Source: Sulfurospirillum tamanense (GTDB lineage Bacteria > Campylobacterota > Campylobacteria > Campylobacterales > Campylobacteraceae). Taken from it: a stretch of 64,000 bases of DNA. The stretch covers positions 1 to 64,000 of the forward strand of contig NZ_JAFHKK010000008.1 of assembly GCF_016937535.1 (NCBI RefSeq). The letters run 5' to 3'. Positions 1 to 64,000 of the stretch are shown here, piece after piece; the first letter of the stretch is position 1; each line of letters begins with the position of its first letter. The translations under genes were made by a program, and so were the position numbers. The notes below the pieces were generated by a model, which was given only the letters and a program-made list of their open reading frames with translations, was not told the origin of the DNA and ran no database searches.

Positions 1-316
1 CAATGCCCCCTCCCAATCTGTCAGTGTTTTCCTTAGAAATATTTTTACTTGCATTGGAGGTTTGTGTCAAAGACTCACTGATGACAACGGTTACAATATC
101 ATTGGTATTCATCGCTTTTCGGTCAGAAAACAGAGGATTATCCCCTCTTCCATAAAGGCTTCCCGGATTTGATAAATTACTTACAGGCGCGCGCGGAGGG
201 AGTTCTTCCACATAGGCAGGGGGCGTCATGTCAATGCGTGGATCAGCGGTGTGGCTTGCACATCCGGCAAACATCAAGGGCAACACTGCCAATGAAATTA
301 CACCATATCGTTTCAT
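1..316 (-). CDS. flgH: FlgH, flagellar L-ring lipoprotein (5' part only, runs off the window)
   Basis: The first 105 codons are present and the gene continues past base 1. FlgH forms the outer-membrane L ring of the flagellar basal body. The N-terminus is a lipoprotein signal: a hydrophobic stretch ends in the lipobox F-A-G-C, with Cys at about residue 18. After it come the FlgH-typical GSLYGRG and the DIVTVVISES segment, close to the family pattern D-I-V-T-V-x-x-x-E. The ATG at 316-314 follows a strong GGAGG ribosome binding site. It is divergent to pta, as I recall for the flgH-pta-ackA locus of Campylobacter jejuni. Identity is confident; the C-terminal part cannot be seen. Confidence 0.9.
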   Translation of the reverse strand, partial: MKRYGVISLAVLPLMFAGCASHTADPRIDMTPPAYVEELPPRAPVSNLSNPGSLYGRGDNPLFSDRKAMNTNDIVTVVISESLTQTSNASKNISKENTDRLGGGI

Positions 317-368
317 ATGTCCTCCAAAAGGTTTACATGTAAAAGATTATTTTTTTATCATAATAATC

Positions 369-377
369 TGCTACGAT
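369..377 (+). promoter_or_regulatory. Candidate extended -10 element for pta-ackA
   Basis: TGC followed by TACGAT (372-377) is an extended -10 box about 55 bases before the pta start. Campylobacterota sigma-70 promoters usually lack a conserved -35, and none is clear here. A copy of the dispersed palindrome lies just upstream at 332-343. Confidence 0.35.
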
Positions 378-432
378 TACACCAAAGCAAATAGAGTTCC
401 AACCTTGCTCCCCAATGATAAAAAGGAAAATC

Positions 433-2529
433 ATGCAAACCAAAAGTCTGTACATTGCGTCACTAGAGCCAGCCGCTGGCAGTTTAATCGTAGCAATGGG
501 CATTATGGAAATGCTCAAAGGCCGCATGGAAAAAGTAGCTTTTTTCCGACCCGTCATCCCCACTAGGGCGACAACAGATGGGGATATTGATTTTATGCTG
601 GGGTATTTTTCCTTACAGCAATCCTATGAAGACACTTTTGGGTTCAGTGTTGATGAAGTAGAAACAATGGTAGCAAGCGGAAATCGCCATGACCTCATGG
701 AGGCTTTGATTGGTAAATTCAAACTCCTAGAAAGCCAATACGATTTTGTCTTATGCGAAGGGCTTAGTAGCTCCTCTCTTACCTCTTCTTTTGATTTTGA
801 TATCAACTTGGAGATTGCTAAAAATCTAGGTGTTCCTGTTGTCACGGTTCTTAATGGCAACGGAAAAACCCTCAAAGAAGTACATGAAGAGATACGTATC
901 GAATCTGCAACCATCAAAACAGAAGGCTGTACCCATTTTGCCACCTTTGCAAATCGCCTAAGCCAAGATGTTTTTGAAACACTCAAAAAAGACGAGAGCC
1001 TCGATTCTGACCAGCCCGTATTTTTACTCCCTGAAATTCCCGAACTTGATTCCCCAACCATTGCAGAAATTAAAAAGTATCTCAAATGCGACATGATTCT
1101 AGGAGGCGAGCAAGATTTAAGACGGGTTGTCAAGCAGAGTAAGGTTGCCGCCATGACCATGGAGCATTTTCTTGACCACTTAGAGGATGGGGATTTGGTC
1201 ATCGTTCCTGGCGATCGCCCCGCAATCATGCTAGCAGCCATTGCGGCCAACTACTCCAAAGTCTACCCTACTATCGCAGGGATTTTACTAACCGGTGGAT
1301 TTGTACCAAAACAAGCCATTCTAGAACTTGTTCAGGGCATCACCCATTTTAATGGCATTCCTGTTTTAACAAGCACAAAAGATACCTTTAAAACCGCCAT
1401 GGATGTCAACAACGTTCCCGCGCGCATCACCCCTCAAAGTAAGCGAAAAATCGCTCTTGCTATGGGGCTTTTTAACGCCAATGTAGATAAGCTAAGGATT
1501 GAAGAAAAAATTAAAACCTCAACAGCTTCTTCGGCAATGACGCCCATTATGTTCGAATACAGCCTTTTTGAAAAGGCAAGGAGCAACAAAAAGACCATTG
1601 TCTTACCCGAAAGTGAGGACGTGCGAATTTTGCGCGCTGCAGAAATTCTTTTGCGTCGAGATGTGGTCAACCTTGTTCTTTTGGGCAACGAAAGCGAAGT
1701 CATGCACAAAGCCATGACCTTGGGCCTTGACCTTAAGGGCGTGCGCATCATTGACCCCGCCACCTCTCCCTTGAGCGAAGAATTTGTCACTGCTTTTTAT
1801 GAACTTCGAAAAGCCAAAGGCCTCAAACTTGCTGCTGCTAAAGATGCCATGGTAAGTCCAAACTATTTTGCCACTATGATGGTTTACCTTGGACACGCTG
1901 ATGGCATGGTCTCAGGTGCAGTGCACACAACCGCTGACACCATTCGCCCCGCCCTTCAAACCATCAAAACAAAACCTGGCATCTCGGTGGTTTCAAGTGT
2001 CTTTTTTATGTGTCTTGATACCCGCGTTTTAGTCTACGGGGATTGTGCGGTAAACCAAGACCCTAACGCTCAAGAATTAGCACAAATTGCCATCTCTTCA
2101 GCACAAACAGCCAAAGCCTTTGGTGTAGAGCCACGCATTGCGATGCTTTCGTATTCTACGGGAGATTCTGGTAGTGGAGACGAAGTGGAAAAAGTACGCA
2201 CAGCGACCAAGCTTGTCAAAGAGCTTCGCCCTGATCTTCTTGTCGAAGGCCCTATTCAGTACGATGCTGCCATCGACCCCCAAGTTGCTAAAACCAAACT
2301 CCCCAACAGCAAGGTTGCAGGACAAGCGACTGTCTTTATTTTCCCTGACCTTAACACTGGCAACAACACCTACAAAGCCGTACAACGCTCCTCTGGTGCC
2401 CTTGCTATAGGACCTGTGCTTCAAGGCCTCAACAAACCCATCAATGACCTAAGTCGAGGTTGTTTAGTAGAAGATATTGTTAACACCGTGGCCATTACTG
2501 CCATTCAAGCCCAAGGAGATAACGCGTGA
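433..2529 (+). CDS. pta: Phosphate acetyltransferase, long three-domain form
   Basis: Converts acetyl-CoA and phosphate to acetyl phosphate and CoA, the first step of the acetate-forming (or, reversed, acetate-assimilating) Pta-AckA pathway in the cytoplasm. At 698 residues it is the long form: an N-terminal P-loop-like (BioD-type) domain, a middle DRTGG domain (about 210-320), and the catalytic PTA_PTB domain (about 375-695) with TIVLPESED near its start and YSTGDSGSG and GPIQYDAAID later. I prefer the ATG at 433 (MQTKSLYI), which follows AAGGA with normal spacing; an in-frame ATG at 415 has no such site. The stop overlaps the ackA GTG start (GTGA), so the two are translationally coupled. 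Confidence 0.96.
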   Translation: MQTKSLYIASLEPAAGSLIVAMGIMEMLKGRMEKVAFFRPVIPTRATTDGDIDFMLGYFSLQQSYEDTFGFSVDEVETMVASGNRHDLMEALIGKFKLLESQYDFVLCEGLSSSSLTSSFDFDINLEIAKNLGVPVVTVLNGNGKTLKEVHEEIRIESATIKTEGCTHFATFANRLSQDVFETLKKDESLDSDQPVFLLPEIPELDSPTIAEIKKYLKCDMILGGEQDLRRVVKQSKVAAMTMEHFLDHLEDGDLVIVPGDRPAIMLAAIAANYSKVYPTIAGILLTGGFVPKQAILELVQGITHFNGIPVLTSTKDTFKTAMDVNNVPARITPQSKRKIALAMGLFNANVDKLRIEEKIKTSTASSAMTPIMFEYSLFEKARSNKKTIVLPESEDVRILRAAEILLRRDVVNLVLLGNESEVMHKAMTLGLDLKGVRIIDPATSPLSEEFVTAFYELRKAKGLKLAAAKDAMVSPNYFATMMVYLGHADGMVSGAVHTTADTIRPALQTIKTKPGISVVSSVFFMCLDTRVLVYGDCAVNQDPNAQELAQIAISSAQTAKAFGVEPRIAMLSYSTGDSGSGDEVEKVRTATKLVKELRPDLLVEGPIQYDAAIDPQVAKTKLPNSKVAGQATVFIFPDLNTGNNTYKAVQRSSGALAIGPVLQGLNKPINDLSRGCLVEDIVNTVAITAIQAQGDNA

Positions 2530-3716
2530 AAATTTTAGTACTTAATTCTGGAAGTTCTTCCATTAAATTTCAACTTTTCGACATGAATGCAAGCCAAGTG
2601 TTGGCTTCGGGGATGGTTGAACAAATCGGCGAGAGTACCTCCCAAGCAAAACTGACAACCCATGCAAAAGAGGATTTTAGCGCTTCTAAGCCTATTGCTA
2701 CCCACGAAGAAGCACTGGAGACTATGAACGCACTTTTTGCCCAATCCGGACTTTTGAACAGCCTTAGTGAGCTTGATGCCATCGGCCATCGTGTCGTACA
2801 TGGAGGAGAGCTTTTTTCTACCCCTACACTCATTGACCAATCCGTTCTTGAGGGCATTCGAGGGCTTTCTGCCTTGGCGCCATTGCATAATCCTGCCCAT
2901 GTTGTGGGCATTGAGACGGCCATCAAACAAAGCAAAGGTGTGCCACAGGTAGCTGTTTTCGACACAGCATTTCACCGCACCCTCCCCCAGCATGCTTACA
3001 TGTACGCCCTGCCTTACGAACTGTACGAGTCTTTACATGTAAGACGCTACGGGTTTCATGGCACTTCACACCATTTTGTCTCCAAAAGTGCGGCGGCCCA
3101 TTTAAATATCCCTTACGAAAATTTTAATGCCATCTCTTTACACCTTGGAAATGGCACCAGTGCTACAGCCATCCAAGGAGGCAAAAGCGTGGATACATCC
3201 ATGGGAATTTCACCTCTTGAAGGGCTTATCATGGGAACACGCAGTGGAGATTTGGACCCTGCGATTTTATTTTACTTGCACCGCGAAAAAGGCTACACCA
3301 TTGCCGAGCTTGACACCTTGCTCAACAAGCAAAGTGGCCTTAAAGGGATTTGCGGCAACAACGACATGCGAGAGATTGGACTCATGATTGACAAGGGAGA
3401 CGAAAAAGCCACCCTTGCTTTTGAGATGTTTGCTTACCGCATTAAAAAGTACGTTGGTGCATACAGCGCGGTGCTTGGACGCGTGGACGCACTTATTTTT
3501 ACTGGTGGTATTGGCGAAAACGACAGCCGATTACGCACAAAAGTTTGCGAAGGGCTAGGAAACCTTGGCATTAGCATCGACACGAACACCAACGACCAAC
3601 GTTGCAAGGTTATCACCCCCATTCACACGCAAAATGCTCCAGTCGCAACCCTTGTGGTGCCCACCAACGAAGAGCTTGAAATCGCCCAACAAACCCAAGC
3701 AGTTTTAGTTAAATAA
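2526..3716 (+). CDS. ackA: Acetate kinase
   Basis: Interconverts acetyl phosphate + ADP and acetate + ATP. Its length (396 aa) is normal for the family. The start has the kinase signature N7-S-G-S-S-S-I-K14, followed by FDTAFHRTLP, RRYGFHGTSH (substrate and ATP site) and LHLGNGTSATA. It starts with GTG inside the pta stop (4-base overlap). The gene carries two copies of the dispersed palindrome, at 2996-3005 (one mismatch, read as Tyr-Met-Tyr) and 3033-3042 (exact, read as Leu-His-Val). It converges on murF with an 8-base overlap of the 3' ends, leaving no room for an intergenic terminator. Confidence 0.97.
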   Translation: MKILVLNSGSSSIKFQLFDMNASQVLASGMVEQIGESTSQAKLTTHAKEDFSASKPIATHEEALETMNALFAQSGLLNSLSELDAIGHRVVHGGELFSTPTLIDQSVLEGIRGLSALAPLHNPAHVVGIETAIKQSKGVPQVAVFDTAFHRTLPQHAYMYALPYELYESLHVRRYGFHGTSHHFVSKSAAAHLNIPYENFNAISLHLGNGTSATAIQGGKSVDTSMGISPLEGLIMGTRSGDLDPAILFYLHREKGYTIAELDTLLNKQSGLKGICGNNDMREIGLMIDKGDEKATLAFEMFAYRIKKYVGAYSAVLGRVDALIFTGGIGENDSRLRTKVCEGLGNLGISIDTNTNDQRCKVITPIHTQNAPVATLVVPTNEELEIAQQTQAVLVK

Positions 3717-5148
3717 AGCTAGGTGCATCGTTTGAAAACAAGATAAGATCCCCTGCCCTTGTGTGCGTTGCTAACAAGGGCTCCATTTGGGATTTATCTT
3801 TTAAAAGGTGTACTTGGGGCTTTTTTAGCACGGCCATCAGCGTGGTTGCATTGACTTGGCCCGTAACCATTACCACATCAAACACCTCGTTCATCACCTC
3901 CGCCAAGGCAATGTTTTCTTCCTTGGTGCTCTCAATGATGCCAGGCGTAACAAGTACTTTGCGCCCTTGGTGTTGACGCACTAGCTCATAAGAGGCGCGC
4001 ATGCCTTCAAAGTTTCCATTAAAGCTATCATCTAAAATGATTTTTCCGCCCGCGTCCATGCGGCACAAACGGTGGGGCACAGGCTCCAATGAGGCGATTT
4101 GTTGGGCGATATGTTCAAAAGAGAGCCCAAAATGCCGCGCTACGTGGATGCAAGCAATCAGATTGGTCGCATGAAACGCACCCAAAAGCTTGGTCGCAAA
4201 CGCCCGTTTTTCCCCCTCAAATACCGCTTCAAAACGGGTTCCCTCAAGGGTTGCTTCTACATGTAAACATTCCCCACCAAAAACACGCACCCTCTCACTG
4301 GGCGCCGTGTTGGTGGTTTGGTGTACAAAGGCTTTTTCAAGGCGTGGAGAATACACTAATTCCATTTTGGTGTTGCGCACCGCTTCTAGGGTTTTAAAAT
4401 ACTCAATATGCTGTGGCCCAATCTCTCCCACAAGGGCCACATGGGGTTCCAAAAAGCGGGTGATTTCCAAAATGTCACCAGGCTCTCTGGCTCCCGCTTC
4501 AGCGATATACACTTGTGTATTTTCAGGCAATGCGGTATTCACGTCTTGCACCAATCCACCTAGGGTATTGACACTGCGTGGGGTAGCGTAGCACACAAAG
4601 GTTTCGCCCAAAATGTGCGCAAGAAAGTTTTTCATGCTCGTCTTTCCATAACTTGCCGTAATAGCAACGATCTTCAACGCAGAACGCGCAGCGAGTTTGG
4701 TTTTGGCTTTTTTGTAAAACCCTTGAAACAAGAGTTTTTCGTAAGCACTACTTAAGACCACCGTGGCAATAAGCGGCATCAACACGCCAAACTGCGCGCA
4801 CGTAACAGCGGCCAAACACAACACGTCTTGAAACAACGTCGCAAAAAACAAAAAGGCAAAAAACCGCTTCACGCGCGCGGTAAACACCAAGGGTTTATCA
4901 AGTTTTCGTGCCCACAAAACGAGCATTGGAAAAAATGCCACAATCACGTAAAACCACACGTACACACCTGCAACATAATACGCCGCCACGGGAATAATGA
5001 GAAAAAAGACGTGCCATTGGGGCTTGTGAAAATGAAAAACAACGCGCTTAACACGGTAGTGGTACCACTGAAGTGCGGTTGCAAGGTAATACCCAAGCCC
5101 CATTACAAATACAAGGTGCAACCCAAGCCATACCAACGCCATCATCAC
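3709..5148 (-). CDS. murF: UDP-N-acetylmuramoyl-tripeptide--D-alanyl-D-alanine ligase, membrane-anchored type
   Basis: Last cytoplasmic ligase of peptidoglycan precursor synthesis, adding D-Ala-D-Ala (made by Ddl, encoded nearby) to UDP-MurNAc-tripeptide. Unlike the soluble E. coli enzyme, the first ~140 of 479 residues are hydrophobic, with several predicted membrane segments; I associate this with Campylobacterota MurF. The Mur ligase P-loop is T164-A-S-Y-G-K-T-S171, where most MurF proteins have GSNGKT(T). Further Mur signatures are AEAGAREPGDI, the central NTKMELV and ILDDSFNGNFEGM. Its start overlaps the stop of the hydrolase gene by 4 bases. A one-mismatch palindrome copy at 4257-4266 encodes LHVE. 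Confidence 0.93.
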   Translation of the reverse strand: MMMALVWLGLHLVFVMGLGYYLATALQWYHYRVKRVVFHFHKPQWHVFFLIIPVAAYYVAGVYVWFYVIVAFFPMLVLWARKLDKPLVFTARVKRFFAFLFFATLFQDVLCLAAVTCAQFGVLMPLIATVVLSSAYEKLLFQGFYKKAKTKLAARSALKIVAITASYGKTSMKNFLAHILGETFVCYATPRSVNTLGGLVQDVNTALPENTQVYIAEAGAREPGDILEITRFLEPHVALVGEIGPQHIEYFKTLEAVRNTKMELVYSPRLEKAFVHQTTNTAPSERVRVFGGECLHVEATLEGTRFEAVFEGEKRAFATKLLGAFHATNLIACIHVARHFGLSFEHIAQQIASLEPVPHRLCRMDAGGKIILDDSFNGNFEGMRASYELVRQHQGRKVLVTPGIIESTKEENIALAEVMNEVFDVVMVTGQVNATTLMAVLKKPQVHLLKDKSQMEPLLATHTRAGDLILFSNDAPSFI

Positions 5149-5858
5149 GCCTCCTTCAACGCGCGCTCAATGCGTGCGCCATGCAAAATAAAGAAAAAAT
5201 GGTCCCCTTGTAAAGGGTAAAACGTAGCATTTGGAATCAACCGCGCAATCTCTTCGCCGCTTTGTAATGGCGTAGTCTTGTCTTCTTCACCCCAACACAC
5301 TAACGCCCGCCCTTTGTACGCAGCAAAAACCTCGCGCATGTCTTCGTTGACCACCTTTTTAAGGGTTTCGTACATCACCGGCGCCATGCCCTGCACGTCT
5401 TTGGTGGCAAACAGGCGGTAAAAACGCCCAAATCCTAGGCGTTTTAAAAACTTAAATAGAGCGATTTTTACTCGCACACCTAAAGGTTTGGGCGGCACAA
5501 TCCCTGCACTGCTTAAAAGCACCAAGGTTGAAGGGTTGAGCAAAGTGGCGACTTTACCCCCAAAAGAGTGGCCCACCATTATCTCAGGCGTTACATGTAA
5601 CGCCTCTAAAAACGCCCTCACAACCGCTGCGTATTCCAAAGAAACCAACGGTACATGTAACGAAGACGCACCAAAACCTGGTAAATCAATGTAAAGGTGT
5701 TGGTACTCTTTAAACACGCCACCAAAGGCTTTTTTCATAATCTCTTTATTGGCTCCCCAACCGTGCAAAAACACAATGGTTTGCGCTTGCTCGGGGTGAA
5801 GAATTTCATACCCAATCTCATAGTCCACTCCGTTTACATGTAAGGCCCGTTTTGCCAT
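5145..5858 (-). CDS. Alpha/beta-fold hydrolase
   Basis: A 237-residue alpha/beta hydrolase of unknown substrate. It shows the oxyanion-hole HGW (32-34), the nucleophile elbow G96-H-S-F-G-G101 (Ser98), a late acidic segment GEEDKTTP (candidate Asp) and a C-terminal GDHFFF (candidate catalytic His). No signal peptide, so cytoplasmic. It sits between a YefM/Phd-like gene (1-base gap) and murF (4-base overlap), a placement I recall in C. jejuni too (Cj0796c-Cj0795c). A link to cell-wall metabolism is inference from context only. Three palindrome copies fall within this short gene (5591, 5651, 5834), all read as Leu-His-Val. Confidence 0.85.
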   Translation of the reverse strand: MAKRALHVNGVDYEIGYEILHPEQAQTIVFLHGWGANKEIMKKAFGGVFKEYQHLYIDLPGFGASSLHVPLVSLEYAAVVRAFLEALHVTPEIMVGHSFGGKVATLLNPSTLVLLSSAGIVPPKPLGVRVKIALFKFLKRLGFGRFYRLFATKDVQGMAPVMYETLKKVVNEDMREVFAAYKGRALVCWGEEDKTTPLQSGEEIARLIPNATFYPLQGDHFFFILHGARIERALKEA

Positions 5859-5859
5859 C

Positions 5860-6078
5860 TCATGCTCGCTTGGTTTTGGCGTAGATTCTCTCTAAAATCT
5901 CCACGGCTTCTTGCATACGTTCGTACTCTTGCATGTTTAAAAGCACGGCTTCAAAACGGTTGTTTTTGACAATGATGGCGCGTTTGCGCTTGCCTTCACT
6001 GACTTCTGAGACAATCGCGCTAAAATTGCGCACCATTTGGGTTGCTGTGTACATCTCTTCTTGTGAATAGGCGCCCAT
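5860..6078 (-). CDS. YefM/Phd-family antitoxin-like protein without a partner toxin
   Basis: 72 residues with the Phd/YefM fold pattern: T-A-T-Q-M-V-R-N-F-S near the start, a central basic RKRAIIVKNNRFEAVLLNMQEYERM strand-helix (quoted here as RKRAIIVKNN then FEAVLLNMQEY), and a C-terminal helix. In type II toxin-antitoxin pairs such proteins bind the promoter and neutralise a RelE- or Doc-like toxin. No toxin gene follows: the next gene, one base away, is the alpha/beta hydrolase. It may be an orphan antitoxin kept as a DNA-binding regulator of the hydrolase-murF genes (inference). The ATG at 6078 has a weak AAGAAGAG upstream. Confidence 0.8.
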   Translation of the reverse strand: MGAYSQEEMYTATQMVRNFSAIVSEVSEGKRKRAIIVKNNRFEAVLLNMQEYERMQEAVEILERIYAKTKRA

Positions 6079-6092
6079 GGCTCTTCTTTGTG

Positions 6093-6114
6093 TAAAATTT
6101 TATGTAAAATCATA
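6093..6114 (-). promoter_or_regulatory. Candidate promoter and operator of the YefM-like/hydrolase/murF operon
   Basis: On the minus strand, TGC-TATGAT (the -10 hexamer at 6114-6109) is an extended -10 box. The perfect palindrome TAAAATTTTA lies immediately downstream at 6093-6102, about where transcription would start, and TTTTACA is repeated directly on either side. This layout suits autoregulation by the YefM-like product, but no binding consensus was available to test it. Confidence 0.35.
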
Positions 6115-6147
6115 GCAGGAGAGGGCTTATAGGGAACTTGGAGAGGG

Positions 6148-6172
6148 TGTTAGGCCGATACGCTAACACCTC
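6148..6172 (-). terminator. Hairpin downstream of ddl
   Basis: Perfect 8-bp arms GGTGTTAG and CTAACACC flank a 9-base loop, 10 bases beyond the ddl stop. There is no U-run after the stem in the direction of ddl transcription, so it is at best an atypical terminator. It could also separate ddl from the promoter of the YefM-like gene. Confidence 0.4.
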
Positions 6173-6181
6173 AAAAAAGTG

Positions 6182-7219
6182 CTAAAGTTTCCCTTTAGCA
6201 GCATGAATAGAGTGAATGTACTGATACGACACTGTGGCTTCTTTTGGCGCAGGAAGAGCCTTAGCCAAGCGGTGCACAAGGCCATCAAAGTCTTGAAAAA
6301 GGTAGTTTGCCATACTGCCAGGATTGGGGTTGATTTCATTTAAAACCACCTCTCCTTTAACCATGAAAAAATCGCATCGAATCAACGCCCCTTGAAATAA
6401 AGGCATGTAAAGAGCCTCAAAGGCTTCTTTTAGGCATTTTTCTTCAGAGGGTTCAAGTATGGCTTTGGAGACCGTAGCGGTGCGTGAAAAGTCCAAATAC
6501 TTTTTATCAAAGTCCAACAATTCCCCTTTTTGCGGAGCTTCAATGATAGAAAATTCCACACCTTGTGTGGTAAAACATCCTGCAAGGTTGTACTCCCTCA
6601 CCCCCTCCACAAAGGGCTCAACAATGACCGTGTCGTCGTACTCAAAAGCCACATCTAGGGCGTATTCAAGGGTTTTTTCACTACGCACCACGCTCACGCC
6701 AATGGAACTGCCAAGACGTAAAGGTTTAATAATGAGCGGATACGCAAGGCTTGGGGTACGCTGCTGGGGCGTGAGTAGTTCGTAAGGCAAGGTCTTTACC
6801 CCGCACGCTTCCGCCAAATGCTTCGTCCAAAGTTTACTATAACTGAGCACCGACGCTTCTAGGCGTGGTCCAATGAAAGGCACACCAAAAAACGAAAACA
6901 ATCCCGCCAGTTTGCCATCTTCTCCATCGGCCCCGTGAATGAGGTTTAGCACCACGTCGCAAAAGATTTTTTTTGAACCAAACAATCCTTTACATGTAAA
7001 GCCACCTTGTTCTAGGGTGAGCTTGGGGTCTTTTTTGTAACTTCCATCCGAAAAACGTTTGGCGTTGATGGATTCGGCTGGAATCAAATAAAACTCACGG
7101 TTTGCGTCACAAAAAATATAAATCAGTTTACATGTAAGCACTTTTTTAAGTGCAATAGCACTGACAATGCTAATCTCATGCTCGTAACTTTTCCCGCCAA
7201 ATACAATTCCTACTTCCAC
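6182..7219 (-). CDS. ddl: D-alanine--D-alanine ligase
   Basis: ATP-grasp ligase that makes the D-Ala-D-Ala dipeptide used by MurF. It has 345 residues and starts with the Ddl signature V-F-G-G-K-S-Y-E-H-E-I-S. Later come NLIHGADGEDG, PLIIKPLRLGSSIGVS (ATP-grasp core), EPFVEGVREY and the metal-binding LNEINPNPGSM. The start is GTG at 7219, preceded by AAGGAAG. Two exact palindrome copies (6990, 7128) are read as FTCK and LTCK. It lies 9 bases after ruvA on the same strand, so it probably shares the fapA-ruvA transcript. Confidence 0.96.
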   Translation of the reverse strand: MEVGIVFGGKSYEHEISIVSAIALKKVLTCKLIYIFCDANREFYLIPAESINAKRFSDGSYKKDPKLTLEQGGFTCKGLFGSKKIFCDVVLNLIHGADGEDGKLAGLFSFFGVPFIGPRLEASVLSYSKLWTKHLAEACGVKTLPYELLTPQQRTPSLAYPLIIKPLRLGSSIGVSVVRSEKTLEYALDVAFEYDDTVIVEPFVEGVREYNLAGCFTTQGVEFSIIEAPQKGELLDFDKKYLDFSRTATVSKAILEPSEEKCLKEAFEALYMPLFQGALIRCDFFMVKGEVVLNEINPNPGSMANYLFQDFDGLVHRLAKALPAPKEATVSYQYIHSIHAAKGKL

Positions 7220-7228
7220 ACACTTCCT

Positions 7229-7780
7229 TTAGCTTAATTTTTTAAGTGCTTCTTTAATGAGCCCTGCCGTGTCCCCTGCGGTGCAGGTACTGAGGACTTT
7301 TTGAATGCGGTCTTTTTTGAACCCAAGGCTCTCAAGAGCCAAAGAGGCTTCGTGCCCCACGCCAACACTTTCTTCCCCGTGCAATGAAAAATCGCTCAAT
7401 TCTACCAAGATGCGTTTTGCACTCTTTGGGCCGATACCAGGCACCATCTTAAACGCGTCCACGTTCCCATGAATTAGCGCTTCGGCAAACCCTTTGGGCG
7501 TAAGCGTAGAACACACTGCCATGGCGATAGAAGGGCCAATACCACTGAGCTTGACCAAGGTTTCAAACATCCGTTGCTCATCCAGTGAAGCAAACCCAAA
7601 AAGCAACTGGGCATCTTCGCGAAAAACTTGGGTCGTATGTAATGAAACCGTGCCAGAAGTTGCCAAAGTAGCACTGGTGTAAAGGGAAACGGCCACTTTA
7701 TACGTGATGCCCGCAACAGTTTTAAGGTGCACATAAGTAGGTTCTTTGCGTACAACAACGCCCTCTAATGCAACAATCAT
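7229..7780 (-). CDS. ruvA: Holliday junction DNA helicase subunit RuvA
   Basis: Binds four-way junctions and loads RuvB during homologous recombination and fork rescue. It has 183 residues, normal for RuvA: an N-terminal OB fold starting MIVALEGVV, then two helix-hairpin-helix motifs, LSGIGPSIA and VPGIGPKSAKRI, and a short C-terminal RuvB-binding helix domain. Its ATG overlaps the stop of fapA by 4 bases (ATGA), and ddl follows after 9 bases. Confidence 0.96.
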   Translation of the reverse strand: MIVALEGVVVRKEPTYVHLKTVAGITYKVAVSLYTSATLATSGTVSLHTTQVFREDAQLLFGFASLDEQRMFETLVKLSGIGPSIAMAVCSTLTPKGFAEALIHGNVDAFKMVPGIGPKSAKRILVELSDFSLHGEESVGVGHEASLALESLGFKKDRIQKVLSTCTAGDTAGLIKEALKKLS

Positions 7781-9705
7781 CGGTCTATCTGGCTTGAACG
7801 GTTGATTTTGAATTTATCATCTGAAGTTTGCACAAGTGTAATCATCTTGGAGATTTCATGATTTTTAGTGTTGTACTCCACCTCAATAGCAGGAGAAATA
7901 AGCCTAAACTTAATCTCATTGTACTCTTTCCACGGGGAGTGATTGATGATTTTAGCAGAAAAGATTTTGGACTGCATTTGGTTGAGTTCTTCTTTGTAAT
8001 CATTGAGTTGAAATTTGTAATCTTTCATGGCTTTGAGCATCAAGTTGTACTCGTTCACTAGCTGCTGATAGTCTTTGAGTTTTCCCATAAACGTCGCAGG
8101 TGGCTTTTGCCCTTCGGCTTTAAGCTCTTCGATTTTTGCCTTAATCATCTCGACAGATTGCTTGTTTTTATCGATGATATTTTTTTTGTTTTCTAACTGT
8201 TTTGGCATGCTATCAAGGCTTTTTCGGGCTTTTTCAATCTTTTCTGTTAGCGAAGCGGTTTCTGCTTTAAAGGTCATGGCACTTGCGGGGTCTACAAGAA
8301 ATTTATTGTTACTCCCTTTTAATTCTTGGATCTCTATCAATTCTGATGTTGTAATTTGGGCATTAGAAGAGAGGCTTTCAATGTAGATTTGTCGCGCAAT
8401 AATCTCTCCACCAATCACCGATTTGACACGCACAACATCGGCAATCACTTTGCCGCCCTCCAAGCGATCAATGGTTGCTTCAGTGGCCTCAAGAGTACCC
8501 CGATGCACAGAAATAGTAGCTGTGTCTGCCCAAACCGTCGATGTCATGTGAGTTTGTCCCCCAATGCGCACCTTTCTGGCGCGAACATTTGCCTGACTCC
8601 CCACATTGCCATCCACATTAATCTCCGTACTTTCTACGCTCATTCCTGTTCCGATGGCATCCTTAAAAGCGTCGGTTTCTTTGATATTGATAGTAACATT
8701 TCCATCCAACCCCGCTTCGATGGAGCCCGTGGTTTTAAAATTAATCTCATCAAGTTCCATTTGGTCTTGAATGTCATACGTTCCGCCTGATTCTTTCACG
8801 TACCCGCTGCATTTGGCAATGTAGCGAATGGTTTTGTCGTCTTCTTTTTTAATAATATTTTCAGTGACGTTAATGGCTGTCTGATTAGTGATTTTCGGTT
8901 CTCCAACAGGTAAATAAATCCCTCGACATGTTTTCCCCGGTGCGCCTTCTTGAGGTTTTACGTATTCCAAAACCACTTCGCCCTCACCCACAGCCTCCAG
9001 ATAACCTCTACGTGAGTAATCTACTCTGCCTTGTTTGTCTTCAGCATTAACTTTTTTCTTGTAATGCACGATGAGTGCATCATTGACGGGCAACACAGGG
9101 TCAATACCTTCCATTACTACAAAGGTGCTGTCTTTTTCAACGATATTATTAATGCGAACCGAAGCGGCAATTTTTTTAACCTCTTGGCGCATAATCCCCT
9201 CGCGAATACCGACAAGAATTTTTGCTTTGATTTTCTTCTTGTTGATTGCCTCAAGAAGCGAAGGCTCAAACTGAGAACTGTAACGGATATTGACGCTTTT
9301 TTTAATAGTGACAACGGTTTTAGTAAGGTTTTTATTGGCACCCAAGGAAAGCGGGGGAAGCACAGTAACGGGTTCTTGCTGGGCTCGTAGGTCAAAAATT
9401 TCAACCTTAAAGTGTTGTTCAATCTTTAGTTCAGGGTTGAGAAAAAAATCATCTTCATCAAACATAGACAACGCTTCTTCGCTAGCCTCTTGCCACTCTT
9501 CTTGTTCACCTTGACGATAAAGGGTTGTGATTTTTAGAATTTTAAAATCCACAACATCCAATTCAACATTATTGGCAGTGGCAACACTTTTTAGTTCTTT
9601 GGCAACATCTTGCGTATCAATAATCATGGGAGAAAATGTCACAGGAGTGACTTCTTTTTTATTTTCTTCGCCACTTCCTTTGGTTAGTTTGTCAAACAAT
9701 CCCAC
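7777..9705 (-). CDS. FapA family protein (DUF342), putative polar/flagellar assembly factor
   Basis: A long protein (642 aa from the chosen start) of the FapA/DUF342 family, marked by glycine-rich beta-helix segments such as GSIEAGLDGNV, DGNVGSQANVRA and RLEGGKVIADVV. It ends in a coiled-coil region (about 480-560 of 642) rich in K, E and Q. The family includes Vibrio FapA, tied to polar flagellar control; the Campylobacterota role is not established. I prefer the GTG at 9705 (MGLFDKLTKG), which sits 8 bases after AAGG; an upstream in-frame ATG at 9756 lacks a ribosome binding site. Stop overlaps ruvA. It is divergent to murJ. Confidence 0.82.
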   Translation of the reverse strand: MGLFDKLTKGSGEENKKEVTPVTFSPMIIDTQDVAKELKSVATANNVELDVVDFKILKITTLYRQGEQEEWQEASEEALSMFDEDDFFLNPELKIEQHFKVEIFDLRAQQEPVTVLPPLSLGANKNLTKTVVTIKKSVNIRYSSQFEPSLLEAINKKKIKAKILVGIREGIMRQEVKKIAASVRINNIVEKDSTFVVMEGIDPVLPVNDALIVHYKKKVNAEDKQGRVDYSRRGYLEAVGEGEVVLEYVKPQEGAPGKTCRGIYLPVGEPKITNQTAINVTENIIKKEDDKTIRYIAKCSGYVKESGGTYDIQDQMELDEINFKTTGSIEAGLDGNVTINIKETDAFKDAIGTGMSVESTEINVDGNVGSQANVRARKVRIGGQTHMTSTVWADTATISVHRGTLEATEATIDRLEGGKVIADVVRVKSVIGGEIIARQIYIESLSSNAQITTSELIEIQELKGSNNKFLVDPASAMTFKAETASLTEKIEKARKSLDSMPKQLENKKNIIDKNKQSVEMIKAKIEELKAEGQKPPATFMGKLKDYQQLVNEYNLMLKAMKDYKFQLNDYKEELNQMQSKIFSAKIINHSPWKEYNEIKFRLISPAIEVEYNTKNHEISKMITLVQTSDDKFKINRSSQIDR

Positions 9706-9833
9706 AGTGTCGCCTTTCTCACATTGGTTTAATCTGTTTTGTATTATGATATACAAATCATTAAAAGAAGGTAAACTTCTCTTATTTTAGGCATTTGCCT
9801 TGTTTTTAAAGACCCCCAGCAGGACTCAATCTA

Positions 9834-11228
9834 ATGGTGATTCGCTCCTTTTTTACTAACAGTATTGGCATTCTTGTGTCAAGAATTTTAGGCTTCATTC
9901 GTGATATTTTAACAGCCTCCATCTTGGGTGCCAATCTTTACAGTGACATTTTTTTTGTCGCCTTCAAACTCCCTAATCTTTTTCGCCGTATTTTCGCCGA
10001 AGGGGCCTTTACACAAGCCTTTCTTCCCGCTTTTACCAGGGCAACCAAAAAAGGGTTGTTTGCTGCGAGTGTCTTTTTGAGGTTTTCTTTTTTTATCCTC
10101 ATACTCACCTTGCTTGTTATGGTATTTGCCCCTTGGTTAACCAAGCTTATTGCCTTTGGCTTTGATGAGGCAACCATAGCCCTGGCGGCCCCGCTCGTTC
10201 GTATTAATTTTTGGTACCTTTTACTGATTTATGGCGTTACACTTGCTGCTTCCATGCTCCATTACCGAGGCCACTTTGCCACCACCGCTTTTTCTACGGC
10301 TCTTTTAAACCTTGCTATGATTGGTGCCTTGCTTCTCTCTAACACGCAAGACCCCCATCAAGCGGCATGGAATCTCAGCTTTGGCGTCCTAGTCGGCGGG
10401 CTTTTACAAGCGCTCACACACCTTATTGCGCTAAAAAAATTCCGCCTTTTAAAGGTCTTTTTAGGAAGCATAGGCCGTCCCAAAAAAAGTGCCACCGAAC
10501 CCTCTTTTTACCGTAATTTTTTTCATGGGGTCCTGGGTGGAAGCACAGCACAACTTTCTGCCTTTTTGGACACATGGTTAGCCAGTTTTTTAGCCTTTGG
10601 AAGCATTAGCTACCTCTACTATGCAAATCGCGTTTTTCAGCTTCCCTTGGCCTTGTTTGCCATCGCCCTTTCTGTGGCCATTTTTCCCAACATCACCAAA
10701 GCCCTTAAACGCGAGGGTGAAGAAAAAGCCCGGCGCTTCCTTGAAAAAGGGTTTTGGATTTTGTGCTATTTGCTGTGTGCTGCAACCCTTGGAGGGACTT
10801 TACTCTCCCATGAAATTACCTGGCTTTTGTTTGAAAGAGGCTCTTTTGGCGCGAAAGAGACGCTCAATACGGCACTAGTGCTTCAAATGTATTTAGTAGG
10901 ACTCTTGCCCTTTGGGCTTGCACGCCTTTTTTCCTTGTGGCTATATGCCAACCAGATGCAAGCTAGGGCAGCTAAAATTTCTGCATTTAGCTTAATGGTA
11001 AACATTGTGCTTTCACTAGCGCTCATTGGCCCCCTAGAAGCGGCTGGCTTGGCGCTAGCAAGCTCTTTGAGCGGGGTTGTCCTTTTTGCACTCACCGTTC
11101 ACGCCTATGGCACCCGCGCCTTTTTGGCTATAATGCGCCCACAAAATATCATAGGACTAATAGGGGTACTGCTTGCGACTGGCGCTCTTGTTTGGATAAT
11201 TAAGGAGATTTTACGTGGTTATTTATGA
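9834..11228 (+). CDS. murJ: Lipid II flippase MurJ (MviN family)
   Basis: Polytopic inner-membrane protein (464 aa) of the MVF/MOP superfamily that flips lipid II to the periplasm. It opens with the family signature SFFTNSIGILVSRILGFIRD and continues with KLPNLFRRIFAEGAF and many hydrophobic helices up to the C-terminus. It complements the murF and ddl genes transcribed away from it. The next gene, cysS, starts inside it with a 14-base overlap. Confidence 0.95.
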   Translation: MVIRSFFTNSIGILVSRILGFIRDILTASILGANLYSDIFFVAFKLPNLFRRIFAEGAFTQAFLPAFTRATKKGLFAASVFLRFSFFILILTLLVMVFAPWLTKLIAFGFDEATIALAAPLVRINFWYLLLIYGVTLAASMLHYRGHFATTAFSTALLNLAMIGALLLSNTQDPHQAAWNLSFGVLVGGLLQALTHLIALKKFRLLKVFLGSIGRPKKSATEPSFYRNFFHGVLGGSTAQLSAFLDTWLASFLAFGSISYLYYANRVFQLPLALFAIALSVAIFPNITKALKREGEEKARRFLEKGFWILCYLLCAATLGGTLLSHEITWLLFERGSFGAKETLNTALVLQMYLVGLLPFGLARLFSLWLYANQMQARAAKISAFSLMVNIVLSLALIGPLEAAGLALASSLSGVVLFALTVHAYGTRAFLAIMRPQNIIGLIGVLLATGALVWIIKEILRGYL

Positions 11229-12606
11229 TTCAACGCAAAAGAAAAAAGTTCCTTTTGAGCCCATCAAAACAGGTGAAGCGACCATCTACGTCTGCGGACC
11301 CACCGTCTACGATGACGCCCATTTAGGCCATGCTCGTAGTGCCATTGCTTTTGACCTACTCAGGCGTACCCTTGAAGCACTAAACTACAAAGTCACCTTT
11401 GTCAAGAACTTCACCGACATTGATGATAAAATCATTGCCAAAATGGACCAAACAGGCCAAAGCCTAGAGACGCTTACTACCCACTACATAGAGCGCTACA
11501 AAGAGGACATGCGAGCCTTACATGTAAAGGATGCTTCACTAGAACCCAAAGCCACCCAAAGCCTACCAAGCATGATACGCTTCATTGAAACACTGCTAGC
11601 CAAAGGGGCAGCTTACACTCTTGATGACGGAGTTTACTTTGACACCAGCAAGGACGAGGGCTACCTAAGCCTAAGCCATCAACACATCGAAGAAACTAAG
11701 GCCCGTGTCGAAGGTAACAGCGCCAAACGCAATCCCAAGGACTTCGCCCTGTGGAAACGCTCCACCCAGGACCCCGTCTTCGATTCTCCTTTTGGCAAAG
11801 GACGACCAGGGTGGCACATCGAGTGTTCCGCCATGATTCAAGAACACCTCGCCCATGAAGGCCCCTACCAAATCGACATTCACGCAGGTGGTGCCGACTT
11901 ACTGTTTCCCCACCACGAAAACGAAGCTGCACAAACCCGTTGCGCCTCAGGCCAACACCTTGCCAAATACTGGATGCACAATGGCTTTGTAACCATCAAT
12001 GGTGACAAAATGAGCAAGTCTCTTGGCAACAGCTTTTTTGTCAAGGACGCTTTACATGTATACGACGGTGAAGTCTTGCGTTTCTATTTGCTCTCAAGCC
12101 ATTACCGTGCAGACTTTAACTTTAACGAAGACGACCTACTCTCTTCCAAACGCCGCTTAGACAAGCTGTATCGCCTCAAAAAAAGGCTACAAGGAACAAG
12201 TCCTAGCCAAAAAGAAGAACACTTTACATGTAAAGTGCTAGAAGCCTTAAGCGATGATTTGAACATTTCCAAAGCCTTGGCTATTTTGGATGAGATGATT
12301 CTCCAAGGCAACGAGGCATTAGATAAAGCACCCAAAGACACAGTACTCAAGCAAACCTTGTTAGCAAACCTTACTTGGATTGAAGAAGTGCTTGGCATTG
12401 GATTGCATAGCCCTATTGGTTACTTTCAATTAGGCGTTTCGCAGGGCCAAAAAACCCAGATACAGCAGGCCATTGAAGCCCGCCAAGAAGCCAAAAAAGC
12501 TAAAGACTTCGCAAAAGCTGATGCTATCCGTGATGCACTTTTAACCCAAGGAATCCAACTCATGGACACATCAGAAGGAACGCAGTGGGAACGGATCATT
12601 GGATAG
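11215..12606 (+). CDS. cysS: Cysteinyl-tRNA synthetase
   Basis: Class I aminoacyl-tRNA synthetase charging tRNA-Cys. The HIGH motif is H36-L-G-H39, next to the zinc-ligand region C27-G-P-T. Further zinc ligands lie in HIECSAM and HHENEAAQ, and the KMSKS loop is at 265-269. It has 463 aa, the usual size. The start is GTG at 11215 after AAGGAG, overlapping the end of murJ. Three palindrome copies lie within: 11518 (LHVK), 12052 (one mismatch, LHVY) and 12224 (FTCK). The last is the centre of an 18-bp perfect palindrome at 12220-12237. Confidence 0.97.
   Translation: MVIYDSTQKKKVPFEPIKTGEATIYVCGPTVYDDAHLGHARSAIAFDLLRRTLEALNYKVTFVKNFTDIDDKIIAKMDQTGQSLETLTTHYIERYKEDMRALHVKDASLEPKATQSLPSMIRFIETLLAKGAAYTLDDGVYFDTSKDEGYLSLSHQHIEETKARVEGNSAKRNPKDFALWKRSTQDPVFDSPFGKGRPGWHIECSAMIQEHLAHEGPYQIDIHAGGADLLFPHHENEAAQTRCASGQHLAKYWMHNGFVTINGDKMSKSLGNSFFVKDALHVYDGEVLRFYLLSSHYRADFNFNEDDLLSSKRRLDKLYRLKKRLQGTSPSQKEEHFTCKVLEALSDDLNISKALAILDEMILQGNEALDKAPKDTVLKQTLLANLTWIEEVLGIGLHSPIGYFQLGVSQGQKTQIQQAIEARQEAKKAKDFAKADAIRDALLTQGIQLMDTSEGTQWERIIG
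12220..12237. repeat. Longest single-copy form of the dispersed palindrome, 18 bp
   Basis: CACTTTACATGTAAAGTG is a perfect 18-bp palindrome built on TTTACATGTAAA, inside the cysS coding sequence, where it is read H-F-T-C-K-V. Symmetry extends four bases beyond the 10-bp core on each side although this is protein-coding DNA. Confidence 0.95.
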
Positions 12607-12672
12607 CCCCTTCTTCAATCGGATTTTTAGCTTTTTTAAGTTACAATCGCGCCAAACTGTAAAAGGAATGGT

Positions 12673-13725
12673 ATGTACGAACTGATTAAAAAAGTGATGT
12701 TTCGCTTTCAGCCTGAAACTGCTCACGACATTGTCGAACTAGGTTTGCGTGTAGTAGGCAGCTATACTCCCGCGCTACTTTCACCTTTTGCTTCGACGTT
12801 TTTTATCAGTGATGCCAGATTGCATCAGAACCTTTTGGGCACTACTTTTCACAATCCCGTAGGGCTGGGCGCAGGATTTGACAAAAATGCTACGATGCTA
12901 AAAGGCCTCACTGCGCTTGGTTTTGGACACATTGAGTTTGGCACCATTACCCCCAAAGCGCAGCCTGGCAACCCCAAACCGCGCTTGTTTCGCTACCCTG
13001 AAAAGGAAAGTGTGCAAAACGCCATGGGATTCAACAATGAAGGTCTTGTTAAAGTTAAAAAACGCCTCGAATCTCTTTACCCTTTTGCCACACCCTTGGG
13101 GGCTAACATTGGTAAAAACAAAGCCACTACACCCGAAAATGCTCTGGAGGATTACCGTATTCTTATCGAAGGGCTTAAAGATCTGTGTGATTTTATGGTC
13201 ATTAACGTCTCTTCGCCCAACACCCCAGGCCTTCGTGACCTGCAAAATGAAGCGTTTATTGGCGAACTTTTTACTATGGCTAAAACACTCACCTCTAAAC
13301 CCATTTTGCTAAAAATTTCTCCCGATATGGAGATGGACGCGGCACTAAAGCTATGTGAATGCGCCATCAATCATGGAGCCCATGGCATTGTCGCAACAAA
13401 CACCACCACAGAGTACACCCTGCTCCAAGGTGCGCAATCTTTTGGGGGCTTAAGCGGGCGCGTATTGACCCAAAAAAGCAATGCCTTTTTCAAACCCCTT
13501 GCGGAAGCCTTTTTTGGTAAAACCGTGCTTATTAGTGTTGGTGGTATCAGCGATGCTGATGAAGCGTATGAGCGCCTACTAGAAGGGGCTAGCCTAGTGC
13601 AAGTGTACAGTGCGTTTATTTTTCAAGGCCCCTCTTTAAACAAACGCATCAATGAGGGCATTTTAGCCCGCATGAACCAAGACGGCTTTCACCATATTCA
13701 AGAAGCCATAGGCGCTAGACGATGA
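12673..13725 (+). CDS. pyrD: Dihydroorotate dehydrogenase (quinone), class 2
   Basis: Oxidises dihydroorotate to orotate in pyrimidine synthesis, passing electrons to the quinone pool at the inner membrane. It has 350 aa. The N-terminal helix region (YELIKKVMFRFQPETAHD) is the class 2 membrane-association domain. Catalytic Ser is within INVSSPNTPGLRDLQ, and FMN-binding segments include GLGAGFDKN, NAMGFNNEG and VATNTTTEY. It lies 66 bases after cysS, a gap with a possible -10 TACAAT at 12642-12647. The stop overlaps the ATG of the M16 peptidase gene (ATGA). Confidence 0.95.
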   Translation: MYELIKKVMFRFQPETAHDIVELGLRVVGSYTPALLSPFASTFFISDARLHQNLLGTTFHNPVGLGAGFDKNATMLKGLTALGFGHIEFGTITPKAQPGNPKPRLFRYPEKESVQNAMGFNNEGLVKVKKRLESLYPFATPLGANIGKNKATTPENALEDYRILIEGLKDLCDFMVINVSSPNTPGLRDLQNEAFIGELFTMAKTLTSKPILLKISPDMEMDAALKLCECAINHGAHGIVATNTTTEYTLLQGAQSFGGLSGRVLTQKSNAFFKPLAEAFFGKTVLISVGGISDADEAYERLLEGASLVQVYSAFIFQGPSLNKRINEGILARMNQDGFHHIQEAIGARR

Positions 13726-15029
13726 GACGTTTAGTGCTTGGCGCTTTACTATTCACAGGAGGACTTATGGCAAATTCGTTGCCGCACTTTGAAACTAAAA
13801 CTTTAAAAAACAACCTGCAAGTTGTTGTTATCCCCATGAACAATGGCACCAATGTCATCACGACTGACATCTTTTATAAGGTGGGGAGCGGAAGTGAAAC
13901 CATGGGAAAAAGTGGCATCGCTCACATGCTTGAACACCTCAATTTTAAATCCACCAAAAACCTTCGCGCAGGCGAGTTTGACGAAATTGTCAAAGGTTTT
14001 GGCGGGGTCAATAACGCCTCTACAGGGTTTGACTACACCCATTATTTCATCAAAAGCTCCACGGGCAACCTTGACACTTCTTTGGGACTTTTTGCCGAAC
14101 TCATGCAAAACCTAAATCTCAAAGACGAAGAGTTTCAACCTGAGCGCGATGTGGTTTTGGAAGAACGCTTATGGCGCACCGACAACTCCCCGATGGGTTT
14201 TTTGTATTTTCGCCTGTTTAACCACGCATACATTTACCATCCTTACCACTGGACACCCATTGGCTTCAAAGATGACATTAAAAACTGGACGATTGAAGAC
14301 ATTCGCACCTTTCATCAAACCTATTACCAACCCGCCAACGCCATTGTTTTGGTGGCAGGTGATGTGGACCCAGAGGTAGTGTTTAAAGCGACCCAAAAAC
14401 ACTTTGAAGCCATCCCAAACACGACGCCCATTCCTCAAAAACACGAGGTTGAACCACCCCAAGATGGCGCAAAACGTGTGGTGATTGAAAAAGAAAGCGA
14501 AGTGGAAATGGTCGCTATTGCCTATAAAATACCTGATTTTAAGCATCCCGACCAAGTAGCACTCTCCGCGTTGAGTGAACTTTTAAGCAGTGGCAAAAGT
14601 AGCTACCTAAACGACCGACTCATCGACCAAAAAAAGCTTGTCAACCAAGTGTATGCTTTTAGCATGGACAACAAAGACCCCGGTTTGTTTTTATTCTTAG
14701 CCGTGTGTAATCCTGGCGTAAAAGCCGAAACGGTTGAAGCAGAGATTTTAGCCATTATTTCGGCTGTTCAAACGGGAAAAATTAGTGATGAAGACGTGCA
14801 AAAGGTCAAGACCAACACAAAAGCAGACTTTATTTATTCTCTAGAAAGTTCAAGTGGACTTGCCAACTTGTTTGGTAGTTTTCTTGCCAAGGGCGACATC
14901 GCGCCTTTACTTGAGTATGAAGAACATATCAATAAATTAAGCAAAGAAGAGTTGGTGAAAGCAGCCAACACCTATTTTATTCCAAAATACTCCACTACGG
15001 TGATATTACGAAAGGATTCACATGAATAA
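13722..15029 (+). CDS. Insulinase-like (M16) zinc peptidase, exported
   Basis: A 435-residue M16 family peptidase. The inverted zinc motif is H68-M-L-E-H72, with the distal glutamate expected in the VVLEERLW segment. The first ~18 residues form a signal peptide ([17 protein letters not shown]), so it should act in the periplasm. Its start overlaps the stop of pyrD, and dapA begins within its 3' end. One oddity: a much better ribosome binding site, AGGAGG, lies within the signal-peptide codons and serves an in-frame ATG at 13767 that would give a form without a signal peptide. Substrate unknown. Confidence 0.9.
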
Positions 15030-15915
15030 CCCACTTATTGGCGCAATGACTGCACTGGTTACTCCCATCAAAAATGGCAAACTTGACGAGGTTGGGTATG
15101 CCAAACTTATCCAGCGCCAAATCAATAATGGCATTGACGTAGTGGTTCCTGTGGGAACAACGGGTGAAAGCGCAACGCTCACCCATGACGAGCACCGCCA
15201 GTGCATCGAAATAGCCGTCGATACATGTAAAGGCACGAACGTACGTGTTTTAGCAGGAGCGGGTAGCAATGCCACCTTTGAAGCTGTTGGTTTGGCACAA
15301 TTTGCCGAACAGCATGGCGCCGATGGTATTCTTTCAGTAACACCTTATTACAACAAACCCATGCAAGAGGGGCTTTTCTTGCACTACAAAGCCATCGCAG
15401 AGTCTGTGGAGATTCCTGTACTTTTGTACAATGTTCCAGGGCGCACAGGTGTGGATTTGTTGCCTGAGACTATTTACCGACTTTTTAACACGTGCTCTAA
15501 TATTTACGGGGTTAAAGAAGCCACAGGCTCTATTGAACGCTGCGTGGACTTGCTTGCTCATGAGCCAGCCCTTGCACTCATCAGTGGAGATGACGCCATC
15601 AACTACCCTCTTCTTTCTAACGGAGGCAAGGGGGTTATCTCGGTAACTTCCAATCTCCTGCCTGACCAAATTGCTCAGCTGACTCACTTGGCCCTTGAAG
15701 AGCACTACGCAAAAGCCAAGGCCCTAAATGATAAACTCTACAACATCAATAAAGCACTTTTTTGCGAAAGCAACCCTATTCCAATCAAAGCAGCTCTGCA
15801 CATTGCTGGCTTAATCGACACCCTAGAGTTCCGCTTGCCACTTAGTGCACCAAGCAAAGAAAACATGAAAAAAATTGAGACTGTAATGGCTCAATACGAT
15901 ATTAAAGGACTGTAA
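15022..15915 (+). CDS. dapA: 4-hydroxy-tetrahydrodipicolinate synthase
   Basis: Condenses pyruvate with aspartate semialdehyde, the first step committed to lysine and meso-diaminopimelate, hence to peptidoglycan. It has 297 aa, normal. Motifs: [14 protein letters not shown], the conserved [14 protein letters not shown], and the Schiff-base lysine K165 in [11 protein letters not shown] after GAAAGGATTCAC, overlapping the M16 gene by 8 bases. A one-mismatch palindrome copy at 15221 is read DTCKG. Confidence 0.97.
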
Positions 15916-15918
15916 CAC

Positions 15919-16686
15919 ATGCAAGGAAAGACTCTCGTTATTAGTGGCGGAACCCGTGGCATTGGACGCGCTATTGTGTTGGCATTTGCCAAAGAAGGTG
16001 TCAATGTTGCGTTTACCTACAATTCCAATGCAGAACTCGCCGAAGAACAAGCACAGGCATTAGAAAAAGAGTTTGGCATTAAGGCCAAAGCGTACCCTTT
16101 AAACATTCTCCATCCCGAAGAATTTAAAGGCGTTTTTGAAGCTATCGACCAAGATTTTGACCGTGTAGATTTTTTCATCTCTAATGCTATTATTTCAGGG
16201 CGCGCCGTTGTGGGCGGATATACCAAATTTATGAAACTCAAACCCAAAGGTATCAACAATATCTTTACCGCGACAGTGAATGCTTTTGTTGTGGGTGCCC
16301 AAGAAGCCGCCAAACGCATGGAAAAAGTAGGTGGTGGAAGCATTATCTCCCTCTCCTCCACAGGCAACCTTGTCTACATCGAAAATTATTCGGGCCACGG
16401 TACATGTAAAGCGGCGGTAGAAGCTATGGTACGCTATGCAGCTACCGAACTTGGCTCAAAAGGTATTCGCGTTAATGCCATCAGCGGAGGACCTATCGAA
16501 ACCGACGCTCTGCGTGCGTTTACCAACTACGAAGAAGTAAAAGACAAAACTGCCGAACTCTCGCCTTTAAATCGTATGGGAAAACCCGAAGACATGGCAG
16601 GGGCTTGTGTGTTTTTATGCTCCGAAAAAGCCAGTTGGGTAACAGGGCATACACTTATTATTGATGGGGGAACGACCTTTAAATGA
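15919..16686 (+). CDS. Short-chain dehydrogenase/reductase, FabL-type enoyl-ACP reductase candidate
   Basis: A 255-residue Rossmann SDR. The nucleotide-binding glycine motif is S9-G-G-T-R-G-I-G16. The catalytic pair is Y157-x6-K164, not the usual Y-x3-K. That wider spacing is the hallmark of enoyl-ACP reductases; the T-R-G-I-G N-terminus and SLSSTGNLVY before the Tyr resemble Bacillus FabL. It probably reduces enoyl-ACP in fatty acid synthesis, fitting its neighbours pgsA and rseP (envelope). A generic SDR remains possible. K164 is encoded inside a one-mismatch palindrome copy (16400-16409, read GTCK). The stop overlaps pgsA. Confidence 0.8.
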   Translation: MQGKTLVISGGTRGIGRAIVLAFAKEGVNVAFTYNSNAELAEEQAQALEKEFGIKAKAYPLNILHPEEFKGVFEAIDQDFDRVDFFISNAIISGRAVVGGYTKFMKLKPKGINNIFTATVNAFVVGAQEAAKRMEKVGGGSIISLSSTGNLVYIENYSGHGTCKAAVEAMVRYAATELGSKGIRVNAISGGPIETDALRAFTNYEEVKDKTAELSPLNRMGKPEDMAGACVFLCSEKASWVTGHTLIIDGGTTFK

Positions 16687-17237
16687 TGCTTAACCTTCCT
16701 AATTTTCTTGCTTTGTTGCGTGTCGTGATGGCCACAGTAATGTTTGTATTTTTAATAGAGCGTGACGCCACCTTTTTCCAAGGTATTCACACAAGCTGGT
16801 TGGATTTTTTTGCAGCCTTTGTTTTTGTCCTCGCTGCCGCAACAGATTTTTTCGATGGTTACATCGCAAGAGAATGGAATCAAATGACCAAATTGGGTGC
16901 TATTTTAGACCCCCTAGCCGATAAAATGCTTATTTTGGCTGCTTTTTTGGGATTGCTTTTGCTTGACCGCGCCTCTGCATGGGCCATCTATTTGATTTTA
17001 ACCCGTGAATTTTTTATCACAGGATTACGCGTCATGGCAGCAAGCGAGGGGAAAAATATCGCAGCCTCTATGGCAGGAAAAGTTAAAACTGTCTTTCAAA
17101 TGATTGCTATTGGTTTGTTGATTATGAATTGGCCTTTAGCGACACTATGCCTCTGGATTGCCGTAGGACTAACGCTTTATTCTGGCTTTGAATACATCAT
17201 TGGATACACCAAAAATACCAAGGAGGGCACATGCTAA
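16683..17237 (+). CDS. pgsA: CDP-diacylglycerol--glycerol-3-phosphate 3-phosphatidyltransferase
   Basis: Integral membrane enzyme of phosphatidylglycerol synthesis. It has 184 aa with several membrane helices. The CDP-alcohol phosphatidyltransferase motif is complete: D55-x2-D58-G59-x2-A62-R63-x8-G72-x3-D76-x3-D80. PgsA, rather than phosphatidylserine synthase, is the best match from size and NLPNFLALLRV at the N-terminus. Start overlaps the previous stop by 4 bases; rseP starts 7 bases before its end. Confidence 0.93.
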   Translation: MMLNLPNFLALLRVVMATVMFVFLIERDATFFQGIHTSWLDFFAAFVFVLAAATDFFDGYIAREWNQMTKLGAILDPLADKMLILAAFLGLLLLDRASAWAIYLILTREFFITGLRVMAASEGKNIAASMAGKVKTVFQMIAIGLLIMNWPLATLCLWIAVGLTLYSGFEYIIGYTKNTKEGTC

Positions 17238-18286
17238 TTTCTCTCTTGGTGCTCTCTTTTTTGATTTTTTTTCATGAACTTGGCCATTTTTTGGCTGCGC
17301 GTTTTTTTGGTGTCAAGGTGGAGGTTTTTAGCATTGGTTTTGGAAAAAAAATCCTTAAGCGCCGCTGGGGAGAGACGGAGTATTGCCTGAGCGCCATTCC
17401 TCTTGGTGGCTATGTGCAAATGAAAGGGCAAGACGACAGCAATCCCACCAACACTAGCCTAGACGCCGATAGTTATGGGGCCAAAACACCCTTGCAACGC
17501 ATTGCCATTTTGTTTGCGGGACCTTTTGCTAATTTTTTACTGGCTTTTTTGCTTTACATTGCTATTGCCTCCTTAGGTGTTTTGAAGCTTGCTCCCCAGA
17601 TTGGGGTAGTAAGCGAAGACTCTGCGGCAAGCGCGGCGGGCCTCATGGAAAAAGACCGCATTGTTGCCATCAACGGCACTTCCATTCGCATATGGGATGA
17701 AATCAAGCCCATCGTTACCCAAACCCAAGGTTCTATTTCACTCCTTGTGGAACGCGCCGACGAAACCTTGCTACTCTCCCTTACTCCAAAACTTAGCCAA
17801 AGCCAAACCCTTTTTGGTGAGGCTATTCAGGAACGGCTTATTGGCATCTCACCTTCTGGCGAAACCGTGACGCTTACTTTTAGGGGCGTACAAAGTCTTG
17901 GGTTTGCGTGGCATGAAACAGTGCGCGCTGCGACATTGATTGTGCAGAGTTTGCAAAAAATGATCGAGGGTGTAATTTCTCCTAAGGAGATGGGTGGCGT
18001 GATTTCTATTGTCCAGATTACCTCAAGTGCTGCAGATGCAGGTATTGTGACACTATTTATGCTCACTGCTTTGATTTCGGTAAATTTGGGCGTCCTAAAT
18101 CTTTTACCCATCCCTGCCCTTGATGGCGGCCATATTATGTTTAATCTTTATGAAATTATTATGCGTAAACCTCCCAAAGAAGCGGTGTACATCAAAATGA
18201 CTTACGTAGGATGGGCGTTGCTTTTGAGCCTGATGGCTTTCACTATCGTCAATGACATCCTACGGCTTTCGGGAGCTTACCAATGA
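17231..18286 (+). CDS. rseP: Site-2 intramembrane zinc metalloprotease RseP
   Basis: Membrane protease that cleaves transmembrane substrates such as anti-sigma factors and signal peptide remnants. It has 351 aa. The zinc motif H15-E-L-G-H19 lies in the first membrane helix. A PDZ domain follows (VVSEDSAASAAGLMEKDRIVAINGT), and the third ligand region is LPIPALDGGH near 296. ATG is preceded by AAGGAGG. It sits in the dapA-fabL-pgsA-rseP-yggS run with overlapping ends. Confidence 0.95.
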   Translation: MLISLLVLSFLIFFHELGHFLAARFFGVKVEVFSIGFGKKILKRRWGETEYCLSAIPLGGYVQMKGQDDSNPTNTSLDADSYGAKTPLQRIAILFAGPFANFLLAFLLYIAIASLGVLKLAPQIGVVSEDSAASAAGLMEKDRIVAINGTSIRIWDEIKPIVTQTQGSISLLVERADETLLLSLTPKLSQSQTLFGEAIQERLIGISPSGETVTLTFRGVQSLGFAWHETVRAATLIVQSLQKMIEGVISPKEMGGVISIVQITSSAADAGIVTLFMLTALISVNLGVLNLLPIPALDGGHIMFNLYEIIMRKPPKEAVYIKMTYVGWALLLSLMAFTIVNDILRLSGAYQ

Positions 18287-18954
18287 ATTTTTATGAATCT
18301 ACGCTCGATACAATTTTTACACGCATTGAGGCAGTGCGAACGGCTGTCAATCAACATCAAATCATCAAACTTGTTGCCGTGAGCAAAAGCGTTGAACCCC
18401 ACCATGTAGAAACCATGTACCAAGCCGGACAGCGCGCTTTTGGGGAAAATAAGGTCCAAGAATTGGCCCGCAAAAACCAAGCCCTTTCCACCTTGCCCCT
18501 TGAGTGGCATTTTATTGGAAGGCTTCAAAAAAACAAAATTAATGCCTTAATTGACCTTTCCCCTTCCCTAGTACACTCTTGCGACTCCCTAGAGCTGGCC
18601 GTTGCCTTTAATAAACGTTTACATGTAAAGGAGAAAACTCTTTCGGTTTTACTTCAAATCAACAGTGCAAAAGAAGACTCTAAAGCAGGCGTTATGCCCG
18701 AACATGCCATTGAAACCTACCTTGCCATCAAAGAAACTTGCCCAAATCTGGTATTAAAAGGGGTGATGAGCATCGGGGCACACACGAACGATGTAGCGCT
18801 TATCCAACAAAGTTTCGAGACAACGTACCGCCTTTACGAATCCCTCACCCCCCATGGCGCTAAAGTTTGTTCCATGGGCATGAGTGAGGATTTTGAACTT
18901 GCCATTCGCTGCGGGGCAAACATGCTACGCCTTGGGAGTGTTTTATTTACCTAG
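18283..18954 (+). CDS. yggS: YggS/PROSC family pyridoxal phosphate-binding protein
   Basis: Small PLP homeostasis protein (223 aa) with the alanine-racemase-like TIM barrel of the family. The PLP lysine is K35 in VAVSKSV, followed by the conserved FGENKVQE, then WHFIGRLQKNK, MSIGAH and CSMGMSEDFELAI. It has no enzyme activity in studied homologues and buffers PLP. It is the last gene of the plus-strand run, followed by an intrinsic terminator. An exact palindrome copy at 18619 is read LHVK. Confidence 0.94.
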   Translation: MNFYESTLDTIFTRIEAVRTAVNQHQIIKLVAVSKSVEPHHVETMYQAGQRAFGENKVQELARKNQALSTLPLEWHFIGRLQKNKINALIDLSPSLVHSCDSLELAVAFNKRLHVKEKTLSVLLQINSAKEDSKAGVMPEHAIETYLAIKETCPNLVLKGVMSIGAHTNDVALIQQSFETTYRLYESLTPHGAKVCSMGMSEDFELAIRCGANMLRLGSVLFT

Positions 18955-19003
18955 TGCCCTATTCAACATTAGTGCACAATAAACACCTTTTTACTTTTTT
19001 CCA

Positions 19004-19025
19004 TGCCTACAAGTAGGCAATTTTT
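19004..19025 (+). terminator. Intrinsic terminator after yggS
   Basis: Stem TGCCTA / TAGGCA with a CAAG tetraloop (19004-19019), then A and five Ts. It is correctly placed 50 bases after the yggS stop to end the dapA-yggS transcript. Confidence 0.8.
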
Positions 19026-19056
19026 GTACATCTTTTAATCAGCGTTAAGCCTACTA

Positions 19057-19065
19057 TGCTATAGT
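19057..19065 (+). promoter_or_regulatory. Candidate extended -10 promoter for the diguanylate cyclase gene
   Basis: TGC-TATAGT, an extended -10, ends 19 bases before the ATG at 19085. No clear -35. The short leader leaves little room for a ribosome binding site, and only a weak one is seen. Confidence 0.5.
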
Positions 19066-19084
19066 AAAAACAATCATTCTCTCC

Positions 19085-21205
19085 ATGCTTGGAAAATCCG
19101 TGAAAGCACTACTCTTAATACTTTTTTTATCTTGCTATTTTTTACCCTCATTAAGCGCCGATGGGGATTTTCTCACACAAGAAGAGCGTGAATTTGTTTT
19201 AAAATACCCTATTTTGAGGGTTTCAAACGACACAGAACGTTATCCGTATAATTTTTATGCAAGCTATGAGCCCCAAGGCTATGTGGTTGATTTTCTACGC
19301 CTACTCGCTTCCAAACTTCAAGTAGAGATTCAATTTCTCACCAACACATCCCAAGCACTAGAACACCTGTTTTATGAGGGCCATCTGGACATCTTGACCC
19401 CCGCAACATTTTCACACAACCAAGAAGAACAAGTATTGTTAAGTGATGAAATTTTAAACATACGTTACGCTTTTATCACACAAACAAACACCCCTCTTTC
19501 CCCGGAAACACTTGTGGGGAAAAAAGTGGCACTTTCGCAAGAGAAAACCAAATACATCCAAAGCCTCTATCCTGAAAATGATATTTTGACTTTTAACTCC
19601 CCTAAAGAAGCTCTTGAAGCCGTTGCTTTTGGGTTGGCCGATGTAGCCATTGAAGACTATGTGGCTGCTTTTTATATCATGAACCGTTTTATGCTGGCCA
19701 ATCTTCACGTCCAACTTCCAGACGACTCAAGACTTCACGACACACTACACATGGCACTACCTTCAGAGTCTACACTCCTGCATCGCATTCTCAACAAAAC
19801 AATGCGCACTATTACAGAAGAAGAGCTTTACGCCCTTCGTAGCAAATGGCTCCAACATACACAAAATGCAAGCACAGCTACTTTACAATTATCGTCCGAA
19901 GAGAAGAGTCACCTAGAGCTCCTTGGAAGCATTCGTCTGTGCATTGACCCTGATTGGATGCCTATGGAGGGAAGTGTTGATGGCAAGCATACTGGCATGT
20001 CTAGCGATTACATGCGTCTTGTGGAGGAAAAAATTGGCATTCCCATCACCATGGTTCCCACAAACACATGGCTTGAATCCATCGAAAAGGCAAAAAAGCG
20101 CCAATGCGATATTTTTTCGCTTGCGATGCCCACACCCGAGCGCAGGCTTTATATGAATTTTACAACACCCTATTTGGACATTCCCTTGGTTCTTGTTACC
20201 CGTCCCGAGGAAATCTTTTTTTCTGATGTTTCTGCGATTCACGATCGACCCATCGGAATCGTCAAAGGATACTCTTACGGGGAAATTTTACGCGTCAAAT
20301 ACCCTAAAATGCTCTTTGTAGAAGTAAAGGATGTGCAAGAGGGTCTTCTAAAAGTGCGTGACAAAGAGTTGTTTGGGTTTATAGATTCCCTGCCCGTCGT
20401 GGGATATATCATTCAGCAAGAGTTTGCTAGCCAACTTAAGATTGCAGGAAAATTCGATGAATCATGGGCGCTTGGCATTGGTGTTCGCAATGATGACCCT
20501 TACTTACTGGGGATTTTTGAGAAAGCTATTGCTTCTATTGCTCCAGAGGCACACCAACACATTTTAAACAAGTGGGTTTCAGTTCGTTATGACCGCGGAA
20601 TTGACTACAGCCTTTTACTAAAAATACTAGGCGTATTTGCCCTCTTTGCTTTTTATTTGCTTTTTCGCCAACAAGAGCTAAGGCGCCACAATCAACAGCT
20701 TGCCCTCCTCTCTACCACAGACGCACTCACAGGTATTTATAATCGTATGAAACTAGATGACCTACTCTCCCATGAATACAAGTATTTTCTTCGCTACAAG
20801 CGTAATTTGTCATTAATCATTATCGACATTGATAATTTTAAAACCGTTAACGACACCTTTGGGCACAAAGTCGGAGATGCCGTACTGGTTCGCTTCACAC
20901 AAATCATCACCCAAGAAAAACGTGTTACAGATATTTTTGGCAGATGGGGAGGTGAAGAGTTTTTGTTGATTTGCAAAGAAACCGACACCAAGGGGGCGAA
21001 GATTTTGGCTGAGAAAATCAAGACCGCCCTTAGCCAGTCGGAATTTGAGCACGTTGGCTACAAAACCGCCAGCTACGGCATTGCGCAATTTGAGGAGGGA
21101 GACACCATTGAGTCTGTTTTTATTCGAGCTGATAAAGCCCTGTATTGCGCCAAAAAGAAAGGTAAAAATCGCATTTGCATCCTTGGAGGCTACTCGCGAA
21201 ATTAG
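19085..21205 (+). CDS. Membrane diguanylate cyclase with two periplasmic solute-binding (SBP_bac_3) domains
   Basis: A 706-residue sensor enzyme. A signal peptide (to about residue 25) is followed by two tandem type 3 solute-binding domains: about 30-260, and about 265-505, the second with LCIDPDWMPME and MPTPERRLYMNFTTPY. One membrane helix (about 515-537) leads to a cytoplasmic GGDEF domain. The active site is G622-G-E-E-F626, and the inhibitory I-site R-V-T-D lies five residues upstream, so both c-di-GMP synthesis and product inhibition are expected. The bound ligand is unknown; amino-acid-like molecules are typical for this domain. It has its own promoter and terminator region, so it is monocistronic. 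Confidence 0.93.
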   Translation: MLGKSVKALLLILFLSCYFLPSLSADGDFLTQEEREFVLKYPILRVSNDTERYPYNFYASYEPQGYVVDFLRLLASKLQVEIQFLTNTSQALEHLFYEGHLDILTPATFSHNQEEQVLLSDEILNIRYAFITQTNTPLSPETLVGKKVALSQEKTKYIQSLYPENDILTFNSPKEALEAVAFGLADVAIEDYVAAFYIMNRFMLANLHVQLPDDSRLHDTLHMALPSESTLLHRILNKTMRTITEEELYALRSKWLQHTQNASTATLQLSSEEKSHLELLGSIRLCIDPDWMPMEGSVDGKHTGMSSDYMRLVEEKIGIPITMVPTNTWLESIEKAKKRQCDIFSLAMPTPERRLYMNFTTPYLDIPLVLVTRPEEIFFSDVSAIHDRPIGIVKGYSYGEILRVKYPKMLFVEVKDVQEGLLKVRDKELFGFIDSLPVVGYIIQQEFASQLKIAGKFDESWALGIGVRNDDPYLLGIFEKAIASIAPEAHQHILNKWVSVRYDRGIDYSLLLKILGVFALFAFYLLFRQQELRRHNQQLALLSTTDALTGIYNRMKLDDLLSHEYKYFLRYKRNLSLIIIDIDNFKTVNDTFGHKVGDAVLVRFTQIITQEKRVTDIFGRWGGEEFLLICKETDTKGAKILAEKIKTALSQSEFEHVGYKTASYGIAQFEEGDTIESVFIRADKALYCAKKKGKNRICILGGYSRN

Positions 21206-21230
21206 CCTCCTGCCCCTTTACATGTAAAGG
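21185..21230. terminator. Hairpin over the cyclase stop codon plus a 16-bp palindrome, convergent terminator region
   Basis: Perfect 8-bp arms GGAGGCTA (21185-21192) and TAGCCTCC (21203-21210) form a hairpin whose 3' arm contains the TAG stop of the cyclase gene. Five bases on, CCTTTACATGTAAAGG (21215-21230) is a 16-bp perfect palindrome, a copy of the dispersed repeat. It supplies the TAA stop of the opposite gene. No T-run follows either stem, so termination is inferred from position and symmetry. Confidence 0.5.
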
Positions 21231-21826
21231 TGTTGATAATACACACCACTAAGCACAAGGCCCATCTTTCCTAGCCCCTCTTCTACCAACACACGCTCTT
21301 CTTTGTAAAATATATCTTCAATAAGCCCTTCATGCACGCTAGCAACATAGGTACTCATGCCCTCAAAAGAAGCTTCCCTTGACGTATCAAAGAGAACAAA
21401 CAACTCCACGGCCTCATCCAAAGAAGAGAGGTAGAGGCGAAGCAACCCGTACATTTTTTCTTCTACGGGCGAAAGTGCCTGCTCAAATGCCTGCAACGAT
21501 GCCTCAAGAAGATGTTTTTTTTCTGGAAAATTTGCACCAAGAAAGGTGTGAATCAGGTGCTGTTTTTTTGCCCTTAAGGTTTCAGGCAAAACACGGTTAC
21601 GGTGCTTTACTAAAAAAACAAACGCCTGATTGGGGCCCAAAATCTCTGTGTTTGTATGTGCTTTTAGGAGGGTCTTGATTTGTTTACATGTAAAGCGTGA
21701 CCGAGCACATAGCATAGCTTCATCAAGGGCTTTTAGAATGCGATTGTGCAATGTTTTGGTCTGGCTATCTTCGCATTTTGCCAGCAACTCTAGCATAAAG
21801 TGTAGTGTTTTTATATCGGTCTGCAT
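21218..21826 (-). CDS. Hypothetical helical protein
   Basis: I do not recognise this 202-residue protein. It is predicted mostly helical and soluble, with no signal peptide or metal motif; leucine- and glutamate-rich segments suggest a helical bundle. The ATG at 21826 follows AAGGATGGGCC, and a good extended -10 lies upstream. The gene ends exactly in a dispersed-palindrome copy, whose third frame gives Tyr-Met-stop. A second copy at 21684 is read FTCK. It stands alone between the cyclase and marC, so context gives no function. Confidence 0.7.
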   Translation of the reverse strand: MQTDIKTLHFMLELLAKCEDSQTKTLHNRILKALDEAMLCARSRFTCKQIKTLLKAHTNTEILGPNQAFVFLVKHRNRVLPETLRAKKQHLIHTFLGANFPEKKHLLEASLQAFEQALSPVEEKMYGLLRLYLSSLDEAVELFVLFDTSREASFEGMSTYVASVHEGLIEDIFYKEERVLVEEGLGKMGLVLSGVYYQHLYM

Positions 21827-21851
21827 GGCCCATCCTTGTTAAAATGTGCTG

Positions 21852-21860
21852 ATTATACCA
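21852..21860 (-). promoter_or_regulatory. Extended -10 promoter of the hypothetical gene at 21218-21826
   Basis: On the minus strand TGG-TATAAT (hexamer at 21857-21852) is a perfect -10 with the TGn extension, 25 bases before the ATG. Confidence 0.6.
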
Positions 21861-22009
21861 AAGCAATCTTTCAACTCCCACTACGCACAAGGAGACTTTG
21901 GAATTCTCACAAAAAATACATAACTTTTTATAAAAAAAGTGTGTATATCATACTTTTTGCTACTTTAAAATAAAAACAGGAAAAAGAGGTGCTTCTAAGA
22001 TAGGCGCGG

Positions 22010-22015
22010 TATAAT
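22010..22015 (+). promoter_or_regulatory. -10 box of the marC promoter
   Basis: TATAAT at 22010-22015. It overlaps the upstream-most in-frame ATG (22014), which would therefore not be in the mRNA, and so decides in favour of the GTG start at 22062. Confidence 0.55.
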
Positions 22016-22061
22016 GCCATTTTTAAAGACGTATCTTAGAATTTTACCCAAGGAGTGGTGT

Positions 22062-22661
22062 GTGGATTGGTCATTTATTGTTTCGGTGTATATCAAATTT
22101 TTCTTTTTGATGACCCCATTTTTTGTGCTTTCCATGTTTTTGGTCATGACCAAAGAAGAGAGCAGTGAAGCAAAGAAAAAGCTTGCTTTACATGTAAGCG
22201 CTTCGGTTATTTTTACTTGTACGATTTTGCTTTTTTTCGGAAACTATATTTTCGACCTTTTTGGCATCACCCTTGATGCGTTTCGCATTGGTGCAGGTTC
22301 GCTTCTTTTTCTCACCGCCGTTTCCCTCATCCAAGGGCCCAAAACCGATGCACTGCCCAAAGATGCTAGCGCCATTGCTGTGGTGCCTTTGGCTATCCCT
22401 ATTACCATCGGGCCAGGCACTATTGGAGCACTTTTAGTAATGGGCGCGGGCATGGAAGGCGTCCAACAAACATTGCAAGGACTATTTGCACTCATTTTGG
22501 CCGTAGGAAGTGTTGGCGTGATGCTTTATTTTTCTGGTGCCATTGAGCGTGTAGTGGGAAGAAATGGCCTAACAGTACTGAGCAAGATTACAGGACTTGT
22601 ATTAGCAGCGCTTGCGGCACAAATTGTTTTCACAGGAATCAAAAACTTTTTGGAATTGTAA
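22062..22661 (+). CDS. MarC family integral membrane protein
   Basis: A 199-residue protein with about six membrane helices, of the MarC/YhgN family (function unsettled; the old link to antibiotic resistance was not upheld). Family features: FRIGAGSLLFLTAVSLIQG, PLAIPITIGPGTIGALLVMGA and the C-terminal LAALAAQIVFTGI. I choose the GTG at 22062: AAGGAG sits six bases upstream, while the more distal ATG at 22014 is inside the -10 box. An exact palindrome copy at 22188 is read LHVS. It converges on oorC through a strong hairpin. Confidence 0.88.
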   Translation: MDWSFIVSVYIKFFFLMTPFFVLSMFLVMTKEESSEAKKKLALHVSASVIFTCTILLFFGNYIFDLFGITLDAFRIGAGSLLFLTAVSLIQGPKTDALPKDASAIAVVPLAIPITIGPGTIGALLVMGAGMEGVQQTLQGLFALILAVGSVGVMLYFSGAIERVVGRNGLTVLSKITGLVLAALAAQIVFTGIKNFLEL

Positions 22662-22688
22662 AGGGGAATTTTCCCCTTTACATGTAAA
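22658..22688. terminator. Convergent hairpin between marC and oorC, fused to a palindrome copy
   Basis: Perfect 11-bp arms, GTAAAGGGGAA (22658-22668) and TTCCCCTTTAC (22671-22681), with a 2-base centre. The left arm includes the marC stop codon. The right arm runs straight into TTTACATGTAAA (22677-22688). It stands between two convergent genes and is probably a two-way transcription end; no long T-run is present. Confidence 0.6.
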
Positions 22689-22691
22689 GAC

Positions 22692-23249
22692 TCAAGAAGC
22701 TGCTAATGCTTTTTTGGCGTAATGAATACCCAAATCAAATGCTTTGATATTTGATTCGTGTACCCTTGGTGGCACTTTTGAAAGCATTACTTCTTTAACC
22801 AACTCTTGGTCTAGTACCTCTGTCATCTCTAACGCAATTGCCAAGGCAACCACAGACTGGGTGATGACATTACCCACTTCTTCTTTAGCGATCGTAATGA
22901 TAGGAATCTCAAAAATTCGCCATTTTTCGCGGTCTTCGTCAGAGGGTTTTACCAAATTTGGCTCCACAACAATAATGCCGCCTTTTTTTACCCCTTCTTT
23001 AAATTGGTCATAGCTTACTTGCGCAGTTGCGAGCATAAATTCAATTTCACCCTCGTTGGCATAAGGAAATAAAATCTCACCCTCATCAAGCAAAATGTCT
23101 ACCTTTGTAGGCCCGCCACGCACTTGTGAGGTGTAGGTTGAAGCTTTGACACCATACCCGCCGTCTTTAATTTTTGCAGCAGCCAAAATCTCGCCTGCCA
23201 AAATAACCCCTTGTCCACCCACGCCAACAAATCGCAATTGACTTCGCAT
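22692..23249 (-). CDS. oorC: 2-oxoglutarate:acceptor oxidoreductase, gamma subunit
   Basis: Subunit of the four-part 2-oxoglutarate:ferredoxin (or flavodoxin) oxidoreductase OorDABC, which converts 2-oxoglutarate to succinyl-CoA in the TCA cycle of these bacteria. It has 185 aa and the pyruvate/ketoisovalerate oxidoreductase gamma signature RFVGVGGQGVILAGEILA at the start. It is the last gene of the sucC-sucD-oorD-oorA-oorB-oorC run, 9 bases after oorB. Confidence 0.95.
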   Translation of the reverse strand: MRSQLRFVGVGGQGVILAGEILAAAKIKDGGYGVKASTYTSQVRGGPTKVDILLDEGEILFPYANEGEIEFMLATAQVSYDQFKEGVKKGGIIVVEPNLVKPSDEDREKWRIFEIPIITIAKEEVGNVITQSVVALAIALEMTEVLDQELVKEVMLSKVPPRVHESNIKAFDLGIHYAKKALAAS

Positions 23250-23258
23250 CCTTGCTCC

Positions 23259-24092
23259 TTAGAGTTTCACTTGGCTCTTAGTTTGAGCCGCTTCGATAAC
23301 TTTTTGATACCCTTTGCAATATTCAAGCTGGGTTGTGTCGTGCTTGAGGATGCCTGTTGGGAATTTAGTTTTTTGCTCTTCTTCACTAAGTTCATCGTAT
23401 TTTTTCTTAGGAACAATGCGGCCTTCAATCCACTTGAGGTTTTGAATTGCATCGCCCATTTTGTTTTTTCGTCCCAAGTTAATGTGGCAGTTAGAAAAAA
23501 TATCAAAAAAGGAGTACCCCTCGTGCGCAAACCCTTCTACAAATACTTTTTCAAGCTTTTTAGGATCCAAAACAGACTCACGCGCCACAAAAGTCGCACC
23601 CGCCACTTGGGCAAGCTTGGCCGCATCAAACGTGGGGTCAATATTGCCATACTGCGCCGTTACTGTCCACATACCCTGAGGCGTTGTGGGTGAAGTTTGA
23701 GAATTGGTTAAGCCATAGATGAAGTTATTAATAAGCACATGATTAAGGTCAATATTGCGTCGACAGCCATGAATGGTATGGTTGCCACCAATAGCAAGCC
23801 CATCACCATCGCCTGTGACCACAATGACCTTTTTGCTCGGGTTAGCTAACTTAATGCCCGTGGCATATGCAATGGCCCGTCCATGAGTAGTGTGTACCGT
23901 ATTGCAGTTAATGTACGAGCTTGTGCGTCCACTACATCCAATCCCTGAGACCACACACACATCGTCCATATTCCAACCCAATTTTTCAATGGCGCGAATA
24001 ATGGATTTTAGTATCACCCCATCACCACAACCCCAACACCACAAGGTGGGCATTTTTTCTGTGCGCAAATACTCGTCATAATTAAATGCCAT
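23259..24092 (-). CDS. oorB: 2-oxoglutarate:acceptor oxidoreductase, beta subunit (thiamine diphosphate)
   Basis: The beta subunit binds thiamine diphosphate and an Fe-S cluster. In 277 aa it shows WCWGCGDG, GIGCSGRTSSY (cysteines for the cluster) and the ThDP motif GDGDGLAIGGNH...NNFIYG. It starts one base inside the oorA stop (TAATG). Together with OorA it forms the active site that decarboxylates 2-oxoglutarate. Confidence 0.96.
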   Translation of the reverse strand: MAFNYDEYLRTEKMPTLWCWGCGDGVILKSIIRAIEKLGWNMDDVCVVSGIGCSGRTSSYINCNTVHTTHGRAIAYATGIKLANPSKKVIVVTGDGDGLAIGGNHTIHGCRRNIDLNHVLINNFIYGLTNSQTSPTTPQGMWTVTAQYGNIDPTFDAAKLAQVAGATFVARESVLDPKKLEKVFVEGFAHEGYSFFDIFSNCHINLGRKNKMGDAIQNLKWIEGRIVPKKKYDELSEEEQKTKFPTGILKHDTTQLEYCKGYQKVIEAAQTKSQVKL

Positions 24093-25225
24093 TACATCAT
24101 CTCCTTCACTTTAGCCACCATTTCACCGGGGGCAATGGCTCGTCCGTTTGCTTTGTGCAGGGTTCCAAAATCATCCCGCTTCATCACGCGCTGAATCTCT
24201 TCAAGGTATTGCCCCATGTTGAGTTCGGTTACAAAAATCTTTTCAAATTTTGCAGCAATTTCGCGCATGCGTTTTTTAGGGCTTGGCCACAACGTAATCG
24301 GACGGAAAAGTCCGGCCTTAATCCCCTCGGAACGTAGCTTCACTACCGCCTCTTTGGCAGCACGAGAAATGCTTCCATAGGCGATAATACAGACTTCTGC
24401 ATCCTCAAGCATGTACTCTTCATACCGTACTAAATCCTCGTGGTGTGCGCGAATCTTACCCATTAGGCGATCAATGTTGTACTGGCATTGGTGTTCGTCT
24501 TCTGTGGGAAAACCTGTGGGGCCATGGTGCAAGCCCGTTACATGGTAGCGGTATCCTTTAAAAAAGGGGTTTAGCGTGGCTGGTTCCGTTGGACCTGCCT
24601 CATAAGGGCGATACTCTTTGGGGTCGCCCGTAAATTCTTTACGTTTAACAACAGAAGCTTTAACCTCTTCCAAGTCTGGCAAAATCGCTTTTCCGTGCAT
24701 GTGACCCAAGGTTTCATCAAGCAATACAAACACGGGTGTCATGTATTTTTCGGCGATATTAAAAGCCCGTACTGTTTCAGTATAGGCCTCTTCTAGACTT
24801 CCTGGGCACAAAGAAATGGATTCAAAATCCCCATGCGTTGGATATTTTGCTTGACCAATGTCCGCCTGAGAAACACGAGTCGGAAGACCAGTGGAGGGGC
24901 CACCGCGCATAACATTAACTATTACCAAGGGAATTTCGGCTATAAACCCAAGACCAATTTGTTCTGCCTTAAGTGAAATACCAGGTCCCGAAGAAGCAGT
25001 CATTGCTTTGGCGCCACTCATGGCTGCACCAAGGGCCACAGAAATACCTGCTATCTCATCTTCCATTTGTATAAACGTCCCACCGCTTTTTGGCAATAAA
25101 ACACTCAAATCATGCGCAATTTCACTCGAAGGTGTGATGGGATAGCCTCCAAAAAAATTACATCCGCACTCCACAGCAGCTTTTGCTGCGAGCGAGTTGC
25201 CGCTTGATACTACTTCTCTAGCCAT
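24092..25225 (-). CDS. oorA: 2-oxoglutarate:acceptor oxidoreductase, alpha subunit
   Basis: The 377-residue alpha subunit of OorDABC. N-terminal GNSLAAKAAVECGCNFFGGYPITPSSE (shown here as GNSLAAKAA and FFGGYPITPSSE) and EDEIAGISVALGAAMSGAKAMT (EDEIAGISVALG) match the domain I and II signatures of 2-oxoacid:ferredoxin oxidoreductases. It lies 9 bases after oorD. This gene and its operon contain no palindrome copies. Confidence 0.96.
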   Translation of the reverse strand: MAREVVSSGNSLAAKAAVECGCNFFGGYPITPSSEIAHDLSVLLPKSGGTFIQMEDEIAGISVALGAAMSGAKAMTASSGPGISLKAEQIGLGFIAEIPLVIVNVMRGGPSTGLPTRVSQADIGQAKYPTHGDFESISLCPGSLEEAYTETVRAFNIAEKYMTPVFVLLDETLGHMHGKAILPDLEEVKASVVKRKEFTGDPKEYRPYEAGPTEPATLNPFFKGYRYHVTGLHHGPTGFPTEDEHQCQYNIDRLMGKIRAHHEDLVRYEEYMLEDAEVCIIAYGSISRAAKEAVVKLRSEGIKAGLFRPITLWPSPKKRMREIAAKFEKIFVTELNMGQYLEEIQRVMKRDDFGTLHKANGRAIAPGEMVAKVKEMM

Positions 25226-25234
25226 TCCATCTCC

Positions 25235-25552
25235 CTATGCGCTCAATTTTCGGTAGCCGTTTTGCTTTACAGCTTCAGCTCGTGCTTTTGCTTCATCCGT
25301 AAGTTTTGCAAACTTAAACTCACCGCGCTCAGCCACGTAGATTGCAAAATCAGGGCAGTGAAGTTCACAGTCTCTACACCCGATACATGCAGCAGGTTCT
25401 GCCACTTCAATCATCGACCCAAGGGTGGACCCAGGAGCTGGCACCATTACCAAAACTCCCGCAGGACATAAACTTACACACACATCACATGCCTTACAGC
25501 GTGCGGTATTGACCCAAACCGGAGTACTCTCCGGTGCCGCCATGACGCTCAT
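25235..25552 (-). CDS. oorD: 2-oxoglutarate:acceptor oxidoreductase, delta (ferredoxin-like) subunit
   Basis: A 105-residue protein with two [4Fe-4S] motifs: C19-x2-C22-x2-C25-x3-C29 and C56-x2-C59-x2-C62-x3-C66. It carries electrons out of the OorAB active site. I choose the ATG at 25552 because AAGGAG (25559-25564) sits six bases upstream; the frame is open further back to 25603 without a better site. It lies 78 bases downstream of sucD. Confidence 0.93.
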   Translation of the reverse strand: MSVMAAPESTPVWVNTARCKACDVCVSLCPAGVLVMVPAPGSTLGSMIEVAEPAACIGCRDCELHCPDFAIYVAERGEFKFAKLTDEAKARAEAVKQNGYRKLSA

Positions 25553-25630
25553 CCATTGCTCCTTTAGTGTGATTGCCCGCGTGGGCATCTGGATTAGTTT
25601 CAAAAAGCAACCCAGATGCCCACCAAAGGA

Positions 25631-26506
25631 CTATCGCTTATTTAAGACCTCTGCTATTTTCTTGCCAATGTCTGCAGGAGATTGCACTACCGCTACACCC
25701 GCGGCACGCAATGCTTCCATTTTTTCAACTGCAGTGCCAGCACTCCCACTCACAATAGCTCCCGCATGCCCCATGCGCTTGCCTTTGGGCGCCGTTTGTC
25801 CCGCGATGAATGCTACCACGGGTTTGGTAATATTCTCTTTAATAAATGCTGCCGCTTGAATCTCCAAATCGCCACCAATCTCTCCGATGAGCACAATAGC
25901 TTCGGTTTGAGAGTCTGCCTCAAACAAAGGCAAAAGATCTTTATAGCTCAATCCAATAATAGGATCCCCCCCAATGCCAACCGCTGTACTAATACCAAAG
26001 CCTTCTTTGCAGACTTGATTAGCACCCTCATAAGTCAATGTGCCTGATTTTGAAATAAGTCCCACAGAACCTTTTTTAAAAATAGCTCCTGGCATAATCC
26101 CGATTTTGCACTCCTGGGCTGTAATAATTCCAGGACAATTTGGGCCAATGGTTTTCATCCCTTTTTTAACAGCATATGCTTTTGCCATTTGCATGTCCCG
26201 CACAGGCGCACCCTCAGTGATAATCACAGCAAGCGCAATGCCCGCATCTGCGGCTTCCATAACCGCATCTGCTACAAAAGCAGGTGGCACAAAAACCATA
26301 CTAACCGTTGCGCTTGTCACCTCCACAGCTTGCGCGACGGTATCAAATACGGGCACACCAAGGTGTGTTTGACCACCTTTTCCTGGTGTCACGCCGCCCA
26401 CAATTTGGGTGCCATACTCTAAACACTGTTGGGCGTGAAAAGTGCCCTCTTTTCCCGTAAAACCTTGAACGATAACCTTTGTGTCTTTGTTGACTAAAAT
26501 ACTCAT
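25631..26506 (-). CDS. sucD: Succinyl-CoA synthetase, alpha subunit
   Basis: With SucC it converts succinyl-CoA, ADP (or GDP) and phosphate to succinate, CoA and ATP (or GTP). It has 291 aa. The N-terminus reads [18 protein letters not shown] (CoA-binding Rossmann), then [16 protein letters not shown], and the phosphorylated His in [10 protein letters not shown]. Its start overlaps the stop of sucC by 4 bases. It feeds on the product of OorDABC encoded just downstream. Confidence 0.97.
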
Positions 26507-27678
26507 GCTCTCTCTCCCTTAGCAGCAGCCACAGCTTTTTTGGCACCATCTTCCAAGTCATAAGCGGTAATAATGTTGGAAATATTGGCTTGCTTAAGGA
26601 TTTGGGCGGCTTCTTGCGCATTGGTCCCATCAAGCCTTACAATCACTGGCACATTCACATTTACAAGTTTTGTGGCTTCCAGAATACCATTGGCAATACG
26701 ATCGCATCGCACAATTCCCCCGAAAATATTGACAAAAATAGATTTAACATTGGGGTCTTTGAGAATAATCTCAAAACCTTTGGCAACCGTTTGAGCATTA
26801 GCCCCGCCACCAACATCTAAAAAGTTTGCCGGAGTTCCCCCTACATAATTAATAGTATCCATGGTTCCCATAGCAAGCCCTGCGCCATTGACCATGCATC
26901 CTACATTGCCATCAAGCTTCACATAACTCAATCCAAATTCACCTGCTTCACGTTCTGCGGGGTCTTCTTCGGTGATGTCTCGCATAGCCGCAATATCAGG
27001 ATGACGCCCCAATGCACTGTCATCAAAACCCATTTTGGCATCAAGGGCGACAAAAGTACTAGCACCCGTTTTAACCAAAGGGTTAATCTCAATCATTTCT
27101 GCATCGTTTTGCATGTATAAAGTATATAGTGCTGAAGCAAATTTAATAAACACCCCCATTTGCTCTTTGGGAAGCCCCAGTCCAAAGGCCAATACCCTGC
27201 CATGGTATCCTTGAAAACCAATACTAGGGTCAATAGCTACTTTGATGATTTTTTCAGGCGTGGTTGCGGCCACTTTCTCAATCTCCATGCCTCCTTCGGT
27301 GGAAGCCATCATTAAGGGCATCTCTTTGGCGCGATCAAGAACAACCCCAAGGTAAAGCTCATCGGCAATATCCACACCCTCTTCGATATACACCTTGCCT
27401 ACCACTTTTCCCTCGGGACCTGTTTGGTGGGTAACGAGGGTCATGCCCAAAATAGCATCGGCATGCTTCCTTACCTCATCAAGACTACGCGCAAGCTTAA
27501 CACCTCCGCCAAGACCTCGCCCCCCTGCATGAATTTGAGCTTTTACTACCCAAATAGAACCACCAAGTTTTTTTGCGTTTTCTACTGCCTCATCAGCACT
27601 AAACGCAATGTAACCTTTCGGAACAGGTACGCCAAAACGATTGAAGATTTCCTTTGCCTGATATTCGTGGATATTCAT
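26503..27678 (-). CDS. sucC: Succinyl-CoA synthetase, beta subunit
   Basis: ATP-grasp subunit (391 aa) starting [20 protein letters not shown]. It shows [16 protein letters not shown] (nucleotide loop), EINPLV and the C-terminal flavodoxin-like [13 protein letters not shown] pattern (as [13 protein letters not shown]). I choose the ATG at 27678; the preceding in-frame TTG is less likely. The ribosome binding site AGGAGG at 27688-27683 is unusually close (4 bases) and lies in the 3' arm of a perfect 8-bp hairpin, so translation may be controlled. It is the first gene of the suc-oor operon. Confidence 0.96.
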
Positions 27679-27682
27679 CAAA

Positions 27683-27707
27683 CCTCCTAGAGGCCCGCCC
27701 TAGGAGG
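27683..27707 (-). promoter_or_regulatory. Hairpin masking the sucC ribosome binding site
   Basis: In the sucC mRNA leader, CCTCCTAG (27707-27700) pairs perfectly with CTAGGAGG (27690-27683), leaving a 9-base loop. The 3' arm contains AGGAGG, the Shine-Dalgarno sequence of sucC. Thus the leader carries an anti-Shine-Dalgarno copy directly upstream. Translational control by melting or protein/RNA binding is inferred. Confidence 0.6.
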
Positions 27708-27917
27708 CCTAGCCTTTAAATTGTCGTTAACTTTAGTACGACTTGTCTATCAAAAACGATACAAATCACAACTATAATGAGAATTTACTGCAACTTTAAG
27801 GTTGAAAAAAATATAAGTTTTCAACCCACTGTTTCGAAAAAAAGTATAACTTAATTTCAAAATTGTTTCAATTTTATTTGTAATATAGAACAATTTAATG
27901 AAAAATTTGGACATTTG

Positions 27918-27940
27918 GTAACACTCAAAAAAAGTGTTAC
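27918..27940. promoter_or_regulatory. Inverted repeat GTAACACT-N7-AGTGTTAC
   Basis: Perfect 8-bp arms separated by CAAAAAA, about 190 bases past the icd stop and about 240 upstream of sucC. It could be an operator for the suc-oor promoter or a weak terminator for icd (on the minus strand an AAATTTTT follows 9 bases after the stem). Confidence 0.4.
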
Positions 27941-28065
27941 TTTAAAGGGGAGAAATAAATTGTGCGTTTTGGCAAGAATGCTTTTTAGTAACATATTTTT
28001 AAATAATGTATTTTAAAAAATATATTGCCAAGAATACGCGAGTCTTTTGCAAAACTTTGATATTT

Positions 28066-28116
28066 TGCGGCTAAATCCCATCTCAGCAAAAGTTAGAGCG
28101 TGGGTCTCTAGCCGCA
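28066..28116 (-). terminator. Structured 3' element downstream of icd
   Basis: Outer arms TGCGGCTA and TAGCCGCA pair perfectly over 8 bp around a 35-base interior, which itself contains AGAG/CTCT arms that can nest. It begins 14 bases after the icd stop. No U-run follows, so a Rho-independent terminator is not certain; it may protect the mRNA end or be a small structured RNA. Confidence 0.4.
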
Positions 28117-28129
28117 TATACCATTGATT

Positions 28130-30400
<2,271 letters not shown>

Positions 30401-30431
30401 CTAAGACGCCCAAGTAACTTAAAAGCTTAAA

Positions 30432-30460
30432 CCTTTACATGTAAGGCTTACATGTAAAGG
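30432..30460. repeat. Double copy of the dispersed palindrome forming a 29-bp near-perfect palindrome
   Basis: CCTTTACATGTAAG and CTTACATGTAAAGG are 14-bp arms around a single G. Two exact TTACATGTAA units (30435-30444 and 30448-30457) lie 13 bp apart centre to centre. It lies 6 bases after the mltG stop and about 90 bases upstream of icd, both on the minus strand. It can form a very stable hairpin or cruciform and may end the mltG transcript. Confidence 0.9.
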
Positions 30461-30465
30461 GTGGC

Positions 30466-31425
30466 TCACCTGCCTTGATTCATGGCGCGCTGGTGTTCGG
30501 CATAGGTTTTTGTAAAGGTATGCTTTCCGCTAGCCGTGCGCACAAAATAAAGGTACTCCGTCTCTTTAGGAAAAATAGCCGCACGCAAGGCTTCTTTGCT
30601 TACCGTTGCCACGGGGTGTGGGGGGAGCCCTGCGTGTTTATAGGTGTTGTAAGGCGAATCGTCCTCGCGGATGCGTTGTGGCGTGACTTTGGTGTTAGAA
30701 TAGGGCCCATAATTTAACGTGCCGTCCATTTGTAAACGCATACCTCTTTTTAAGCGGTTGTAAATCACCGAAGAGACAAGGGGCATCTCCTGCACCGAAC
30801 CCGCTTCTTTTTGAACAATGGAAGCAATAATCACATACCGATACCAGCGGCGTTCGTTATATTCTCCAAAAATCTTTTGTGCTAGCGCCTCATGAGAAGC
30901 TTTGGAAAGGGAAACCAGATAAAAAATCAAGTGGCGTTCACCAATCCCTATGGGCACATGGTATGTTTCAGGGAACAATACTCCTTCAGGATAAGGCGTA
31001 AAGCTCGCATAAGCCTCTTGCAAACGGGCTTTTGAGAGCCCAAAGTCCCGCGCAACTTGCTCGAAAAACATTTCCGTGGTTTCCCCAGGGATGAGCGTCA
31101 AAGGCACCATGGCTGCTTTTGCAGTAGTGAGTTTGTGGTAAAAATCTGCGCGCGAGAGGCGGGTTGTGCCCACATCAATCCAGCCAGATTGCGGCCACCC
31201 AAGAAACGCAACCAAATACTTATCAACCGCGGGCGAGAGGTTAAATTGGCGTTGTTCAAGATATGTTATAATCTGGCCTATCGTCCCACTGGGCACGTAC
31301 ACCACGCTCGTGGTCGTCACTGGACGCGTAAGATAAAATAAAAGCGACAAGAGTATGATAACAATCACATCACATGCGATGAAAAAAGCCTGGACGCCTC
31401 TGTTGGTGTTTTTTGTTCTTTGCAT
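30466..31425 (-). CDS. mltG: Endolytic murein transglycosylase MltG (YceG-like)
   Basis: Inner-membrane lytic transglycosylase that cuts nascent glycan strands and is thought to set their length. It has 319 aa: a membrane helix (about 14-34), a LysM-like region, and the YceG catalytic domain with ASIVQKEAG, SVIYNRLKRGMRLQMDGTLNYGP and YNTYKHAGLPPHPV. The second Glu of the VQKEA motif is the expected catalytic residue. The ATG at 31425 has no clear ribosome binding site, and the 5' end overlaps the divergent AsmA-like gene, so the true start may be further in. Confidence 0.9.
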   Translation of the reverse strand: MQRTKNTNRGVQAFFIACDVIVIILLSLLFYLTRPVTTTSVVYVPSGTIGQIITYLEQRQFNLSPAVDKYLVAFLGWPQSGWIDVGTTRLSRADFYHKLTTAKAAMVPLTLIPGETTEMFFEQVARDFGLSKARLQEAYASFTPYPEGVLFPETYHVPIGIGERHLIFYLVSLSKASHEALAQKIFGEYNERRWYRYVIIASIVQKEAGSVQEMPLVSSVIYNRLKRGMRLQMDGTLNYGPYSNTKVTPQRIREDDSPYNTYKHAGLPPHPVATVSKEALRAAIFPKETEYLYFVRTASGKHTFTKTYAEHQRAMNQGR

Positions 31426-33895
31426 TGCTTTTTTAGCAACTCTCTTTTATGGAATTCGGATTAGCTCTCTCTCAATCGGAGGGGTCTATGTTGATCAATT
31501 GTACATTAAGCTAGATAAAAAACTCATTGTAAGCGCCCACGAAGTCCGTCTTAACAAAACAACAAAGCAGGAAAATTCACGAGAAGAGCTCGTTGCTATC
31601 TTAAAATATTTGCCATGGATGAATCGTTTTTTTTACTCCATTGCCATAGAAAATCTCCGCTACGAAGATGAGCATATCGTGCTACGCTACCATCATGACG
31701 TGTTTTATTTGGATTCTGATTACGTTACGATTGACGCCACCCTTAACCCCCTAGAGCGTGGCGCAGCTATAGGTATCAAAAAACTCCTCTTAAAAGATTT
31801 TGATCTTGAACTCTACGGGACATTAGACCTTGATATTCTCACACAATCGGGTTTTTTTCAAGGAAATTTTACCACCCATGGCATTACAGGAAGTGTAGGA
31901 TTGCGGCTTGAGGATATGCTGCTCTCCTATGTCGCACAAACCCACTCTTTTAAAAATCTTGCACCCTTCATGGAAGCTTTGGACACTGCGATAGACTTAG
32001 AAAAAGAGGTGAGCGAGTGGATTTATCAAAAAATCACCGCAAGCCATTACCAAATTGATGCCCTAAAGGGAAAAATTGACCTGCTTAGTGGAGATTTTTT
32101 TCCACACCAAATGGAAGGCTCAGCACGCGCCAAAGAGGTCAATGTGACATTTCACCCCTCTTTGCCCCCTGCGGTTATTAAAAACCTTGGCGTACAACTC
32201 TCCAACAATCAACTCATTTTTCACATCAATGATGCCTCTTACGAGGGGGTTGATGTTAGCCAATCAGAGGTCTACATCTATAACCTTTTGACAGAAAAAA
32301 ATGGCATTGTAGTCACCCTTAAAACCCAAACGCAGCTCAATGAAACCATTCACCGTATTTTAGAAGCTTATGAAATCACCATTCCCCTCACCCAAACTTC
32401 TGGAACAACACAAGGTATCTTGAGTCTTGATATTCGATTTTTACCCTACAGCCTCAAAGCAAAGGGAGATTTCTTAGTTCAAGATGCCACCATAGACATT
32501 GCGGGTGTGCCGTTTTATTCTCGCGAAGCAACAATTGCCCTTGAAAACACGACACTCACTCTTCGTAATGCACACCTTCGCTACGAAGACATTTTAGATG
32601 TTACCCTCTTTGGTACCGTAGAAACGACACAAGGCACCTTTGAAGGAAAAGGAACGATTGAACGACTACACATCGGCCACCAAGACAAAACGCTTGTTTC
32701 TTTTTCAAACATCCCCTCCCCTTTGAGCCTTGATTTCTCCACAGCAAATGTGACTCTTTTTATCCCTGCGTTAGCCACTTCTTTGGATTTAGGGGAAAAA
32801 GAGAGTCGCATTGCCCTTGAACGCTTAAGTCTTCTTTATCCCCATTCGCCTCTTTTGCAAGAGAGTGGTTTTTTAGAAGGCAAAACCACTGTTATTACAC
32901 CTGATTTTAAAACCTTTGCTATTGATTTAGATATTACCAAGTTACAAACGCTGCTCTATGAAAATGGAAAGCCCCTTGATGCGCTACGTCTCACCATTCA
33001 TGCAGACCAAAACAAAACCCTAGCCCGCGCCCAAGGCCTCTCTTTCAGCCAGACCGCTGGGAGCCAAGAGGTGACTTTAGATGGCCTTGACATTGGTTTT
33101 AGTAGCACAACACCCCATCAGAGCCAAACCACACAAACTCTTCATGGCACTAATAGCCACTTGCTTTTAGTTGACCAGAACCAATCTTTACCTTTTGTTG
33201 CTTACACGCTAGAAAATTCCCCAAAAGGTATTTGGCTCTCAGGGGCATTTGCGCAAGGGGAGCTAACATTTTTGCAAACACCCACCCTTATGGAGCTCTC
33301 GCTCATCAAGGCCAACGCTACCCTCGTGAACCATTTTGCCAAAAAAGAGATGTTTGATGGAGGAAACTTTGAACTGACTTTAAAGGGAGAAAGTGCGGAA
33401 TTTTTTTCTGGTTCTCTTGCGATTACCGAAAGTTACCTCAAAGAGATGGTTGCTTACAACAACCTCATCGCACTTGCCAACACGCTCCCCTCCCTTGCCC
33501 TTTTTAAGGGCCCTGGTTTTAATGAACGCGGGTATGAAATCAAAGAAGGAAATATTGTTTTTAGCCAAAAAGATGAAATTTTAACCCTGCATACCATTCA
33601 CCTCATTGGCACGAGTGCGGACATCATAGGAGAAGGAAGCGTGAACCTCAACGACGAGACGTTACATGTAACCCTAAAACTCAAAACTCTCAAAGACATC
33701 AGTCACGCCATTGGGCAAATTCCACTACTAAACCACTTGATTTTAGGGGAGGACCAAAGCATCGCCACAGCCATTAGTATTCAGGGGGATTTAAAAAACC
33801 CTGTAATTACCACGCAAGTCCTACAAGACACGCTCATGACCCCTTATAACATCATCAAGCGCACACTGCAGTTGCCTTTTAAGATCTTTGACTAA
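31379..33895 (+). CDS. Large AsmA-like (YhdP/DUF3971-type) membrane-anchored protein
   Basis: An 838-residue protein with an N-terminal signal anchor (MKKAWTPLLVFFVLCIAFLA) and a long beta-rich periplasmic body. The C-terminal AsmA-like part reads IIGEGSVNLNDETLHVTLKL, then GQIPLLNHLILGED and a final repeat NPVITTQVLQDTLMTPYNIIKR. In enteric bacteria such proteins bridge the periplasm and help move phospholipids to the outer membrane; that role is inferred here. I choose the ATG at 31379 because it starts the signal anchor; an in-frame ATG at 31355 is possible. A GTTACATGTAAC copy at 33661 is read LHVT. Its end overlaps the HAD gene by 17 bases. Confidence 0.82.
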   Translation: MKKAWTPLLVFFVLCIAFLATLFYGIRISSLSIGGVYVDQLYIKLDKKLIVSAHEVRLNKTTKQENSREELVAILKYLPWMNRFFYSIAIENLRYEDEHIVLRYHHDVFYLDSDYVTIDATLNPLERGAAIGIKKLLLKDFDLELYGTLDLDILTQSGFFQGNFTTHGITGSVGLRLEDMLLSYVAQTHSFKNLAPFMEALDTAIDLEKEVSEWIYQKITASHYQIDALKGKIDLLSGDFFPHQMEGSARAKEVNVTFHPSLPPAVIKNLGVQLSNNQLIFHINDASYEGVDVSQSEVYIYNLLTEKNGIVVTLKTQTQLNETIHRILEAYEITIPLTQTSGTTQGILSLDIRFLPYSLKAKGDFLVQDATIDIAGVPFYSREATIALENTTLTLRNAHLRYEDILDVTLFGTVETTQGTFEGKGTIERLHIGHQDKTLVSFSNIPSPLSLDFSTANVTLFIPALATSLDLGEKESRIALERLSLLYPHSPLLQESGFLEGKTTVITPDFKTFAIDLDITKLQTLLYENGKPLDALRLTIHADQNKTLARAQGLSFSQTAGSQEVTLDGLDIGFSSTTPHQSQTTQTLHGTNSHLLLVDQNQSLPFVAYTLENSPKGIWLSGAFAQGELTFLQTPTLMELSLIKANATLVNHFAKKEMFDGGNFELTLKGESAEFFSGSLAITESYLKEMVAYNNLIALANTLPSLALFKGPGFNERGYEIKEGNIVFSQKDEILTLHTIHLIGTSADIIGEGSVNLNDETLHVTLKLKTLKDISHAIGQIPLLNHLILGEDQSIATAISIQGDLKNPVITTQVLQDTLMTPYNIIKRTLQLPFKIFD

Positions 33896-34520
33896 GCAGT
33901 TGTTTCAGGATGCTAGCAAGTGCATCTGGCGAATGCGCCACGTGCGGCGTGGACGTTTGATAGTCTCCAAATCCCCATGTGACATACACAAAAGGCATGT
34001 TGGCGTTTTGCGCCGCATAGGCATCCTTAAGGCTATCTCCCACTAAAATTGCTTCACTTGGACTTACATGTAAAGACTCAAGCAAACCAAACAACATAGC
34101 AGGGTCGGGCTTGGAGGTGCCAAAAGTGTTAGCCCCCACAATGGTTTCAAAATAGTGCCCAATCCCGCAATGGCTTAGCATTTTTTGGGCAAAAAAATCC
34201 GAAGCATTGGTGGCAACAGCAAGCTTTGCTTCTCCATGAAGGGAATCCAGTGTTTCAAAAACACCCTTGTACAGCTTTAATCCTTGGGTGCAGTGCTCCA
34301 AATAATGCTCTGTAAAAAGCGCTTTGTGGCCCGGGTCATACTCTTTTGTGCCATAAAAACGCAAGGGTAAATGCTCATCTGGGTCATTAATAAAGCGCAC
34401 CAACTGCTCCGTCTCAATAAAAGGAAGTCCAATACTGCGGCGCACGTGGTTGATACTGCAAGTAATCCCATGGCTACTGTCCACAAGCGTCCCGTCCATG
34501 TCAAAAATAATGCACTTCAT
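33879..34520 (-). CDS. HAD-family phosphatase, phosphoglycolate phosphatase-like
   Basis: A 213-residue HAD hydrolase. Motif I is D8-M-D-G-T-L-V-D, motif II VATNASD, and motif III/IV TSKPDPAML and VGDSLKDAYAAQNA. The cap domain is the small helical type of Gph/PGMB-like enzymes, so a small sugar phosphate or phosphoglycolate is a likely substrate. It begins 4 bases inside the GNAT gene stop and converges on the AsmA-like gene. An exact palindrome copy at 34064 is read LHVS. Confidence 0.87.
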   Translation of the reverse strand: MKCIIFDMDGTLVDSSHGITCSINHVRRSIGLPFIETEQLVRFINDPDEHLPLRFYGTKEYDPGHKALFTEHYLEHCTQGLKLYKGVFETLDSLHGEAKLAVATNASDFFAQKMLSHCGIGHYFETIVGANTFGTSKPDPAMLFGLLESLHVSPSEAILVGDSLKDAYAAQNANMPFVYVTWGFGDYQTSTPHVAHSPDALASILKQLLSQRS

Positions 34521-35008
34521 AATTTTAGTCCCAAAATAAGCAAATCTTTTTCTTGACCCTCAATAACTGCCACACTTGGTAAATTTCCCCACTCCTTAAA
34601 ACCAAACCGCTTAAAAAGCTTTAAGCTGGTGTCGTTGTCTTTAAAAATAAACGCAAGGATATTTTTTATTTCTAGTGTTGGGGCTTTTTCAAGGGCCTCG
34701 GTTAAAAACTGTTGGCCCAGTTTTTTGCCCCTGAAGTTGGGGTCGATATAGATGCTAATTTCCACCGTTTGCGCATACGCAGGACGCCCATAAAAAGGCT
34801 GAAAACTAAGCCATGCAATAATTTTACCATGGTATTCTTTTACCCAAATAGGGCGCTTGGACGTGTGGGCTTCAAACCACGCAAGGCGACTCTCCACGCT
34901 TACCTCTTTGGTATCAGCCGTTGAAATCCCTGTTGCTATTGTTGTGTTGTAAATTTTGACAATTTGAGGCAAATCCTCAAGGACCGCCTCACGGTATGAT
35001 TCAATCAT
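34517..35008 (-). CDS. GNAT-family N-acetyltransferase, phosphinothricin acetyltransferase-like
   Basis: A 163-residue GNAT. The start IESYREAVLEDLPQIVKIYN and the segments TVEISIYIDPNFRGKKLGQQ (acetyl-CoA binding, R/Q-x-x-G-x-G/A variant R-G-K-K-L-G) and FGFKEWG resemble the PAT/MnaT subgroup, which acetylates amino-acid-like amines. Substrate unknown. It is 16 bases downstream of hypA on the same strand, so it may be co-transcribed with the hyp genes without sharing their function. Confidence 0.85.
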   Translation of the reverse strand: MIESYREAVLEDLPQIVKIYNTTIATGISTADTKEVSVESRLAWFEAHTSKRPIWVKEYHGKIIAWLSFQPFYGRPAYAQTVEISIYIDPNFRGKKLGQQFLTEALEKAPTLEIKNILAFIFKDNDTSLKLFKRFGFKEWGNLPSVAVIEGQEKDLLILGLKL

Positions 35009-35024
35009 AGCACTCCTTTAAAGG

Positions 35025-35366
35025 CTACTCCATTTCAAGACGCATGAGGTACATCTCCTCACCGTCCAAAACAGAAACTTCCACACTGTTGCACTTGGGG
35101 CAGTAAAATTCATTTTTTTCAAGCACGGATTCGCTTTTACATGTAGAACAATACAACACCAAATCTTGCAAATGCATCAAAAGCTCTGCGTTTTCACACA
35201 AAGTACCTTCTTTGAAAGTATCAAAGGCCGTTTTTAGCAAATGCGGCTCAATGCCGCTGAGCTTTCCTATTTTAATTTCTACTTTCAATACCTGCGAAGC
35301 ACTGTTTTCTTTGGCATTTTTTTCACACAAATCCAACAACGCATTAACAATCGAAAATTCATGCAT
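35025..35366 (-). CDS. hypA: Hydrogenase nickel insertion protein HypA
   Basis: Nickel and zinc metallochaperone that works with HypB to load Ni into the hydrogenase large subunit (and into urease where present). It has 113 aa. M1-H2-E3-F4-S starts with the nickel-binding His2. The zinc site has two C-x2-C pairs, CSTC and CPKC. I choose the ATG at 35366 within the TAATG junction with hypE, since the N-terminal His must be residue 2. A one-mismatch palindrome copy at 35137 encodes the second Cys of the first pair (STCK). Confidence 0.96.
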   Translation of the reverse strand: MHEFSIVNALLDLCEKNAKENSASQVLKVEIKIGKLSGIEPHLLKTAFDTFKEGTLCENAELLMHLQDLVLYCSTCKSESVLEKNEFYCPKCNSVEVSVLDGEEMYLMRLEME

Positions 35367-36364
35367 TAGCAAATCCTTGGAAGGAGCTCTCCCTTAGGAG
35401 GCTCTAAAAATCGGTGGCTTCCCCAAGGGGTTTCAAGCACCACTTTTCCCGCATGTTCACCCACCACCGTGCCGATGTAACACGCTTTTTCGGTCTCTTC
35501 AAAGCGGTGCAATACACTCAAGGTTTTTTCCACGTCCGCCGCTTCCACGCACAACACCATGGTGCCCTCATTTGCAAACTCGTAAGGCTCAAAGCCCAAG
35601 AGTTCGCAAATGCCCTTCACTTCTTGCGCCACAGGAATAGCTTTCTCGCTCACGGCTAGGCCCACTTTGGATGCCTCGGCCCATTCATTTAACACCGCAG
35701 AAAGCCCGCCTCTGGTGGCATCGCGCAACGCCAAGGGTTTGATGCCCGCAGCAAACAATGCCTCTACAGGCGCCCACAAGGAGGCACAGTCGGTTTTGAG
35801 TTTCATCTCCAAATCCAACTCTTCCCGCTTGGCTAAAATGCACGCTCCGTGGTTGCCTACTTCATTGGAAACAATGAGTGCATGGCCCGCTTTGAGATTG
35901 TGCGCTGAAATCCCCTCACACACAATTTCACCAATACCCGTGGTGTTGATAAACAGCCCATCCACACCCCCTTTTGGCACAACCTTGGTGTCACCCGCTA
36001 CGATTTTTACCCCACTTTTTGCCATCTCTTCTTTCATGCTAAGGACGATGGATTCAAGCTCTTCTAGCAAAAAGCCCTCTTCTATCATGAACGAGCAAGT
36101 CAAATACAACGGCTTCGCGCCTGCCATCACAAGGTCATTGACCGTGCCAGCAATCGCAAGCTTACCAATGTTTCCTCCTTCAAAAAAGAGCGGGCTCACT
36201 GTGAAAGAATCGGTCGTGAAAGCAATGGGACCCTTTACATGTAAGGTGGCCGCGTCTTCCATTTTTTCTAAAATTTCATTGCTAAAATGCTTGAAAAATA
36301 GGCCTTTAATCAGCCCTGTTGTCTCTTCGCCACCCCCGCCTTGGGCGAGTTGAATCCGTTTCAT
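35366..36364 (-). CDS. hypE: Hydrogenase maturation protein HypE
   Basis: Receives a carbamoyl group from HypF on its C-terminal Cys and dehydrates it to thiocyanate, the source of the CN ligands of the active-site iron. It has 332 aa and ends L-P-R-I-C332, the essential Cys. AIR-synthase-like features: GGGGEET near the start, TDSFTVSPLFFEGG and AGDTKVV. Start overlaps hypD by 4 bases, and its TAA overlaps the hypA ATG. An exact palindrome copy at 36235 is read LHVK. Confidence 0.97.
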   Translation of the reverse strand: MKRIQLAQGGGGEETTGLIKGLFFKHFSNEILEKMEDAATLHVKGPIAFTTDSFTVSPLFFEGGNIGKLAIAGTVNDLVMAGAKPLYLTCSFMIEEGFLLEELESIVLSMKEEMAKSGVKIVAGDTKVVPKGGVDGLFINTTGIGEIVCEGISAHNLKAGHALIVSNEVGNHGACILAKREELDLEMKLKTDCASLWAPVEALFAAGIKPLALRDATRGGLSAVLNEWAEASKVGLAVSEKAIPVAQEVKGICELLGFEPYEFANEGTMVLCVEAADVEKTLSVLHRFEETEKACYIGTVVGEHAGKVVLETPWGSHRFLEPPKGELLPRIC

Positions 36365-37473
36365 GCCACCCCTTTGTGGGTAAATTTTCCGTATTTAAAG
36401 TACGCCGCGCACGCCCCTTCGCTAGAGACCATACATGAGCCCATGGGACTGGAAGGCATACAGGCTTTGCCAAACACCTTGCACTCATAAGGCTTTGCAA
36501 GGCCTTTGAGGATTTTTCCGCAAATACAGGATTTGTGGTCATCAATAGGCGTTTTAGGCAACACCGCTTCAAAGACCTTTTCCGCATCAAGATGGGCGTA
36601 CGCGTCTTTAAGCTTAAGAGCACTGCGTGGGATGTCTCCAATGCCCCGCCACCTAAAACTCTCCCGCTGCTCAAAGTACGTTTCGATGAGTTTTTGGGCG
36701 CTCACATTTCCCTCGCGTGAAACAGCTCTAGTGTATTGGTTTTCCACCTCACAACGCCCCTCGTTAAACTGGCGCACGATTTTCAAGATAGATTCCATCA
36801 CGTCCACCGGCTCAAATCCTGCCACCACAATAGGCGTGTTAAACGCACGCACAATAGGCTCGTAAATCTTTGAACCCGTAATGACGCTTACATGCGAAGG
36901 CCCTAAAAAGGCATCAATCTTCGCATCGCCGCCTGCCATGATGGCCTCTACAGGTTCGGGCACTAACACGTGGTTGACGTGAAACAGCACGTTGGGGATG
37001 TTTTGCGCCAACACCATTTTCACTAAACTCGCACTCATGGGCGTCGTGGTTTCAAAGCCGATGGCAAAAAACACGACCGTTTTATCGGGGTTTTCTTTGG
37101 CAATCTTTAGCACATCCAAGGGTGAATAGAGTGCTCGAATATCAGCTCCCTCAGCGCGTAAGGTTTGCAAAGACCCCATGCTTCCGGGTACGCGAATCAT
37201 ATCCCCAAGGGTGGCCAAGATAACCCCTTCTTGGGAAGCCAACGCCAAGGCATGGTCGATGCGCTCTTTGGGCATGATGCACACAGGACAACCAGGCCCA
37301 TGCACAAACTGAATCTGCTTAGGCAAGAGTTGTGGAATGCCAAATTTCATGATGGTATGGGTGTGACCGCCACACACTTCCATGATATTAAGGGGGCGTG
37401 TTGCCTCGGCATGAATGCTTTTGGCCAAGGCTTTCACATGGGCAGGGTTACGAAACTCTTCAATCAGATCCAT
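36361..37473 (-). CDS. hypD: Hydrogenase maturation protein HypD
   Basis: Fe-S scaffold that, with HypC, carries the Fe(CN)2CO unit during assembly. It has 370 aa. Conserved Cys motifs: CGGHTHT (about 34), GPGCPVCIMP, and the C-terminal [4Fe-4S] region CICGKILKG...CKVFGKACMPSSPMGSCM...EGAC. Its start overlaps hypC by 14 bases and its end overlaps hypE. Confidence 0.97.
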   Translation of the reverse strand: MDLIEEFRNPAHVKALAKSIHAEATRPLNIMEVCGGHTHTIMKFGIPQLLPKQIQFVHGPGCPVCIMPKERIDHALALASQEGVILATLGDMIRVPGSMGSLQTLRAEGADIRALYSPLDVLKIAKENPDKTVVFFAIGFETTTPMSASLVKMVLAQNIPNVLFHVNHVLVPEPVEAIMAGGDAKIDAFLGPSHVSVITGSKIYEPIVRAFNTPIVVAGFEPVDVMESILKIVRQFNEGRCEVENQYTRAVSREGNVSAQKLIETYFEQRESFRWRGIGDIPRSALKLKDAYAHLDAEKVFEAVLPKTPIDDHKSCICGKILKGLAKPYECKVFGKACMPSSPMGSCMVSSEGACAAYFKYGKFTHKGVA

Positions 37474-37741
37474 GTGACCTCCCCATTACGCCTTCATCAT
37501 GATCAATATCCCCAGCGTCCATCATTTGAACAATCTCTTCATAAATTTTCAAGCTTTCCAACGCTTCTGCTTCGCTGATTTTTCCCATGGCATAGCCCAC
37601 ATGAATGAGGATGTATTCGCCGACTTCTACTTTTTCATCAATCAAATCTAATGTTACTTGACGCCGCACGCCCATGGTGTCCACGGTCGCCATGTTATTT
37701 TCGTCTATTTCTACCACTTTTGAGGGAATGGATAAACACAT
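37460..37741 (-). CDS. hypC: Hydrogenase assembly chaperone HypC
   Basis: Small chaperone (93 aa) that binds the hydrogenase large-subunit precursor and HypD. It starts M-C2-L-S-I-P-S-K-V-V, the invariant N-terminal Cys motif, and has VEVGEYILIHVGYAM. It sits between hypB (10-base gap) and hypD (overlap). Confidence 0.96.
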   Translation of the reverse strand: MCLSIPSKVVEIDENNMATVDTMGVRRQVTLDLIDEKVEVGEYILIHVGYAMGKISEAEALESLKIYEEIVQMMDAGDIDHDEGVMGRSHGSD

Positions 37742-37751
37742 GTTTTTTCCT

Positions 37752-38543
37752 TTAACGGCGTAACGCCTTTTTCATTTTAAGATAATTTACCCACTGGTCA
37801 ATCCCTTTGCCTGATTTGCTGTCAATCTCAATAACATCTACTTTGGGGTTCAGTTTGCGTGCTTCTTTAACGGCGTGCTCAATACTGAAGTCAAAATGGG
37901 GCAACAATTCACATTTAGTGATAAGCAACAGATCCGCGGCGCGAAACATCACAGGGTATTTTGCAGGCTTATCATGCCCTTCTGGGACGGAGAGCAACAC
38001 CACGTTTAAGTGGGTTCCCACGTCATAACTGGCAGGACATACCAAGTTGCCTACGTTTTCTACAAAGACCACATCAAGGTCCTCAAGGGGCATGGCATGC
38101 AATCCCTCATGCACCATAAAGGCATCCAAATGGCACGCTTGGCCCGTTGAAATTTGATACGCAGGGGCACCCTTGGCTTTGATGCGGTCTGCGTCCTGGT
38201 TGGTCTCCAAATCACCCTCGATAACACCAAGCTTTAGCGCTCCTGTGTCAATAGTTGCCTCCAAAAGGGTAGTTTTACCAGAACCTGGGCTACTCATAAG
38301 GTTCACCGCCAACACATTATGGGTTTCAAAATGCTCCCTGATGTGCGCCGCTTCTTTGTCATTAGCATCTAAAATCTTGGTGATAACTGCGATAGTTTTG
38401 GCATCATTAAGCTGAGGATTTGGGTGATTCTCGTGATGGTGGTCATGACTATGGTCATGGTCATGGTGATGGTGATGGTGATGATCATGGTCGTGATCGT
38501 GACTATGGCTTCGGGTGATGGTGCAACCGCAATCTTTACACAT
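37752..38543 (-). CDS. hypB: Hydrogenase nickel incorporation GTPase HypB, with His-rich nickel store
   Basis: GTPase (263 aa) that drives nickel delivery. The N-terminal C-x2-C-x-C metal motif (MCKDCGC) is followed by a tract at about 12-43 with some 18 histidines alternating with Asp and Ser, a nickel-storage type extension. The P-loop is SSPGSGKTT; further G-domain motifs are EGDLET and ITKCELL. It is the first gene of the hypBCDEA operon, with AAAGGA before the ATG. In DNA the His tract appears as a CATGGT-like repetitive stretch at about 38424-38510. Confidence 0.97.
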   Translation of the reverse strand: MCKDCGCTITRSHSHDHDHDHHHHHHHDHDHSHDHHHENHPNPQLNDAKTIAVITKILDANDKEAAHIREHFETHNVLAVNLMSSPGSGKTTLLEATIDTGALKLGVIEGDLETNQDADRIKAKGAPAYQISTGQACHLDAFMVHEGLHAMPLEDLDVVFVENVGNLVCPASYDVGTHLNVVLLSVPEGHDKPAKYPVMFRAADLLLITKCELLPHFDFSIEHAVKEARKLNPKVDVIEIDSKSGKGIDQWVNYLKMKKALRR

Positions 38544-38567
38544 AGAGGTTCCTTTTGGGTTAGTGAC

Positions 38568-38597
38568 TGTGCCCTAAAGCACAAAAAAGACATTATA
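38568..38597 (-). promoter_or_regulatory. Candidate hypBCDEA promoter with a small inverted repeat
   Basis: TATAAT (38597-38592 on the minus strand) is a consensus -10 about 50 bases before hypB. TGTGC/GCACA arms (38568-38572 and 38579-38583) lie at the predicted start of transcription and could be a leader hairpin or operator. No clear -35. Confidence 0.45.
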
Positions 38598-38661
38598 AAC
38601 GGGCCAAGTAAAAGCCTCCTTAAAAAGATAAAAACTTACTAAATTTCAGGAGTGAGTTGTG

Positions 38662-38667
38662 CTATAC
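38662..38667 (+). promoter_or_regulatory. Candidate -10 box of the IS1595-like gene
   Basis: TATACT preceded by TGC (an extended -10) would place the transcript start close to base 38675, the A of the first ATG. The message might then be leaderless, unless a TTG start at 38657 after AGGAG is used from a promoter further up. Confidence 0.35.
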
Positions 38668-38674
38668 TGCACCA

Positions 38675-39397
38675 ATGAAATCAACACCATGCCCTTTTTG
38701 CAACCACACCCATTTTTATCCTCTAAAAGACGGCAGGCTGGAGTGCACCGCTTGCAATCGCAGGCATTCGCCCCTCAAGCGCGCTGAAACACTCAAACTT
38801 CTTGATAGCTTTCTAGCTCAAGATAAACCAAAAAGCGCAGCCAAAACACTTGGTCTTTCTTTGCCAACTGTTCAAAAACATTTCGCCCATTTTCGCCATC
38901 TTTGCACTTTGCTGAGCGAGGAGCTGTATCAAAACAATGCGGGTAATTTTAGCGAGTACGAAGAGTATCTTTTTTTGCCAGCTTCCAAACAGAAAAACCC
39001 CCATTACATTGTTGAGGGGGTAGGATTAATGGGGTTAAGCACGGGGAAAATTGTCTACACATTGCTCATGCCTGACCATTTTCATACCTACGACGCCCAA
39101 GTGCGTGCCAATCCAGAATTCATCCAAACCCTAGAAAGCTATTATCAGTGGCATAAAATCAGCAAATTTAACACCTCAAACACACCACTTAGTCATTTTT
39201 GGGGATTTTTGGAAACATTTTTAAAGGGATTTCACGGTGTAAGAAGAGAAAATTTTGGAGTCTATTTAAAAGAGGTAGAATTTAGGTTTAATCATGACAA
39301 AGAAACACAAAAACGCCTATTAACGCGCGCATGGAAGGAGCACGAAGCACTCAAGCCTCGTGCAAAAATGATTACGAAGCAGGAACAGCGGCTTTAA
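38675..39397 (+). CDS. Decayed or domesticated IS1595/ISXO2-like transposase
   Basis: 240 residues with the layout of IS1595-family transposases. A zinc ribbon comes first (C-x2-C ... C-x2-C at about 5-31, CPFC and CTAC). A helix-turn-helix follows ([17 protein letters not shown]). The C-terminal part [22 protein letters not shown] matches the family pattern for the end of the DDE domain. However, the expected first acidic pair is absent (FLPASK), and the Glu before F-W is Ser (PLSHFWGF). No inverted repeats or target duplication were seen. The family assignment rests on remembered patterns. Divergent to hypB, convergent with nikR (26-base overlap), so it may have become a local DNA-binding protein (inference). 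Confidence 0.6.
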
Positions 39398-39785
39398 CAA
39401 GTTTAGAAAATTTAACCCCCTTGAGGCCACCAATTTTCTGGGCAAAATCTTGAATTTTATTGGCTTGTCCTTGTACCATGACAGTTTCAAGGCAATTGTC
39501 ATGATCCACATGTACATGGGTATTGCACATGATTTTAATTTTTGCGTCATGTTGGATGTCGATAATGCGTTGCACTAAATCGTTTTGGTGGTGGGTGTAA
39601 ATCATTGTTAAAACACCAATAACATCGGAGTTATCGTCTTTCCAATTGTCTTTTACGATTTTTTCACGAATCAAATCACGGGTAAATTCACTGCGTGAAG
39701 CATACCCTTGCGTAGAGACCTTTTTGTCAAGCTCAACTAGTAGTTGCTCAGGAAGTGAAACACTAAAACGAATAACATTATCCAT
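39372..39785 (-). CDS. nikR: Nickel-responsive transcriptional regulator NikR
   Basis: A 137-residue ribbon-helix-helix repressor/activator. The RHH domain occupies about 1-50 ([19 protein letters not shown]...[11 protein letters not shown]). The C-terminal ACT-like nickel domain carries THHQND and HVHVDHDNC, whose His and Cys residues form the square-planar nickel site. It sits downstream of hypF on the same strand, between the hyp and hyd gene sets, and so probably adjusts hydrogenase or nickel uptake genes to nickel supply. Confidence 0.95.
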
Positions 39786-39811
39786 TATTTTTCCTTATTT
39801 AAGTTAAATTT

Positions 39812-39863
39812 TAGTAATACTATTGCAAAAATACTTAAAATACAATAAGATTAATTATTATTG
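39812..39863 (-). promoter_or_regulatory. Possible nikR control region
   Basis: The 80 bases between hypF and nikR hold two dyads: TAGTA-A-TACTA (39812-39822) and CAATAA-N9-TTATTG (39843-39863). AT-rich dyads of this kind are plausible NikR or autoregulatory sites, but neither matches a consensus I can state with certainty. Confidence 0.3.
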
Positions 39864-39865
39864 TG

Positions 39866-42076
39866 CTAAATATGTTGCATCAACTGCCCTATGGCAATTG
39901 CACCGTCATTTGGTGTTATTTTTTGAGGAAAATACAGGGGGATATTTTCTTTTTTTGTCGCGATAATTAGGCGCTCAAGAAGGGTTTTGTTTTGAAACAC
40001 TCCCCCGCCGATAACAAGAGGTAATTTTTCTTTTTTTGCAACATCAATAATACAACAAACAAGACCATTAATAAATTTTGTGCATATTTGCTCTTTATCA
40101 TCTTCTAGCATTGCCAAAAAAACTTCCTCATAATCAATCACACCTTCTTTACATGTAAAAGGGTAAGCCTCTAGGTATTCAGGCTTTACAGCACGCTCAA
40201 CAAGCAAACCACTCTCACCATCATAACTCACTTTTTCTAACCCAAAAGCCAATGCTGCAACGGCATCGAACAACCTTCCCACAGAAGAACAGTAAGGGGA
40301 ATTGAGTCCTTTTTGATGAAGTTTTTTCAACACTGCTTGTTTGTTTTTTGGAACATTGCCAAAAAGCCTCTTTACATGTAAATGCCATTTCTCCTCAGGA
40401 ATATCGCAGAAAATTGTAAATAAAATTCGCCAAATATCTTTAGTGCTCGCATCCCCGCCAAGAAGCTTAAAGGGTTTAAAATGGGCTACGCGCGCATATG
40501 CTTTACCCTCACAGCGCAAAAATTCTCCACCCCATATGGTTCCATCGTCTCCATAGCCCGTCCCATCCCACGCCACGCCTAGCACGGGGCCTTCAAGGCC
40601 ATGTTCAAACATCACCGCACGAATGTGGGCGTGGTGGTGTTGCACCGTGTGTACAGGCACGCCTTGCACTTTTGCCCACTGGGAAGTTGCATAATAAGGA
40701 TGTTTATCGCACACGATTGCGTCGCATTTCACCCCATAAAAGCGCTCTAGAGTCCCTAGGGTTTTTTCAAAGAACCCAAAGGTTTCTAGGGTGTGCATGT
40801 CACCAATATAAGGACTTTGAATGATTTTGCCCTCATAAAAAAGTGCGATAGCGTTTTTTTGCTCGGCCCCTACTGCCAAAATAGTCTGCTTGCATTGGCT
40901 TTTGGTCTGAAAAGTTTGGGGCGTTAACCCTCTTGAAGCGCGCAATAAGACAGGTCTATCGCCCACCAACTGTACCACGGAATCATCACTGGCATTGACA
41001 ATCTCACGGTTGTAGTCCAGATACACATCCACCACACCTGCCAATTTTTCACGCAATAACTCTGCGCTTTCTACGATGGGTTCCCCTGAACGGTTGGCAC
41101 TTGTGGCCACAATGCACCCGTTTAAAAAAGAAAACAGTTTTACATGTAAAGGAGTATAGGGCAAAAACAACCCTAGCCTATCCGTATGTGGCGCAATAAT
41201 TTCTGGCAAAGTTGATGTAGCACGTTTTTTAACCAAAACAATGGGTTTTTGAATGGAACACACCATAGTCTCTTCATGCTCACTCAAAAGCGCATGAGAA
41301 TGGATAGTTTTTATGTCTTTACACATCAGCGCAAAAGGCTTTGTGGGACGTTGTTTTCGTGCGCGAAGCAAGGCCACAGCCTGTGCATTTTCCCCATCAC
41401 ACATAAGGTGAAACCCGCCCATGCCCTTCATGGCCACAATGTTGCCTGCGCACAAGTATTGTGCTAGCGCTTCAATGGCTTCGTCTCCCTCCACCAATGT
41501 TGCGCCATCGCTCATACGGTGCAAGCTAAGCGTGGGCCCGCAATGGGGGCAACTGATGGGCTGAGCATGGTACCGTCTATCAAGAGGATTATCATACTCC
41601 GCTTGACACAAGGCACACATGATAAAAGGCTCCATGGAGGTATTGGGGCGATCATAAGGCACGGTACGGATGATGGAATAGCGCGGACCACAATTGGTAC
41701 AGTTTGTAAACGCGTATCCGTAGCGGTGATTGGAGGGGTCGGCCATCTCTTGAGCACAATCTTCACACAAAGCCATGTCGGGAAGCACGGCCGAGTGCTT
41801 TGCTCCTGTGTGCAAGCTTTGGCGAATCTCAAAAACGGTCGAATTTTCCAAAGGTTTGAGTGTTTTTTGCAAAAGATCGATGCGGGCAAGAGGTGGCAAG
41901 GATGTTTTTAAATCCTGTTCGAAGGCGTCAATTTTTGCCTCGTCCCCCTCCACCTCAATGCTCACGCCCTCGGGCGAATTGAGGACAAAGCCCGAAAGAG
42001 CGTGGCTTAATGCAAGGGTATACACAAAGGGCCGAAACCCAACCCCTTGCACCAGGCCTTCCACAAAAAAACACAC
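39866..42076 (-). CDS. hypF: Carbamoyltransferase HypF
   Basis: Makes the carbamoyl group transferred to HypE for the cyanide ligands. In 736 aa: acylphosphatase domain (VEGLVQGVGFRPFVY at the start), two zinc-finger repeats (CEDC...CTNC and CALC...CPHC), a YrdC-like domain, and a Kae1-like C-terminal domain with HHHAHIRAV and GVAWDGTGYGDDGT. A GTG at 42076 is the conventional start. A CTG at 42085 lies six bases after AGGAG and would add Met-Lys-Arg, giving a more typical HypF N-terminus; I think it is the likelier one. Three exact palindrome copies lie within (40149, 40372, 41140). Confidence 0.96.
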   Translation of the reverse strand: MCFFVEGLVQGVGFRPFVYTLALSHALSGFVLNSPEGVSIEVEGDEAKIDAFEQDLKTSLPPLARIDLLQKTLKPLENSTVFEIRQSLHTGAKHSAVLPDMALCEDCAQEMADPSNHRYGYAFTNCTNCGPRYSIIRTVPYDRPNTSMEPFIMCALCQAEYDNPLDRRYHAQPISCPHCGPTLSLHRMSDGATLVEGDEAIEALAQYLCAGNIVAMKGMGGFHLMCDGENAQAVALLRARKQRPTKPFALMCKDIKTIHSHALLSEHEETMVCSIQKPIVLVKKRATSTLPEIIAPHTDRLGLFLPYTPLHVKLFSFLNGCIVATSANRSGEPIVESAELLREKLAGVVDVYLDYNREIVNASDDSVVQLVGDRPVLLRASRGLTPQTFQTKSQCKQTILAVGAEQKNAIALFYEGKIIQSPYIGDMHTLETFGFFEKTLGTLERFYGVKCDAIVCDKHPYYATSQWAKVQGVPVHTVQHHHAHIRAVMFEHGLEGPVLGVAWDGTGYGDDGTIWGGEFLRCEGKAYARVAHFKPFKLLGGDASTKDIWRILFTIFCDIPEEKWHLHVKRLFGNVPKNKQAVLKKLHQKGLNSPYCSSVGRLFDAVAALAFGLEKVSYDGESGLLVERAVKPEYLEAYPFTCKEGVIDYEEVFLAMLEDDKEQICTKFINGLVCCIIDVAKKEKLPLVIGGGVFQNKTLLERLIIATKKENIPLYFPQKITPNDGAIAIGQLMQHI

Positions 42077-42094
42077 CCGCTTCAGGGAATGCTC

Positions 42095-43750
42095 CTATGT
42101 GTCCAAAGGAAGTTCGCGGTTAAAACAGACCGTATGAGAAACCCGTGCTTGGCGCGCTGCCACTTCTGCCATGCGCCGATTAGCAAAGAGTCCGCCACAA
42201 AAGCCCACATGGGTTGTTTTGAACTCCTCTTTTATGCGGTCAAGCATATCGGAAACAAAATATCCCAAGCTGTCTACGTATCCAAAACTCAGTGTCAAGG
42301 CATCCAAATCTGCAAGGCAATAGCTCATCCCACTACGCACCACACGCATAGCATTCAAAGAGCCTTTGAGGGTTTCACCCTCTAGCAAATAATCAATCCT
42401 TGGCCCTTTTAAACCGCTAAAAATCATAGCATTATCAAGCATTGCTGTTGTGGCTTCTTGTACCGTGGGAGCATACCCAAACAACACGCCCGCCGCACCC
42501 ATAAGTGTAGCGATGCTTCTTGGTTCACTTGCAAGAGAAATTTCGCGCGCAAAAGCCACTTGCTCAGGGTACGCTTTGGTAAAATTTTCCACCAAGCGCT
42601 CGCCACTACTGCCACTTTCTTTGATAGCATCTAAAATTTCCCCGATAGTATCAGGGAAGTCAACCTTCACCAAATCGACCATTCCAAGCTCTTCTTGGTA
42701 GACCATGCACCCATCATCATGGTGTCGACTAAGGTAAAAACATGCCACCGAAGCATCAAAAAGGTGATGCTCTTTTAAAAGTGCAGCAAAATGCCCGTGG
42801 GATTTTTCTTCAAAAGCTTGGGCACTTTTTTGAATGAGAGGATTGGTGTACGTCTCTCCAAAAGCAGGGATAATCTCACCATTTTCCAAGACCAACACTC
42901 CAATACTCTGGCGGAACTCTCCCCCTTCATACGTAAGCGCATCTTCTTCTGTGGCCTCGCAAGGCGTGAGTGCTACAAACTCCACTCCAAGTTCAAAGAG
43001 CGACGCACAAAGCAGGTAAAGCACCAAATCATCTGCCATTTTCATGTTGACAAACCGCTCGGGCAAAATGCCTTTAGCTTCAAAAATGCTATTGAGCGGG
43101 AGGCGTAAAATGGGTTTTTCCAAAGAAGCCAACGCTTTAATTTCGTCTTCTTTAATGACCATCATCTTTTCCACAACACTCAAATCACACGGCACCACCA
43201 CCGAAGTCTTATCAAAAAAGCGTGGCTTACATGTAAGCGCTTCAAGGCGAACCCATCCTGTCGCGGTCTTTACATGTAAAGGATTTTCCTTTGCCATATC
43301 TGCCGCAGCAGAAAAAATCTCTTTAAAAGAAGTGCTTTGACTGGTAAAAAGTGTCTCTTTTTTGCTCAAGCGCAAAGGCGCATGGCCTTGGATATTCTTT
43401 CCAAATGTGGGTGGAACAAAGGGATTGTGGGTGGCCTTAGCCTGTGAAAGCATTTTTGGCGTAAAGGGCAGAGCAACATGGCACACAGGACGCTCCATAC
43501 GGGTTTGCCCTAACTGTGTTTCCGTCTTTACATGTAAAGATTTAAAATACAGCGACAACGGTAACGCTTGCGCTAAGTGATCCGAAAAATCAATCAACAC
43601 CGCCTCTTCACCCTCAACACACAAGGTCACTGCTCCCTCTTGACGCTCAAGGGAAAATGGCAATGGCTTTTCTTCTAACACTTCAAATAAAAAATTCTCC
43701 AATACCCCATTATGGGAAACATAGTGAAATTCAAACGCTAGAATCATCAT
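42095..43750 (-). CDS. hydE: Hydrogenase maturation protein HydE (Campylobacterota type)
   Basis: A 551-residue protein I identify mainly by position as the fifth gene of hydABCDE, and by its C-terminal half, which resembles the Kae1-like end of HypF (GVLFGYAPTVQEAT, HVGFCGGLFANRRMAEV). In Helicobacter pylori hydE is needed for hydrogenase activity, but its step is not known. I choose the ATG at 43750 (MMILAFEFHYVS) after AAAGAGAGT; it overlaps hydD by 20 bases. Three exact palindrome copies (43227, 43270, 43528) lie in the N-terminal half. Confidence 0.78.
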   Translation of the reverse strand: MMILAFEFHYVSHNGVLENFLFEVLEEKPLPFSLERQEGAVTLCVEGEEAVLIDFSDHLAQALPLSLYFKSLHVKTETQLGQTRMERPVCHVALPFTPKMLSQAKATHNPFVPPTFGKNIQGHAPLRLSKKETLFTSQSTSFKEIFSAAADMAKENPLHVKTATGWVRLEALTCKPRFFDKTSVVVPCDLSVVEKMMVIKEDEIKALASLEKPILRLPLNSIFEAKGILPERFVNMKMADDLVLYLLCASLFELGVEFVALTPCEATEEDALTYEGGEFRQSIGVLVLENGEIIPAFGETYTNPLIQKSAQAFEEKSHGHFAALLKEHHLFDASVACFYLSRHHDDGCMVYQEELGMVDLVKVDFPDTIGEILDAIKESGSSGERLVENFTKAYPEQVAFAREISLASEPRSIATLMGAAGVLFGYAPTVQEATTAMLDNAMIFSGLKGPRIDYLLEGETLKGSLNAMRVVRSGMSYCLADLDALTLSFGYVDSLGYFVSDMLDRIKEEFKTTHVGFCGGLFANRRMAEVAARQARVSHTVCFNRELPLDT

Positions 43751-44288
43751 ACTCTCTTTGGCACGCAAGATTAGCAACTTGTTGGATGGTGAGCTCTGGT
43801 TTTTGCACCACAACGTCAAACCCAATGTTGCGCATATGTTCGATAAATGTTTTTTCCATAACAGTTGCACCTTCGCGCACTGCTTTGGTCATTTCAAGGG
43901 TCGTGATGGAGATGACTTCAGGAATAATACCAATCACTTTCGTAGGAGGCCTATCGCCTAGTAAATCCATCATTGTTAATGTTTGAAGCATTTCCACTTC
44001 GTGAGCACTTCCTTGCCATGTAATCGAATTGGGCACGTCTTCAAAATCAAAAAAATAGACATCGCCAATTTTACCATCATTTGCATCTACACAATCAAAA
44101 ATAATCAAAGCGTCATAAGGTGCAATAATAGGGATTAATCGTTCAGCAAGGGTGCCACCGTCGACAAAATCGACGGTGTGCTCAGAAGAAGTAAACGCAT
44201 ACTTTTGTTCAACCAAATGGCAAAGATGGACTCCGACACCTTCGTCGGAGAACATCACATTGCCTATTCCAAGTACAAGAACCTTCAT
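43731..44288 (-). CDS. hydD: Hydrogenase maturation protease HydD
   Basis: Endopeptidase (185 aa) that removes the C-terminal tail of the HydB precursor once nickel is in place. It starts VLVLGIGNVMFSDEGVGVHL with the nickel-binding Glu of the S-D-E-G motif, and has FVDGGTLAERLIP and FDCVDAND (second metal ligand region). Operon order is hydA-hydB-hydC-hydD-hydE on the minus strand. Confidence 0.95.
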   Translation of the reverse strand: MKVLVLGIGNVMFSDEGVGVHLCHLVEQKYAFTSSEHTVDFVDGGTLAERLIPIIAPYDALIIFDCVDANDGKIGDVYFFDFEDVPNSITWQGSAHEVEMLQTLTMMDLLGDRPPTKVIGIIPEVISITTLEMTKAVREGATVMEKTFIEHMRNIGFDVVVQKPELTIQQVANLACQREYDDSSV

Positions 44289-44301
44289 TTAACAACTCAT
44301 C

Positions 44302-44976
44302 TTAATGATGGTCGTTTTTAGTGTATTTGTACCCACTGAAAACTGCATCCATGGAGCCTTCTTTGCCTTTGAGGGAGCTAAAGATTGCCAAATAGATATG
44401 GATAGGAGTAAAAATCAAAATCCCCCACATAGTGATGTGGTGAATCGCCCTTACATTGGCAAGCCCACCCATCATCGCTTCGATTGGTCGCATATAATCA
44501 TACAAAAACCCACCAAGGCCTTCATGGTATACATGCACATACAAAATAAGTCCCGTTAGACAAATTAAGACAACCATAGCATACAACCCAAGGTAAGCCA
44601 TGAATTGAAGCGGATTGTAAGCACCGCGCATATGAGGGTGTGGCCCCATAAATAAGTAATACTTAATCTGCGCAATCCAAGCCTTTGGACTAATGAAGTC
44701 CCAAAAAGAAACACGCTCTAATTTGCTAATACGATCAAAAAAGAACAGGTATGTCTTGAAGATTGTTGCTGCTATGAGCACAAATCCTGCAATTTGATGC
44801 CACATTCTCATTTCTGCATGCAAAAATAAAATGGGCTCACCCGAAGGCTTAGGGGATGCGAACACGTAGGTCAAGTAAAACCCCGTGCCCACTAGGATAA
44901 ACATCATAATAAAACGTATCCAGTGCGTCCACCTGTAGCCAGCTGAAAATTCATAAACTCTTGTGCGTTTTGACAT
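44302..44976 (-). CDS. hydC: [NiFe]-hydrogenase cytochrome b subunit
   Basis: Membrane diheme cytochrome b (224 aa) that anchors HydAB and passes electrons to menaquinone. It has four main membrane helices with candidate heme-ligating His residues in GYRWTHWIRF, HQIAGFVLI, YVHVYHEGLGG and IHHITMWGILIFTPIHIY. Length and helix pattern fit the HydC/HupC family. It is 15 bases after hydB. Confidence 0.94.
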   Translation of the reverse strand: MSKRTRVYEFSAGYRWTHWIRFIMMFILVGTGFYLTYVFASPKPSGEPILFLHAEMRMWHQIAGFVLIAATIFKTYLFFFDRISKLERVSFWDFISPKAWIAQIKYYLFMGPHPHMRGAYNPLQFMAYLGLYAMVVLICLTGLILYVHVYHEGLGGFLYDYMRPIEAMMGGLANVRAIHHITMWGILIFTPIHIYLAIFSSLKGKEGSMDAVFSGYKYTKNDHH

Positions 44977-44991
44977 TGCTTACTCCTTAGC

Positions 44992-46716
44992 TTAGCAGCT
45001 AGTACCGTTTGGATTGACCTTATAGCTACTGATTTCGTTGCCCTTGGTATCCATAACATGTACCGCACACGCAAGGCATGGGTCAAATGAGTGGATGATA
45101 CGGATAATCTCTAAAGGCTGAGATAAATCTGCAATCTTAAGACCCACTAATGCTTCTTCGTATGGTCCACGCACACCACTTGCATCTTTGGGAGAAGCAT
45201 TCCAAGTGGTCGGAACAACTGCTTGGTAATTTTCAATCACACCGCCTTTGATGCGAACCCAGTGAGAAAGCACCCCACGAGGCACGTTGCCAATGTAACG
45301 ACCTCTGTATTCTTTGTTTTTATCAATCACATACGGAGCGCAAGTTTCTTGATCAACTTTAAGGTTATTAACAAGGCTTTGGAACGCTTCCATGCCACTG
45401 TCAATAATCACCTTCGTTTCAAGCATACGGCACGCTGTACGGCCAAGGGTTGAAAGGGCCGCTGCCAAAGGAAGACCTGTTTCTTTCAAGAATTGATCAA
45501 CAACCTTCACAACACGCGGGTTGCCCTTAGCGTAGTTCACCACAATATTTGCAAGTGGTCCTGTTTGCATTGGCTTGCCATCGTATCGAGGGGCTTTAAC
45601 CCACGTGTATTTTCCTTTGGTATCAATCGCTTTAGAGTGTGCGAGCTCACCTTTGTCATTGATGGTATCCATGCTTACAAACCCTGTGTAGTTAGGATTT
45701 TGCTTACCATCATACGGGTGTAATGGCTCGTTATCTACATACCATGCACGGGTTGCTTCTTCAGTGATTTTACTTTCGTCGATTTCAAGCACTTGGCTCA
45801 AATCGCCGTTCATAATAATGCCACTTTCAAAAATAGTCTCATTTGCATTAATAGGAAACTCTTTATACGTAAAGAGGTTAGCCGTTCCTAAGTCGTTCAG
45901 AACGCTTTCTTCTACCGCATACGCCTTGCCTGCCATCACAACATCAGGGTAGTACGCACGGTTGATAAAATCAGCAACTTCTTGGTATTTCACCATAAAC
46001 TCACCCAAGCGCGCAGGGCTCATAAGGTCCATAATACATGTCACACCGCCTACAGTCAAGGACTGTGGATGGGGTTGTTTTGCACCAAAAATCGCCATCA
46101 TTTGCGCTGCTGTTCGCTGAATGCGCAAGCACTCCAGGTAGTGAGAAAGTGCGATGAGGTTTTGCTCAGGTGTTAAGTGGTATGTTTTGTGTCCCCAGTA
46201 AGCATTCGCGAACGGCCCAAGGTGTCCTTTTTTAACAAAGGCTGCCACACGCTCTTGTACGGCTTTAAGGTGGTCATGTCCAGTTGCAATCGGGCTATCA
46301 GTGTACTGGAATGCAATCTCGGATGCTTTTTTAGGATCTGCACTTAGGGCAGAAACCACATCTACCCAGTCAAGTCCATGGAGTTGGTAAAAGTGCACAG
46401 GGTGGTCATGCATAAACAAAGAGACAAGCATCAATGAACGTGTCAATACCGCATTAAGTGGCGGTTGAATGCCAAGGGCATTTTCTACCGCTTCAATGCC
46501 TGCTTTGTAGTGAGAGTAAGTACAAACACCACAAATACGCTGAACAAAGAAGCCCGCATCTCTAGGATCACGTCCCTTTAAAATGGTTTCAAGACCACGC
46601 CATAGGGTTGAAGAAGCGTAAGCTTCTGTTACCACATTGTTATCATCAACTTCTACTTCAACGCGAAGGTGGCCTTCGATTCGTGTAATGGGGTCTACAA
46701 TAATTCGCTTACTCAT
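44992..46716 (-). CDS. hydB: Periplasmic uptake [NiFe]-hydrogenase, large subunit
   Basis: Carries the Ni-Fe active site (574 aa). The N-terminal ligand motif is RICGVCTYSH, and the C-terminal one DPCLACAVH is followed by 21 residues that HydD must cleave after the His. It is exported with HydA through the Tat pathway as a folded complex (known for the family). It is 3 bases after hydA. No palindrome copies in this gene. Confidence 0.97.
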   Translation of the reverse strand: MSKRIIVDPITRIEGHLRVEVEVDDNNVVTEAYASSTLWRGLETILKGRDPRDAGFFVQRICGVCTYSHYKAGIEAVENALGIQPPLNAVLTRSLMLVSLFMHDHPVHFYQLHGLDWVDVVSALSADPKKASEIAFQYTDSPIATGHDHLKAVQERVAAFVKKGHLGPFANAYWGHKTYHLTPEQNLIALSHYLECLRIQRTAAQMMAIFGAKQPHPQSLTVGGVTCIMDLMSPARLGEFMVKYQEVADFINRAYYPDVVMAGKAYAVEESVLNDLGTANLFTYKEFPINANETIFESGIIMNGDLSQVLEIDESKITEEATRAWYVDNEPLHPYDGKQNPNYTGFVSMDTINDKGELAHSKAIDTKGKYTWVKAPRYDGKPMQTGPLANIVVNYAKGNPRVVKVVDQFLKETGLPLAAALSTLGRTACRMLETKVIIDSGMEAFQSLVNNLKVDQETCAPYVIDKNKEYRGRYIGNVPRGVLSHWVRIKGGVIENYQAVVPTTWNASPKDASGVRGPYEEALVGLKIADLSQPLEIIRIIHSFDPCLACAVHVMDTKGNEISSYKVNPNGTSC

Positions 46717-46719
46717 GGG

Positions 46720-47877
46720 TTATTCCTCTTCTTTCTTTGAACCTTTAACTGCAGCAATCGCAGCATGCGCCGCAATACCTACAGCCGTTGCTGTTAGCAA
46801 TGCAACACCAACCTTATCCGCCGTTTTATCTGCCCCTACACCATAGAGTGTTTGATAGAGTCTACTGCCAAGAGGCTCTTCAAATGGGCCCATTGTGTCC
46901 CAAAAGTCTGGCTCACTACATCCGATACAGCCGTGTCCCGCCTGAATTGGCCAAGAAGTGTGTTGGTTAAAGCGCTCAATTGAGCAGTTATTAAACGTAT
47001 AAGGACCTTTACAACCTACTTTGTAAAGACAGTAGCCTTTCTTTGCACCCTCATCACCGAATTGCTCAACAAACTCACCCGCATCAAAGCGGCCACGTCG
47101 CTCACAAAGGTCATGAATACGAATACCATAAGACCATTTTGGACGGTTATAAACATCAAGGGCAGGAAGTGCGCCAAAGAGAACATAATGAAGCACTTGA
47201 CCTACGATGTTTTTCTCACTTGGAGGACATCCTGGTACATTAATAACGGTTTTATTGGTAAATTTACTCATAGGTTGTGCATTGGTTGGGTTTGGATAGG
47301 CTGCTTGAACCCCACCAAAACTTGAACATGAACCGATAGCAAAAATAGCCGCAGCAGATTCTGCAGCAGCACGACAATGGGCTGCCCCTGTGGTTCCGTG
47401 TGGCCCAACAGTTAAGTAGAACTCGCTTTGTCCTTCTGGAATGCCGCCCTCAACCATCAAGATAAGTCGCCCTTTGTATTTTTTGATGGCATCTTCAAGA
47501 TTGTGCTCTGCTTGCCATCCCGCAGCAGCCATCAATGTTTCGTGGTATTCAAGGGAAATAAAGTCAAAAAGTAAACTGTCGATTGTTGGTTCTGCCGTTC
47601 GCACTAAACTCTCACTACAGCCTGTACATTCTGCCATGTGCAACCATACTACTGGCAAACGGTCTGTGAGTTCAGCAGCTTGCGCCATCAATGGCGTGAA
47701 CGAAGAAGGGAGAGACAAAAGTGCTGTCATACCCGCTGCCCACTTCATAAAATCACGGCGATTAACGCCATTTTCGTCCATCATACTACGAACGGACTTA
47801 TCTTCCCGAAGCTTCGGAAATTTAGAAAGTTCTGCAAGTCGCGCAGAAACCCTCTCAAACATTTCGGCATGTTCCAT
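46720..47877 (-). CDS. hydA: Periplasmic uptake [NiFe]-hydrogenase, small subunit
   Basis: Electron-transfer subunit (385 aa) with three Fe-S clusters. The Tat signal N39-R-R-D-F-M-K follows a longer than usual N-terminal lead, then a hydrophobic stretch ending near AQA. The proximal cluster motif is the standard ECTGCSES, with further ligands in GSCSSFGG and NVPGCPPSE. A C-terminal hydrophobic helix (about 355-375) anchors it to the membrane. AGGAG precedes the ATG. First gene of the hydABCDE operon. Confidence 0.97.
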   Translation of the reverse strand: MEHAEMFERVSARLAELSKFPKLREDKSVRSMMDENGVNRRDFMKWAAGMTALLSLPSSFTPLMAQAAELTDRLPVVWLHMAECTGCSESLVRTAEPTIDSLLFDFISLEYHETLMAAAGWQAEHNLEDAIKKYKGRLILMVEGGIPEGQSEFYLTVGPHGTTGAAHCRAAAESAAAIFAIGSCSSFGGVQAAYPNPTNAQPMSKFTNKTVINVPGCPPSEKNIVGQVLHYVLFGALPALDVYNRPKWSYGIRIHDLCERRGRFDAGEFVEQFGDEGAKKGYCLYKVGCKGPYTFNNCSIERFNQHTSWPIQAGHGCIGCSEPDFWDTMGPFEEPLGSRLYQTLYGVGADKTADKVGVALLTATAVGIAAHAAIAAVKGSKKEEE

Positions 47878-47928
47878 CGGTTACTCCTATGTAAGATTTC
47901 ATCACCCACCAAACAAAGCAATTTATTC

Positions 47929-47946
47929 AATGAATGATTATTCATT
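47929..47946 (-). promoter_or_regulatory. Palindromic operator candidate upstream of hydA
   Basis: AATGAAT-GATT-ATTCATT, a perfect 7-bp dyad with a 4-base centre, 52-69 bases upstream of the hydA start. Its size and spacing are typical of TetR-family operators, and a tetR gene heads the other hydrogenase operon in this island. The same dyad is not seen before tetR itself. Confidence 0.45.
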
Positions 47947-48094
47947 TATATTTAATCTAATCTTGCCACAAAGCACAATGAGTCCCCTCTCATTTATCTG
48001 CAACATCCGCACAATAGTGTAGAAACGAAACATAATTTTAAGACAAATTGAGTATTTTTTTAATTTAATTTTAATCTCATAGTGGTGAAGTTGT

Positions 48095-48102
48095 GATAAA
48101 AT
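48095..48102 (+). promoter_or_regulatory. Candidate extended -10 for the small gene at 48145
   Basis: TGA followed by TAAAAT (48097-48102), 42 bases before the ATG. Confidence 0.35.
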
Positions 48103-48144
48103 AATCTGAACATCAACTTAATGATAATTATAAAGGAATTGCAC

Positions 48145-48390
48145 ATGGTTTTGGGATTTAGTATGTCGCTTGCACTCTATGTTAGTAGCATTAATGATTA
48201 TCCCTATTTAGAAAAACGTGTGCCGCGCCCTCAAAAAAAAGAGGTTTCTATTGATTCAACCGTTACTCCTCGTGATTTCAACAAGAAAGCAGATGATTAT
48301 AACCGTTGTATGAATGACGGAAAAAGCGAGAAAGATTGCAGACATTTACTTGGTCCAACGTACCACTTCAACATTGAAATAAAGCCTTAA
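48145..48390 (+). CDS. Small hypothetical protein between the two hydrogenase operons
   Basis: 81 residues, not recognised. The short hydrophobic N-terminus (MVLGFSMSLALYVSS) could be a weak signal or membrane anchor. The rest is polar with one Cys pair, C-M-N-D-G-K-S-E-K-D-C. I choose the ATG at 48145 because AAGGA lies upstream. It is the only plus-strand gene between 39.4 and 61.9 kb and sits exactly between divergent hyd and convergent hup genes. Any role in hydrogen metabolism is guesswork. Confidence 0.55.
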   Translation: MVLGFSMSLALYVSSINDYPYLEKRVPRPQKKEVSIDSTVTPRDFNKKADDYNRCMNDGKSEKDCRHLLGPTYHFNIEIKP

Positions 48391-48427
48391 AAAGTGTTTA
48401 CTAGAGGAGTTTTACTTCAAAGAAAAA

Positions 48428-49762
48428 TTACTGGGTTGTACACACAGAACAAACATCAAGACTTTTAAAAACAAGTTCGGCCTCACGCACACTTCTAGCC
48501 CCTAAAAGTGCCTTTTGAATCACAGAGGGTTCTTTTTTGGTGCCATTTCCAAGATTCCACACCGTGGGAGTGATGATATCATAGGAGAGAATTTTCCCTT
48601 TTTGTAGTTCAACCCTGTGTAGCAATGATCCTCGAGCCGCTTCGACCACACCTTGCCCTTTTATATTTAAGGTTTCAATCGGAAAAGTAGGTTTAACACA
48701 AGAAGGCTCTTCAATACAAAGGGCATCAAGCAAGTGTCGCGTTTGAACCACAAGGTGTGCAATCTCAATCACTCGGGCTAAAATTCGCGTGATTAGTGCA
48801 TCTTTATATTTACGATGCATCTCCCGCACCAAAGGCTCTTTTTGTATCATCATGCGCGCCAAAGGGCCTGTTTCAAAATATTTGTTCTTATACAGAGCAC
48901 TTTTAGAGTAAGTGTGACCATTTTTTTCAAAAAAGGTGTTGACCAAACTTTCACTAACATATTTTGGATCTGCGTTCACAACGCGAGTTTTAAGGCATTT
49001 TTGCGCACCCAGTCCATTATCAAAACCCAAAGCCAAAAACCTATCATAGCTTCGCCCAAGTGTCACAAAAGGTTCCCTGACAAGCACTTCAAAAATCATT
49101 CCCAACAACGGCATATGACCTAAGGTGCCAAAGACTATTTTTTCGGTCACAATTTCTCCACAGGCCACTCCAAAGAGGGTTTTTTCGCAAAAATTGTCCA
49201 CCTCATCAAGAAGCAAGCGTGCTTGCATAATGTCCATTTGTGTAGGGTCACAGGTGACGCCACCAACCATCACGTAGCTCCCATGAGGCCATTGCCCACT
49301 AAAAATAGCACCCATTTTTAAAATTTTTGAAAATGCTTCTTGTGTTGCTACCCAAGGCTTACCCTGAGGCAAAACAATTTTTTCGAGACGCTTATCATGC
49401 TTTGCTAATTCTGGCACAACAGAAACCATTAGCCATTTTAAATGGTTTTGAATTTTTTCAGCATTGAGCACAATGGTGCGAATTGCTTTGGCTTTGGCTG
49501 AAATTTCAAGAGGGTATCCAAGAGAGGTGTAACAATCCTCAAGGGCCAACACAGCGGCACTGATATGCGCATGGGAACAAATACCACACACCCTAGGGGT
49601 AATGACAAGCGCATCAAGCGGGTGTCTCTCTTTTAAGATTTCCTCAATACCGCGAAAATTTAAAAAAGAGACCCTTGAATCAATAACTTTATTGTTTTCC
49701 CATGCCAACTCAAGCTTTGCCTCTCCTTCGATTTTAGTGATAATTTCTTTACTAATCCTCAT
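48428..49762 (-). CDS. Cytoplasmic group-2-like [NiFe]-hydrogenase, large subunit
   Basis: A 444-residue large subunit. The N-terminal ligand motif is RVCGICSHAH. The C-terminal motif is D436-V-C-S-V-C-T-T-Q444, where the standard is D-P-C-x2-C-x2-H, and the protein ends there. It has no tail for protease cleavage, as in HupV/HoxC sensor hydrogenases and some group 2 enzymes. The partner small subunit has no Tat signal, so the enzyme is cytoplasmic. It may be an H2 sensor or a soluble uptake enzyme; sequence alone does not decide. It overlaps the small-subunit stop by 11 bases. Confidence 0.88.
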   Translation of the reverse strand: MRISKEIITKIEGEAKLELAWENNKVIDSRVSFLNFRGIEEILKERHPLDALVITPRVCGICSHAHISAAVLALEDCYTSLGYPLEISAKAKAIRTIVLNAEKIQNHLKWLMVSVVPELAKHDKRLEKIVLPQGKPWVATQEAFSKILKMGAIFSGQWPHGSYVMVGGVTCDPTQMDIMQARLLLDEVDNFCEKTLFGVACGEIVTEKIVFGTLGHMPLLGMIFEVLVREPFVTLGRSYDRFLALGFDNGLGAQKCLKTRVVNADPKYVSESLVNTFFEKNGHTYSKSALYKNKYFETGPLARMMIQKEPLVREMHRKYKDALITRILARVIEIAHLVVQTRHLLDALCIEEPSCVKPTFPIETLNIKGQGVVEAARGSLLHRVELQKGKILSYDIITPTVWNLGNGTKKEPSVIQKALLGARSVREAELVFKSLDVCSVCTTQ

Positions 49763-50663
49763 CCATTAGCCTTTTTTCCAATCGTTCAATTCTAAACCCT
49801 TTAGCAACACCAGCAAGGGCATAATATGCACGTCTAGAAATCCCTACAGGAACAGCGGGAAGTGACATGTATTTGGGTGTCAAAAAAAGCGTTTGCCTAG
49901 GGAAGCTTGGTTCAGTACACCCCAAACAAGGACTACCTACACGTGTTTTACTGCTCGTCTCATTCCATAAAATTTTGTTGCAATTTGCGTGTGTCATGGG
50001 GCCTTGACACCCTTGCTCGTAAAACAAACACCCCTCTTTTATGCCAAAGGTATCACAATCCACCTTCCACTCAAAATACTCATTACGCAAACAGCCATGG
50101 TGGGCAAGGTATGCATAAATTTCCTTTGGACGGCAAAGAGTGTCAAGCACCAAAGGGCGGCGGTGCTTTAGTAGCATAAGCGTCTCAATAACCCATGAAG
50201 GATGCACCGGACACCCAGGAAGATTGACAAGAGAATTGCCTGCTAGCGTTTTCAATGCATCCCCAAAAAAGCCGCCTTTTTTTTCACCTCGAAAAAGACC
50301 ACCCATGATTTTCTCTGGATCACGCTCTTTAAACACACCACCAAAAGAAGCACAACTTCCCACACACACCACATGGGTTGCGCGCGGCATCAGCACACCT
50401 AAAATCTCATCCAGCCCCATCCCATGGCGCTCTATCATAGAGGCATCATGACTCAAAGCACCCTCAATAATGAGCACATCAATAGCAGCAGGAGAATCCA
50501 TTAGTGCTTTTAAAGTAAAGGGGGAAGGAAAAAGGGGATGGTATAAAAAAGAAAAAACCTCACAAAAAGAGGCAAATTGCGTATAATTTAACAAAGAGTG
50601 GCTATTACCATTACATGTAAGGCCCTGAACCCATGCAATGGTAAAGGGAGTTGCCTCAGGCAT
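49752..50663 (-). CDS. Cytoplasmic group-2-like [NiFe]-hydrogenase, small subunit with altered proximal-cluster motif
   Basis: 303 residues, with no Tat signal and no C-terminal membrane helix. The proximal-cluster motif, normally C-T-G-C-S-x-S, is C17-N-G-N20-S-H-S, so the second Cys is replaced by Asn. Other ligands are present: GSCASFGG, NLPGCPVHP, and the medial/distal set in CLFYEQGCQGPMTHANC and GSPCLGCTEPSFP. The start overlaps tetR by 8 bases. C17 and N18 are encoded by an exact palindrome copy at 50611 (LTCN). Confidence 0.9.
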   Translation of the reverse strand: MPEATPFTIAWVQGLTCNGNSHSLLNYTQFASFCEVFSFLYHPLFPSPFTLKALMDSPAAIDVLIIEGALSHDASMIERHGMGLDEILGVLMPRATHVVCVGSCASFGGVFKERDPEKIMGGLFRGEKKGGFFGDALKTLAGNSLVNLPGCPVHPSWVIETLMLLKHRRPLVLDTLCRPKEIYAYLAHHGCLRNEYFEWKVDCDTFGIKEGCLFYEQGCQGPMTHANCNKILWNETSSKTRVGSPCLGCTEPSFPRQTLFLTPKYMSLPAVPVGISRRAYYALAGVAKGFRIERLEKRLMDED

Positions 50664-51249
50664 CTTCTGCTTTCAAGGCACGGTAGATGTTGTCTGCAAT
50701 CTCGTCCACATAGGTTAACAGTCCTCGCGAAAGCGTATTTTCTCCATTAAGAAAAACAAACCCTCCCAAATAGCCCATTAGCAACCCAAAAGCGGTAAAA
50801 AAATCCTGATTGCGAAGTTCGCCTTTGCGCACGCCCTCTTCAAAGAAAATCATAAGTTCGGTCATAAACTCACTCACGCAAAGCATCCCTTCGCATCCGT
50901 CTTTAAAGACCTCTTTATTTGAGAGAAAAACACGTAAAAAATAATTCAAGTGTTCGGGTTTTTTTTCCGCAATCTGAAAGTAGGCCTCGACAATTTTTTG
51001 GATTTTTTCTTCCGTAGAAATGGGCATTTCATTGATTTTTTGGATTTTTTCCGCAATCATTTTTGAAGAATAACGAATAATTTCTCGCGCCAAAAGCTCT
51101 TTGGAAGTGTAGTAGTTATAAATATTTCCCGCACTCATCCCGATAGATTTTGCAATCTGGGGAATAGTGGTGGCATAAAACCCTTGGGTCGAAAAGAGTT
51201 TTAATGCCGCTTCTAAGATAAGTTCTGATTTGTTATTTACCTTTGCCAC
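50656..51249 (-). CDS. TetR-family transcriptional regulator heading the cytoplasmic hydrogenase operon
   Basis: 197 residues. The TetR helix-turn-helix is at about 10-55: ILEAALKLFSTQGFYATTIPQIAKSIGMSAGNIYNYY in family order. The C-terminal ligand-binding domain is helical and of unknown ligand. It is translationally coupled to the small subunit gene. Such coupling suggests that it controls hydrogenase expression, perhaps together with signals from the soluble hydrogenase (inference). A clear sigma-70 promoter lies upstream. Confidence 0.9.
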   Translation of the reverse strand: MAKVNNKSELILEAALKLFSTQGFYATTIPQIAKSIGMSAGNIYNYYTSKELLAREIIRYSSKMIAEKIQKINEMPISTEEKIQKIVEAYFQIAEKKPEHLNYFLRVFLSNKEVFKDGCEGMLCVSEFMTELMIFFEEGVRKGELRNQDFFTAFGLLMGYLGGFVFLNGENTLSRGLLTYVDEIADNIYRALKAEDA

Positions 51250-51263
51250 AATCTTTGCGTCCT

Positions 51264-51334
51264 TTACATGTAAAGCTTTTTACATGGTAGTTTTCGCAAA
51301 AGTGTAACACAAATACCCAAACAGTCAACTTTTG
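51264..51334 (-). promoter_or_regulatory. tetR-hydrogenase promoter with dyad and palindrome copy
   Basis: On the minus strand TTGACT (51328-51323), 16 bases, then TACACT (51306-51301) form a good sigma-70 promoter. CAAAAGT (51297-51303) and ACTTTTG (51328-51334) are arms of a dyad that flanks both boxes, as for an autoregulated promoter. Downstream, in the leader, lies an exact TTACATGTAA at 51264-51273, with a damaged second copy just beyond. Confidence 0.6.
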
Positions 51335-51375
51335 TTCACCAGAAAAAACTTCCACCGAGCATTGTGTCTCTCCTG

Positions 51376-51975
51376 TTAGAAAGAGAGGTTTTCTTGCGCT
51401 AACGCTTTTTTTAAAGTCTCCACAGAAAAAGCTTTATCATACATGTGCAATTCTTGCCAAGTAGAACCAATGAGTTTTGGTTTTACGTTGGTGTTTAGTT
51501 TCTGGCGAATGGCATCTAAAATCCGCAACAATATCGTCTGGACGCAGTAGTATTGTGCTGCGGTTAGGCGCTCACTCACTTCCACTAAACTGACATAAGG
51601 GGCAACCCGTTGCATCCTGCCATCCATGTCAACCTCGAGCCAAATACGCTTTGCATAAGGGTGTTGGTACTCTACGCCAAACTCGTTGACAAAGGAAAAT
51701 TTTCGCAACTTTTGGGCAAAGGTGGATTTAGGCAAAGGATGTTTAGCGTGTTCAAAAAACAAAAAAGTAACCCACAAAAAATACTCTTCAAGTAAAATCC
51801 CTTTTTGGTTAATTTCGCCAATGGTCTCTTCTTCGATTTCCAACTGTTCGCGCAAGTATTGTAAGTGTTTTGTGCGCCAATTAGGGGTCTTGTCTTCTGC
51901 TTTTTTTTGCCATTCTATCAAAGTGGGCCGAGGGATATTGTAGCGTTCTACTAGGGGCTTATAGGCAATTCGCAT
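51376..51975 (-). CDS. Hypothetical protein with a possible N-terminal HTH
   Basis: 199 residues, not recognised. The N-terminus AYKPLVERYNIPRPTLIEWQKK looks like a helix-turn-helix of the kind that reads out transposon- or phage-like DNA-binding domains. The rest is helical with aromatic-rich segments (EYFLWVTFLFFEH). I choose the ATG at 51975, with GGAGG upstream. It stands alone between tetR and the CNNM gene on the same strand. Confidence 0.6.
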   Translation of the reverse strand: MRIAYKPLVERYNIPRPTLIEWQKKAEDKTPNWRTKHLQYLREQLEIEEETIGEINQKGILLEEYFLWVTFLFFEHAKHPLPKSTFAQKLRKFSFVNEFGVEYQHPYAKRIWLEVDMDGRMQRVAPYVSLVEVSERLTAAQYYCVQTILLRILDAIRQKLNTNVKPKLIGSTWQELHMYDKAFSVETLKKALAQENLSF

Positions 51976-52083
51976 TGCTTCCTCCAAAGGTCAGGATTCA
52001 TCACTTTATTGGGCTAAAGCATGAAATGCATGCTTTAGCCCAAGATGATTGCCTTTCTTGGAAGCAAAAATCGTACCATTATT

Positions 52084-53175
52084 TTACGAAGATTGGCCTT
52101 CTTGCCCTTGGGGCATCATATGCTTAAGGGTTTTTTTTATCTCTTTTTTCTGTTGTTTTTTCTTTAATTTCATGAGCGTCTTTGCAAACGCCTGCATATC
52201 ATCGGTCGTATCGGCTTCATCCATGATTTCTACACCTAGCACCGTCTCGATACAATCTTCAAGGGTTACGATACCCTCCGTTTGGTCATAGCTGTCTATG
52301 ACCACAAACATATGCTCACGGCGCTTAATAAACATATCTAAGGCATACGAAACGGGAATATTTTCGTGAATCGAAAATATTGGTTGCATGATGCTCTCAA
52401 TGGCAACGTCTTGATTAATGATGGCCTTTTGAAAAATCTTCTTTGCCATCACCATGCCAACAACATTGTCAATACTACCCTCGTACACGGGTATGCGCGA
52501 AAACTTGTGGACCTCTTCTTTTAAAAGCACGTCGCGTACGCTCATGGTTTTCTCCACCGCAAACACCACGCTTCGGGGAGTCAAAATATCGTACACCTTG
52601 CTTTTACTCAACTGCAAGGTGTTTTCAATGATGTCAGACTCTTTTTCATCAATAATACCTTCATTTTCTCCCAAAAGTGCGCTTTGCAAGAACTCTTCAC
52701 GGGTCATTGTGTGCCCTTTTTTGTTTCCTGCAATTTTTTTAGTTACAAAAATAGAAACAACCACTAACGGATAGGTAACAAAAACTAAAAATCGTATGCC
52801 AAAGGCTGCAACGGGAGCCAACTCTTTCCAATACAATGCGCCAATAGTTTTTGGAATAATTTCAGAAAGAAACAAAATAAGCAACGTAAGAATAGCTGAA
52901 ACAAAAAACATTGCCTCAGAGCCAAAAATCTTCACTGCCTCAGCACCAACACCTGCTGCTCCTGCGGTATGAGAAATCGTATTGAGAATCAGAATCGACG
53001 AAAGAGGGACATCAATGTTTTTCTTAAATTTTTCAAGCAATTGCCCAACAGATGGACGTTCTTTTTTGAGTACTTGAATATAAGAATAGCTCAAGGAAAG
53101 CAGGATAGCTTCGAGTAGCGAACAGACAAACGAAACCCCAACAGCAATAGCCACATAAATAAACAAGAGCGTCAT
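52084..53175 (-). CDS. CNNM/CorC-family membrane protein with CBS domain pair
   Basis: A 363-residue hemolysin C/CorC-type transporter-like protein. An N-terminal DUF21 region with about four membrane helices includes LSEIIPKTIGALYW; a linker and two CBS domains follow (ILTPRSVVFAVEK and MQPIFSIHENIPVSYALDMF...GIVTLEDCIE). The usual CorC_HlyC C-terminal domain seems missing, and the end is a lysine-rich tail. Magnesium or cobalt efflux is the usual proposal. I choose the ATG at 53175 with GGGAG upstream. It is 99 bases after ubiD on the same strand. Confidence 0.85.
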   Translation of the reverse strand: MTLLFIYVAIAVGVSFVCSLLEAILLSLSYSYIQVLKKERPSVGQLLEKFKKNIDVPLSSILILNTISHTAGAAGVGAEAVKIFGSEAMFFVSAILTLLILFLSEIIPKTIGALYWKELAPVAAFGIRFLVFVTYPLVVVSIFVTKKIAGNKKGHTMTREEFLQSALLGENEGIIDEKESDIIENTLQLSKSKVYDILTPRSVVFAVEKTMSVRDVLLKEEVHKFSRIPVYEGSIDNVVGMVMAKKIFQKAIINQDVAIESIMQPIFSIHENIPVSYALDMFIKRREHMFVVIDSYDQTEGIVTLEDCIETVLGVEIMDEADTTDDMQAFAKTLMKLKKKQQKKEIKKTLKHMMPQGQEGQSS

Positions 53176-53274
53176 AGCACACGCTCCCAACGCTGAGGAC
53201 TTGTAAAAAAATACGCGGTGACTTCCAAAATGCGCATGCGCATCTCCACAAAGCACCGCTTAGGCGATGAAGGT

Positions 53275-55083
53275 TCAGACATGGTAGTGTTTTAAAAACT
53301 CCTTTGTTACGGTAATTATTTTTCTCTCCTGCAATGAAGCAATCACCGCAGGGTCGCAATCTGTATCTTTAGGCCATTCACGCGCGTACCCATCAAGGGC
53401 CGTTTTATTGGTACCATCAAGAGCAATGTAACCCTCTTCTAGGTACACATCACGCAAAGCATCCATGTTGTTCACCGCACGCCAAACAAGCATGTAGGGG
53501 TTAGCAACATTGTTGCTCGCATAGTCAACAAAAACAAGCAGTTTAACATGTTCCTTGAGGACTTTCAAGGCCTCGTACACCTCTCCCATGGAAGAGGATT
53601 TTTCCACCCCAATAACACACACGGGTGTTTTTGTGTGGGTTTTGTACTGTTTTACTGCTTTAATCTCGGGAACGAGTGCCGACATTTTAGCATAAAGCTC
53701 TCCATCTTGCAGTATCTTTTTGTCTAAAAAAGGAACGTTATCTTGGGTACAATCAAGACCTAGTTTTCCCCCATAGCAGGCATTAGGCGAAGCATGGTCA
53801 AGGGCATCGCACACCCCCTCACTAATCACGATATTACCCACCTTAACACGGTCAAGAATGTATTCACTCACCGCGTCATAATCACCAAGCTTTGGCGCAT
53901 CAGCTCCCAAAAAGAGCGCGTGCTTCACAAAACTCATCTGCCCTACTCCCCAAAACGCGTGCATAAATTGCTTGGCATGTCCAGGATAGCGGGTTTCCAT
54001 CTTGGCTAAAATAAGGTTATGAAACACCCCATTTTCAGGCATCTCATAATCAATCAAATCAGGCGCTGTGGTTTTAAGCAAGGGCAAAAACACCCGTCCT
54101 GTGGCCCAGCCCATGTATTTATCCTCCAAAGGTGGCTTGCCCACCACCGTAGCCAAATAGACAGGGTTTTTTTTGTGCGTAATGCAACTTACCTCCATCA
54201 CAGGGTAAGGCTCTTTAAGAGTATAGTACCCCGTGTGGTCACCAAAAGGCCCTTCGATACGCATTTGTGTTGGATCCACCCAACCCTCGATGACATAATC
54301 CACATCTTCAGGTACATAGATAGGGTTAGTCAAAGATTTAACCAAGCGGGCATTTTTTTCTTTAATAAGCCCGTAGAGCATCAGTTCAAACACGCCATTT
54401 GGCATAGGGGCTTGCCCGCACCAAATGTAGAGCGGGTCTCCGCCAATGGCAATAGAAACAGGCATGGGTTGCCCTGCTTGTTTGTATTCGTGAAAAAAGT
54501 GCGCACTGTCTTTGTGAATTTGCCAATGCATTCCAAGGTGTGTTTCATCGTACACTTGCAAGCGGTACATACCAAGATTGTGCTTTGTGCCATCCAAACT
54601 GGTTGTATAGACTTGCCCCATGGTAATAAAAGGTCCGCCATCCTCGCTCCACGTGGTCAACACAGGGATGTCGTACAAATTGGGCTTTTCTTGCACTACT
54701 TCTTGGCATACACCCTTGGAATTTAGGCGTTTTGGAAAAACATTTTTGAGGTTAAAGAGTTGGCCAAGCATGCCCATTGTGTTAAAAAACCCTTGAGGAG
54801 GCTTTACATGTAACAAATCATCAATTTCTTTAGCGACCGCGTCAGGCTCTTTGCCAAAAAACAAACGGGTGGCTTCGTAAGAACCAAAGACGTTCATCAG
54901 CACCGGCACATCAAAGGTTTTACCCAAACGTTTGCTTACAGGCTTAGTAAAAAGCAAGGCTTTAGAGTCGGGTTTTTTGACTTCCACATAGGCTGTGTGA
55001 GGGATTTCTAAGTCAATATCCACAGGTTCGTCGATAACCCGTAACAATCCGTGCTGTTTGAGTAAATCAATGGTTTCTTGCAT
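53275..55083 (-). CDS. UbiD-family decarboxylase, probable menaquinone biosynthesis decarboxylase
   Basis: 602 residues of the prenylated-FMN-dependent UbiD family; motifs include PFITMGQVYTTS, GGDPLYIWCGQAPMP and EGPFGDHTGYYT. In Campylobacterota, menaquinone is made by the futalosine route, and this protein type is annotated as its decarboxylase; E. coli UbiD acts on ubiquinone precursors instead. It follows hemC by 10 bases with GGAGGGG before the ATG. An exact palindrome copy at 54804 is read LHVK. Menaquinone would serve HydC and the respiratory chain. Confidence 0.9.
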   Translation of the reverse strand: MQETIDLLKQHGLLRVIDEPVDIDLEIPHTAYVEVKKPDSKALLFTKPVSKRLGKTFDVPVLMNVFGSYEATRLFFGKEPDAVAKEIDDLLHVKPPQGFFNTMGMLGQLFNLKNVFPKRLNSKGVCQEVVQEKPNLYDIPVLTTWSEDGGPFITMGQVYTTSLDGTKHNLGMYRLQVYDETHLGMHWQIHKDSAHFFHEYKQAGQPMPVSIAIGGDPLYIWCGQAPMPNGVFELMLYGLIKEKNARLVKSLTNPIYVPEDVDYVIEGWVDPTQMRIEGPFGDHTGYYTLKEPYPVMEVSCITHKKNPVYLATVVGKPPLEDKYMGWATGRVFLPLLKTTAPDLIDYEMPENGVFHNLILAKMETRYPGHAKQFMHAFWGVGQMSFVKHALFLGADAPKLGDYDAVSEYILDRVKVGNIVISEGVCDALDHASPNACYGGKLGLDCTQDNVPFLDKKILQDGELYAKMSALVPEIKAVKQYKTHTKTPVCVIGVEKSSSMGEVYEALKVLKEHVKLLVFVDYASNNVANPYMLVWRAVNNMDALRDVYLEEGYIALDGTNKTALDGYAREWPKDTDCDPAVIASLQERKIITVTKEFLKHYHV

Positions 55084-55093
55084 CTTTCCCCTC

Positions 55094-56044
55094 CTAGTCG
55101 TTAAAAATAACCGTCATGGCCATAGTTTCGGCCTCTTTAAGCAATGCACGTGCTCCACGTTCCACCATGCGTTTGGCCAAAACTTCACCCACGTGGGCGT
55201 ATTCTTCCCTCTTATATGTAAGGCTTTCCTCGAGGATTTGGCTAGCATCTGGCAAACCTACCATAGCCTTTACATGTATATGGTCTTTTTCCAAGGTTGC
55301 GTTCACGCCGATAGGCACTTGGCATCCCCCTTCTAAGATGCGCACAAAATCCCGCTCAATGGTTGTCTCGATGATGGCTTCGTCGTCGTTTAAAAAGGCT
55401 AACATTTCGCGAAGTTCTGGTGTGTCCACGCTTTCGATACCTAAAGCCGCTTGGCCGCTTGCAGGAATCATCCACGTTTTTTCGATAGGCGCAAAATAGC
55501 GCACTTCCTCTTGAAGCCCCAAGCGCACAATGCCAGCGGTTGCTAAGATGATGACGTCAAATTCCCCCTCTTTAAGCTTACGAATGCGGGTATTGACATT
55601 GCCTCGCAAGTTTTTAATCACCAAATCAGGACGCTTGGCTAGCAGTTGCATCCGACGGCGTAAACTGGTTGTGCCCACCACGGCACCTTGGGGCAACGCG
55701 TCAAGTGAAGCGTATTTTTCTGAGAGCATCGCGTCACGGGGGTCTTCGCGCTTAGTGAGTGCCACAAGGGCCAAACCTTCAGGAAACTCTGCGGGTACGT
55801 CTTTGAGGCTATGCACCGCCAAATGGGCATTGCCGCGCAACATCTCCTCTTCAAGCTCTTTGGTAAAAAGTCCTTTGCCACCAATCTTTGCCAGTGGCGT
55901 ATCTAAAATCTTATCGCCTTTTGTTTTGATGATATTAAGGTCTATATGTAAAGAAGGGTACCGCTCCATAAGTAAAGCTTTGATGTGTTCGGCTTGCCAT
56001 AAGGCTAGCTGGCTTCCGCGGGTGGCGATGATAATGTTTTTCAT
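55094..56044 (-). CDS. hemC: Porphobilinogen deaminase (hydroxymethylbilane synthase)
   Basis: Polymerises four porphobilinogen units in heme synthesis. It has 316 aa: [15 protein letters not shown] at the start, the catalytic [27 protein letters not shown], and the dipyrromethane-binding Cys in [11 protein letters not shown] choose the ATG at 56044 after AAGGA; the frame runs open to 56086. A one-mismatch palindrome copy at 55270 is read IHVK, and a degenerate one lies at 55212. Confidence 0.97.
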
Positions 56045-56045
56045 A

Positions 56046-56474
56046 TTAATCCTTCTTAAGTTCTTTAGTATGGGGTGATTCTTCAATTACCTCCACGTCA
56101 ATGACGCTTTGGTCGCGACGCGTACGTCCATCAGGGCGAGTAGCGGGTGGCGCGAAACGCTTAGAGACCAACGTCGCCACGGCGCTAAATTGCAAGGCAA
56201 GTCCTACAATGTCGCTAAAAACTCCAGGTAAAATGAGCAAAAATGCCCCAATCACCGTAAAAAGGCTAATTTGGCTCAGCCCTTCAGGAGTAAGATTACG
56301 CTGGGCAAGGGCTTGCAAGCTTTGGGCAAGAGTGGCGCGAAAGTTGGCCAAGAACAATGCACCTAAAAACGCCGTGCCCATAATCTCCACAAAAGCACCA
56401 AGGCCGCCAAGTTGGCTAAAGACATTGACACTAATGAGGGTTTCAAAAAACACATAAAGGATAAAATAAATCAC
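56046..56474 (-). CDS. FxsA family membrane protein
   Basis: A 142-residue protein with about three membrane helices, resembling FxsA (the E. coli protein whose overexpression relieves phage T7 exclusion). Features: the N-terminal [26 protein letters not shown] and [20 protein letters not shown]. Cytoplasmic C-terminus is charged. Its start overlaps proS by 4 bases, and hemC begins 1 base after its stop. Confidence 0.86.
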
Positions 56475-58177
56475 ACCAAACGCCTTAGAATCTCCGCTTC
56501 GACCACATCGATGCCCATGCCCTCTTTTTCAAGAGTTTTGCGGCTCACAAGCTCCACCTTGCCCTCTTTAAAGTCCTTGCCTACAACCACCGCATAGGGG
56601 AATCCGATGAGCTCAAAATCGCTCATTTTAAACCCAAAACGCTCATTGCGGTCATCCAAAAGCACTTCTACGCCCTTGGCTTTTAAGGACTCGTACAAGG
56701 AGACGGCGTAGGCCAAACTCTCTTCGTCTTTGGTATTAGAAACGATGATTTCAACGGCATATGGGGCGGTTTGAAGGTTCCAAATGCACCCTTTTTCATC
56801 GTGGCTTGTTTCAATCATCACCGCAATCAAACGGCTCACTCCAACCCCATAACACCCCATCCAAAAAGGCTGTGCTTTGCCGTTTTGGTCCAAAAAGGTT
56901 GCGTTCATGGCTTTAGAATACTTTTGACCCAGTTGAAAAATGTGCCCTACTTCGATACCTTTGGTGATGCCAAGCTTCCCGCCACATGCCACACAGCAAT
57001 CCCCCGCCTCCACTGCGACCAAATCCTTAAAACGCGAAGGTTTAAAGCTTGCAACTTTCACGCCCACCCAGTGATAGTCTTGCTCATTGGCACCACAAAT
57101 GAGGTTAGCCTCACCTTCAAGCTCTTGGTCGATGTAAAACTCTACGCCCTCAGGTAAGCCAATAGGCCCGCAATACCCTGCTATAAGCCCTGCTTTTTCG
57201 ATCTCTTCCGCCGTTGCGTCGGTGAGTTCGAGGGCACCGCACGCGTTTTGCGCTTTGGTTTCTTGTAACGCGTCGCACCCGCGTACAAAAAAGACCACCA
57301 CAGCTTCTTTGTCTTGAAAAACAGCTTTTTTAATGACCGCTTTGATGGTATAAAAAGGGTCTACATGTAAGTACGCGCCGACTGCTTCAATAGTGTTTTG
57401 ATTGGGCGTGTGAAACTTGGCGGGATTAGCCTGTGGAGCTTCGAGGGTTGTGGTTTTTTTAGCGCGCTTTGCCGCTTCGATGTTGGCACCATAGTTGCAC
57501 CCATCGCATACCACGATGTCGTCTTCCCCATTGGGCGCTAAGACCATAAACTCTTTGCTTCCGCTTCCGCCAATAGCCCCGCTATCTGCTTCAACTGCGC
57601 GAAACTTAAGGCCAAGACGCTCCAAAATACGCGTATAGGTGGCTTCCATAAGGTTAAATTCACGCACCAAATCCTCTTGGCTCGCGTGAAAACTGTAGCC
57701 GTCTTTCATGGTAAACTCACGCCCCCGCAACAGACCAAAACGTGGCCTTGCTTCATCACGGAATTTGGTGGTGATTTGGTACAAATGCAAAGGCAATTGT
57801 TTGTAAGAATTAATGCGATTACGCACCATGTCTACCACCACTTCTTCGTGGGTTGGGCCCAACACAAAGCCATTTTCTTTACGGTCGCTAAAGCGCAACA
57901 GCTCTTTGCCAAACACACTGTAGCGCCCGCTTTCTTGCCACAAATCTGCAGGACTTACGACACCCATTTGCACCTCTTGGGCACCAGCGTTATCCATCTC
58001 TTCTTTCACAACTTGGCGGATTTTATCAAAAACAATTTTACCCATAGGCAAAAAGTTATACAAACCGCTTCCTACTTGTTGAATAAACCCTGCGCGGGTT
58101 AAAAAGATGTGGCTAGGAAGTTGGGCATCCTTGGGGGTCTCTTTTGTTGTTGGGGCGTAAAGGTTAGAAAATCTCAT
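56471..58177 (-). CDS. proS: Prolyl-tRNA synthetase, bacterial type with editing insert
   Basis: Class II synthetase (568 aa). Motif 1 region GLYNFLPMG, motif 2 [23 protein letters not shown] ([10 protein letters not shown] and [12 protein letters not shown]), a YbaK-like editing insert at about 225-390, motif 3 near [10 protein letters not shown], and an anticodon-binding C-terminal domain. Start overlaps hemA by 4 bases and end overlaps fxsA. A one-mismatch palindrome copy (57361) is read LHVD. Confidence 0.97.
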
Positions 58178-59478
58178 GCATGTTTCTCCAGTTGATAGTC
58201 ACATTGGTAATGGTCGAGTTGTTTGTTTTCTTCTTCGTTAATGTCAAAAAAGTATTGAATGGCTTGCACAATGGTATCGGATTCTGGCTGTTCAGCAATG
58301 GCTTTAAGGTTTTTAGTAGGACGATGCAAAAACGCGTTAAAGACTTGATGCACCACGCGCATCACTGCTTCTTCGCTCTCTTTGGGAATGTACCCTTTTT
58401 TTGCCGCCTTGGCGACCTCTTGCATGGCGCAATTTTTGGCTTTTTCGCGGATTTCCTTGATGATGGGATCCACGCTTAGAGTTTGTAACCACCTGAAAAA
58501 CTCGATGGTCGAACGCCCCACAATGCCATAGGCTACCTGGGCTTGTTCTTCCCGAAGGGAGACGTTGCGCGAAACGATTTCTTTTAAATCATCCACTGCA
58601 AAAACCTGCACATTTGCACGGGGTGAAAGCTCGATGTCTCGAGGCACCGCAATATCAAAAAAATAACGCGGATGCTCTCGGTAAGAAAGCATCCCATCCG
58701 TCACAATGGGCTTAGAAGCGCCTGTGGCAGAAAAGATGAACGAAAAGCGGTTGACGTATTCGCCTAAAAAGGAAAAATCATCCACCCGCACGTCCCCTTC
58801 CACACTCGCCGCTAGGGCGTAAGCATTCGCAGGGGTGCGATTAATGAGCACAACCTTGGCCTTGTGTGCTAGCAAATGCTTCACCGCCAACGTGCTCATC
58901 TCGCCCGCACCAATCACCAACACTTCTTTCCCTTCTAACGACCCTGCAATCTCCTCGGCTTTAGAAACAGCAACACTCGAAACAGAAATGGGACTTTGAG
59001 AGATGCTTGTCTGGCTACGCACCAAGGCAGCACAGCGAAAAGCATGGTGCATGGCACGGCTGAGTTTCAGGCCACAAAACCCTTCTTCATAGGCAAAACG
59101 GTACGCATCTTTGAGTTGCCCCACAATCTGCGTCTCGCCAATCACCAAGCTATCAAGAGAGGAAGCAACCGCAAAGAGGTGATGGATGGCGCCATTGTCT
59201 TCGTACACGTCCACACGCCCAAGAATGTCCTCTTTATCCACCTTGCACACTTCCACCAACTGGCTCGTGATGTGGGCTAGTGCTTCCTTGCACTCTTTGG
59301 CGCTTGTGATGATTTCAACACGATTGCACGTAGAGAGAATGATGGCTTCATTAAGACTTGGATGAACAACAATGCGACACAGCATGTCGCGTAGTTTTTC
59401 TTGTGAAGCAAAAGAGAGTTGTTCGCGAATCCCAATGTCGGTGTTTTTGTGCGTGAAACTCATCGTCATATAGTGCAT
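58174..59478 (-). CDS. hemA: Glutamyl-tRNA reductase
   Basis: First enzyme of the C5 heme pathway, reducing Glu-tRNA to glutamate semialdehyde. It has 434 aa. Catalytic C51 lies in STCNRVEI; other motifs are [17 protein letters not shown], the NADPH domain [10 protein letters not shown] and a C-terminal dimerisation helix. One-base overlap (TGATG) with ispB, and a 4-base overlap with proS. It works in one pathway with hemC three genes downstream. Confidence 0.97.
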
Positions 59479-60374
59479 CAGAACTCTCTTTCAATCATCT
59501 GAATCACGACCTTATCTAGCCCCTCTACCCCTGTTTTGGCAATAGCTTCAAGGGCTTCTTTGCCAAGGCTTTTGGCGTGGTCGATTGCGCGCGCAAGAGC
59601 GCCTGTGGTGCGCATTTTTTCTTGAATCCACACCGCTTGATCGGGCGATAATACCACGCCAAAAAGCGAAAGGAGCACCGCCTTGTCTTGCGCATTTAAT
59701 GCTTCATACATGTAAAGGTATGGCAAGGTTGTTTTTCCCTCGGCAAAATCATTCAACGCAGGTTTTCCCAACGTCTGGCTGTCTTGCGTGATATCTAAAA
59801 TGTCATCCACAACTTGAAAAGCAAGCCCCAGATTTCTCCCATACGTCGCAAAAGGTTCCCATGGTTTTCCCACAAGTTGCGCTGCTGCTTTTGCGCTGGC
59901 TTCAATGAGCGAAGCGGTTTTGTTGTAAATCATCTGGTCATACGCCGTTTTATCAGTGTGAAAGGCTTGGGAAAGTTCCACGTCTTGAAGTTCACCAAGA
60001 CTTAACAAAGCAACCGCATTAGAAATTGTTTGGGCAACCGCAGAAGGAAGGGCGCAAAGTTCAAAAAACCCTTTGGAGTAAAGAATATCGCCTAGCATAA
60101 TGGCGGTTTTGTTGCCAAAGCAGGCATTAACAGAATCCACCCCGCGTCGCGTAAGCGCGTCGTCAATCACATCATCGTGCAACAAACTTGCCGCATGAAT
60201 CAGCTCCACAATGGCCGCTAACTTCACCGCATCAGGATGCGCACCAGCAATTCTTAAAATCAACTTCGCCCGAAGCCGTTTTCCACTGGGGACACTTTCG
60301 TACAAAGCACACACCCGTGCATCGCCCAAAGAAGCGACGATTTCCCCCATCGTTTTTTCTACTGATTCAAGCAC
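59478..60374 (-). CDS. ispB: Polyprenyl diphosphate synthase
   Basis: Trans-prenyltransferase (298 aa) that makes the long isoprenoid tail of menaquinone. The first aspartate-rich motif is D67-D-V-I-D71 and the second VVDDILD (about 203). Product length cannot be read off safely, though the short length suits octaprenyl-type enzymes of this phylum. GTG start at 60374, directly after the upstream stop. A one-mismatch palindrome copy at 59706 is read LYMY; in that frame the exact form would make a stop. Confidence 0.93.
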   Translation of the reverse strand: MLESVEKTMGEIVASLGDARVCALYESVPSGKRLRAKLILRIAGAHPDAVKLAAIVELIHAASLLHDDVIDDALTRRGVDSVNACFGNKTAIMLGDILYSKGFFELCALPSAVAQTISNAVALLSLGELQDVELSQAFHTDKTAYDQMIYNKTASLIEASAKAAAQLVGKPWEPFATYGRNLGLAFQVVDDILDITQDSQTLGKPALNDFAEGKTTLPYLYMYEALNAQDKAVLLSLFGVVLSPDQAVWIQEKMRTTGALARAIDHAKSLGKEALEAIAKTGVEGLDKVVIQMIEREF

Positions 60375-60830
60375 CTATTCATTCCGCCTTGTTCTAGGAT
60401 CATCAAACTCAATCAAAACACGCTTTTGCCTATCTTCAATATACACTTCTAGAAATGCCACTTTTTTCTCTGTATCAAAATCTTCAAACACTAACCACAA
60501 CGCTGTCTTTCCTGCAATCCTATTAGCAGGATCAAACAACAAAGGCTCCCGCACTACCTCAAGACCACGGCGCAAGGAAAGAGTGTGTTGCTTAGGAAAC
60601 CCCCGAAAATGCGTGTGCACAATCAGATTGGTTGTATCGTACAGCGTCCAAGAGAAGCGGTACTCTTCGCGTCCTCCGTTGACTTCGTCTTTTAAATGCT
60701 CAGGGTAAACAAATACACTCGCCCATTCGTCTTTTTCAAGCACGAAACGGTATTGGTGTGCCCATTCAACTTTTGCATGAAGAGAAAGTGTCAAAGCTGC
60801 GAGTAGCAACCCTTTAAAAAGGTTATTCAT
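60375..60830 (-). CDS. Exported protein of unknown function
   Basis: 151 residues with a signal peptide (MNNLFKGLLLAALTLSLHAK, cut probably after A-K or H-A). The mature part is beta-rich with many aromatic and charged residues and no Cys. I recall an exported protein of similar size at this place in C. jejuni (Cj0540). It overlaps the DUF2018 gene by 8 bases and abuts ispB. Function unknown. Confidence 0.75.
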   Translation of the reverse strand: MNNLFKGLLLAALTLSLHAKVEWAHQYRFVLEKDEWASVFVYPEHLKDEVNGGREEYRFSWTLYDTTNLIVHTHFRGFPKQHTLSLRRGLEVVREPLLFDPANRIAGKTALWLVFEDFDTEKKVAFLEVYIEDRQKRVLIEFDDPRTRRNE

Positions 60831-61104
60831 TTTGGGTTAAAATATCTCCCACGAGGTTGATATACATGTCCGTCTTTCCTGCTTCCAAATCATCTTGGCG
60901 CTCATACTTAAACGCCTTAACAAGAGATTCTAAAGACTCATCCTCCCCTAGGCGTTCACTTAACAACGTCTCTATGGCTAGGTGTCGGTCTAAAAAGAGA
61001 TCAAATTCATGTTCTACAACACTGCGGTTTGCATGTAATAATATGTCAAAAAATTTTGATTTAGGGGAACCCAAAAAAGGGTCATTTTCGTCTACTTTTA
61101 ACAT
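60823..61104 (-). CDS. DUF2018-family small protein
   Basis: 93 residues, acidic, helical and cytoplasmic: starts MLKVDENDPFLGSPKSKFFD, which I recognise as the start of the Campylobacterota-specific DUF2018 family. Function unknown. It is the first gene of the run to ubiD, with GGAGACAC before the ATG and a consensus promoter upstream. A palindrome variant (61029, one mismatch inside the core) lies in it. Confidence 0.78.
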   Translation of the reverse strand: MLKVDENDPFLGSPKSKFFDILLHANRSVVEHEFDLFLDRHLAIETLLSERLGEDESLESLVKAFKYERQDDLEAGKTDMYINLVGDILTQNE

Positions 61105-61128
61105 GTGTCTCCATTAATTAAAGGTTGG

Positions 61129-61137
61129 ATTATAGCA
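61129..61137 (-). promoter_or_regulatory. Promoter of the DUF2018-ispB-hemA-proS-fxsA-hemC-ubiD operon
   Basis: On the minus strand TGC-TATAAT (hexamer 61134-61129) is a perfect extended -10, 25 bases before the DUF2018 start. All eight following genes are tightly packed on this strand. Confidence 0.65.
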
Positions 61138-61364
61138 CATCATATCTTGCATTAGCCAAAAAGCCAAAACCTTGTTTTTTAGGCAGACAAAGTGGCAAAA
61201 CAGAAGAAAAATGGCAACAAAAACCTTAGCGTGATTATCTGAATATTTGGTAAATATACCCCATTTTTATCATAAAACTAGGCTATGAAAAACAAACAAC
61301 TAAAATCAAAAAAAAGATAATTAATGAATAAAAATAGGGGCAAAAAAACCCTTAAATACGATAT

Positions 61365-61396
61365 TTACATAAAAAAATACAAATTATTTTATGTAA
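61365..61396. repeat. AT-rich inverted repeat with split palindrome half-sites
   Basis: Perfect 10-bp arms TTACATAAAA (61365-61374) and TTTTATGTAA (61387-61396) around 12 bases, 2 bases after the stop of the gene at 61399. The outer six bases on each side, TTACAT and ATGTAA, are exactly the half-sites of the dispersed palindrome. It could end transcription of that gene. Confidence 0.6.
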
Positions 61397-61398
61397 TA

Positions 61399-61764
61399 TT
61401 AATACCCATCATCGTAGATTTTGGAGCGGTGTTTGTTTTTTTTGTAGCTGCTAGTTGTTTTGAGTTTTTGAATAGCATTGGCTTCTTTTAATAGCACCTG
61501 CAACACAACCTCTTTTTCTTGAGGATTTTTGATGGTTTCTAGTACAAAATTGACATAATCTTCCAAGGCGCGCGTATAGGGTGAATCAAGAGAAACAGCA
61601 GGGACTTTACTTAGTACAGTATAATTTTTTTGCATCCTGAGTATAAAAAGTTCTAAATTAAAATCCTCACGTTTTAGTAGTGCGGCCGCGGATTTAACAA
61701 ATCTTTCTAAGGCACGCACATATTTCACGCGCTGCTCTTTTTCTTGTATATGAAAAGGTTTCAA
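61399..61764 (-). CDS. Hypothetical small helical protein
   Basis: 121 residues, not recognised, with basic, leucine-rich helices and a lysine-rich C-terminal tail. The only workable start is TTG at 61764, eight bases after AAGG, and that AAGG is itself part of a palindrome copy (61775-61784). Soluble; no signal. It is monocistronic, divergent to metY, so its promoter overlaps the metY control region. Confidence 0.6.
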   Translation of the reverse strand: MKPFHIQEKEQRVKYVRALERFVKSAAALLKREDFNLELFILRMQKNYTVLSKVPAVSLDSPYTRALEDYVNFVLETIKNPQEKEVVLQVLLKEANAIQKLKTTSSYKKNKHRSKIYDDGY

Positions 61765-61852
61765 TGGTTTTGCCTTACATGTAAAGATTTTTGTCTATTA
61801 TACCACTCTCTTTACTTTTTCTCTTTAATCTTGACTACTCTTATTAATTTAC

Positions 61853-61881
61853 TTGACATTATCAAAGAACTTTACTATACT
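61853..61881 (+). promoter_or_regulatory. Consensus sigma-70 promoter of metY
   Basis: TTGACA (61853-61858), 17 bases, TATACT (61876-61881): the best full promoter in the window, 37 bases before the ATG. A second TTGACT lies 22 bases upstream (61831-61836), two helical turns away, which may matter for a regulator. Confidence 0.8.
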
Positions 61882-61917
61882 TTCATCAATACTTCAATTT
61901 TAAACAAAGGAAACCAC

Positions 61918-63180
61918 ATGACGCAAGAAACACAGGCACTGCATTCTGGGTACGATAAGGCGGCTTTTGGAACCATGGCTGTGCCACTTTATCAAACCAC
62001 AGCGTACGATTTTGGTAGTCTTGAAACCGCCGCTAACCGCTTTGCTCTTCGGGAGCTTGGGCCTATTTATACGCGTCTTAACAACCCAACCACTGAGATT
62101 TTGGAATCACGCATGGCGGCCCTAGAGGGAGGCAGTGCGGCTCTTGCTACAGCAAGTGGGCAATCTGCTATCTTTTATGCCATTGCCAACCTCGCCAAAG
62201 CGGGCGATAACATCCTTGTGGCAAAGAAAATTTACGGAGGTGCTACCACCCTCCTAACCCACACCTTTAAACAATTTGGCGTTACCGCAAAACTATTTGA
62301 TAGCGATAAAGCAGAAGATCTAGAAGGCTTGATTGATGCGTCCACAAAGGCCATTTTCTTTGAATCCCTTTCCAACCCACACATCTCTATCAGTGAGTTT
62401 GACACCATCGTGCAAGTCGCTCAAAAACACGGCATTGTGACCGTTTGTGACAACACCGTTGCTACACCTATTTTGTGCCAACCCCTTAGCCTTGGTGTCG
62501 ACGTAGTCGTCCACAGTGCGAGCAAGTACATCAACGGCCAAGGCACGGCTATAGGTGGCATCATCACAGAGCGCAAAGGACTAAATGATTTGCTCATCGA
62601 CAACCCCCGCTACCCCCAATTTAACGAACCGGATGAGAGTTATCATGGCCTTGTGTACGCACAACTTCCTTTTCCGTTATTTACCTTGCGCGCCCGCTTG
62701 TCGCTCATTCGCGACATTGGAGCAGCCATCTCGCCTTTTAATTCGTGGCTCTTGATTCAAGGCCTTGAAACCCTTTTTGTGCGCATCAAAGCCCACAGCG
62801 AAAGTGCGCTAAAAGTAGCGCAATACCTACACGAACATCCTAGTGTTACCCTAGTGGGCTACCCAGGACTTCATAGCGACGCACACCACGCAAAACTCAA
62901 CCGTTATTTTAAATTCCCTCATGCTTCAGGGCTTATCCATGTCGAACTTGAGAGTGAAGAACTTGCCAAACGCCTCGTCAATGAGACCAAAATCTTTAGT
63001 GTCGTAGTCAACATTGGAGATTCTAAGTCACTCATAACACACCCCGCAAGCACCACACACCAACAAGTTTCTGCAACTGAATTGGAAGCTTCAGGAGTCA
63101 ACAACCGTGTCGTTCGCCTAAGCATTGGCCTAGAAAACACTGATGATCTCATCAACGACATCGCATCGGTATTAGGATAA
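61918..63180 (+). CDS. metY: O-acetylhomoserine sulfhydrylase (aminocarboxypropyltransferase)
   Basis: PLP enzyme of the Cys/Met metabolism family (420 aa) that makes homocysteine from O-acetylhomoserine and sulfide, so assimilating sulfur directly into the methionine branch. Motifs: PLYQTTAYDFGS, YTRLNNPT, the PLP lysine K203 in VHSASKYINGQG, and a C-terminal LSIGLENTDDLI. I choose the ATG at 61918 after AAAGGAAAC, although the frame is open far upstream to 61744. It is followed after 3 bases by an Rrf2 regulator, then cysK. Confidence 0.95.
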   Translation: MTQETQALHSGYDKAAFGTMAVPLYQTTAYDFGSLETAANRFALRELGPIYTRLNNPTTEILESRMAALEGGSAALATASGQSAIFYAIANLAKAGDNILVAKKIYGGATTLLTHTFKQFGVTAKLFDSDKAEDLEGLIDASTKAIFFESLSNPHISISEFDTIVQVAQKHGIVTVCDNTVATPILCQPLSLGVDVVVHSASKYINGQGTAIGGIITERKGLNDLLIDNPRYPQFNEPDESYHGLVYAQLPFPLFTLRARLSLIRDIGAAISPFNSWLLIQGLETLFVRIKAHSESALKVAQYLHEHPSVTLVGYPGLHSDAHHAKLNRYFKFPHASGLIHVELESEELAKRLVNETKIFSVVVNIGDSKSLITHPASTTHQQVSATELEASGVNNRVVRLSIGLENTDDLINDIASVLG

Positions 63181-63183
63181 CCC

Positions 63184-63597
63184 ATGGCACTCATTTCTTC
63201 GAAAGGCGCTTATGGACTTCGCGCCATGTACGAACTCTCGCTCGCACAAGAAAACACGCCCGTGCAAATTAAACACATCGCCGCCAAAACGGGGTTGTCC
63301 CAAAATTACCTTGAGCAACTCCTTAGCATCTTGCGTCGGGCGGGTTTAGTGGAGAGTATTCGCGGTGCCCACGGGGGCTATCACCTCGCCAAACCCGCGG
63401 AAGCTATCATTGTCGGGGAGATTTTGGAGGTTTTAGAGGGAGAACTTCAAATCCTTAACCAAGGGGGGCAAAACGACCCTCTGGTTCTATTTTACGAAAC
63501 ATGCCACGAGCGGTTGGTGGAGATTTTCAACCTCCCTCTTTCCGCATTGCAGCAGTACCACGAACGCCTTTTGGGCCAACTTCACTACACGATTTAA
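63184..63597 (+). CDS. Rrf2-family regulator, CymR-like
   Basis: 137 residues. A winged helix spans about 1-80 ([50 protein letters not shown]). IscR-type Fe-S cysteines are missing: only one Cys is seen (ETCHE). That, with its position between metY and cysK, points to the CymR type, which in Firmicutes represses sulfur genes in complex with CysK. The role here is inferred by analogy. Confidence 0.87.
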
Positions 63598-63607
63598 AGG
63601 ACAAACC

Positions 63608-64000
63608 ATGCCTATTGCATCCAATATTACAGAACTTATCGGCAAGACCCCACTGCTTAAACTCAACCACGTGAACGACCACGCCACCATCCTTGGTAAG
63701 TGCGAGTTTTTAAATCCTACTCATTCAGTCAAAGACCGCATCGCTTACAGCATGATAAAAGCGGGGATTGATGCGGGGAAAATTGACAAAAACACCAGCA
63801 TCATCGAGCCCACCAGTGGCAACACGGGCATCGGTCTTGCGATGGTGTGCGCCTCTTTGGGCCTCAAACTCACCCTGACCATGCCAAGCTCCATGAGCAT
63901 TGAACGGCGCAAACTCCTCAAAGCCCTTGGCGCGGAACTTGTGCTCACCGAACCCGAATTTGGCATGAAGGGGGCTGTTGATAAAGCCAAAGAGTTGGCT
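63608..64000 (+). CDS. cysK: Cysteine synthase A (5' part, runs off the window)
   Basis: The first 131 codons are present. It makes cysteine from O-acetylserine and sulfide. Motifs: N-terminal [14 protein letters not shown], the PLP lysine K42 in [18 protein letters not shown] (phosphate and substrate loop) and [13 protein letters not shown] after AAAGGACAAACC, 10 bases past the Rrf2 stop. It forms an operon with metY and the regulator. The C-terminal half lies outside the window. Confidence 0.95.

Follow-up and report, generated by a model that had tools for sequence, protein, structure and literature searches.

A HIP1-type element, the palindromic octamer TACATGTA (consensus CTTTACATGTAAAG), recurs about 1,000 times as an exact copy in chromosomes of several free-living bacteria related to Campylobacter, is confined to some lineages of the Campylobacterota, and is kept at each of its positions by selection on the DNA sequence itself. 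It is characterized by genome-wide excess, conservation site by site, constraint at the level of DNA and not of protein, a strict core and a patchy phylogeny. In the window, i.e., the whole 64-kb stretch of DNA analysed here, the decamer TTACATGTAA is present in 28 exact copies between positions 333 and 61784, plus 13 one-mismatch copies, which reproduces the counts of the original prediction; shuffled sequences average 2.5, with a maximum of 7. Well under one copy had been expected by chance, and a third-order Markov model indeed gives 0.09 exact copies. The excess is neither Markov-level nor restricted to the window, since the whole 2.46-Mb genome contains 1,059 exact copies, versus 1 of a reversed control.

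The invariant unit is the 8-bp palindrome TACATGTA, and its neighbouring bases are graded (T at -1, T or C at -2, C or G at -3, AT-rich further out), with a conserved flank that ends about 7 bases either side of the centre; TTTACATGTAAA is a sequence bearing this palindromic mark. ACATGT is found 49 times in the window, 39 of them as TACATGTA, so that it stands without these flanks about ten times, as first noted. A short restriction-like core was rejected, ACATGT lacking TA...TA being at background; the force does act beyond the hexamer, as proposed, but on an octamer with soft flanks rather than on a rigid 10-12 bp. The core is broken in two of the 13 near copies (TTATATGTAA at 55212 and TTGCATGTAA at 61029). 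Single-mismatch cores number 62 versus 58.9 expected, change being tolerated only at the outer flank base, and an excess of such cores was sought in the window genome, G397 and G235, where they are at chance level. Departures from the consensus are mostly at the outermost bases. The description of the window as saturated fits the density (0.43 copies per kb), but not the spacing, which is random (CV ~1). Three quarters of the copies are intragenic, in genes of all kinds, and the remainder intergenic, in line with the claim that unrelated genes and intergenic DNA are both occupied; intergenic density is 4-5 times coding density.

Individual sites are strongly conserved. In G397, a genome of the same genus with 82% identity to the window genome, 33 of 37 cores persist, against 24.8% of all octamers (P ~2e-16). 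Among the intergenic copies of TTACATGTAA, those at 333-342 (intact), 22678-22687 (between convergent genes) and 51264-51273 are all kept in G397, as is a close pair at 30435-30444 and, 13 bp on, 30448-30457. The same is true of the copy at 21218-21227, which lies across the end of a gene on the minus strand, and of those at 3033-3042, 5591-5600, 5834-5843, 6990-6999, 7128-7137, 11518-11527, 18619-18628, 21684-21693, 22188-22197, 36235-36244, 40149-40158, 41140-41149, 43227-43236, 43270-43279, 43528-43537, 50611-50620 and 54804-54813, while 61775-61784 is intact in a gapped alignment. At 33662-33671 and 34064-34073 the core of TTACATGTAA is kept; 40372-40381 shows two differences, and 12224-12233 is absent from G397, with 4 differences. 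Among the cores with variant flanks, TTACATGTAC (2996-3005), CTACATGTAA (4257-4266 and 57361-57370), GTACATGTAA (5651-5660, 29323-29332 and 16400-16409, the last also kept in G354) and TTACATGTAT (12052-12061 and 55270-55279) are kept in G397, ATACATGTAA is kept at 59706-59715 and shows one difference at 15221-15230, and TTACATGTAG (35137-35146) also shows one difference. The sites at 55270-55279 and 59706-59715 are common to G235 as well.

Within sites, the choice among synonymous codons is identical to that of G397 in 76 of 78 cases, versus 38.6 predicted from like codons outside sites. The sites also come at a cost to proteins, in which coding copies force the peptides LHV and xTC to about threefold the level of shuffled sequence: [LIV]HV peptides number 96 versus 35.5 in shuffled sequence and xTC[..] peptides 52 versus 14.7, with similar values in G235. 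Together, site-level conservation and these forced peptides show a genome-wide selective force on DNA that is strong enough to override protein sequence. Across families, G235 shares 5 of the 20 window-genome sites compared, versus ~0.01 by random placement, which hints at common ancestry. The sites may nonetheless have converged on permissive positions or been spread by gene transfer, because in this comparison every window-genome site at a position permitted by both proteins was common to the two genomes.

The statistics draw on 20-600 kb sampled from each genome. The distribution of the element in Campylobacterota is patchy: it is found in this genus, in Sulfurospirillaceae and in part of Sulfurimonadaceae, while relatives of the window genome are without it. 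Rich genera carry 0.36-0.5 copies per kb, and Sulfurospirillum plasmids of 38-40 kb also bear it (~0.35 cores per kb). In G209 and G350 the core takes the relaxed form [T/G/C]ACATGTA, a species dialect at one outer base; an earlier reading of these two as decaying genomes was withdrawn, as the excess sits at a single outer base. Scattered decay products are clear only in G182, weak in G240 (20 kb) and not significant in G146. Close pairs 13-25 bp apart are often inverted repeats with complementary flanks (AAAGGG..CCCTTT); such inverted pairs number 4 versus ~1 expected in C1 of the window genome and 4 among the first 50 sites of G116, and turn up in small numbers in several rich genera. Some of the pairs in intergenic DNA resemble terminators. 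A viral scan with a 14-mer gave mostly chance matches and a few short contigs with several copies.

The closest analogue is HIP1 of cyanobacteria (GCGATCGC), together with the alternate HIPs, as first proposed. Both elements are palindromic octamers in enormous genome-wide excess, in coding and intergenic DNA alike, whose inner tetranucleotide a solitary methylase recognizes in HIP1 (GATC) and would recognize here (CATG), and both show patchy loss among relatives and deviations chiefly at the outer bases (compare PMC4390886). HIPs may also differ between species, which can carry different variants (PMC4390886). Unlike HIP1, the element belongs to another phylum and is unrelated in sequence, HIP1 proper occurring 4 times in 198 kb, where the core is TACATGTA instead; its one-mismatch cores are not in excess, its intergenic enrichment is 4-5 fold and its methylase link is incomplete. 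The literature searched contained no described counterpart for the phylum, as had been supposed.

Judged by its family (M.HpyI/NlaIII), a solitary D12 adenine methyltransferase that is encoded by the two genomes of this genus as well as by dense Sulfurospirillum is expected to target CATG. The enzyme matches PF02086 and PDLC03257 and gives end-to-end alignments (37-65%) to members of that family adjoining ICEA nuclease genes, the window genome's copy sharing 37-41% end-to-end identity with ICEA-paired enzymes. The link to CATG comes from an ICEA gene (PF05315) adjoining 14 of 80 related methylase loci and from M.HpyI, which methylates CATG and whose gene lies beside IceA (PMC4450513). The D12 enzyme is homologous to ICEA-paired enzymes of the family of M.HpyI and M.NlaIII, CATG adenine methylases accompanied by IceA/NlaIII nucleases, and the motif is centred on CATG; unlike them, it is solitary, with no ICEA neighbour beside it, and its specificity is a predicted one. 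Four sites lie inside the methylase gene of a plasmid copy, with nothing systematic elsewhere.

Presence of this enzyme largely tracks site density. In g26, the 14 genomes with a full-length ortholog carry 362-512 copies per Mb, versus 19-389 in seven genomes that lack one and are at least 90% complete (Mann-Whitney P 3e-5, uncorrected for phylogeny, which is controlled only in part, through one gene of 10 g26 genomes). All 14 of the 14 Sulfurospirillum genomes with the ortholog have at least 0.36 copies per kb, while in genomes that lack it the sites are for the most part sparser, decaying or relaxed: G182 and G146, both nested within dense species, lack the enzyme, as do G209 and G350. A prediction linking density and enzyme, stated in advance, held true for 6 of 8 genomes. 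The link between element and methyltransferase is therefore likely but not proven, because some site-rich genomes are without the enzyme: G165 (567 copies), G240 (934), G350 (412), G182 (238) and the incomplete G411 (840), as well as G129, which has 340 copies and no decay cloud, yet neither D12, C5 nor N6_N4 methylase. The survey covered methylases other than the Eco57I/TaqI and type I enzymes of G129 and G165. Conversely, D12 relatives are encoded by the site-poor G061 (7 copies) and G163 (48) and by Bacteroidetes that lack the motif. The early suggestion of a methylation-linked mark is genuinely, if incompletely, supported. N6_N4 (PF01555) and C5 (PF00145) methylases were rejected as universal partner, being missing from several rich genomes.

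Overall, these data are best explained by a methylated HIP1-type mark, written by the D12 enzyme and read in DNA uptake or recombination, a reading held with somewhat less than even confidence. The solitary CATG-family enzyme would methylate the A of the central CATG. A bare CATG enzyme does not account for TA...TA or for the soft flanks, and the mark would have a reader that needs the full octamer; such a writer and reader together seem to us about an even bet. That the mark is read where DNA is recognized as self, during uptake or recombination, is more speculative, and is suggested by analogy with Campylobacter jejuni, in which import is limited to DNA that CtsM has methylated at RAATTY (PMC10046745). 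This system belongs to the same phylum and pairs an adenine methylase with a palindromic motif, RA(m6)ATTY, for recognition of self-DNA at uptake, much as proposed here; unlike it, the motif here is TACATGTA. Preferential import of marked DNA would allow sites to spread and be repaired, and once the enzyme was lost they would decay. ComEC is present in 42 of 42 genomes, whether rich or poor in sites, and competence therefore does not tell them apart.

A role as uptake signal, raised in the original prediction, is possible. In the sense known from Neisseria and Haemophilus, a competence receptor would bind the bare sequence and biased import would accumulate copies, methylation being irrelevant. 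The element resembles the DUS of Neisseria and the USS of Pasteurellaceae in copy number, order of excess, AT-rich outer flanks and reshaped proteins, its inverted close pairs 13-25 bp apart may correspond to DUS pairs in terminators, low-GC regions are poor in sites (Spearman 0.63, P 2e-4 in G235), and the dialect of G209 and G350 and the ubiquity of ComEC also fit. However, it is palindromic, which DUS and USS are not, no receptor was found and site-poor relatives have ComEC too. True uptake sequences also show strong over-representation of singly mismatched forms (PMC1939737), whereas one-mismatch cores here are at background, without any graded excess. This explanation is rather unlikely.

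We likewise give little credence to a binding-site role, in which an abundant protein that structures or repairs the resident chromosome would recognize the element, methylated or not. A palindrome with soft AT-rich flanks would suit a dimeric DNA-binding protein, and conserved individual positions and ~1,000 randomly spaced copies are compatible with it. The complete G235 chromosome, however, is uniform over 20 evenly spaced samples (variance/mean 1.05), with no ori/ter gradient or macrodomain bias, unlike KOPS, matS or Noc type sites, which gives no support to a chromosome-organizing protein with such bias; plasmids also bear sites and no candidate protein was found.

Improbable in turn is a mutational ratchet, in which Elhai's methylation-directed mismatch repair would make the sequence without benefit. 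The HIP1-like anatomy, with a predicted methylase target at its heart and deviations at the outer bases, speaks for it, but MutL (PF01119) was detected in 0 of 42 genomes, rich and poor, with control genomes positive, so that the model published for HIP1 cannot apply, and sites are conserved singly, at amino-acid cost. Finally, a transposable repeat, a transcription-factor regulon or an artefact of base composition might account for the high copy number and the terminator-like intergenic pairs, but can be dismissed as most improbable given the short conserved flank, the predominance of copies inside genes of all kinds, and a third-order Markov expectation far below the 28 copies observed.

HIP1 has, to our knowledge, been unexplained since 1995, in part because only a single phylum is known to carry it. 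The fullest form of the mark proposed here is a methylation-licensed label of self-DNA with exact-octamer readout and species dialects, based on a solitary CATG-family methylase in several Campylobacterota lineages, and held site by site without mismatch repair while rewriting proteins; put forward tentatively and with some doubt, it would, if true, constitute a second, independent HIP system, testable in culturable bacteria. An independent palindrome with HIP1 anatomy in culturable genera opens the way to comparative and genetic tests, helped by closely related species that have naturally gained or lost the element or differ in its dialect, and one model, MutSL-directed repair, has already been removed.

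The palindromic decamer TTACATGTAA was originally noted in 28 exact and about 13 one-mismatch copies, against fewer than one expected, and recounting in the window (contig 8, 1-64000, of a 63-contig, 2.46-Mb assembly) gave 28 and 13 such copies, compared with a mean of 2.5 and a maximum of 7 in dinucleotide shuffles; under a third-order Markov model, 0.09 exact copies are expected. No other palindrome of at least 8 bases in the window approaches this excess. The repeat is not confined to the window, as the whole genome contains 1,059 copies versus 1 for the reversed pattern, and G397, which belongs to the same genus, contains 1,084. In both genomes, GATC and CCGG are far below expectation (observed/expected 0.16-0.28), which suggests past or present restriction systems, and CATG is not avoided (0.98). 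The window also carries a hydrogenase region (39866-46716), with HypF (39866-42076) and the NiFe hydrogenase large subunit (44992-46716).

Across pooled sites, the invariant part is the octamer core TACATGTA, of which a 198-kb sample from the window genome contains 112 copies for 1.35 expected. Its flanks show preferences that weaken outward, with T at -1 (86%), then T/C at -2 and C/G at -3, followed by an AT-rich segment at a distance of roughly 5-9 bases; this profile recurs in the Sulfurospirillum genome G235 and, slightly shifted, in two Sulfurimonadaceae genomes. The earlier view that selection acts on the full 10-12 bp is thus too broad for the fixed part, which is the octamer, and holds in that the flanks are also favoured, with decreasing strength. 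Single-mismatch cores, all pooled, show no excess in the 198 kb (43 vs 44 expected), nor in larger samples of the window genome, G397, and G235. Since true uptake sequences have a cloud of mismatched forms (PMC1939737), its lack around TACATGTA weakens the proposal of a methylation-independent uptake sequence.

Copies had been noted both in genes and in intergenic DNA, and are indeed found in both, at 0.28-0.38/kb and 1.4-1.7/kb, respectively, the intergenic enrichment being seen in every orientation class. Within genes, the frame TTA CAT GTA is about twice as frequent as nTT ACA TGT AAn; the frame with a stop codon is seldom used. Spacing is random, except that very close pairs (13-25 bp) are over-represented, and several of these pairs form inverted repeats. 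On the complete chromosome of G235, sites are distributed uniformly, with few in low-GC stretches. This uniform spread lends no support to the envisaged chromosome-organising role, in a form with origin or terminus bias, and, together with the presence of sites on plasmids, weakens the explanation that they bind a resident chromosome-binding protein.

Selection works on individual sites, at the DNA level. In a G397 contig that is 82% identical to the window, 33 of the 37 cores aligned without gaps are identical, compared with 24.8% of all octamers (binomial P 2e-16), as are 22 of 26 decamers, compared with 18.4% of all decamers (binomial P 5e-13); two further cores, outside the 37, are also preserved, in alignments that contain a gap. 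This is not explained by protein conservation: in-site codons whose amino acid is unchanged are identical in 76 of 78 cases, for 38.6 predicted from how these codons behave in the rest of the window. The sites force amino acid choice too: the window genome encodes 96 [LIV]HV tripeptides (35.5 in shuffled proteins), 71 of them with the site, and 52 xTC[..] peptides (14.7 shuffled), and the corresponding values for G235 proteins are 157 vs 59 and 103 vs 33.

Of 397 Campylobacterota genomes surveyed, nearly all have the decamer in background numbers (0-12 copies); it is abundant in Sulfurospirillaceae, in part of Sulfurimonadaceae, and in the genus of the window. Genomes of the genus nearest the window's, within the same family, have 78, 9 and 1 copies, and the window's sites, when sought there, are absent except for one shared position. 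Five of 20 coding sites in orthologs (mean protein identity 45%) are common to the window genome and G235 at the same codon, which hints at common ancestry, although few sites were compared and convergence is possible. The window region 52084-60374 (ubiD-proS and neighbours) is colinear with a G235 region and 58-75% identical to it, versus the 45% mean of compared ortholog pairs, and may reflect either strong conservation or gene transfer. In G320, with only 78 copies in total, four TTACATGTAA are clustered within about 430 bp of intergenic DNA (L075:14190-14640), accompanied by apparent degenerate CRISPR-like repeats.

Solitary methylases recognise inner parts of HIP1, the highly iterated palindrome of cyanobacteria (PMC4390886), and methylase families were therefore surveyed across about 40 genomes. 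N6_N4 (PF01555; 22 genomes) and C5 (PF00145) methylases are missing from several site-rich genomes and were rejected as the universal partner. Both representatives of the window's genus encode a D12 adenine methylase (PF02086) of 320-340 residues (in the window genome on contig 40, 8025-8993 of L110), as do dense Sulfurospirillum genomes, with no nuclease neighbour found in either group. Relatives in other bacteria adjoin, in 14 of 80 loci, a gene for an ICEA protein (PF05315, E 3e-112). In H. pylori, M.HpyI, the partner of IceA, methylates CATG (PMC4450513), which is also the centre of TACATGTA.

Within Sulfurospirillum, the type of enzyme changes along with both the number and the specificity of the sites. 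Genomes with a full-length D12 ortholog (57-100% identical to the G235 protein) number 14 and have 362-512 copies/Mb, 10 of these counts being known in advance, versus 19-389 copies/Mb in seven genomes (all at least 90% complete) with no ortholog or with another type. Advance predictions of density were right for six of eight uncounted genomes; of the misses, G412 (77% complete) lay slightly above the limit, whereas for G411 (86% complete) the prediction failed. The ortholog of G407 looks broken, yet this genome has 1,405 copies. In a tree of the competence channel ComEC, G182 (238 copies) and G146 (49), both without the ortholog, are nested among dense species, and in G182 one-mismatch cores are in scattered excess (46 vs 29.8), which fits neutral decay. 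Two Sulfurospirillaceae genomes, G209 (L387-L391) and G350 (L378-L381), also without the ortholog, show a relaxed outer core base, with GACATGTA found 18 times vs 1.4 and 14 vs 1.3, respectively; random decay was rejected as its origin, since the excess consists of [T/G/C]ACATGTA, a relaxed motif form.

Elsewhere, Sulfurospirillum diekertiae plasmids (L473, pSDCE1, 1692-2732 and 20494-21355; L474) bear a D12 methylase gene that contains four TACATGTA, arranged as two pairs at 38-39 bp, and a group of sites surrounding a LexA/S24 regulator gene. Upstream of tsaD in Sulfurimonas G328 and G186 (L313, L314), a D12 methylase lies beside a second methylase, Eco57I/TaqI-like, and a neighbouring protein, where G116 and G163 have the D12 gene alone.

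Several observations disagree with this picture. In G129, which holds 340 copies and shows no decay cloud, none of the three methylase families sought (D12, N6_N4, and C5) is present; D12 was not found in site-rich G165 (567 copies) and G240 (934); relatives of this enzyme are also encoded by some genomes that lack the motif; and the TA flanks of TACATGTA are left unexplained by a CATG-specific enzyme. Given these misfits, we only infer the D12 link, with moderate strength, and the enzyme may be one of several routes.

Most likely, TACATGTA would be a methylated self mark whose reader tolerates no deviation from the sequence. The closest parallel within Campylobacterota is C. jejuni, where uptake is confined to DNA that CtsM has methylated at RAATTY (PMC10046745). 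Biased import and recombination would hold sites perfect, acquired low-GC DNA would have few of them, and loss of the writer enzyme would let them decay. ComEC is encoded in 42 of 42 genomes, so competence appears possible, an observation that does not discriminate. A repair ratchet is weakened by the lack of MutL, which was sought in 42 genomes and is absent from every one.

As its likeness to HIP1 had suggested, the element is a real and strongly selected HIP-type palindrome of Campylobacterota, apparently undescribed as judged from a limited literature set. HIP-type elements are known but unexplained, and this variant offers a testable candidate enzyme and testable dialects.

Follow-up and report, generated by a model that had tools for sequence, protein, structure and literature searches.

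A conserved candidate TetR operator at hydrogenase promoters of Campylobacterales and a possible hydrogen-sensing role for the linked HupSL hydrogenase

Results

Gene layout of the locus

In the window, by which we mean the whole 64,000-nucleotide stretch of DNA analysed, hydrogenase genes lie on the minus strand in the order tetR, hupS, hupL, hydA, hydB, hydC, a protease gene, a HypF_C-like gene, hypF, nikR and hypB (Table 1). The earlier note on this DNA had described overlapping genes for the regulator and the small and large subunits, and these overlaps are present, 8 bp being shared by tetR and hupS and 11 bp by hupS and hupL; the TetR-type dyad that it had placed just upstream of hydA likewise lies there, 51 nt from the hydA ATG (47877). 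We presume hydA to be the main target of TetR, and the maturation genes beyond hydC possibly belong to one transcription unit with hydABC. No Tat signal was seen in the hupS product.

The HypF_C-like gene (591 aa; window 42095-43870, minus strand) matches the HypF C-terminal domain weakly and recurs in the hyd operons of relatives, and a small ORF of 81 aa with no Pfam match (window 48145-48390, plus strand) sits in the gap between hupL and hydA. Divergent from hypB is a gene for an IS1595-transposase-like zinc-ribbon protein (window 38657-39397, plus strand), whose counterparts diverge from NicO-hypB or hypB in loci L086, L125, L186 and L190 with the dyad between or beside them; it is possibly a domesticated regulator.

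Table 1. Features of the tetR-hupSL-hydABC locus, in window coordinates
Feature	Position	Strand	Description
maturation genes 3' of hydC	37752..44288	-	protease (HycI), HypF_C-like gene, hypF, nikR, hypB
hydC	44302..44976	-	cytochrome b subunit; PF01292
hydB	44992..46716	-	large subunit, C-terminal extension present
hydA	46720..47877	-	small subunit, periplasmic membrane-bound [NiFe] hydrogenase; TIGR00391, 537 bits
candidate operator dyad	47929..47946		AATGAATGATTATTCATT, core TGAATN4ATTCA, exact; upstream of hydA, between hupL and hydA
A/T-rich -10-like block of hydA promoter	47945..47955	-	touches dyad; placed from dyad-aligned promoters, not an experimental start site
hupL	48428..49762	-	large subunit, cytoplasmic group 2-like [NiFe] hydrogenase, without C-terminal extension; PF00374
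hupS	49752..50663	-	small subunit; Huc the nearest solved structure, E 1.7e-51; Fe-S cysteines
tetR	50656..51249	-	TetR-family repressor, invariant C119/C124; PF00440; model pLDDT 91.6
tetR-hupSL promoter	51301..51328	-	sigma-70-like TTGACT-16-TACACT; match to consensus alone, at chance rate; without dyad

A conserved dyad at the hydA promoter

The extended form AATGAATN4ATTCATT occurs exactly once in the window and once in the 2.46 Mb genome, and with up to three mismatches allowed the window holds five dyads against 6.4 expected by chance, so that the proof of the dyad lies in its conservation rather than its rarity. In an alignment of hydA promoters anchored on the dyad, a -10-like block rich in A/T directly precedes it, and the dyad is therefore expected to cover the +1 position, as a repressor site would; this is the arrangement predicted for a TetR-family repressor, whose palindromic operator overlaps the core promoter of the gene that it controls.

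Among 75 promoter rows we left out two without TetR (L047 and L113) and one duplicate (L090). The core is exact in 52 of the remaining 72 hydA promoters of tetR-carrying genomes and has one mismatch in a further 18, as compared with 0.24% and 4.4%, respectively, of first-order Markov sequences used as a control. Promoters of hydA in genomes without a linked tetR carried it exactly in none of 40 cases and with one mismatch in three; the difference in exact dyads between the two sets is strong (Fisher p 2e-15), a value inflated by ancestry shared among genomes, which makes all counts of dyad and TetR given here non-independent. We sampled 299 genomes of the order: TGAATGAYTATTCA occurred exactly in 64 of 138 with TetR versus 9 of 161 without, and six of these nine (G291, G297, G067, G127, G212 and G042) have it inside genes, where we treated it as chance. 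The same core stands 5' of hydA in loci of many families, the conservation in relatives for which the earlier note had called, and tetR-hupSL lies upstream of hydA in most of the loci examined. A phylum-level sample yielded no matches beyond the order, and a scan of genome contigs returned three loci only. On this comparative evidence we take the dyad to be a genuine and conserved operator.

Loss of the regulator is accompanied by decay of the site. Three species within a single genus have no tetR-hupSL: in two of them (G085 and G282) one half-site is ruined at the aligned position, in the third (G216) the whole site is gone, and in all three the promoter is still conserved at its ribosome-site end. 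The earlier note had held that relatives with the dyad but without the tetR operon would speak against its proposal: in G009, G109 and G235 the dyad does occur without a linked TetR, while more than 60 genomes are concordant. These three dyads may be remnants or may have been taken over by a paralogue. TetR and dyad are kept without HupSL in G161 and G243; in G161 an opposite-strand flavoprotein-like gene (L177:6894-8267) occupies the place between tetR and hydA where hupSL is missing.

Some hydA genes have paired dyads upstream, 44-45 bp apart in L189 (4395/4439) and L185 (690/735) and 77 bp apart in L097 (1292/1369), possibly as cooperative or divergent operators, and a second hydA operon, present in some genomes, also bears the dyad.

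Dyads beyond hydA and the tetR promoter

Away from the locus, exact dyads stand 13-60 bp before a gene for a NicO-like nickel transporter followed by hypB in L086, L087, L130, L131, L133 and L189, directly before hypB in L125 and L190, and before a CbiM transporter gene in L126. In the window genome hypB follows hydA on the same strand without a separate dyad. In family f9, which is Arcobacter-like, several dyads away from the locus are far from any gene start. Single exact dyads also precede genes for a thiosulfate/polysulfide reductase-like molybdoenzyme (a molybdopterin enzyme) and an SQR-like protein (L115:4759, L117:5268 and L106:5353), and the TetR regulon may reach sulfur respiration.

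The earlier note had assigned a dyad to the promoter of the tetR operon as well, which needs correction. The hydA dyad is absent there, and its exact core occurs in none of 61 homologous tetR promoters, which disposes of autoregulation of tetR through a site of this type and means that the tetR-hupSL pair is not controlled through the dyad. A different palindrome, CTTTACATGTAAAG, lies between the tetR promoter and the start codon (window 51267-51281); it is partly kept in the nearest relative only, not generally, and is possibly a separate control site.

The TetR protein and its invariant cysteines

The regulator belongs to the TetR family by its TetR_N domain (PF00440, E 1.9e-15), its confidently modelled fold and its Foldseek matches. 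FadR of Bacillus is among the closest folds (TM about 0.82), at 17-22% identity; FadR senses acyl-CoA and has no hydrogenase partner, and our protein scores 48.9 bits in the NCBIfam FadR equivalog model against the 200 bits required. The operator of FadR is itself built of TGAATGA half-sites.

Two cysteines, C119 and C124, are invariant in the alignment of 57 hydrogenase-linked TetRs and missing as a pair in six paralogues. In the model a helix begins at residue 120; C119 closes the loop that leads into this helix, and C124 is one of the helix residues. The pair is likely a redox or metal switch. One paralogue is encoded in the window genome (G000:C1:188398-188964; L053:8393-8980) behind an operon for a peptide/nickel-type ABC transporter; it is 50% identical, lacks C119/C124 and has a recognition helix close to that of the hydrogenase-linked TetR. 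G009 also carries a paralogue with a similar recognition helix.

HupSL and its nearest relatives

All 64 HupL homologues lack the C-terminal extension, ending at CSVCTT(H/Q/K) or close variants, unlike HydB. HupL is never found without a linked TetR, the few apparent exceptions being contig ends. HupSL keeps the active-site CxxC motifs and the Fe-S cysteines with one exception: in 58 of 63 HupS sequences Asn replaces small-subunit Cys20, as it does in Huc.

Huc (Mycobacterium smegmatis, group 2a) is the nearest solved structure for both subunits and shares CxGN in place of CxGC; its large subunit is about 513 aa long, as against 444 aa in HupL. Huc is an energy-conserving enzyme. The regulatory hydrogenases HoxBC/HupUV (group 2b, Cupriavidus necator) resemble HupSL in being cytoplasmic two-subunit enzymes encoded beside a regulator of another hydrogenase. 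HoxC also ends at its last CxxC (FDPCMVCTVH) without an extension; HupSL has the extra medial cysteine of HoxB, and Ile at the HoxC I62 position in 64 of 64 sequences. The HoxC F110 position, which together with I62 marks the narrow gas channel of the regulatory enzymes, holds Phe in 11 of 64, in a part of the alignment that is uncertain. The two systems differ in that HupL has about 26% identity to HoxC, HupS is about 50 residues shorter than HoxB and Cys20 is replaced by Asn. HoxBC operates with HoxJ/HoxA, and on pHG1 a sigma-54 regulator and an ATP-binding protein adjoin hoxBC, whereas the HupSL operon has a TetR repressor instead. The earlier note was right that no kinase or response regulator is encoded here: the operon consists of tetR, hupS and hupL only, with neither a histidine kinase nor an NtrC-type regulator, and no kinase adjoins tetR-hupSL in the S. 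paralvinellae and Sulfurovum mangrovi loci. The absence of a linked kinase and response regulator keeps us from filing HupSL as a member of HoxBC/HupUV; by analogy, the system may nevertheless work like that of a regulatory hydrogenase. We tentatively place HupSL in group 2d (HupSL/HuaSL) by synteny and naming, as PMC12286921 assigns the enzymes of Sulfurospirillum and A. butzleri to 2d and the gene order is that of S. multivorans tetR-hupSL-hydABC (PMC5357620).

Discussion

According to PMC5357620, next to nothing was known about how this group regulates its hydrogenases. In S. multivorans tetR-hupSL lies beside hydABC and TetR was suggested to repress hupSL (Kruse et al. 2017, PMC5357620), so that the presence of a TetR gene beside hupSL had already been noted. 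Earlier work on group 2d settled on no role and named no operator, with H2 recycling or ferredoxin reduction suggested, and the Nautilia group 2 enzyme was called H2-sensing by phylogeny only, a metabolic role being proposed (PMC2628731). The mostly open-access papers that we searched contain no description of the operator, the regulon or the cysteine pair, which as far as we could find are unreported.

Our findings suggest that TetR is a dedicated repressor of hydrogenase genes that would bind TGAATN4ATTCA over the hydA transcription start and, in other species, at nickel-transporter and hypB operons. The earlier note had proposed a hydrogen-sensing circuit in which a cytoplasmic hydrogenase signals through this protein. 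We find strong support for its link between TetR and the hydA dyad: the two occur together across the order, the dyad sits in the promoter as a repressor site would, a wider set of hydrogenase-related genes carries it, and it has decayed in genomes that lack tetR. Comparison of sequences makes TetR very probably the binder and repressor at the dyad; the role of HupSL as the H2 input, for which anatomy, gene linkage and published expression data speak, we hold to be probable with much less assurance.

Those expression data point in two directions as to whether the other hydrogenase is controlled by H2. When A. butzleri was grown on H2 rather than acetate, a comparison in which the electron donor changed too, both hynAB sets rose 2.3-6.2 fold and huaSL fell (PMC12286921), consistent with such control; PMC4584990 lists both HydABC and HupSL for A. 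butzleri RM4018, which should possess the dyad, since the Arcobacter-like loci that we examined bear it. To the contrary, qPCR in S. multivorans found hupL nearly silent and hydB without a significant response to H2 (PMC5357620).

We propose that HupSL would act as a cytoplasmic regulatory hydrogenase encoded in the same operon as TetR: where H2 is present, HupSL would split it and signal to TetR, which would leave its operator and allow the energy-conserving hydrogenase to be made. Three things are inferred here, namely repression by TetR bound at the dyad, H2 as the signal and HupSL as its receptor, and we favour the model as a whole only modestly, a shade less than its H2 input taken singly. 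The points that count against it are the unresponsive hydB of S. multivorans, the retention of TetR in G161 and G243 without HupSL, the dyads without TetR in G009, G109 and G235, and the apparently unconserved HoxC F110 position. The signal could pass through C119/C124, HupSL oxidising H2 and giving electrons directly to TetR, so as to reduce a disulfide between these two cysteines, or else a metal or Fe-S site that they make up, and free the operator. The transfer of electrons from HupSL to TetR is what we infer rather than observe, and this cysteine relay is speculative and, in our estimate, doubtful.

The foremost competing explanation grants that TetR represses hydA and hyp genes through the dyad and has it sense another cue, such as O2, redox state, a metabolite or nickel, with HupSL an ordinary supplier of reductant, for instance for CO2 fixation. 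The lack of HupSL in G161 and G243, which retain TetR with its two cysteines as well as the dyad, would follow naturally, as would the S. multivorans hydB result; C119 and C124 might respond to oxidants or metal by themselves, and a metabolic role has been put forward for the enzyme in both Nautilia and S. multivorans. A mere supplier of reductant is, however, hard to square with a HupL that never occurs without TetR, has no linked redox partner gene, lacks the C-terminal extension and, in S. multivorans, is transcribed at a very low level, and a mere nickel sensor would hardly be expected to serve genes for nickel uptake and for hydrogenase through a single operator. We regard this explanation as possible, though rather unlikely.

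We give considerably less credit to the idea that TetR controls the hupSL operon alone, as Kruse et al. 2017 suggest for S. multivorans, and that NikR or a TetR paralogue reads the hydA dyad. The palindrome at the window tetR promoter would suit it, as would the paralogues with similar recognition helices, one each in G000 and G009, yet tetR promoters share no dyad of the hydA type. NikR was not found in the dyad-bearing G027, G039 and G246 and is present in G085, G216 and G282, where the dyad is decayed or lost, so that the dyad does not track NikR and is not a NikR site. A paralogue as the general binder is unlikely because paralogues are rare across the order and the dyad tracks the linked TetR, while in G009 one could still serve. 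That the dyad is a functionless chance palindrome, as its chance-level frequency in the window at three mismatches might suggest, is refuted by its conservation at one promoter position in many families and its absence from 40 tetR-less hydA promoters, and merits practically no credence.

Many Campylobacterales rely on H2 as a main source of energy. TetR apparently switches the hydrogen-burning enzyme together with nickel and maturation genes through one conserved DNA site, a regulon that we predict for nearly half the genomes sampled from the order, and a group 2 cytoplasmic hydrogenase thereby gains a likely job, a partner and a DNA site. Our results suggest a layout for H2 sensing without a two-component system or histidine kinase across Campylobacterales, and the cysteine relay, if true, would be a one-step redox path from H2 to promoter, without a kinase, spread through the order.
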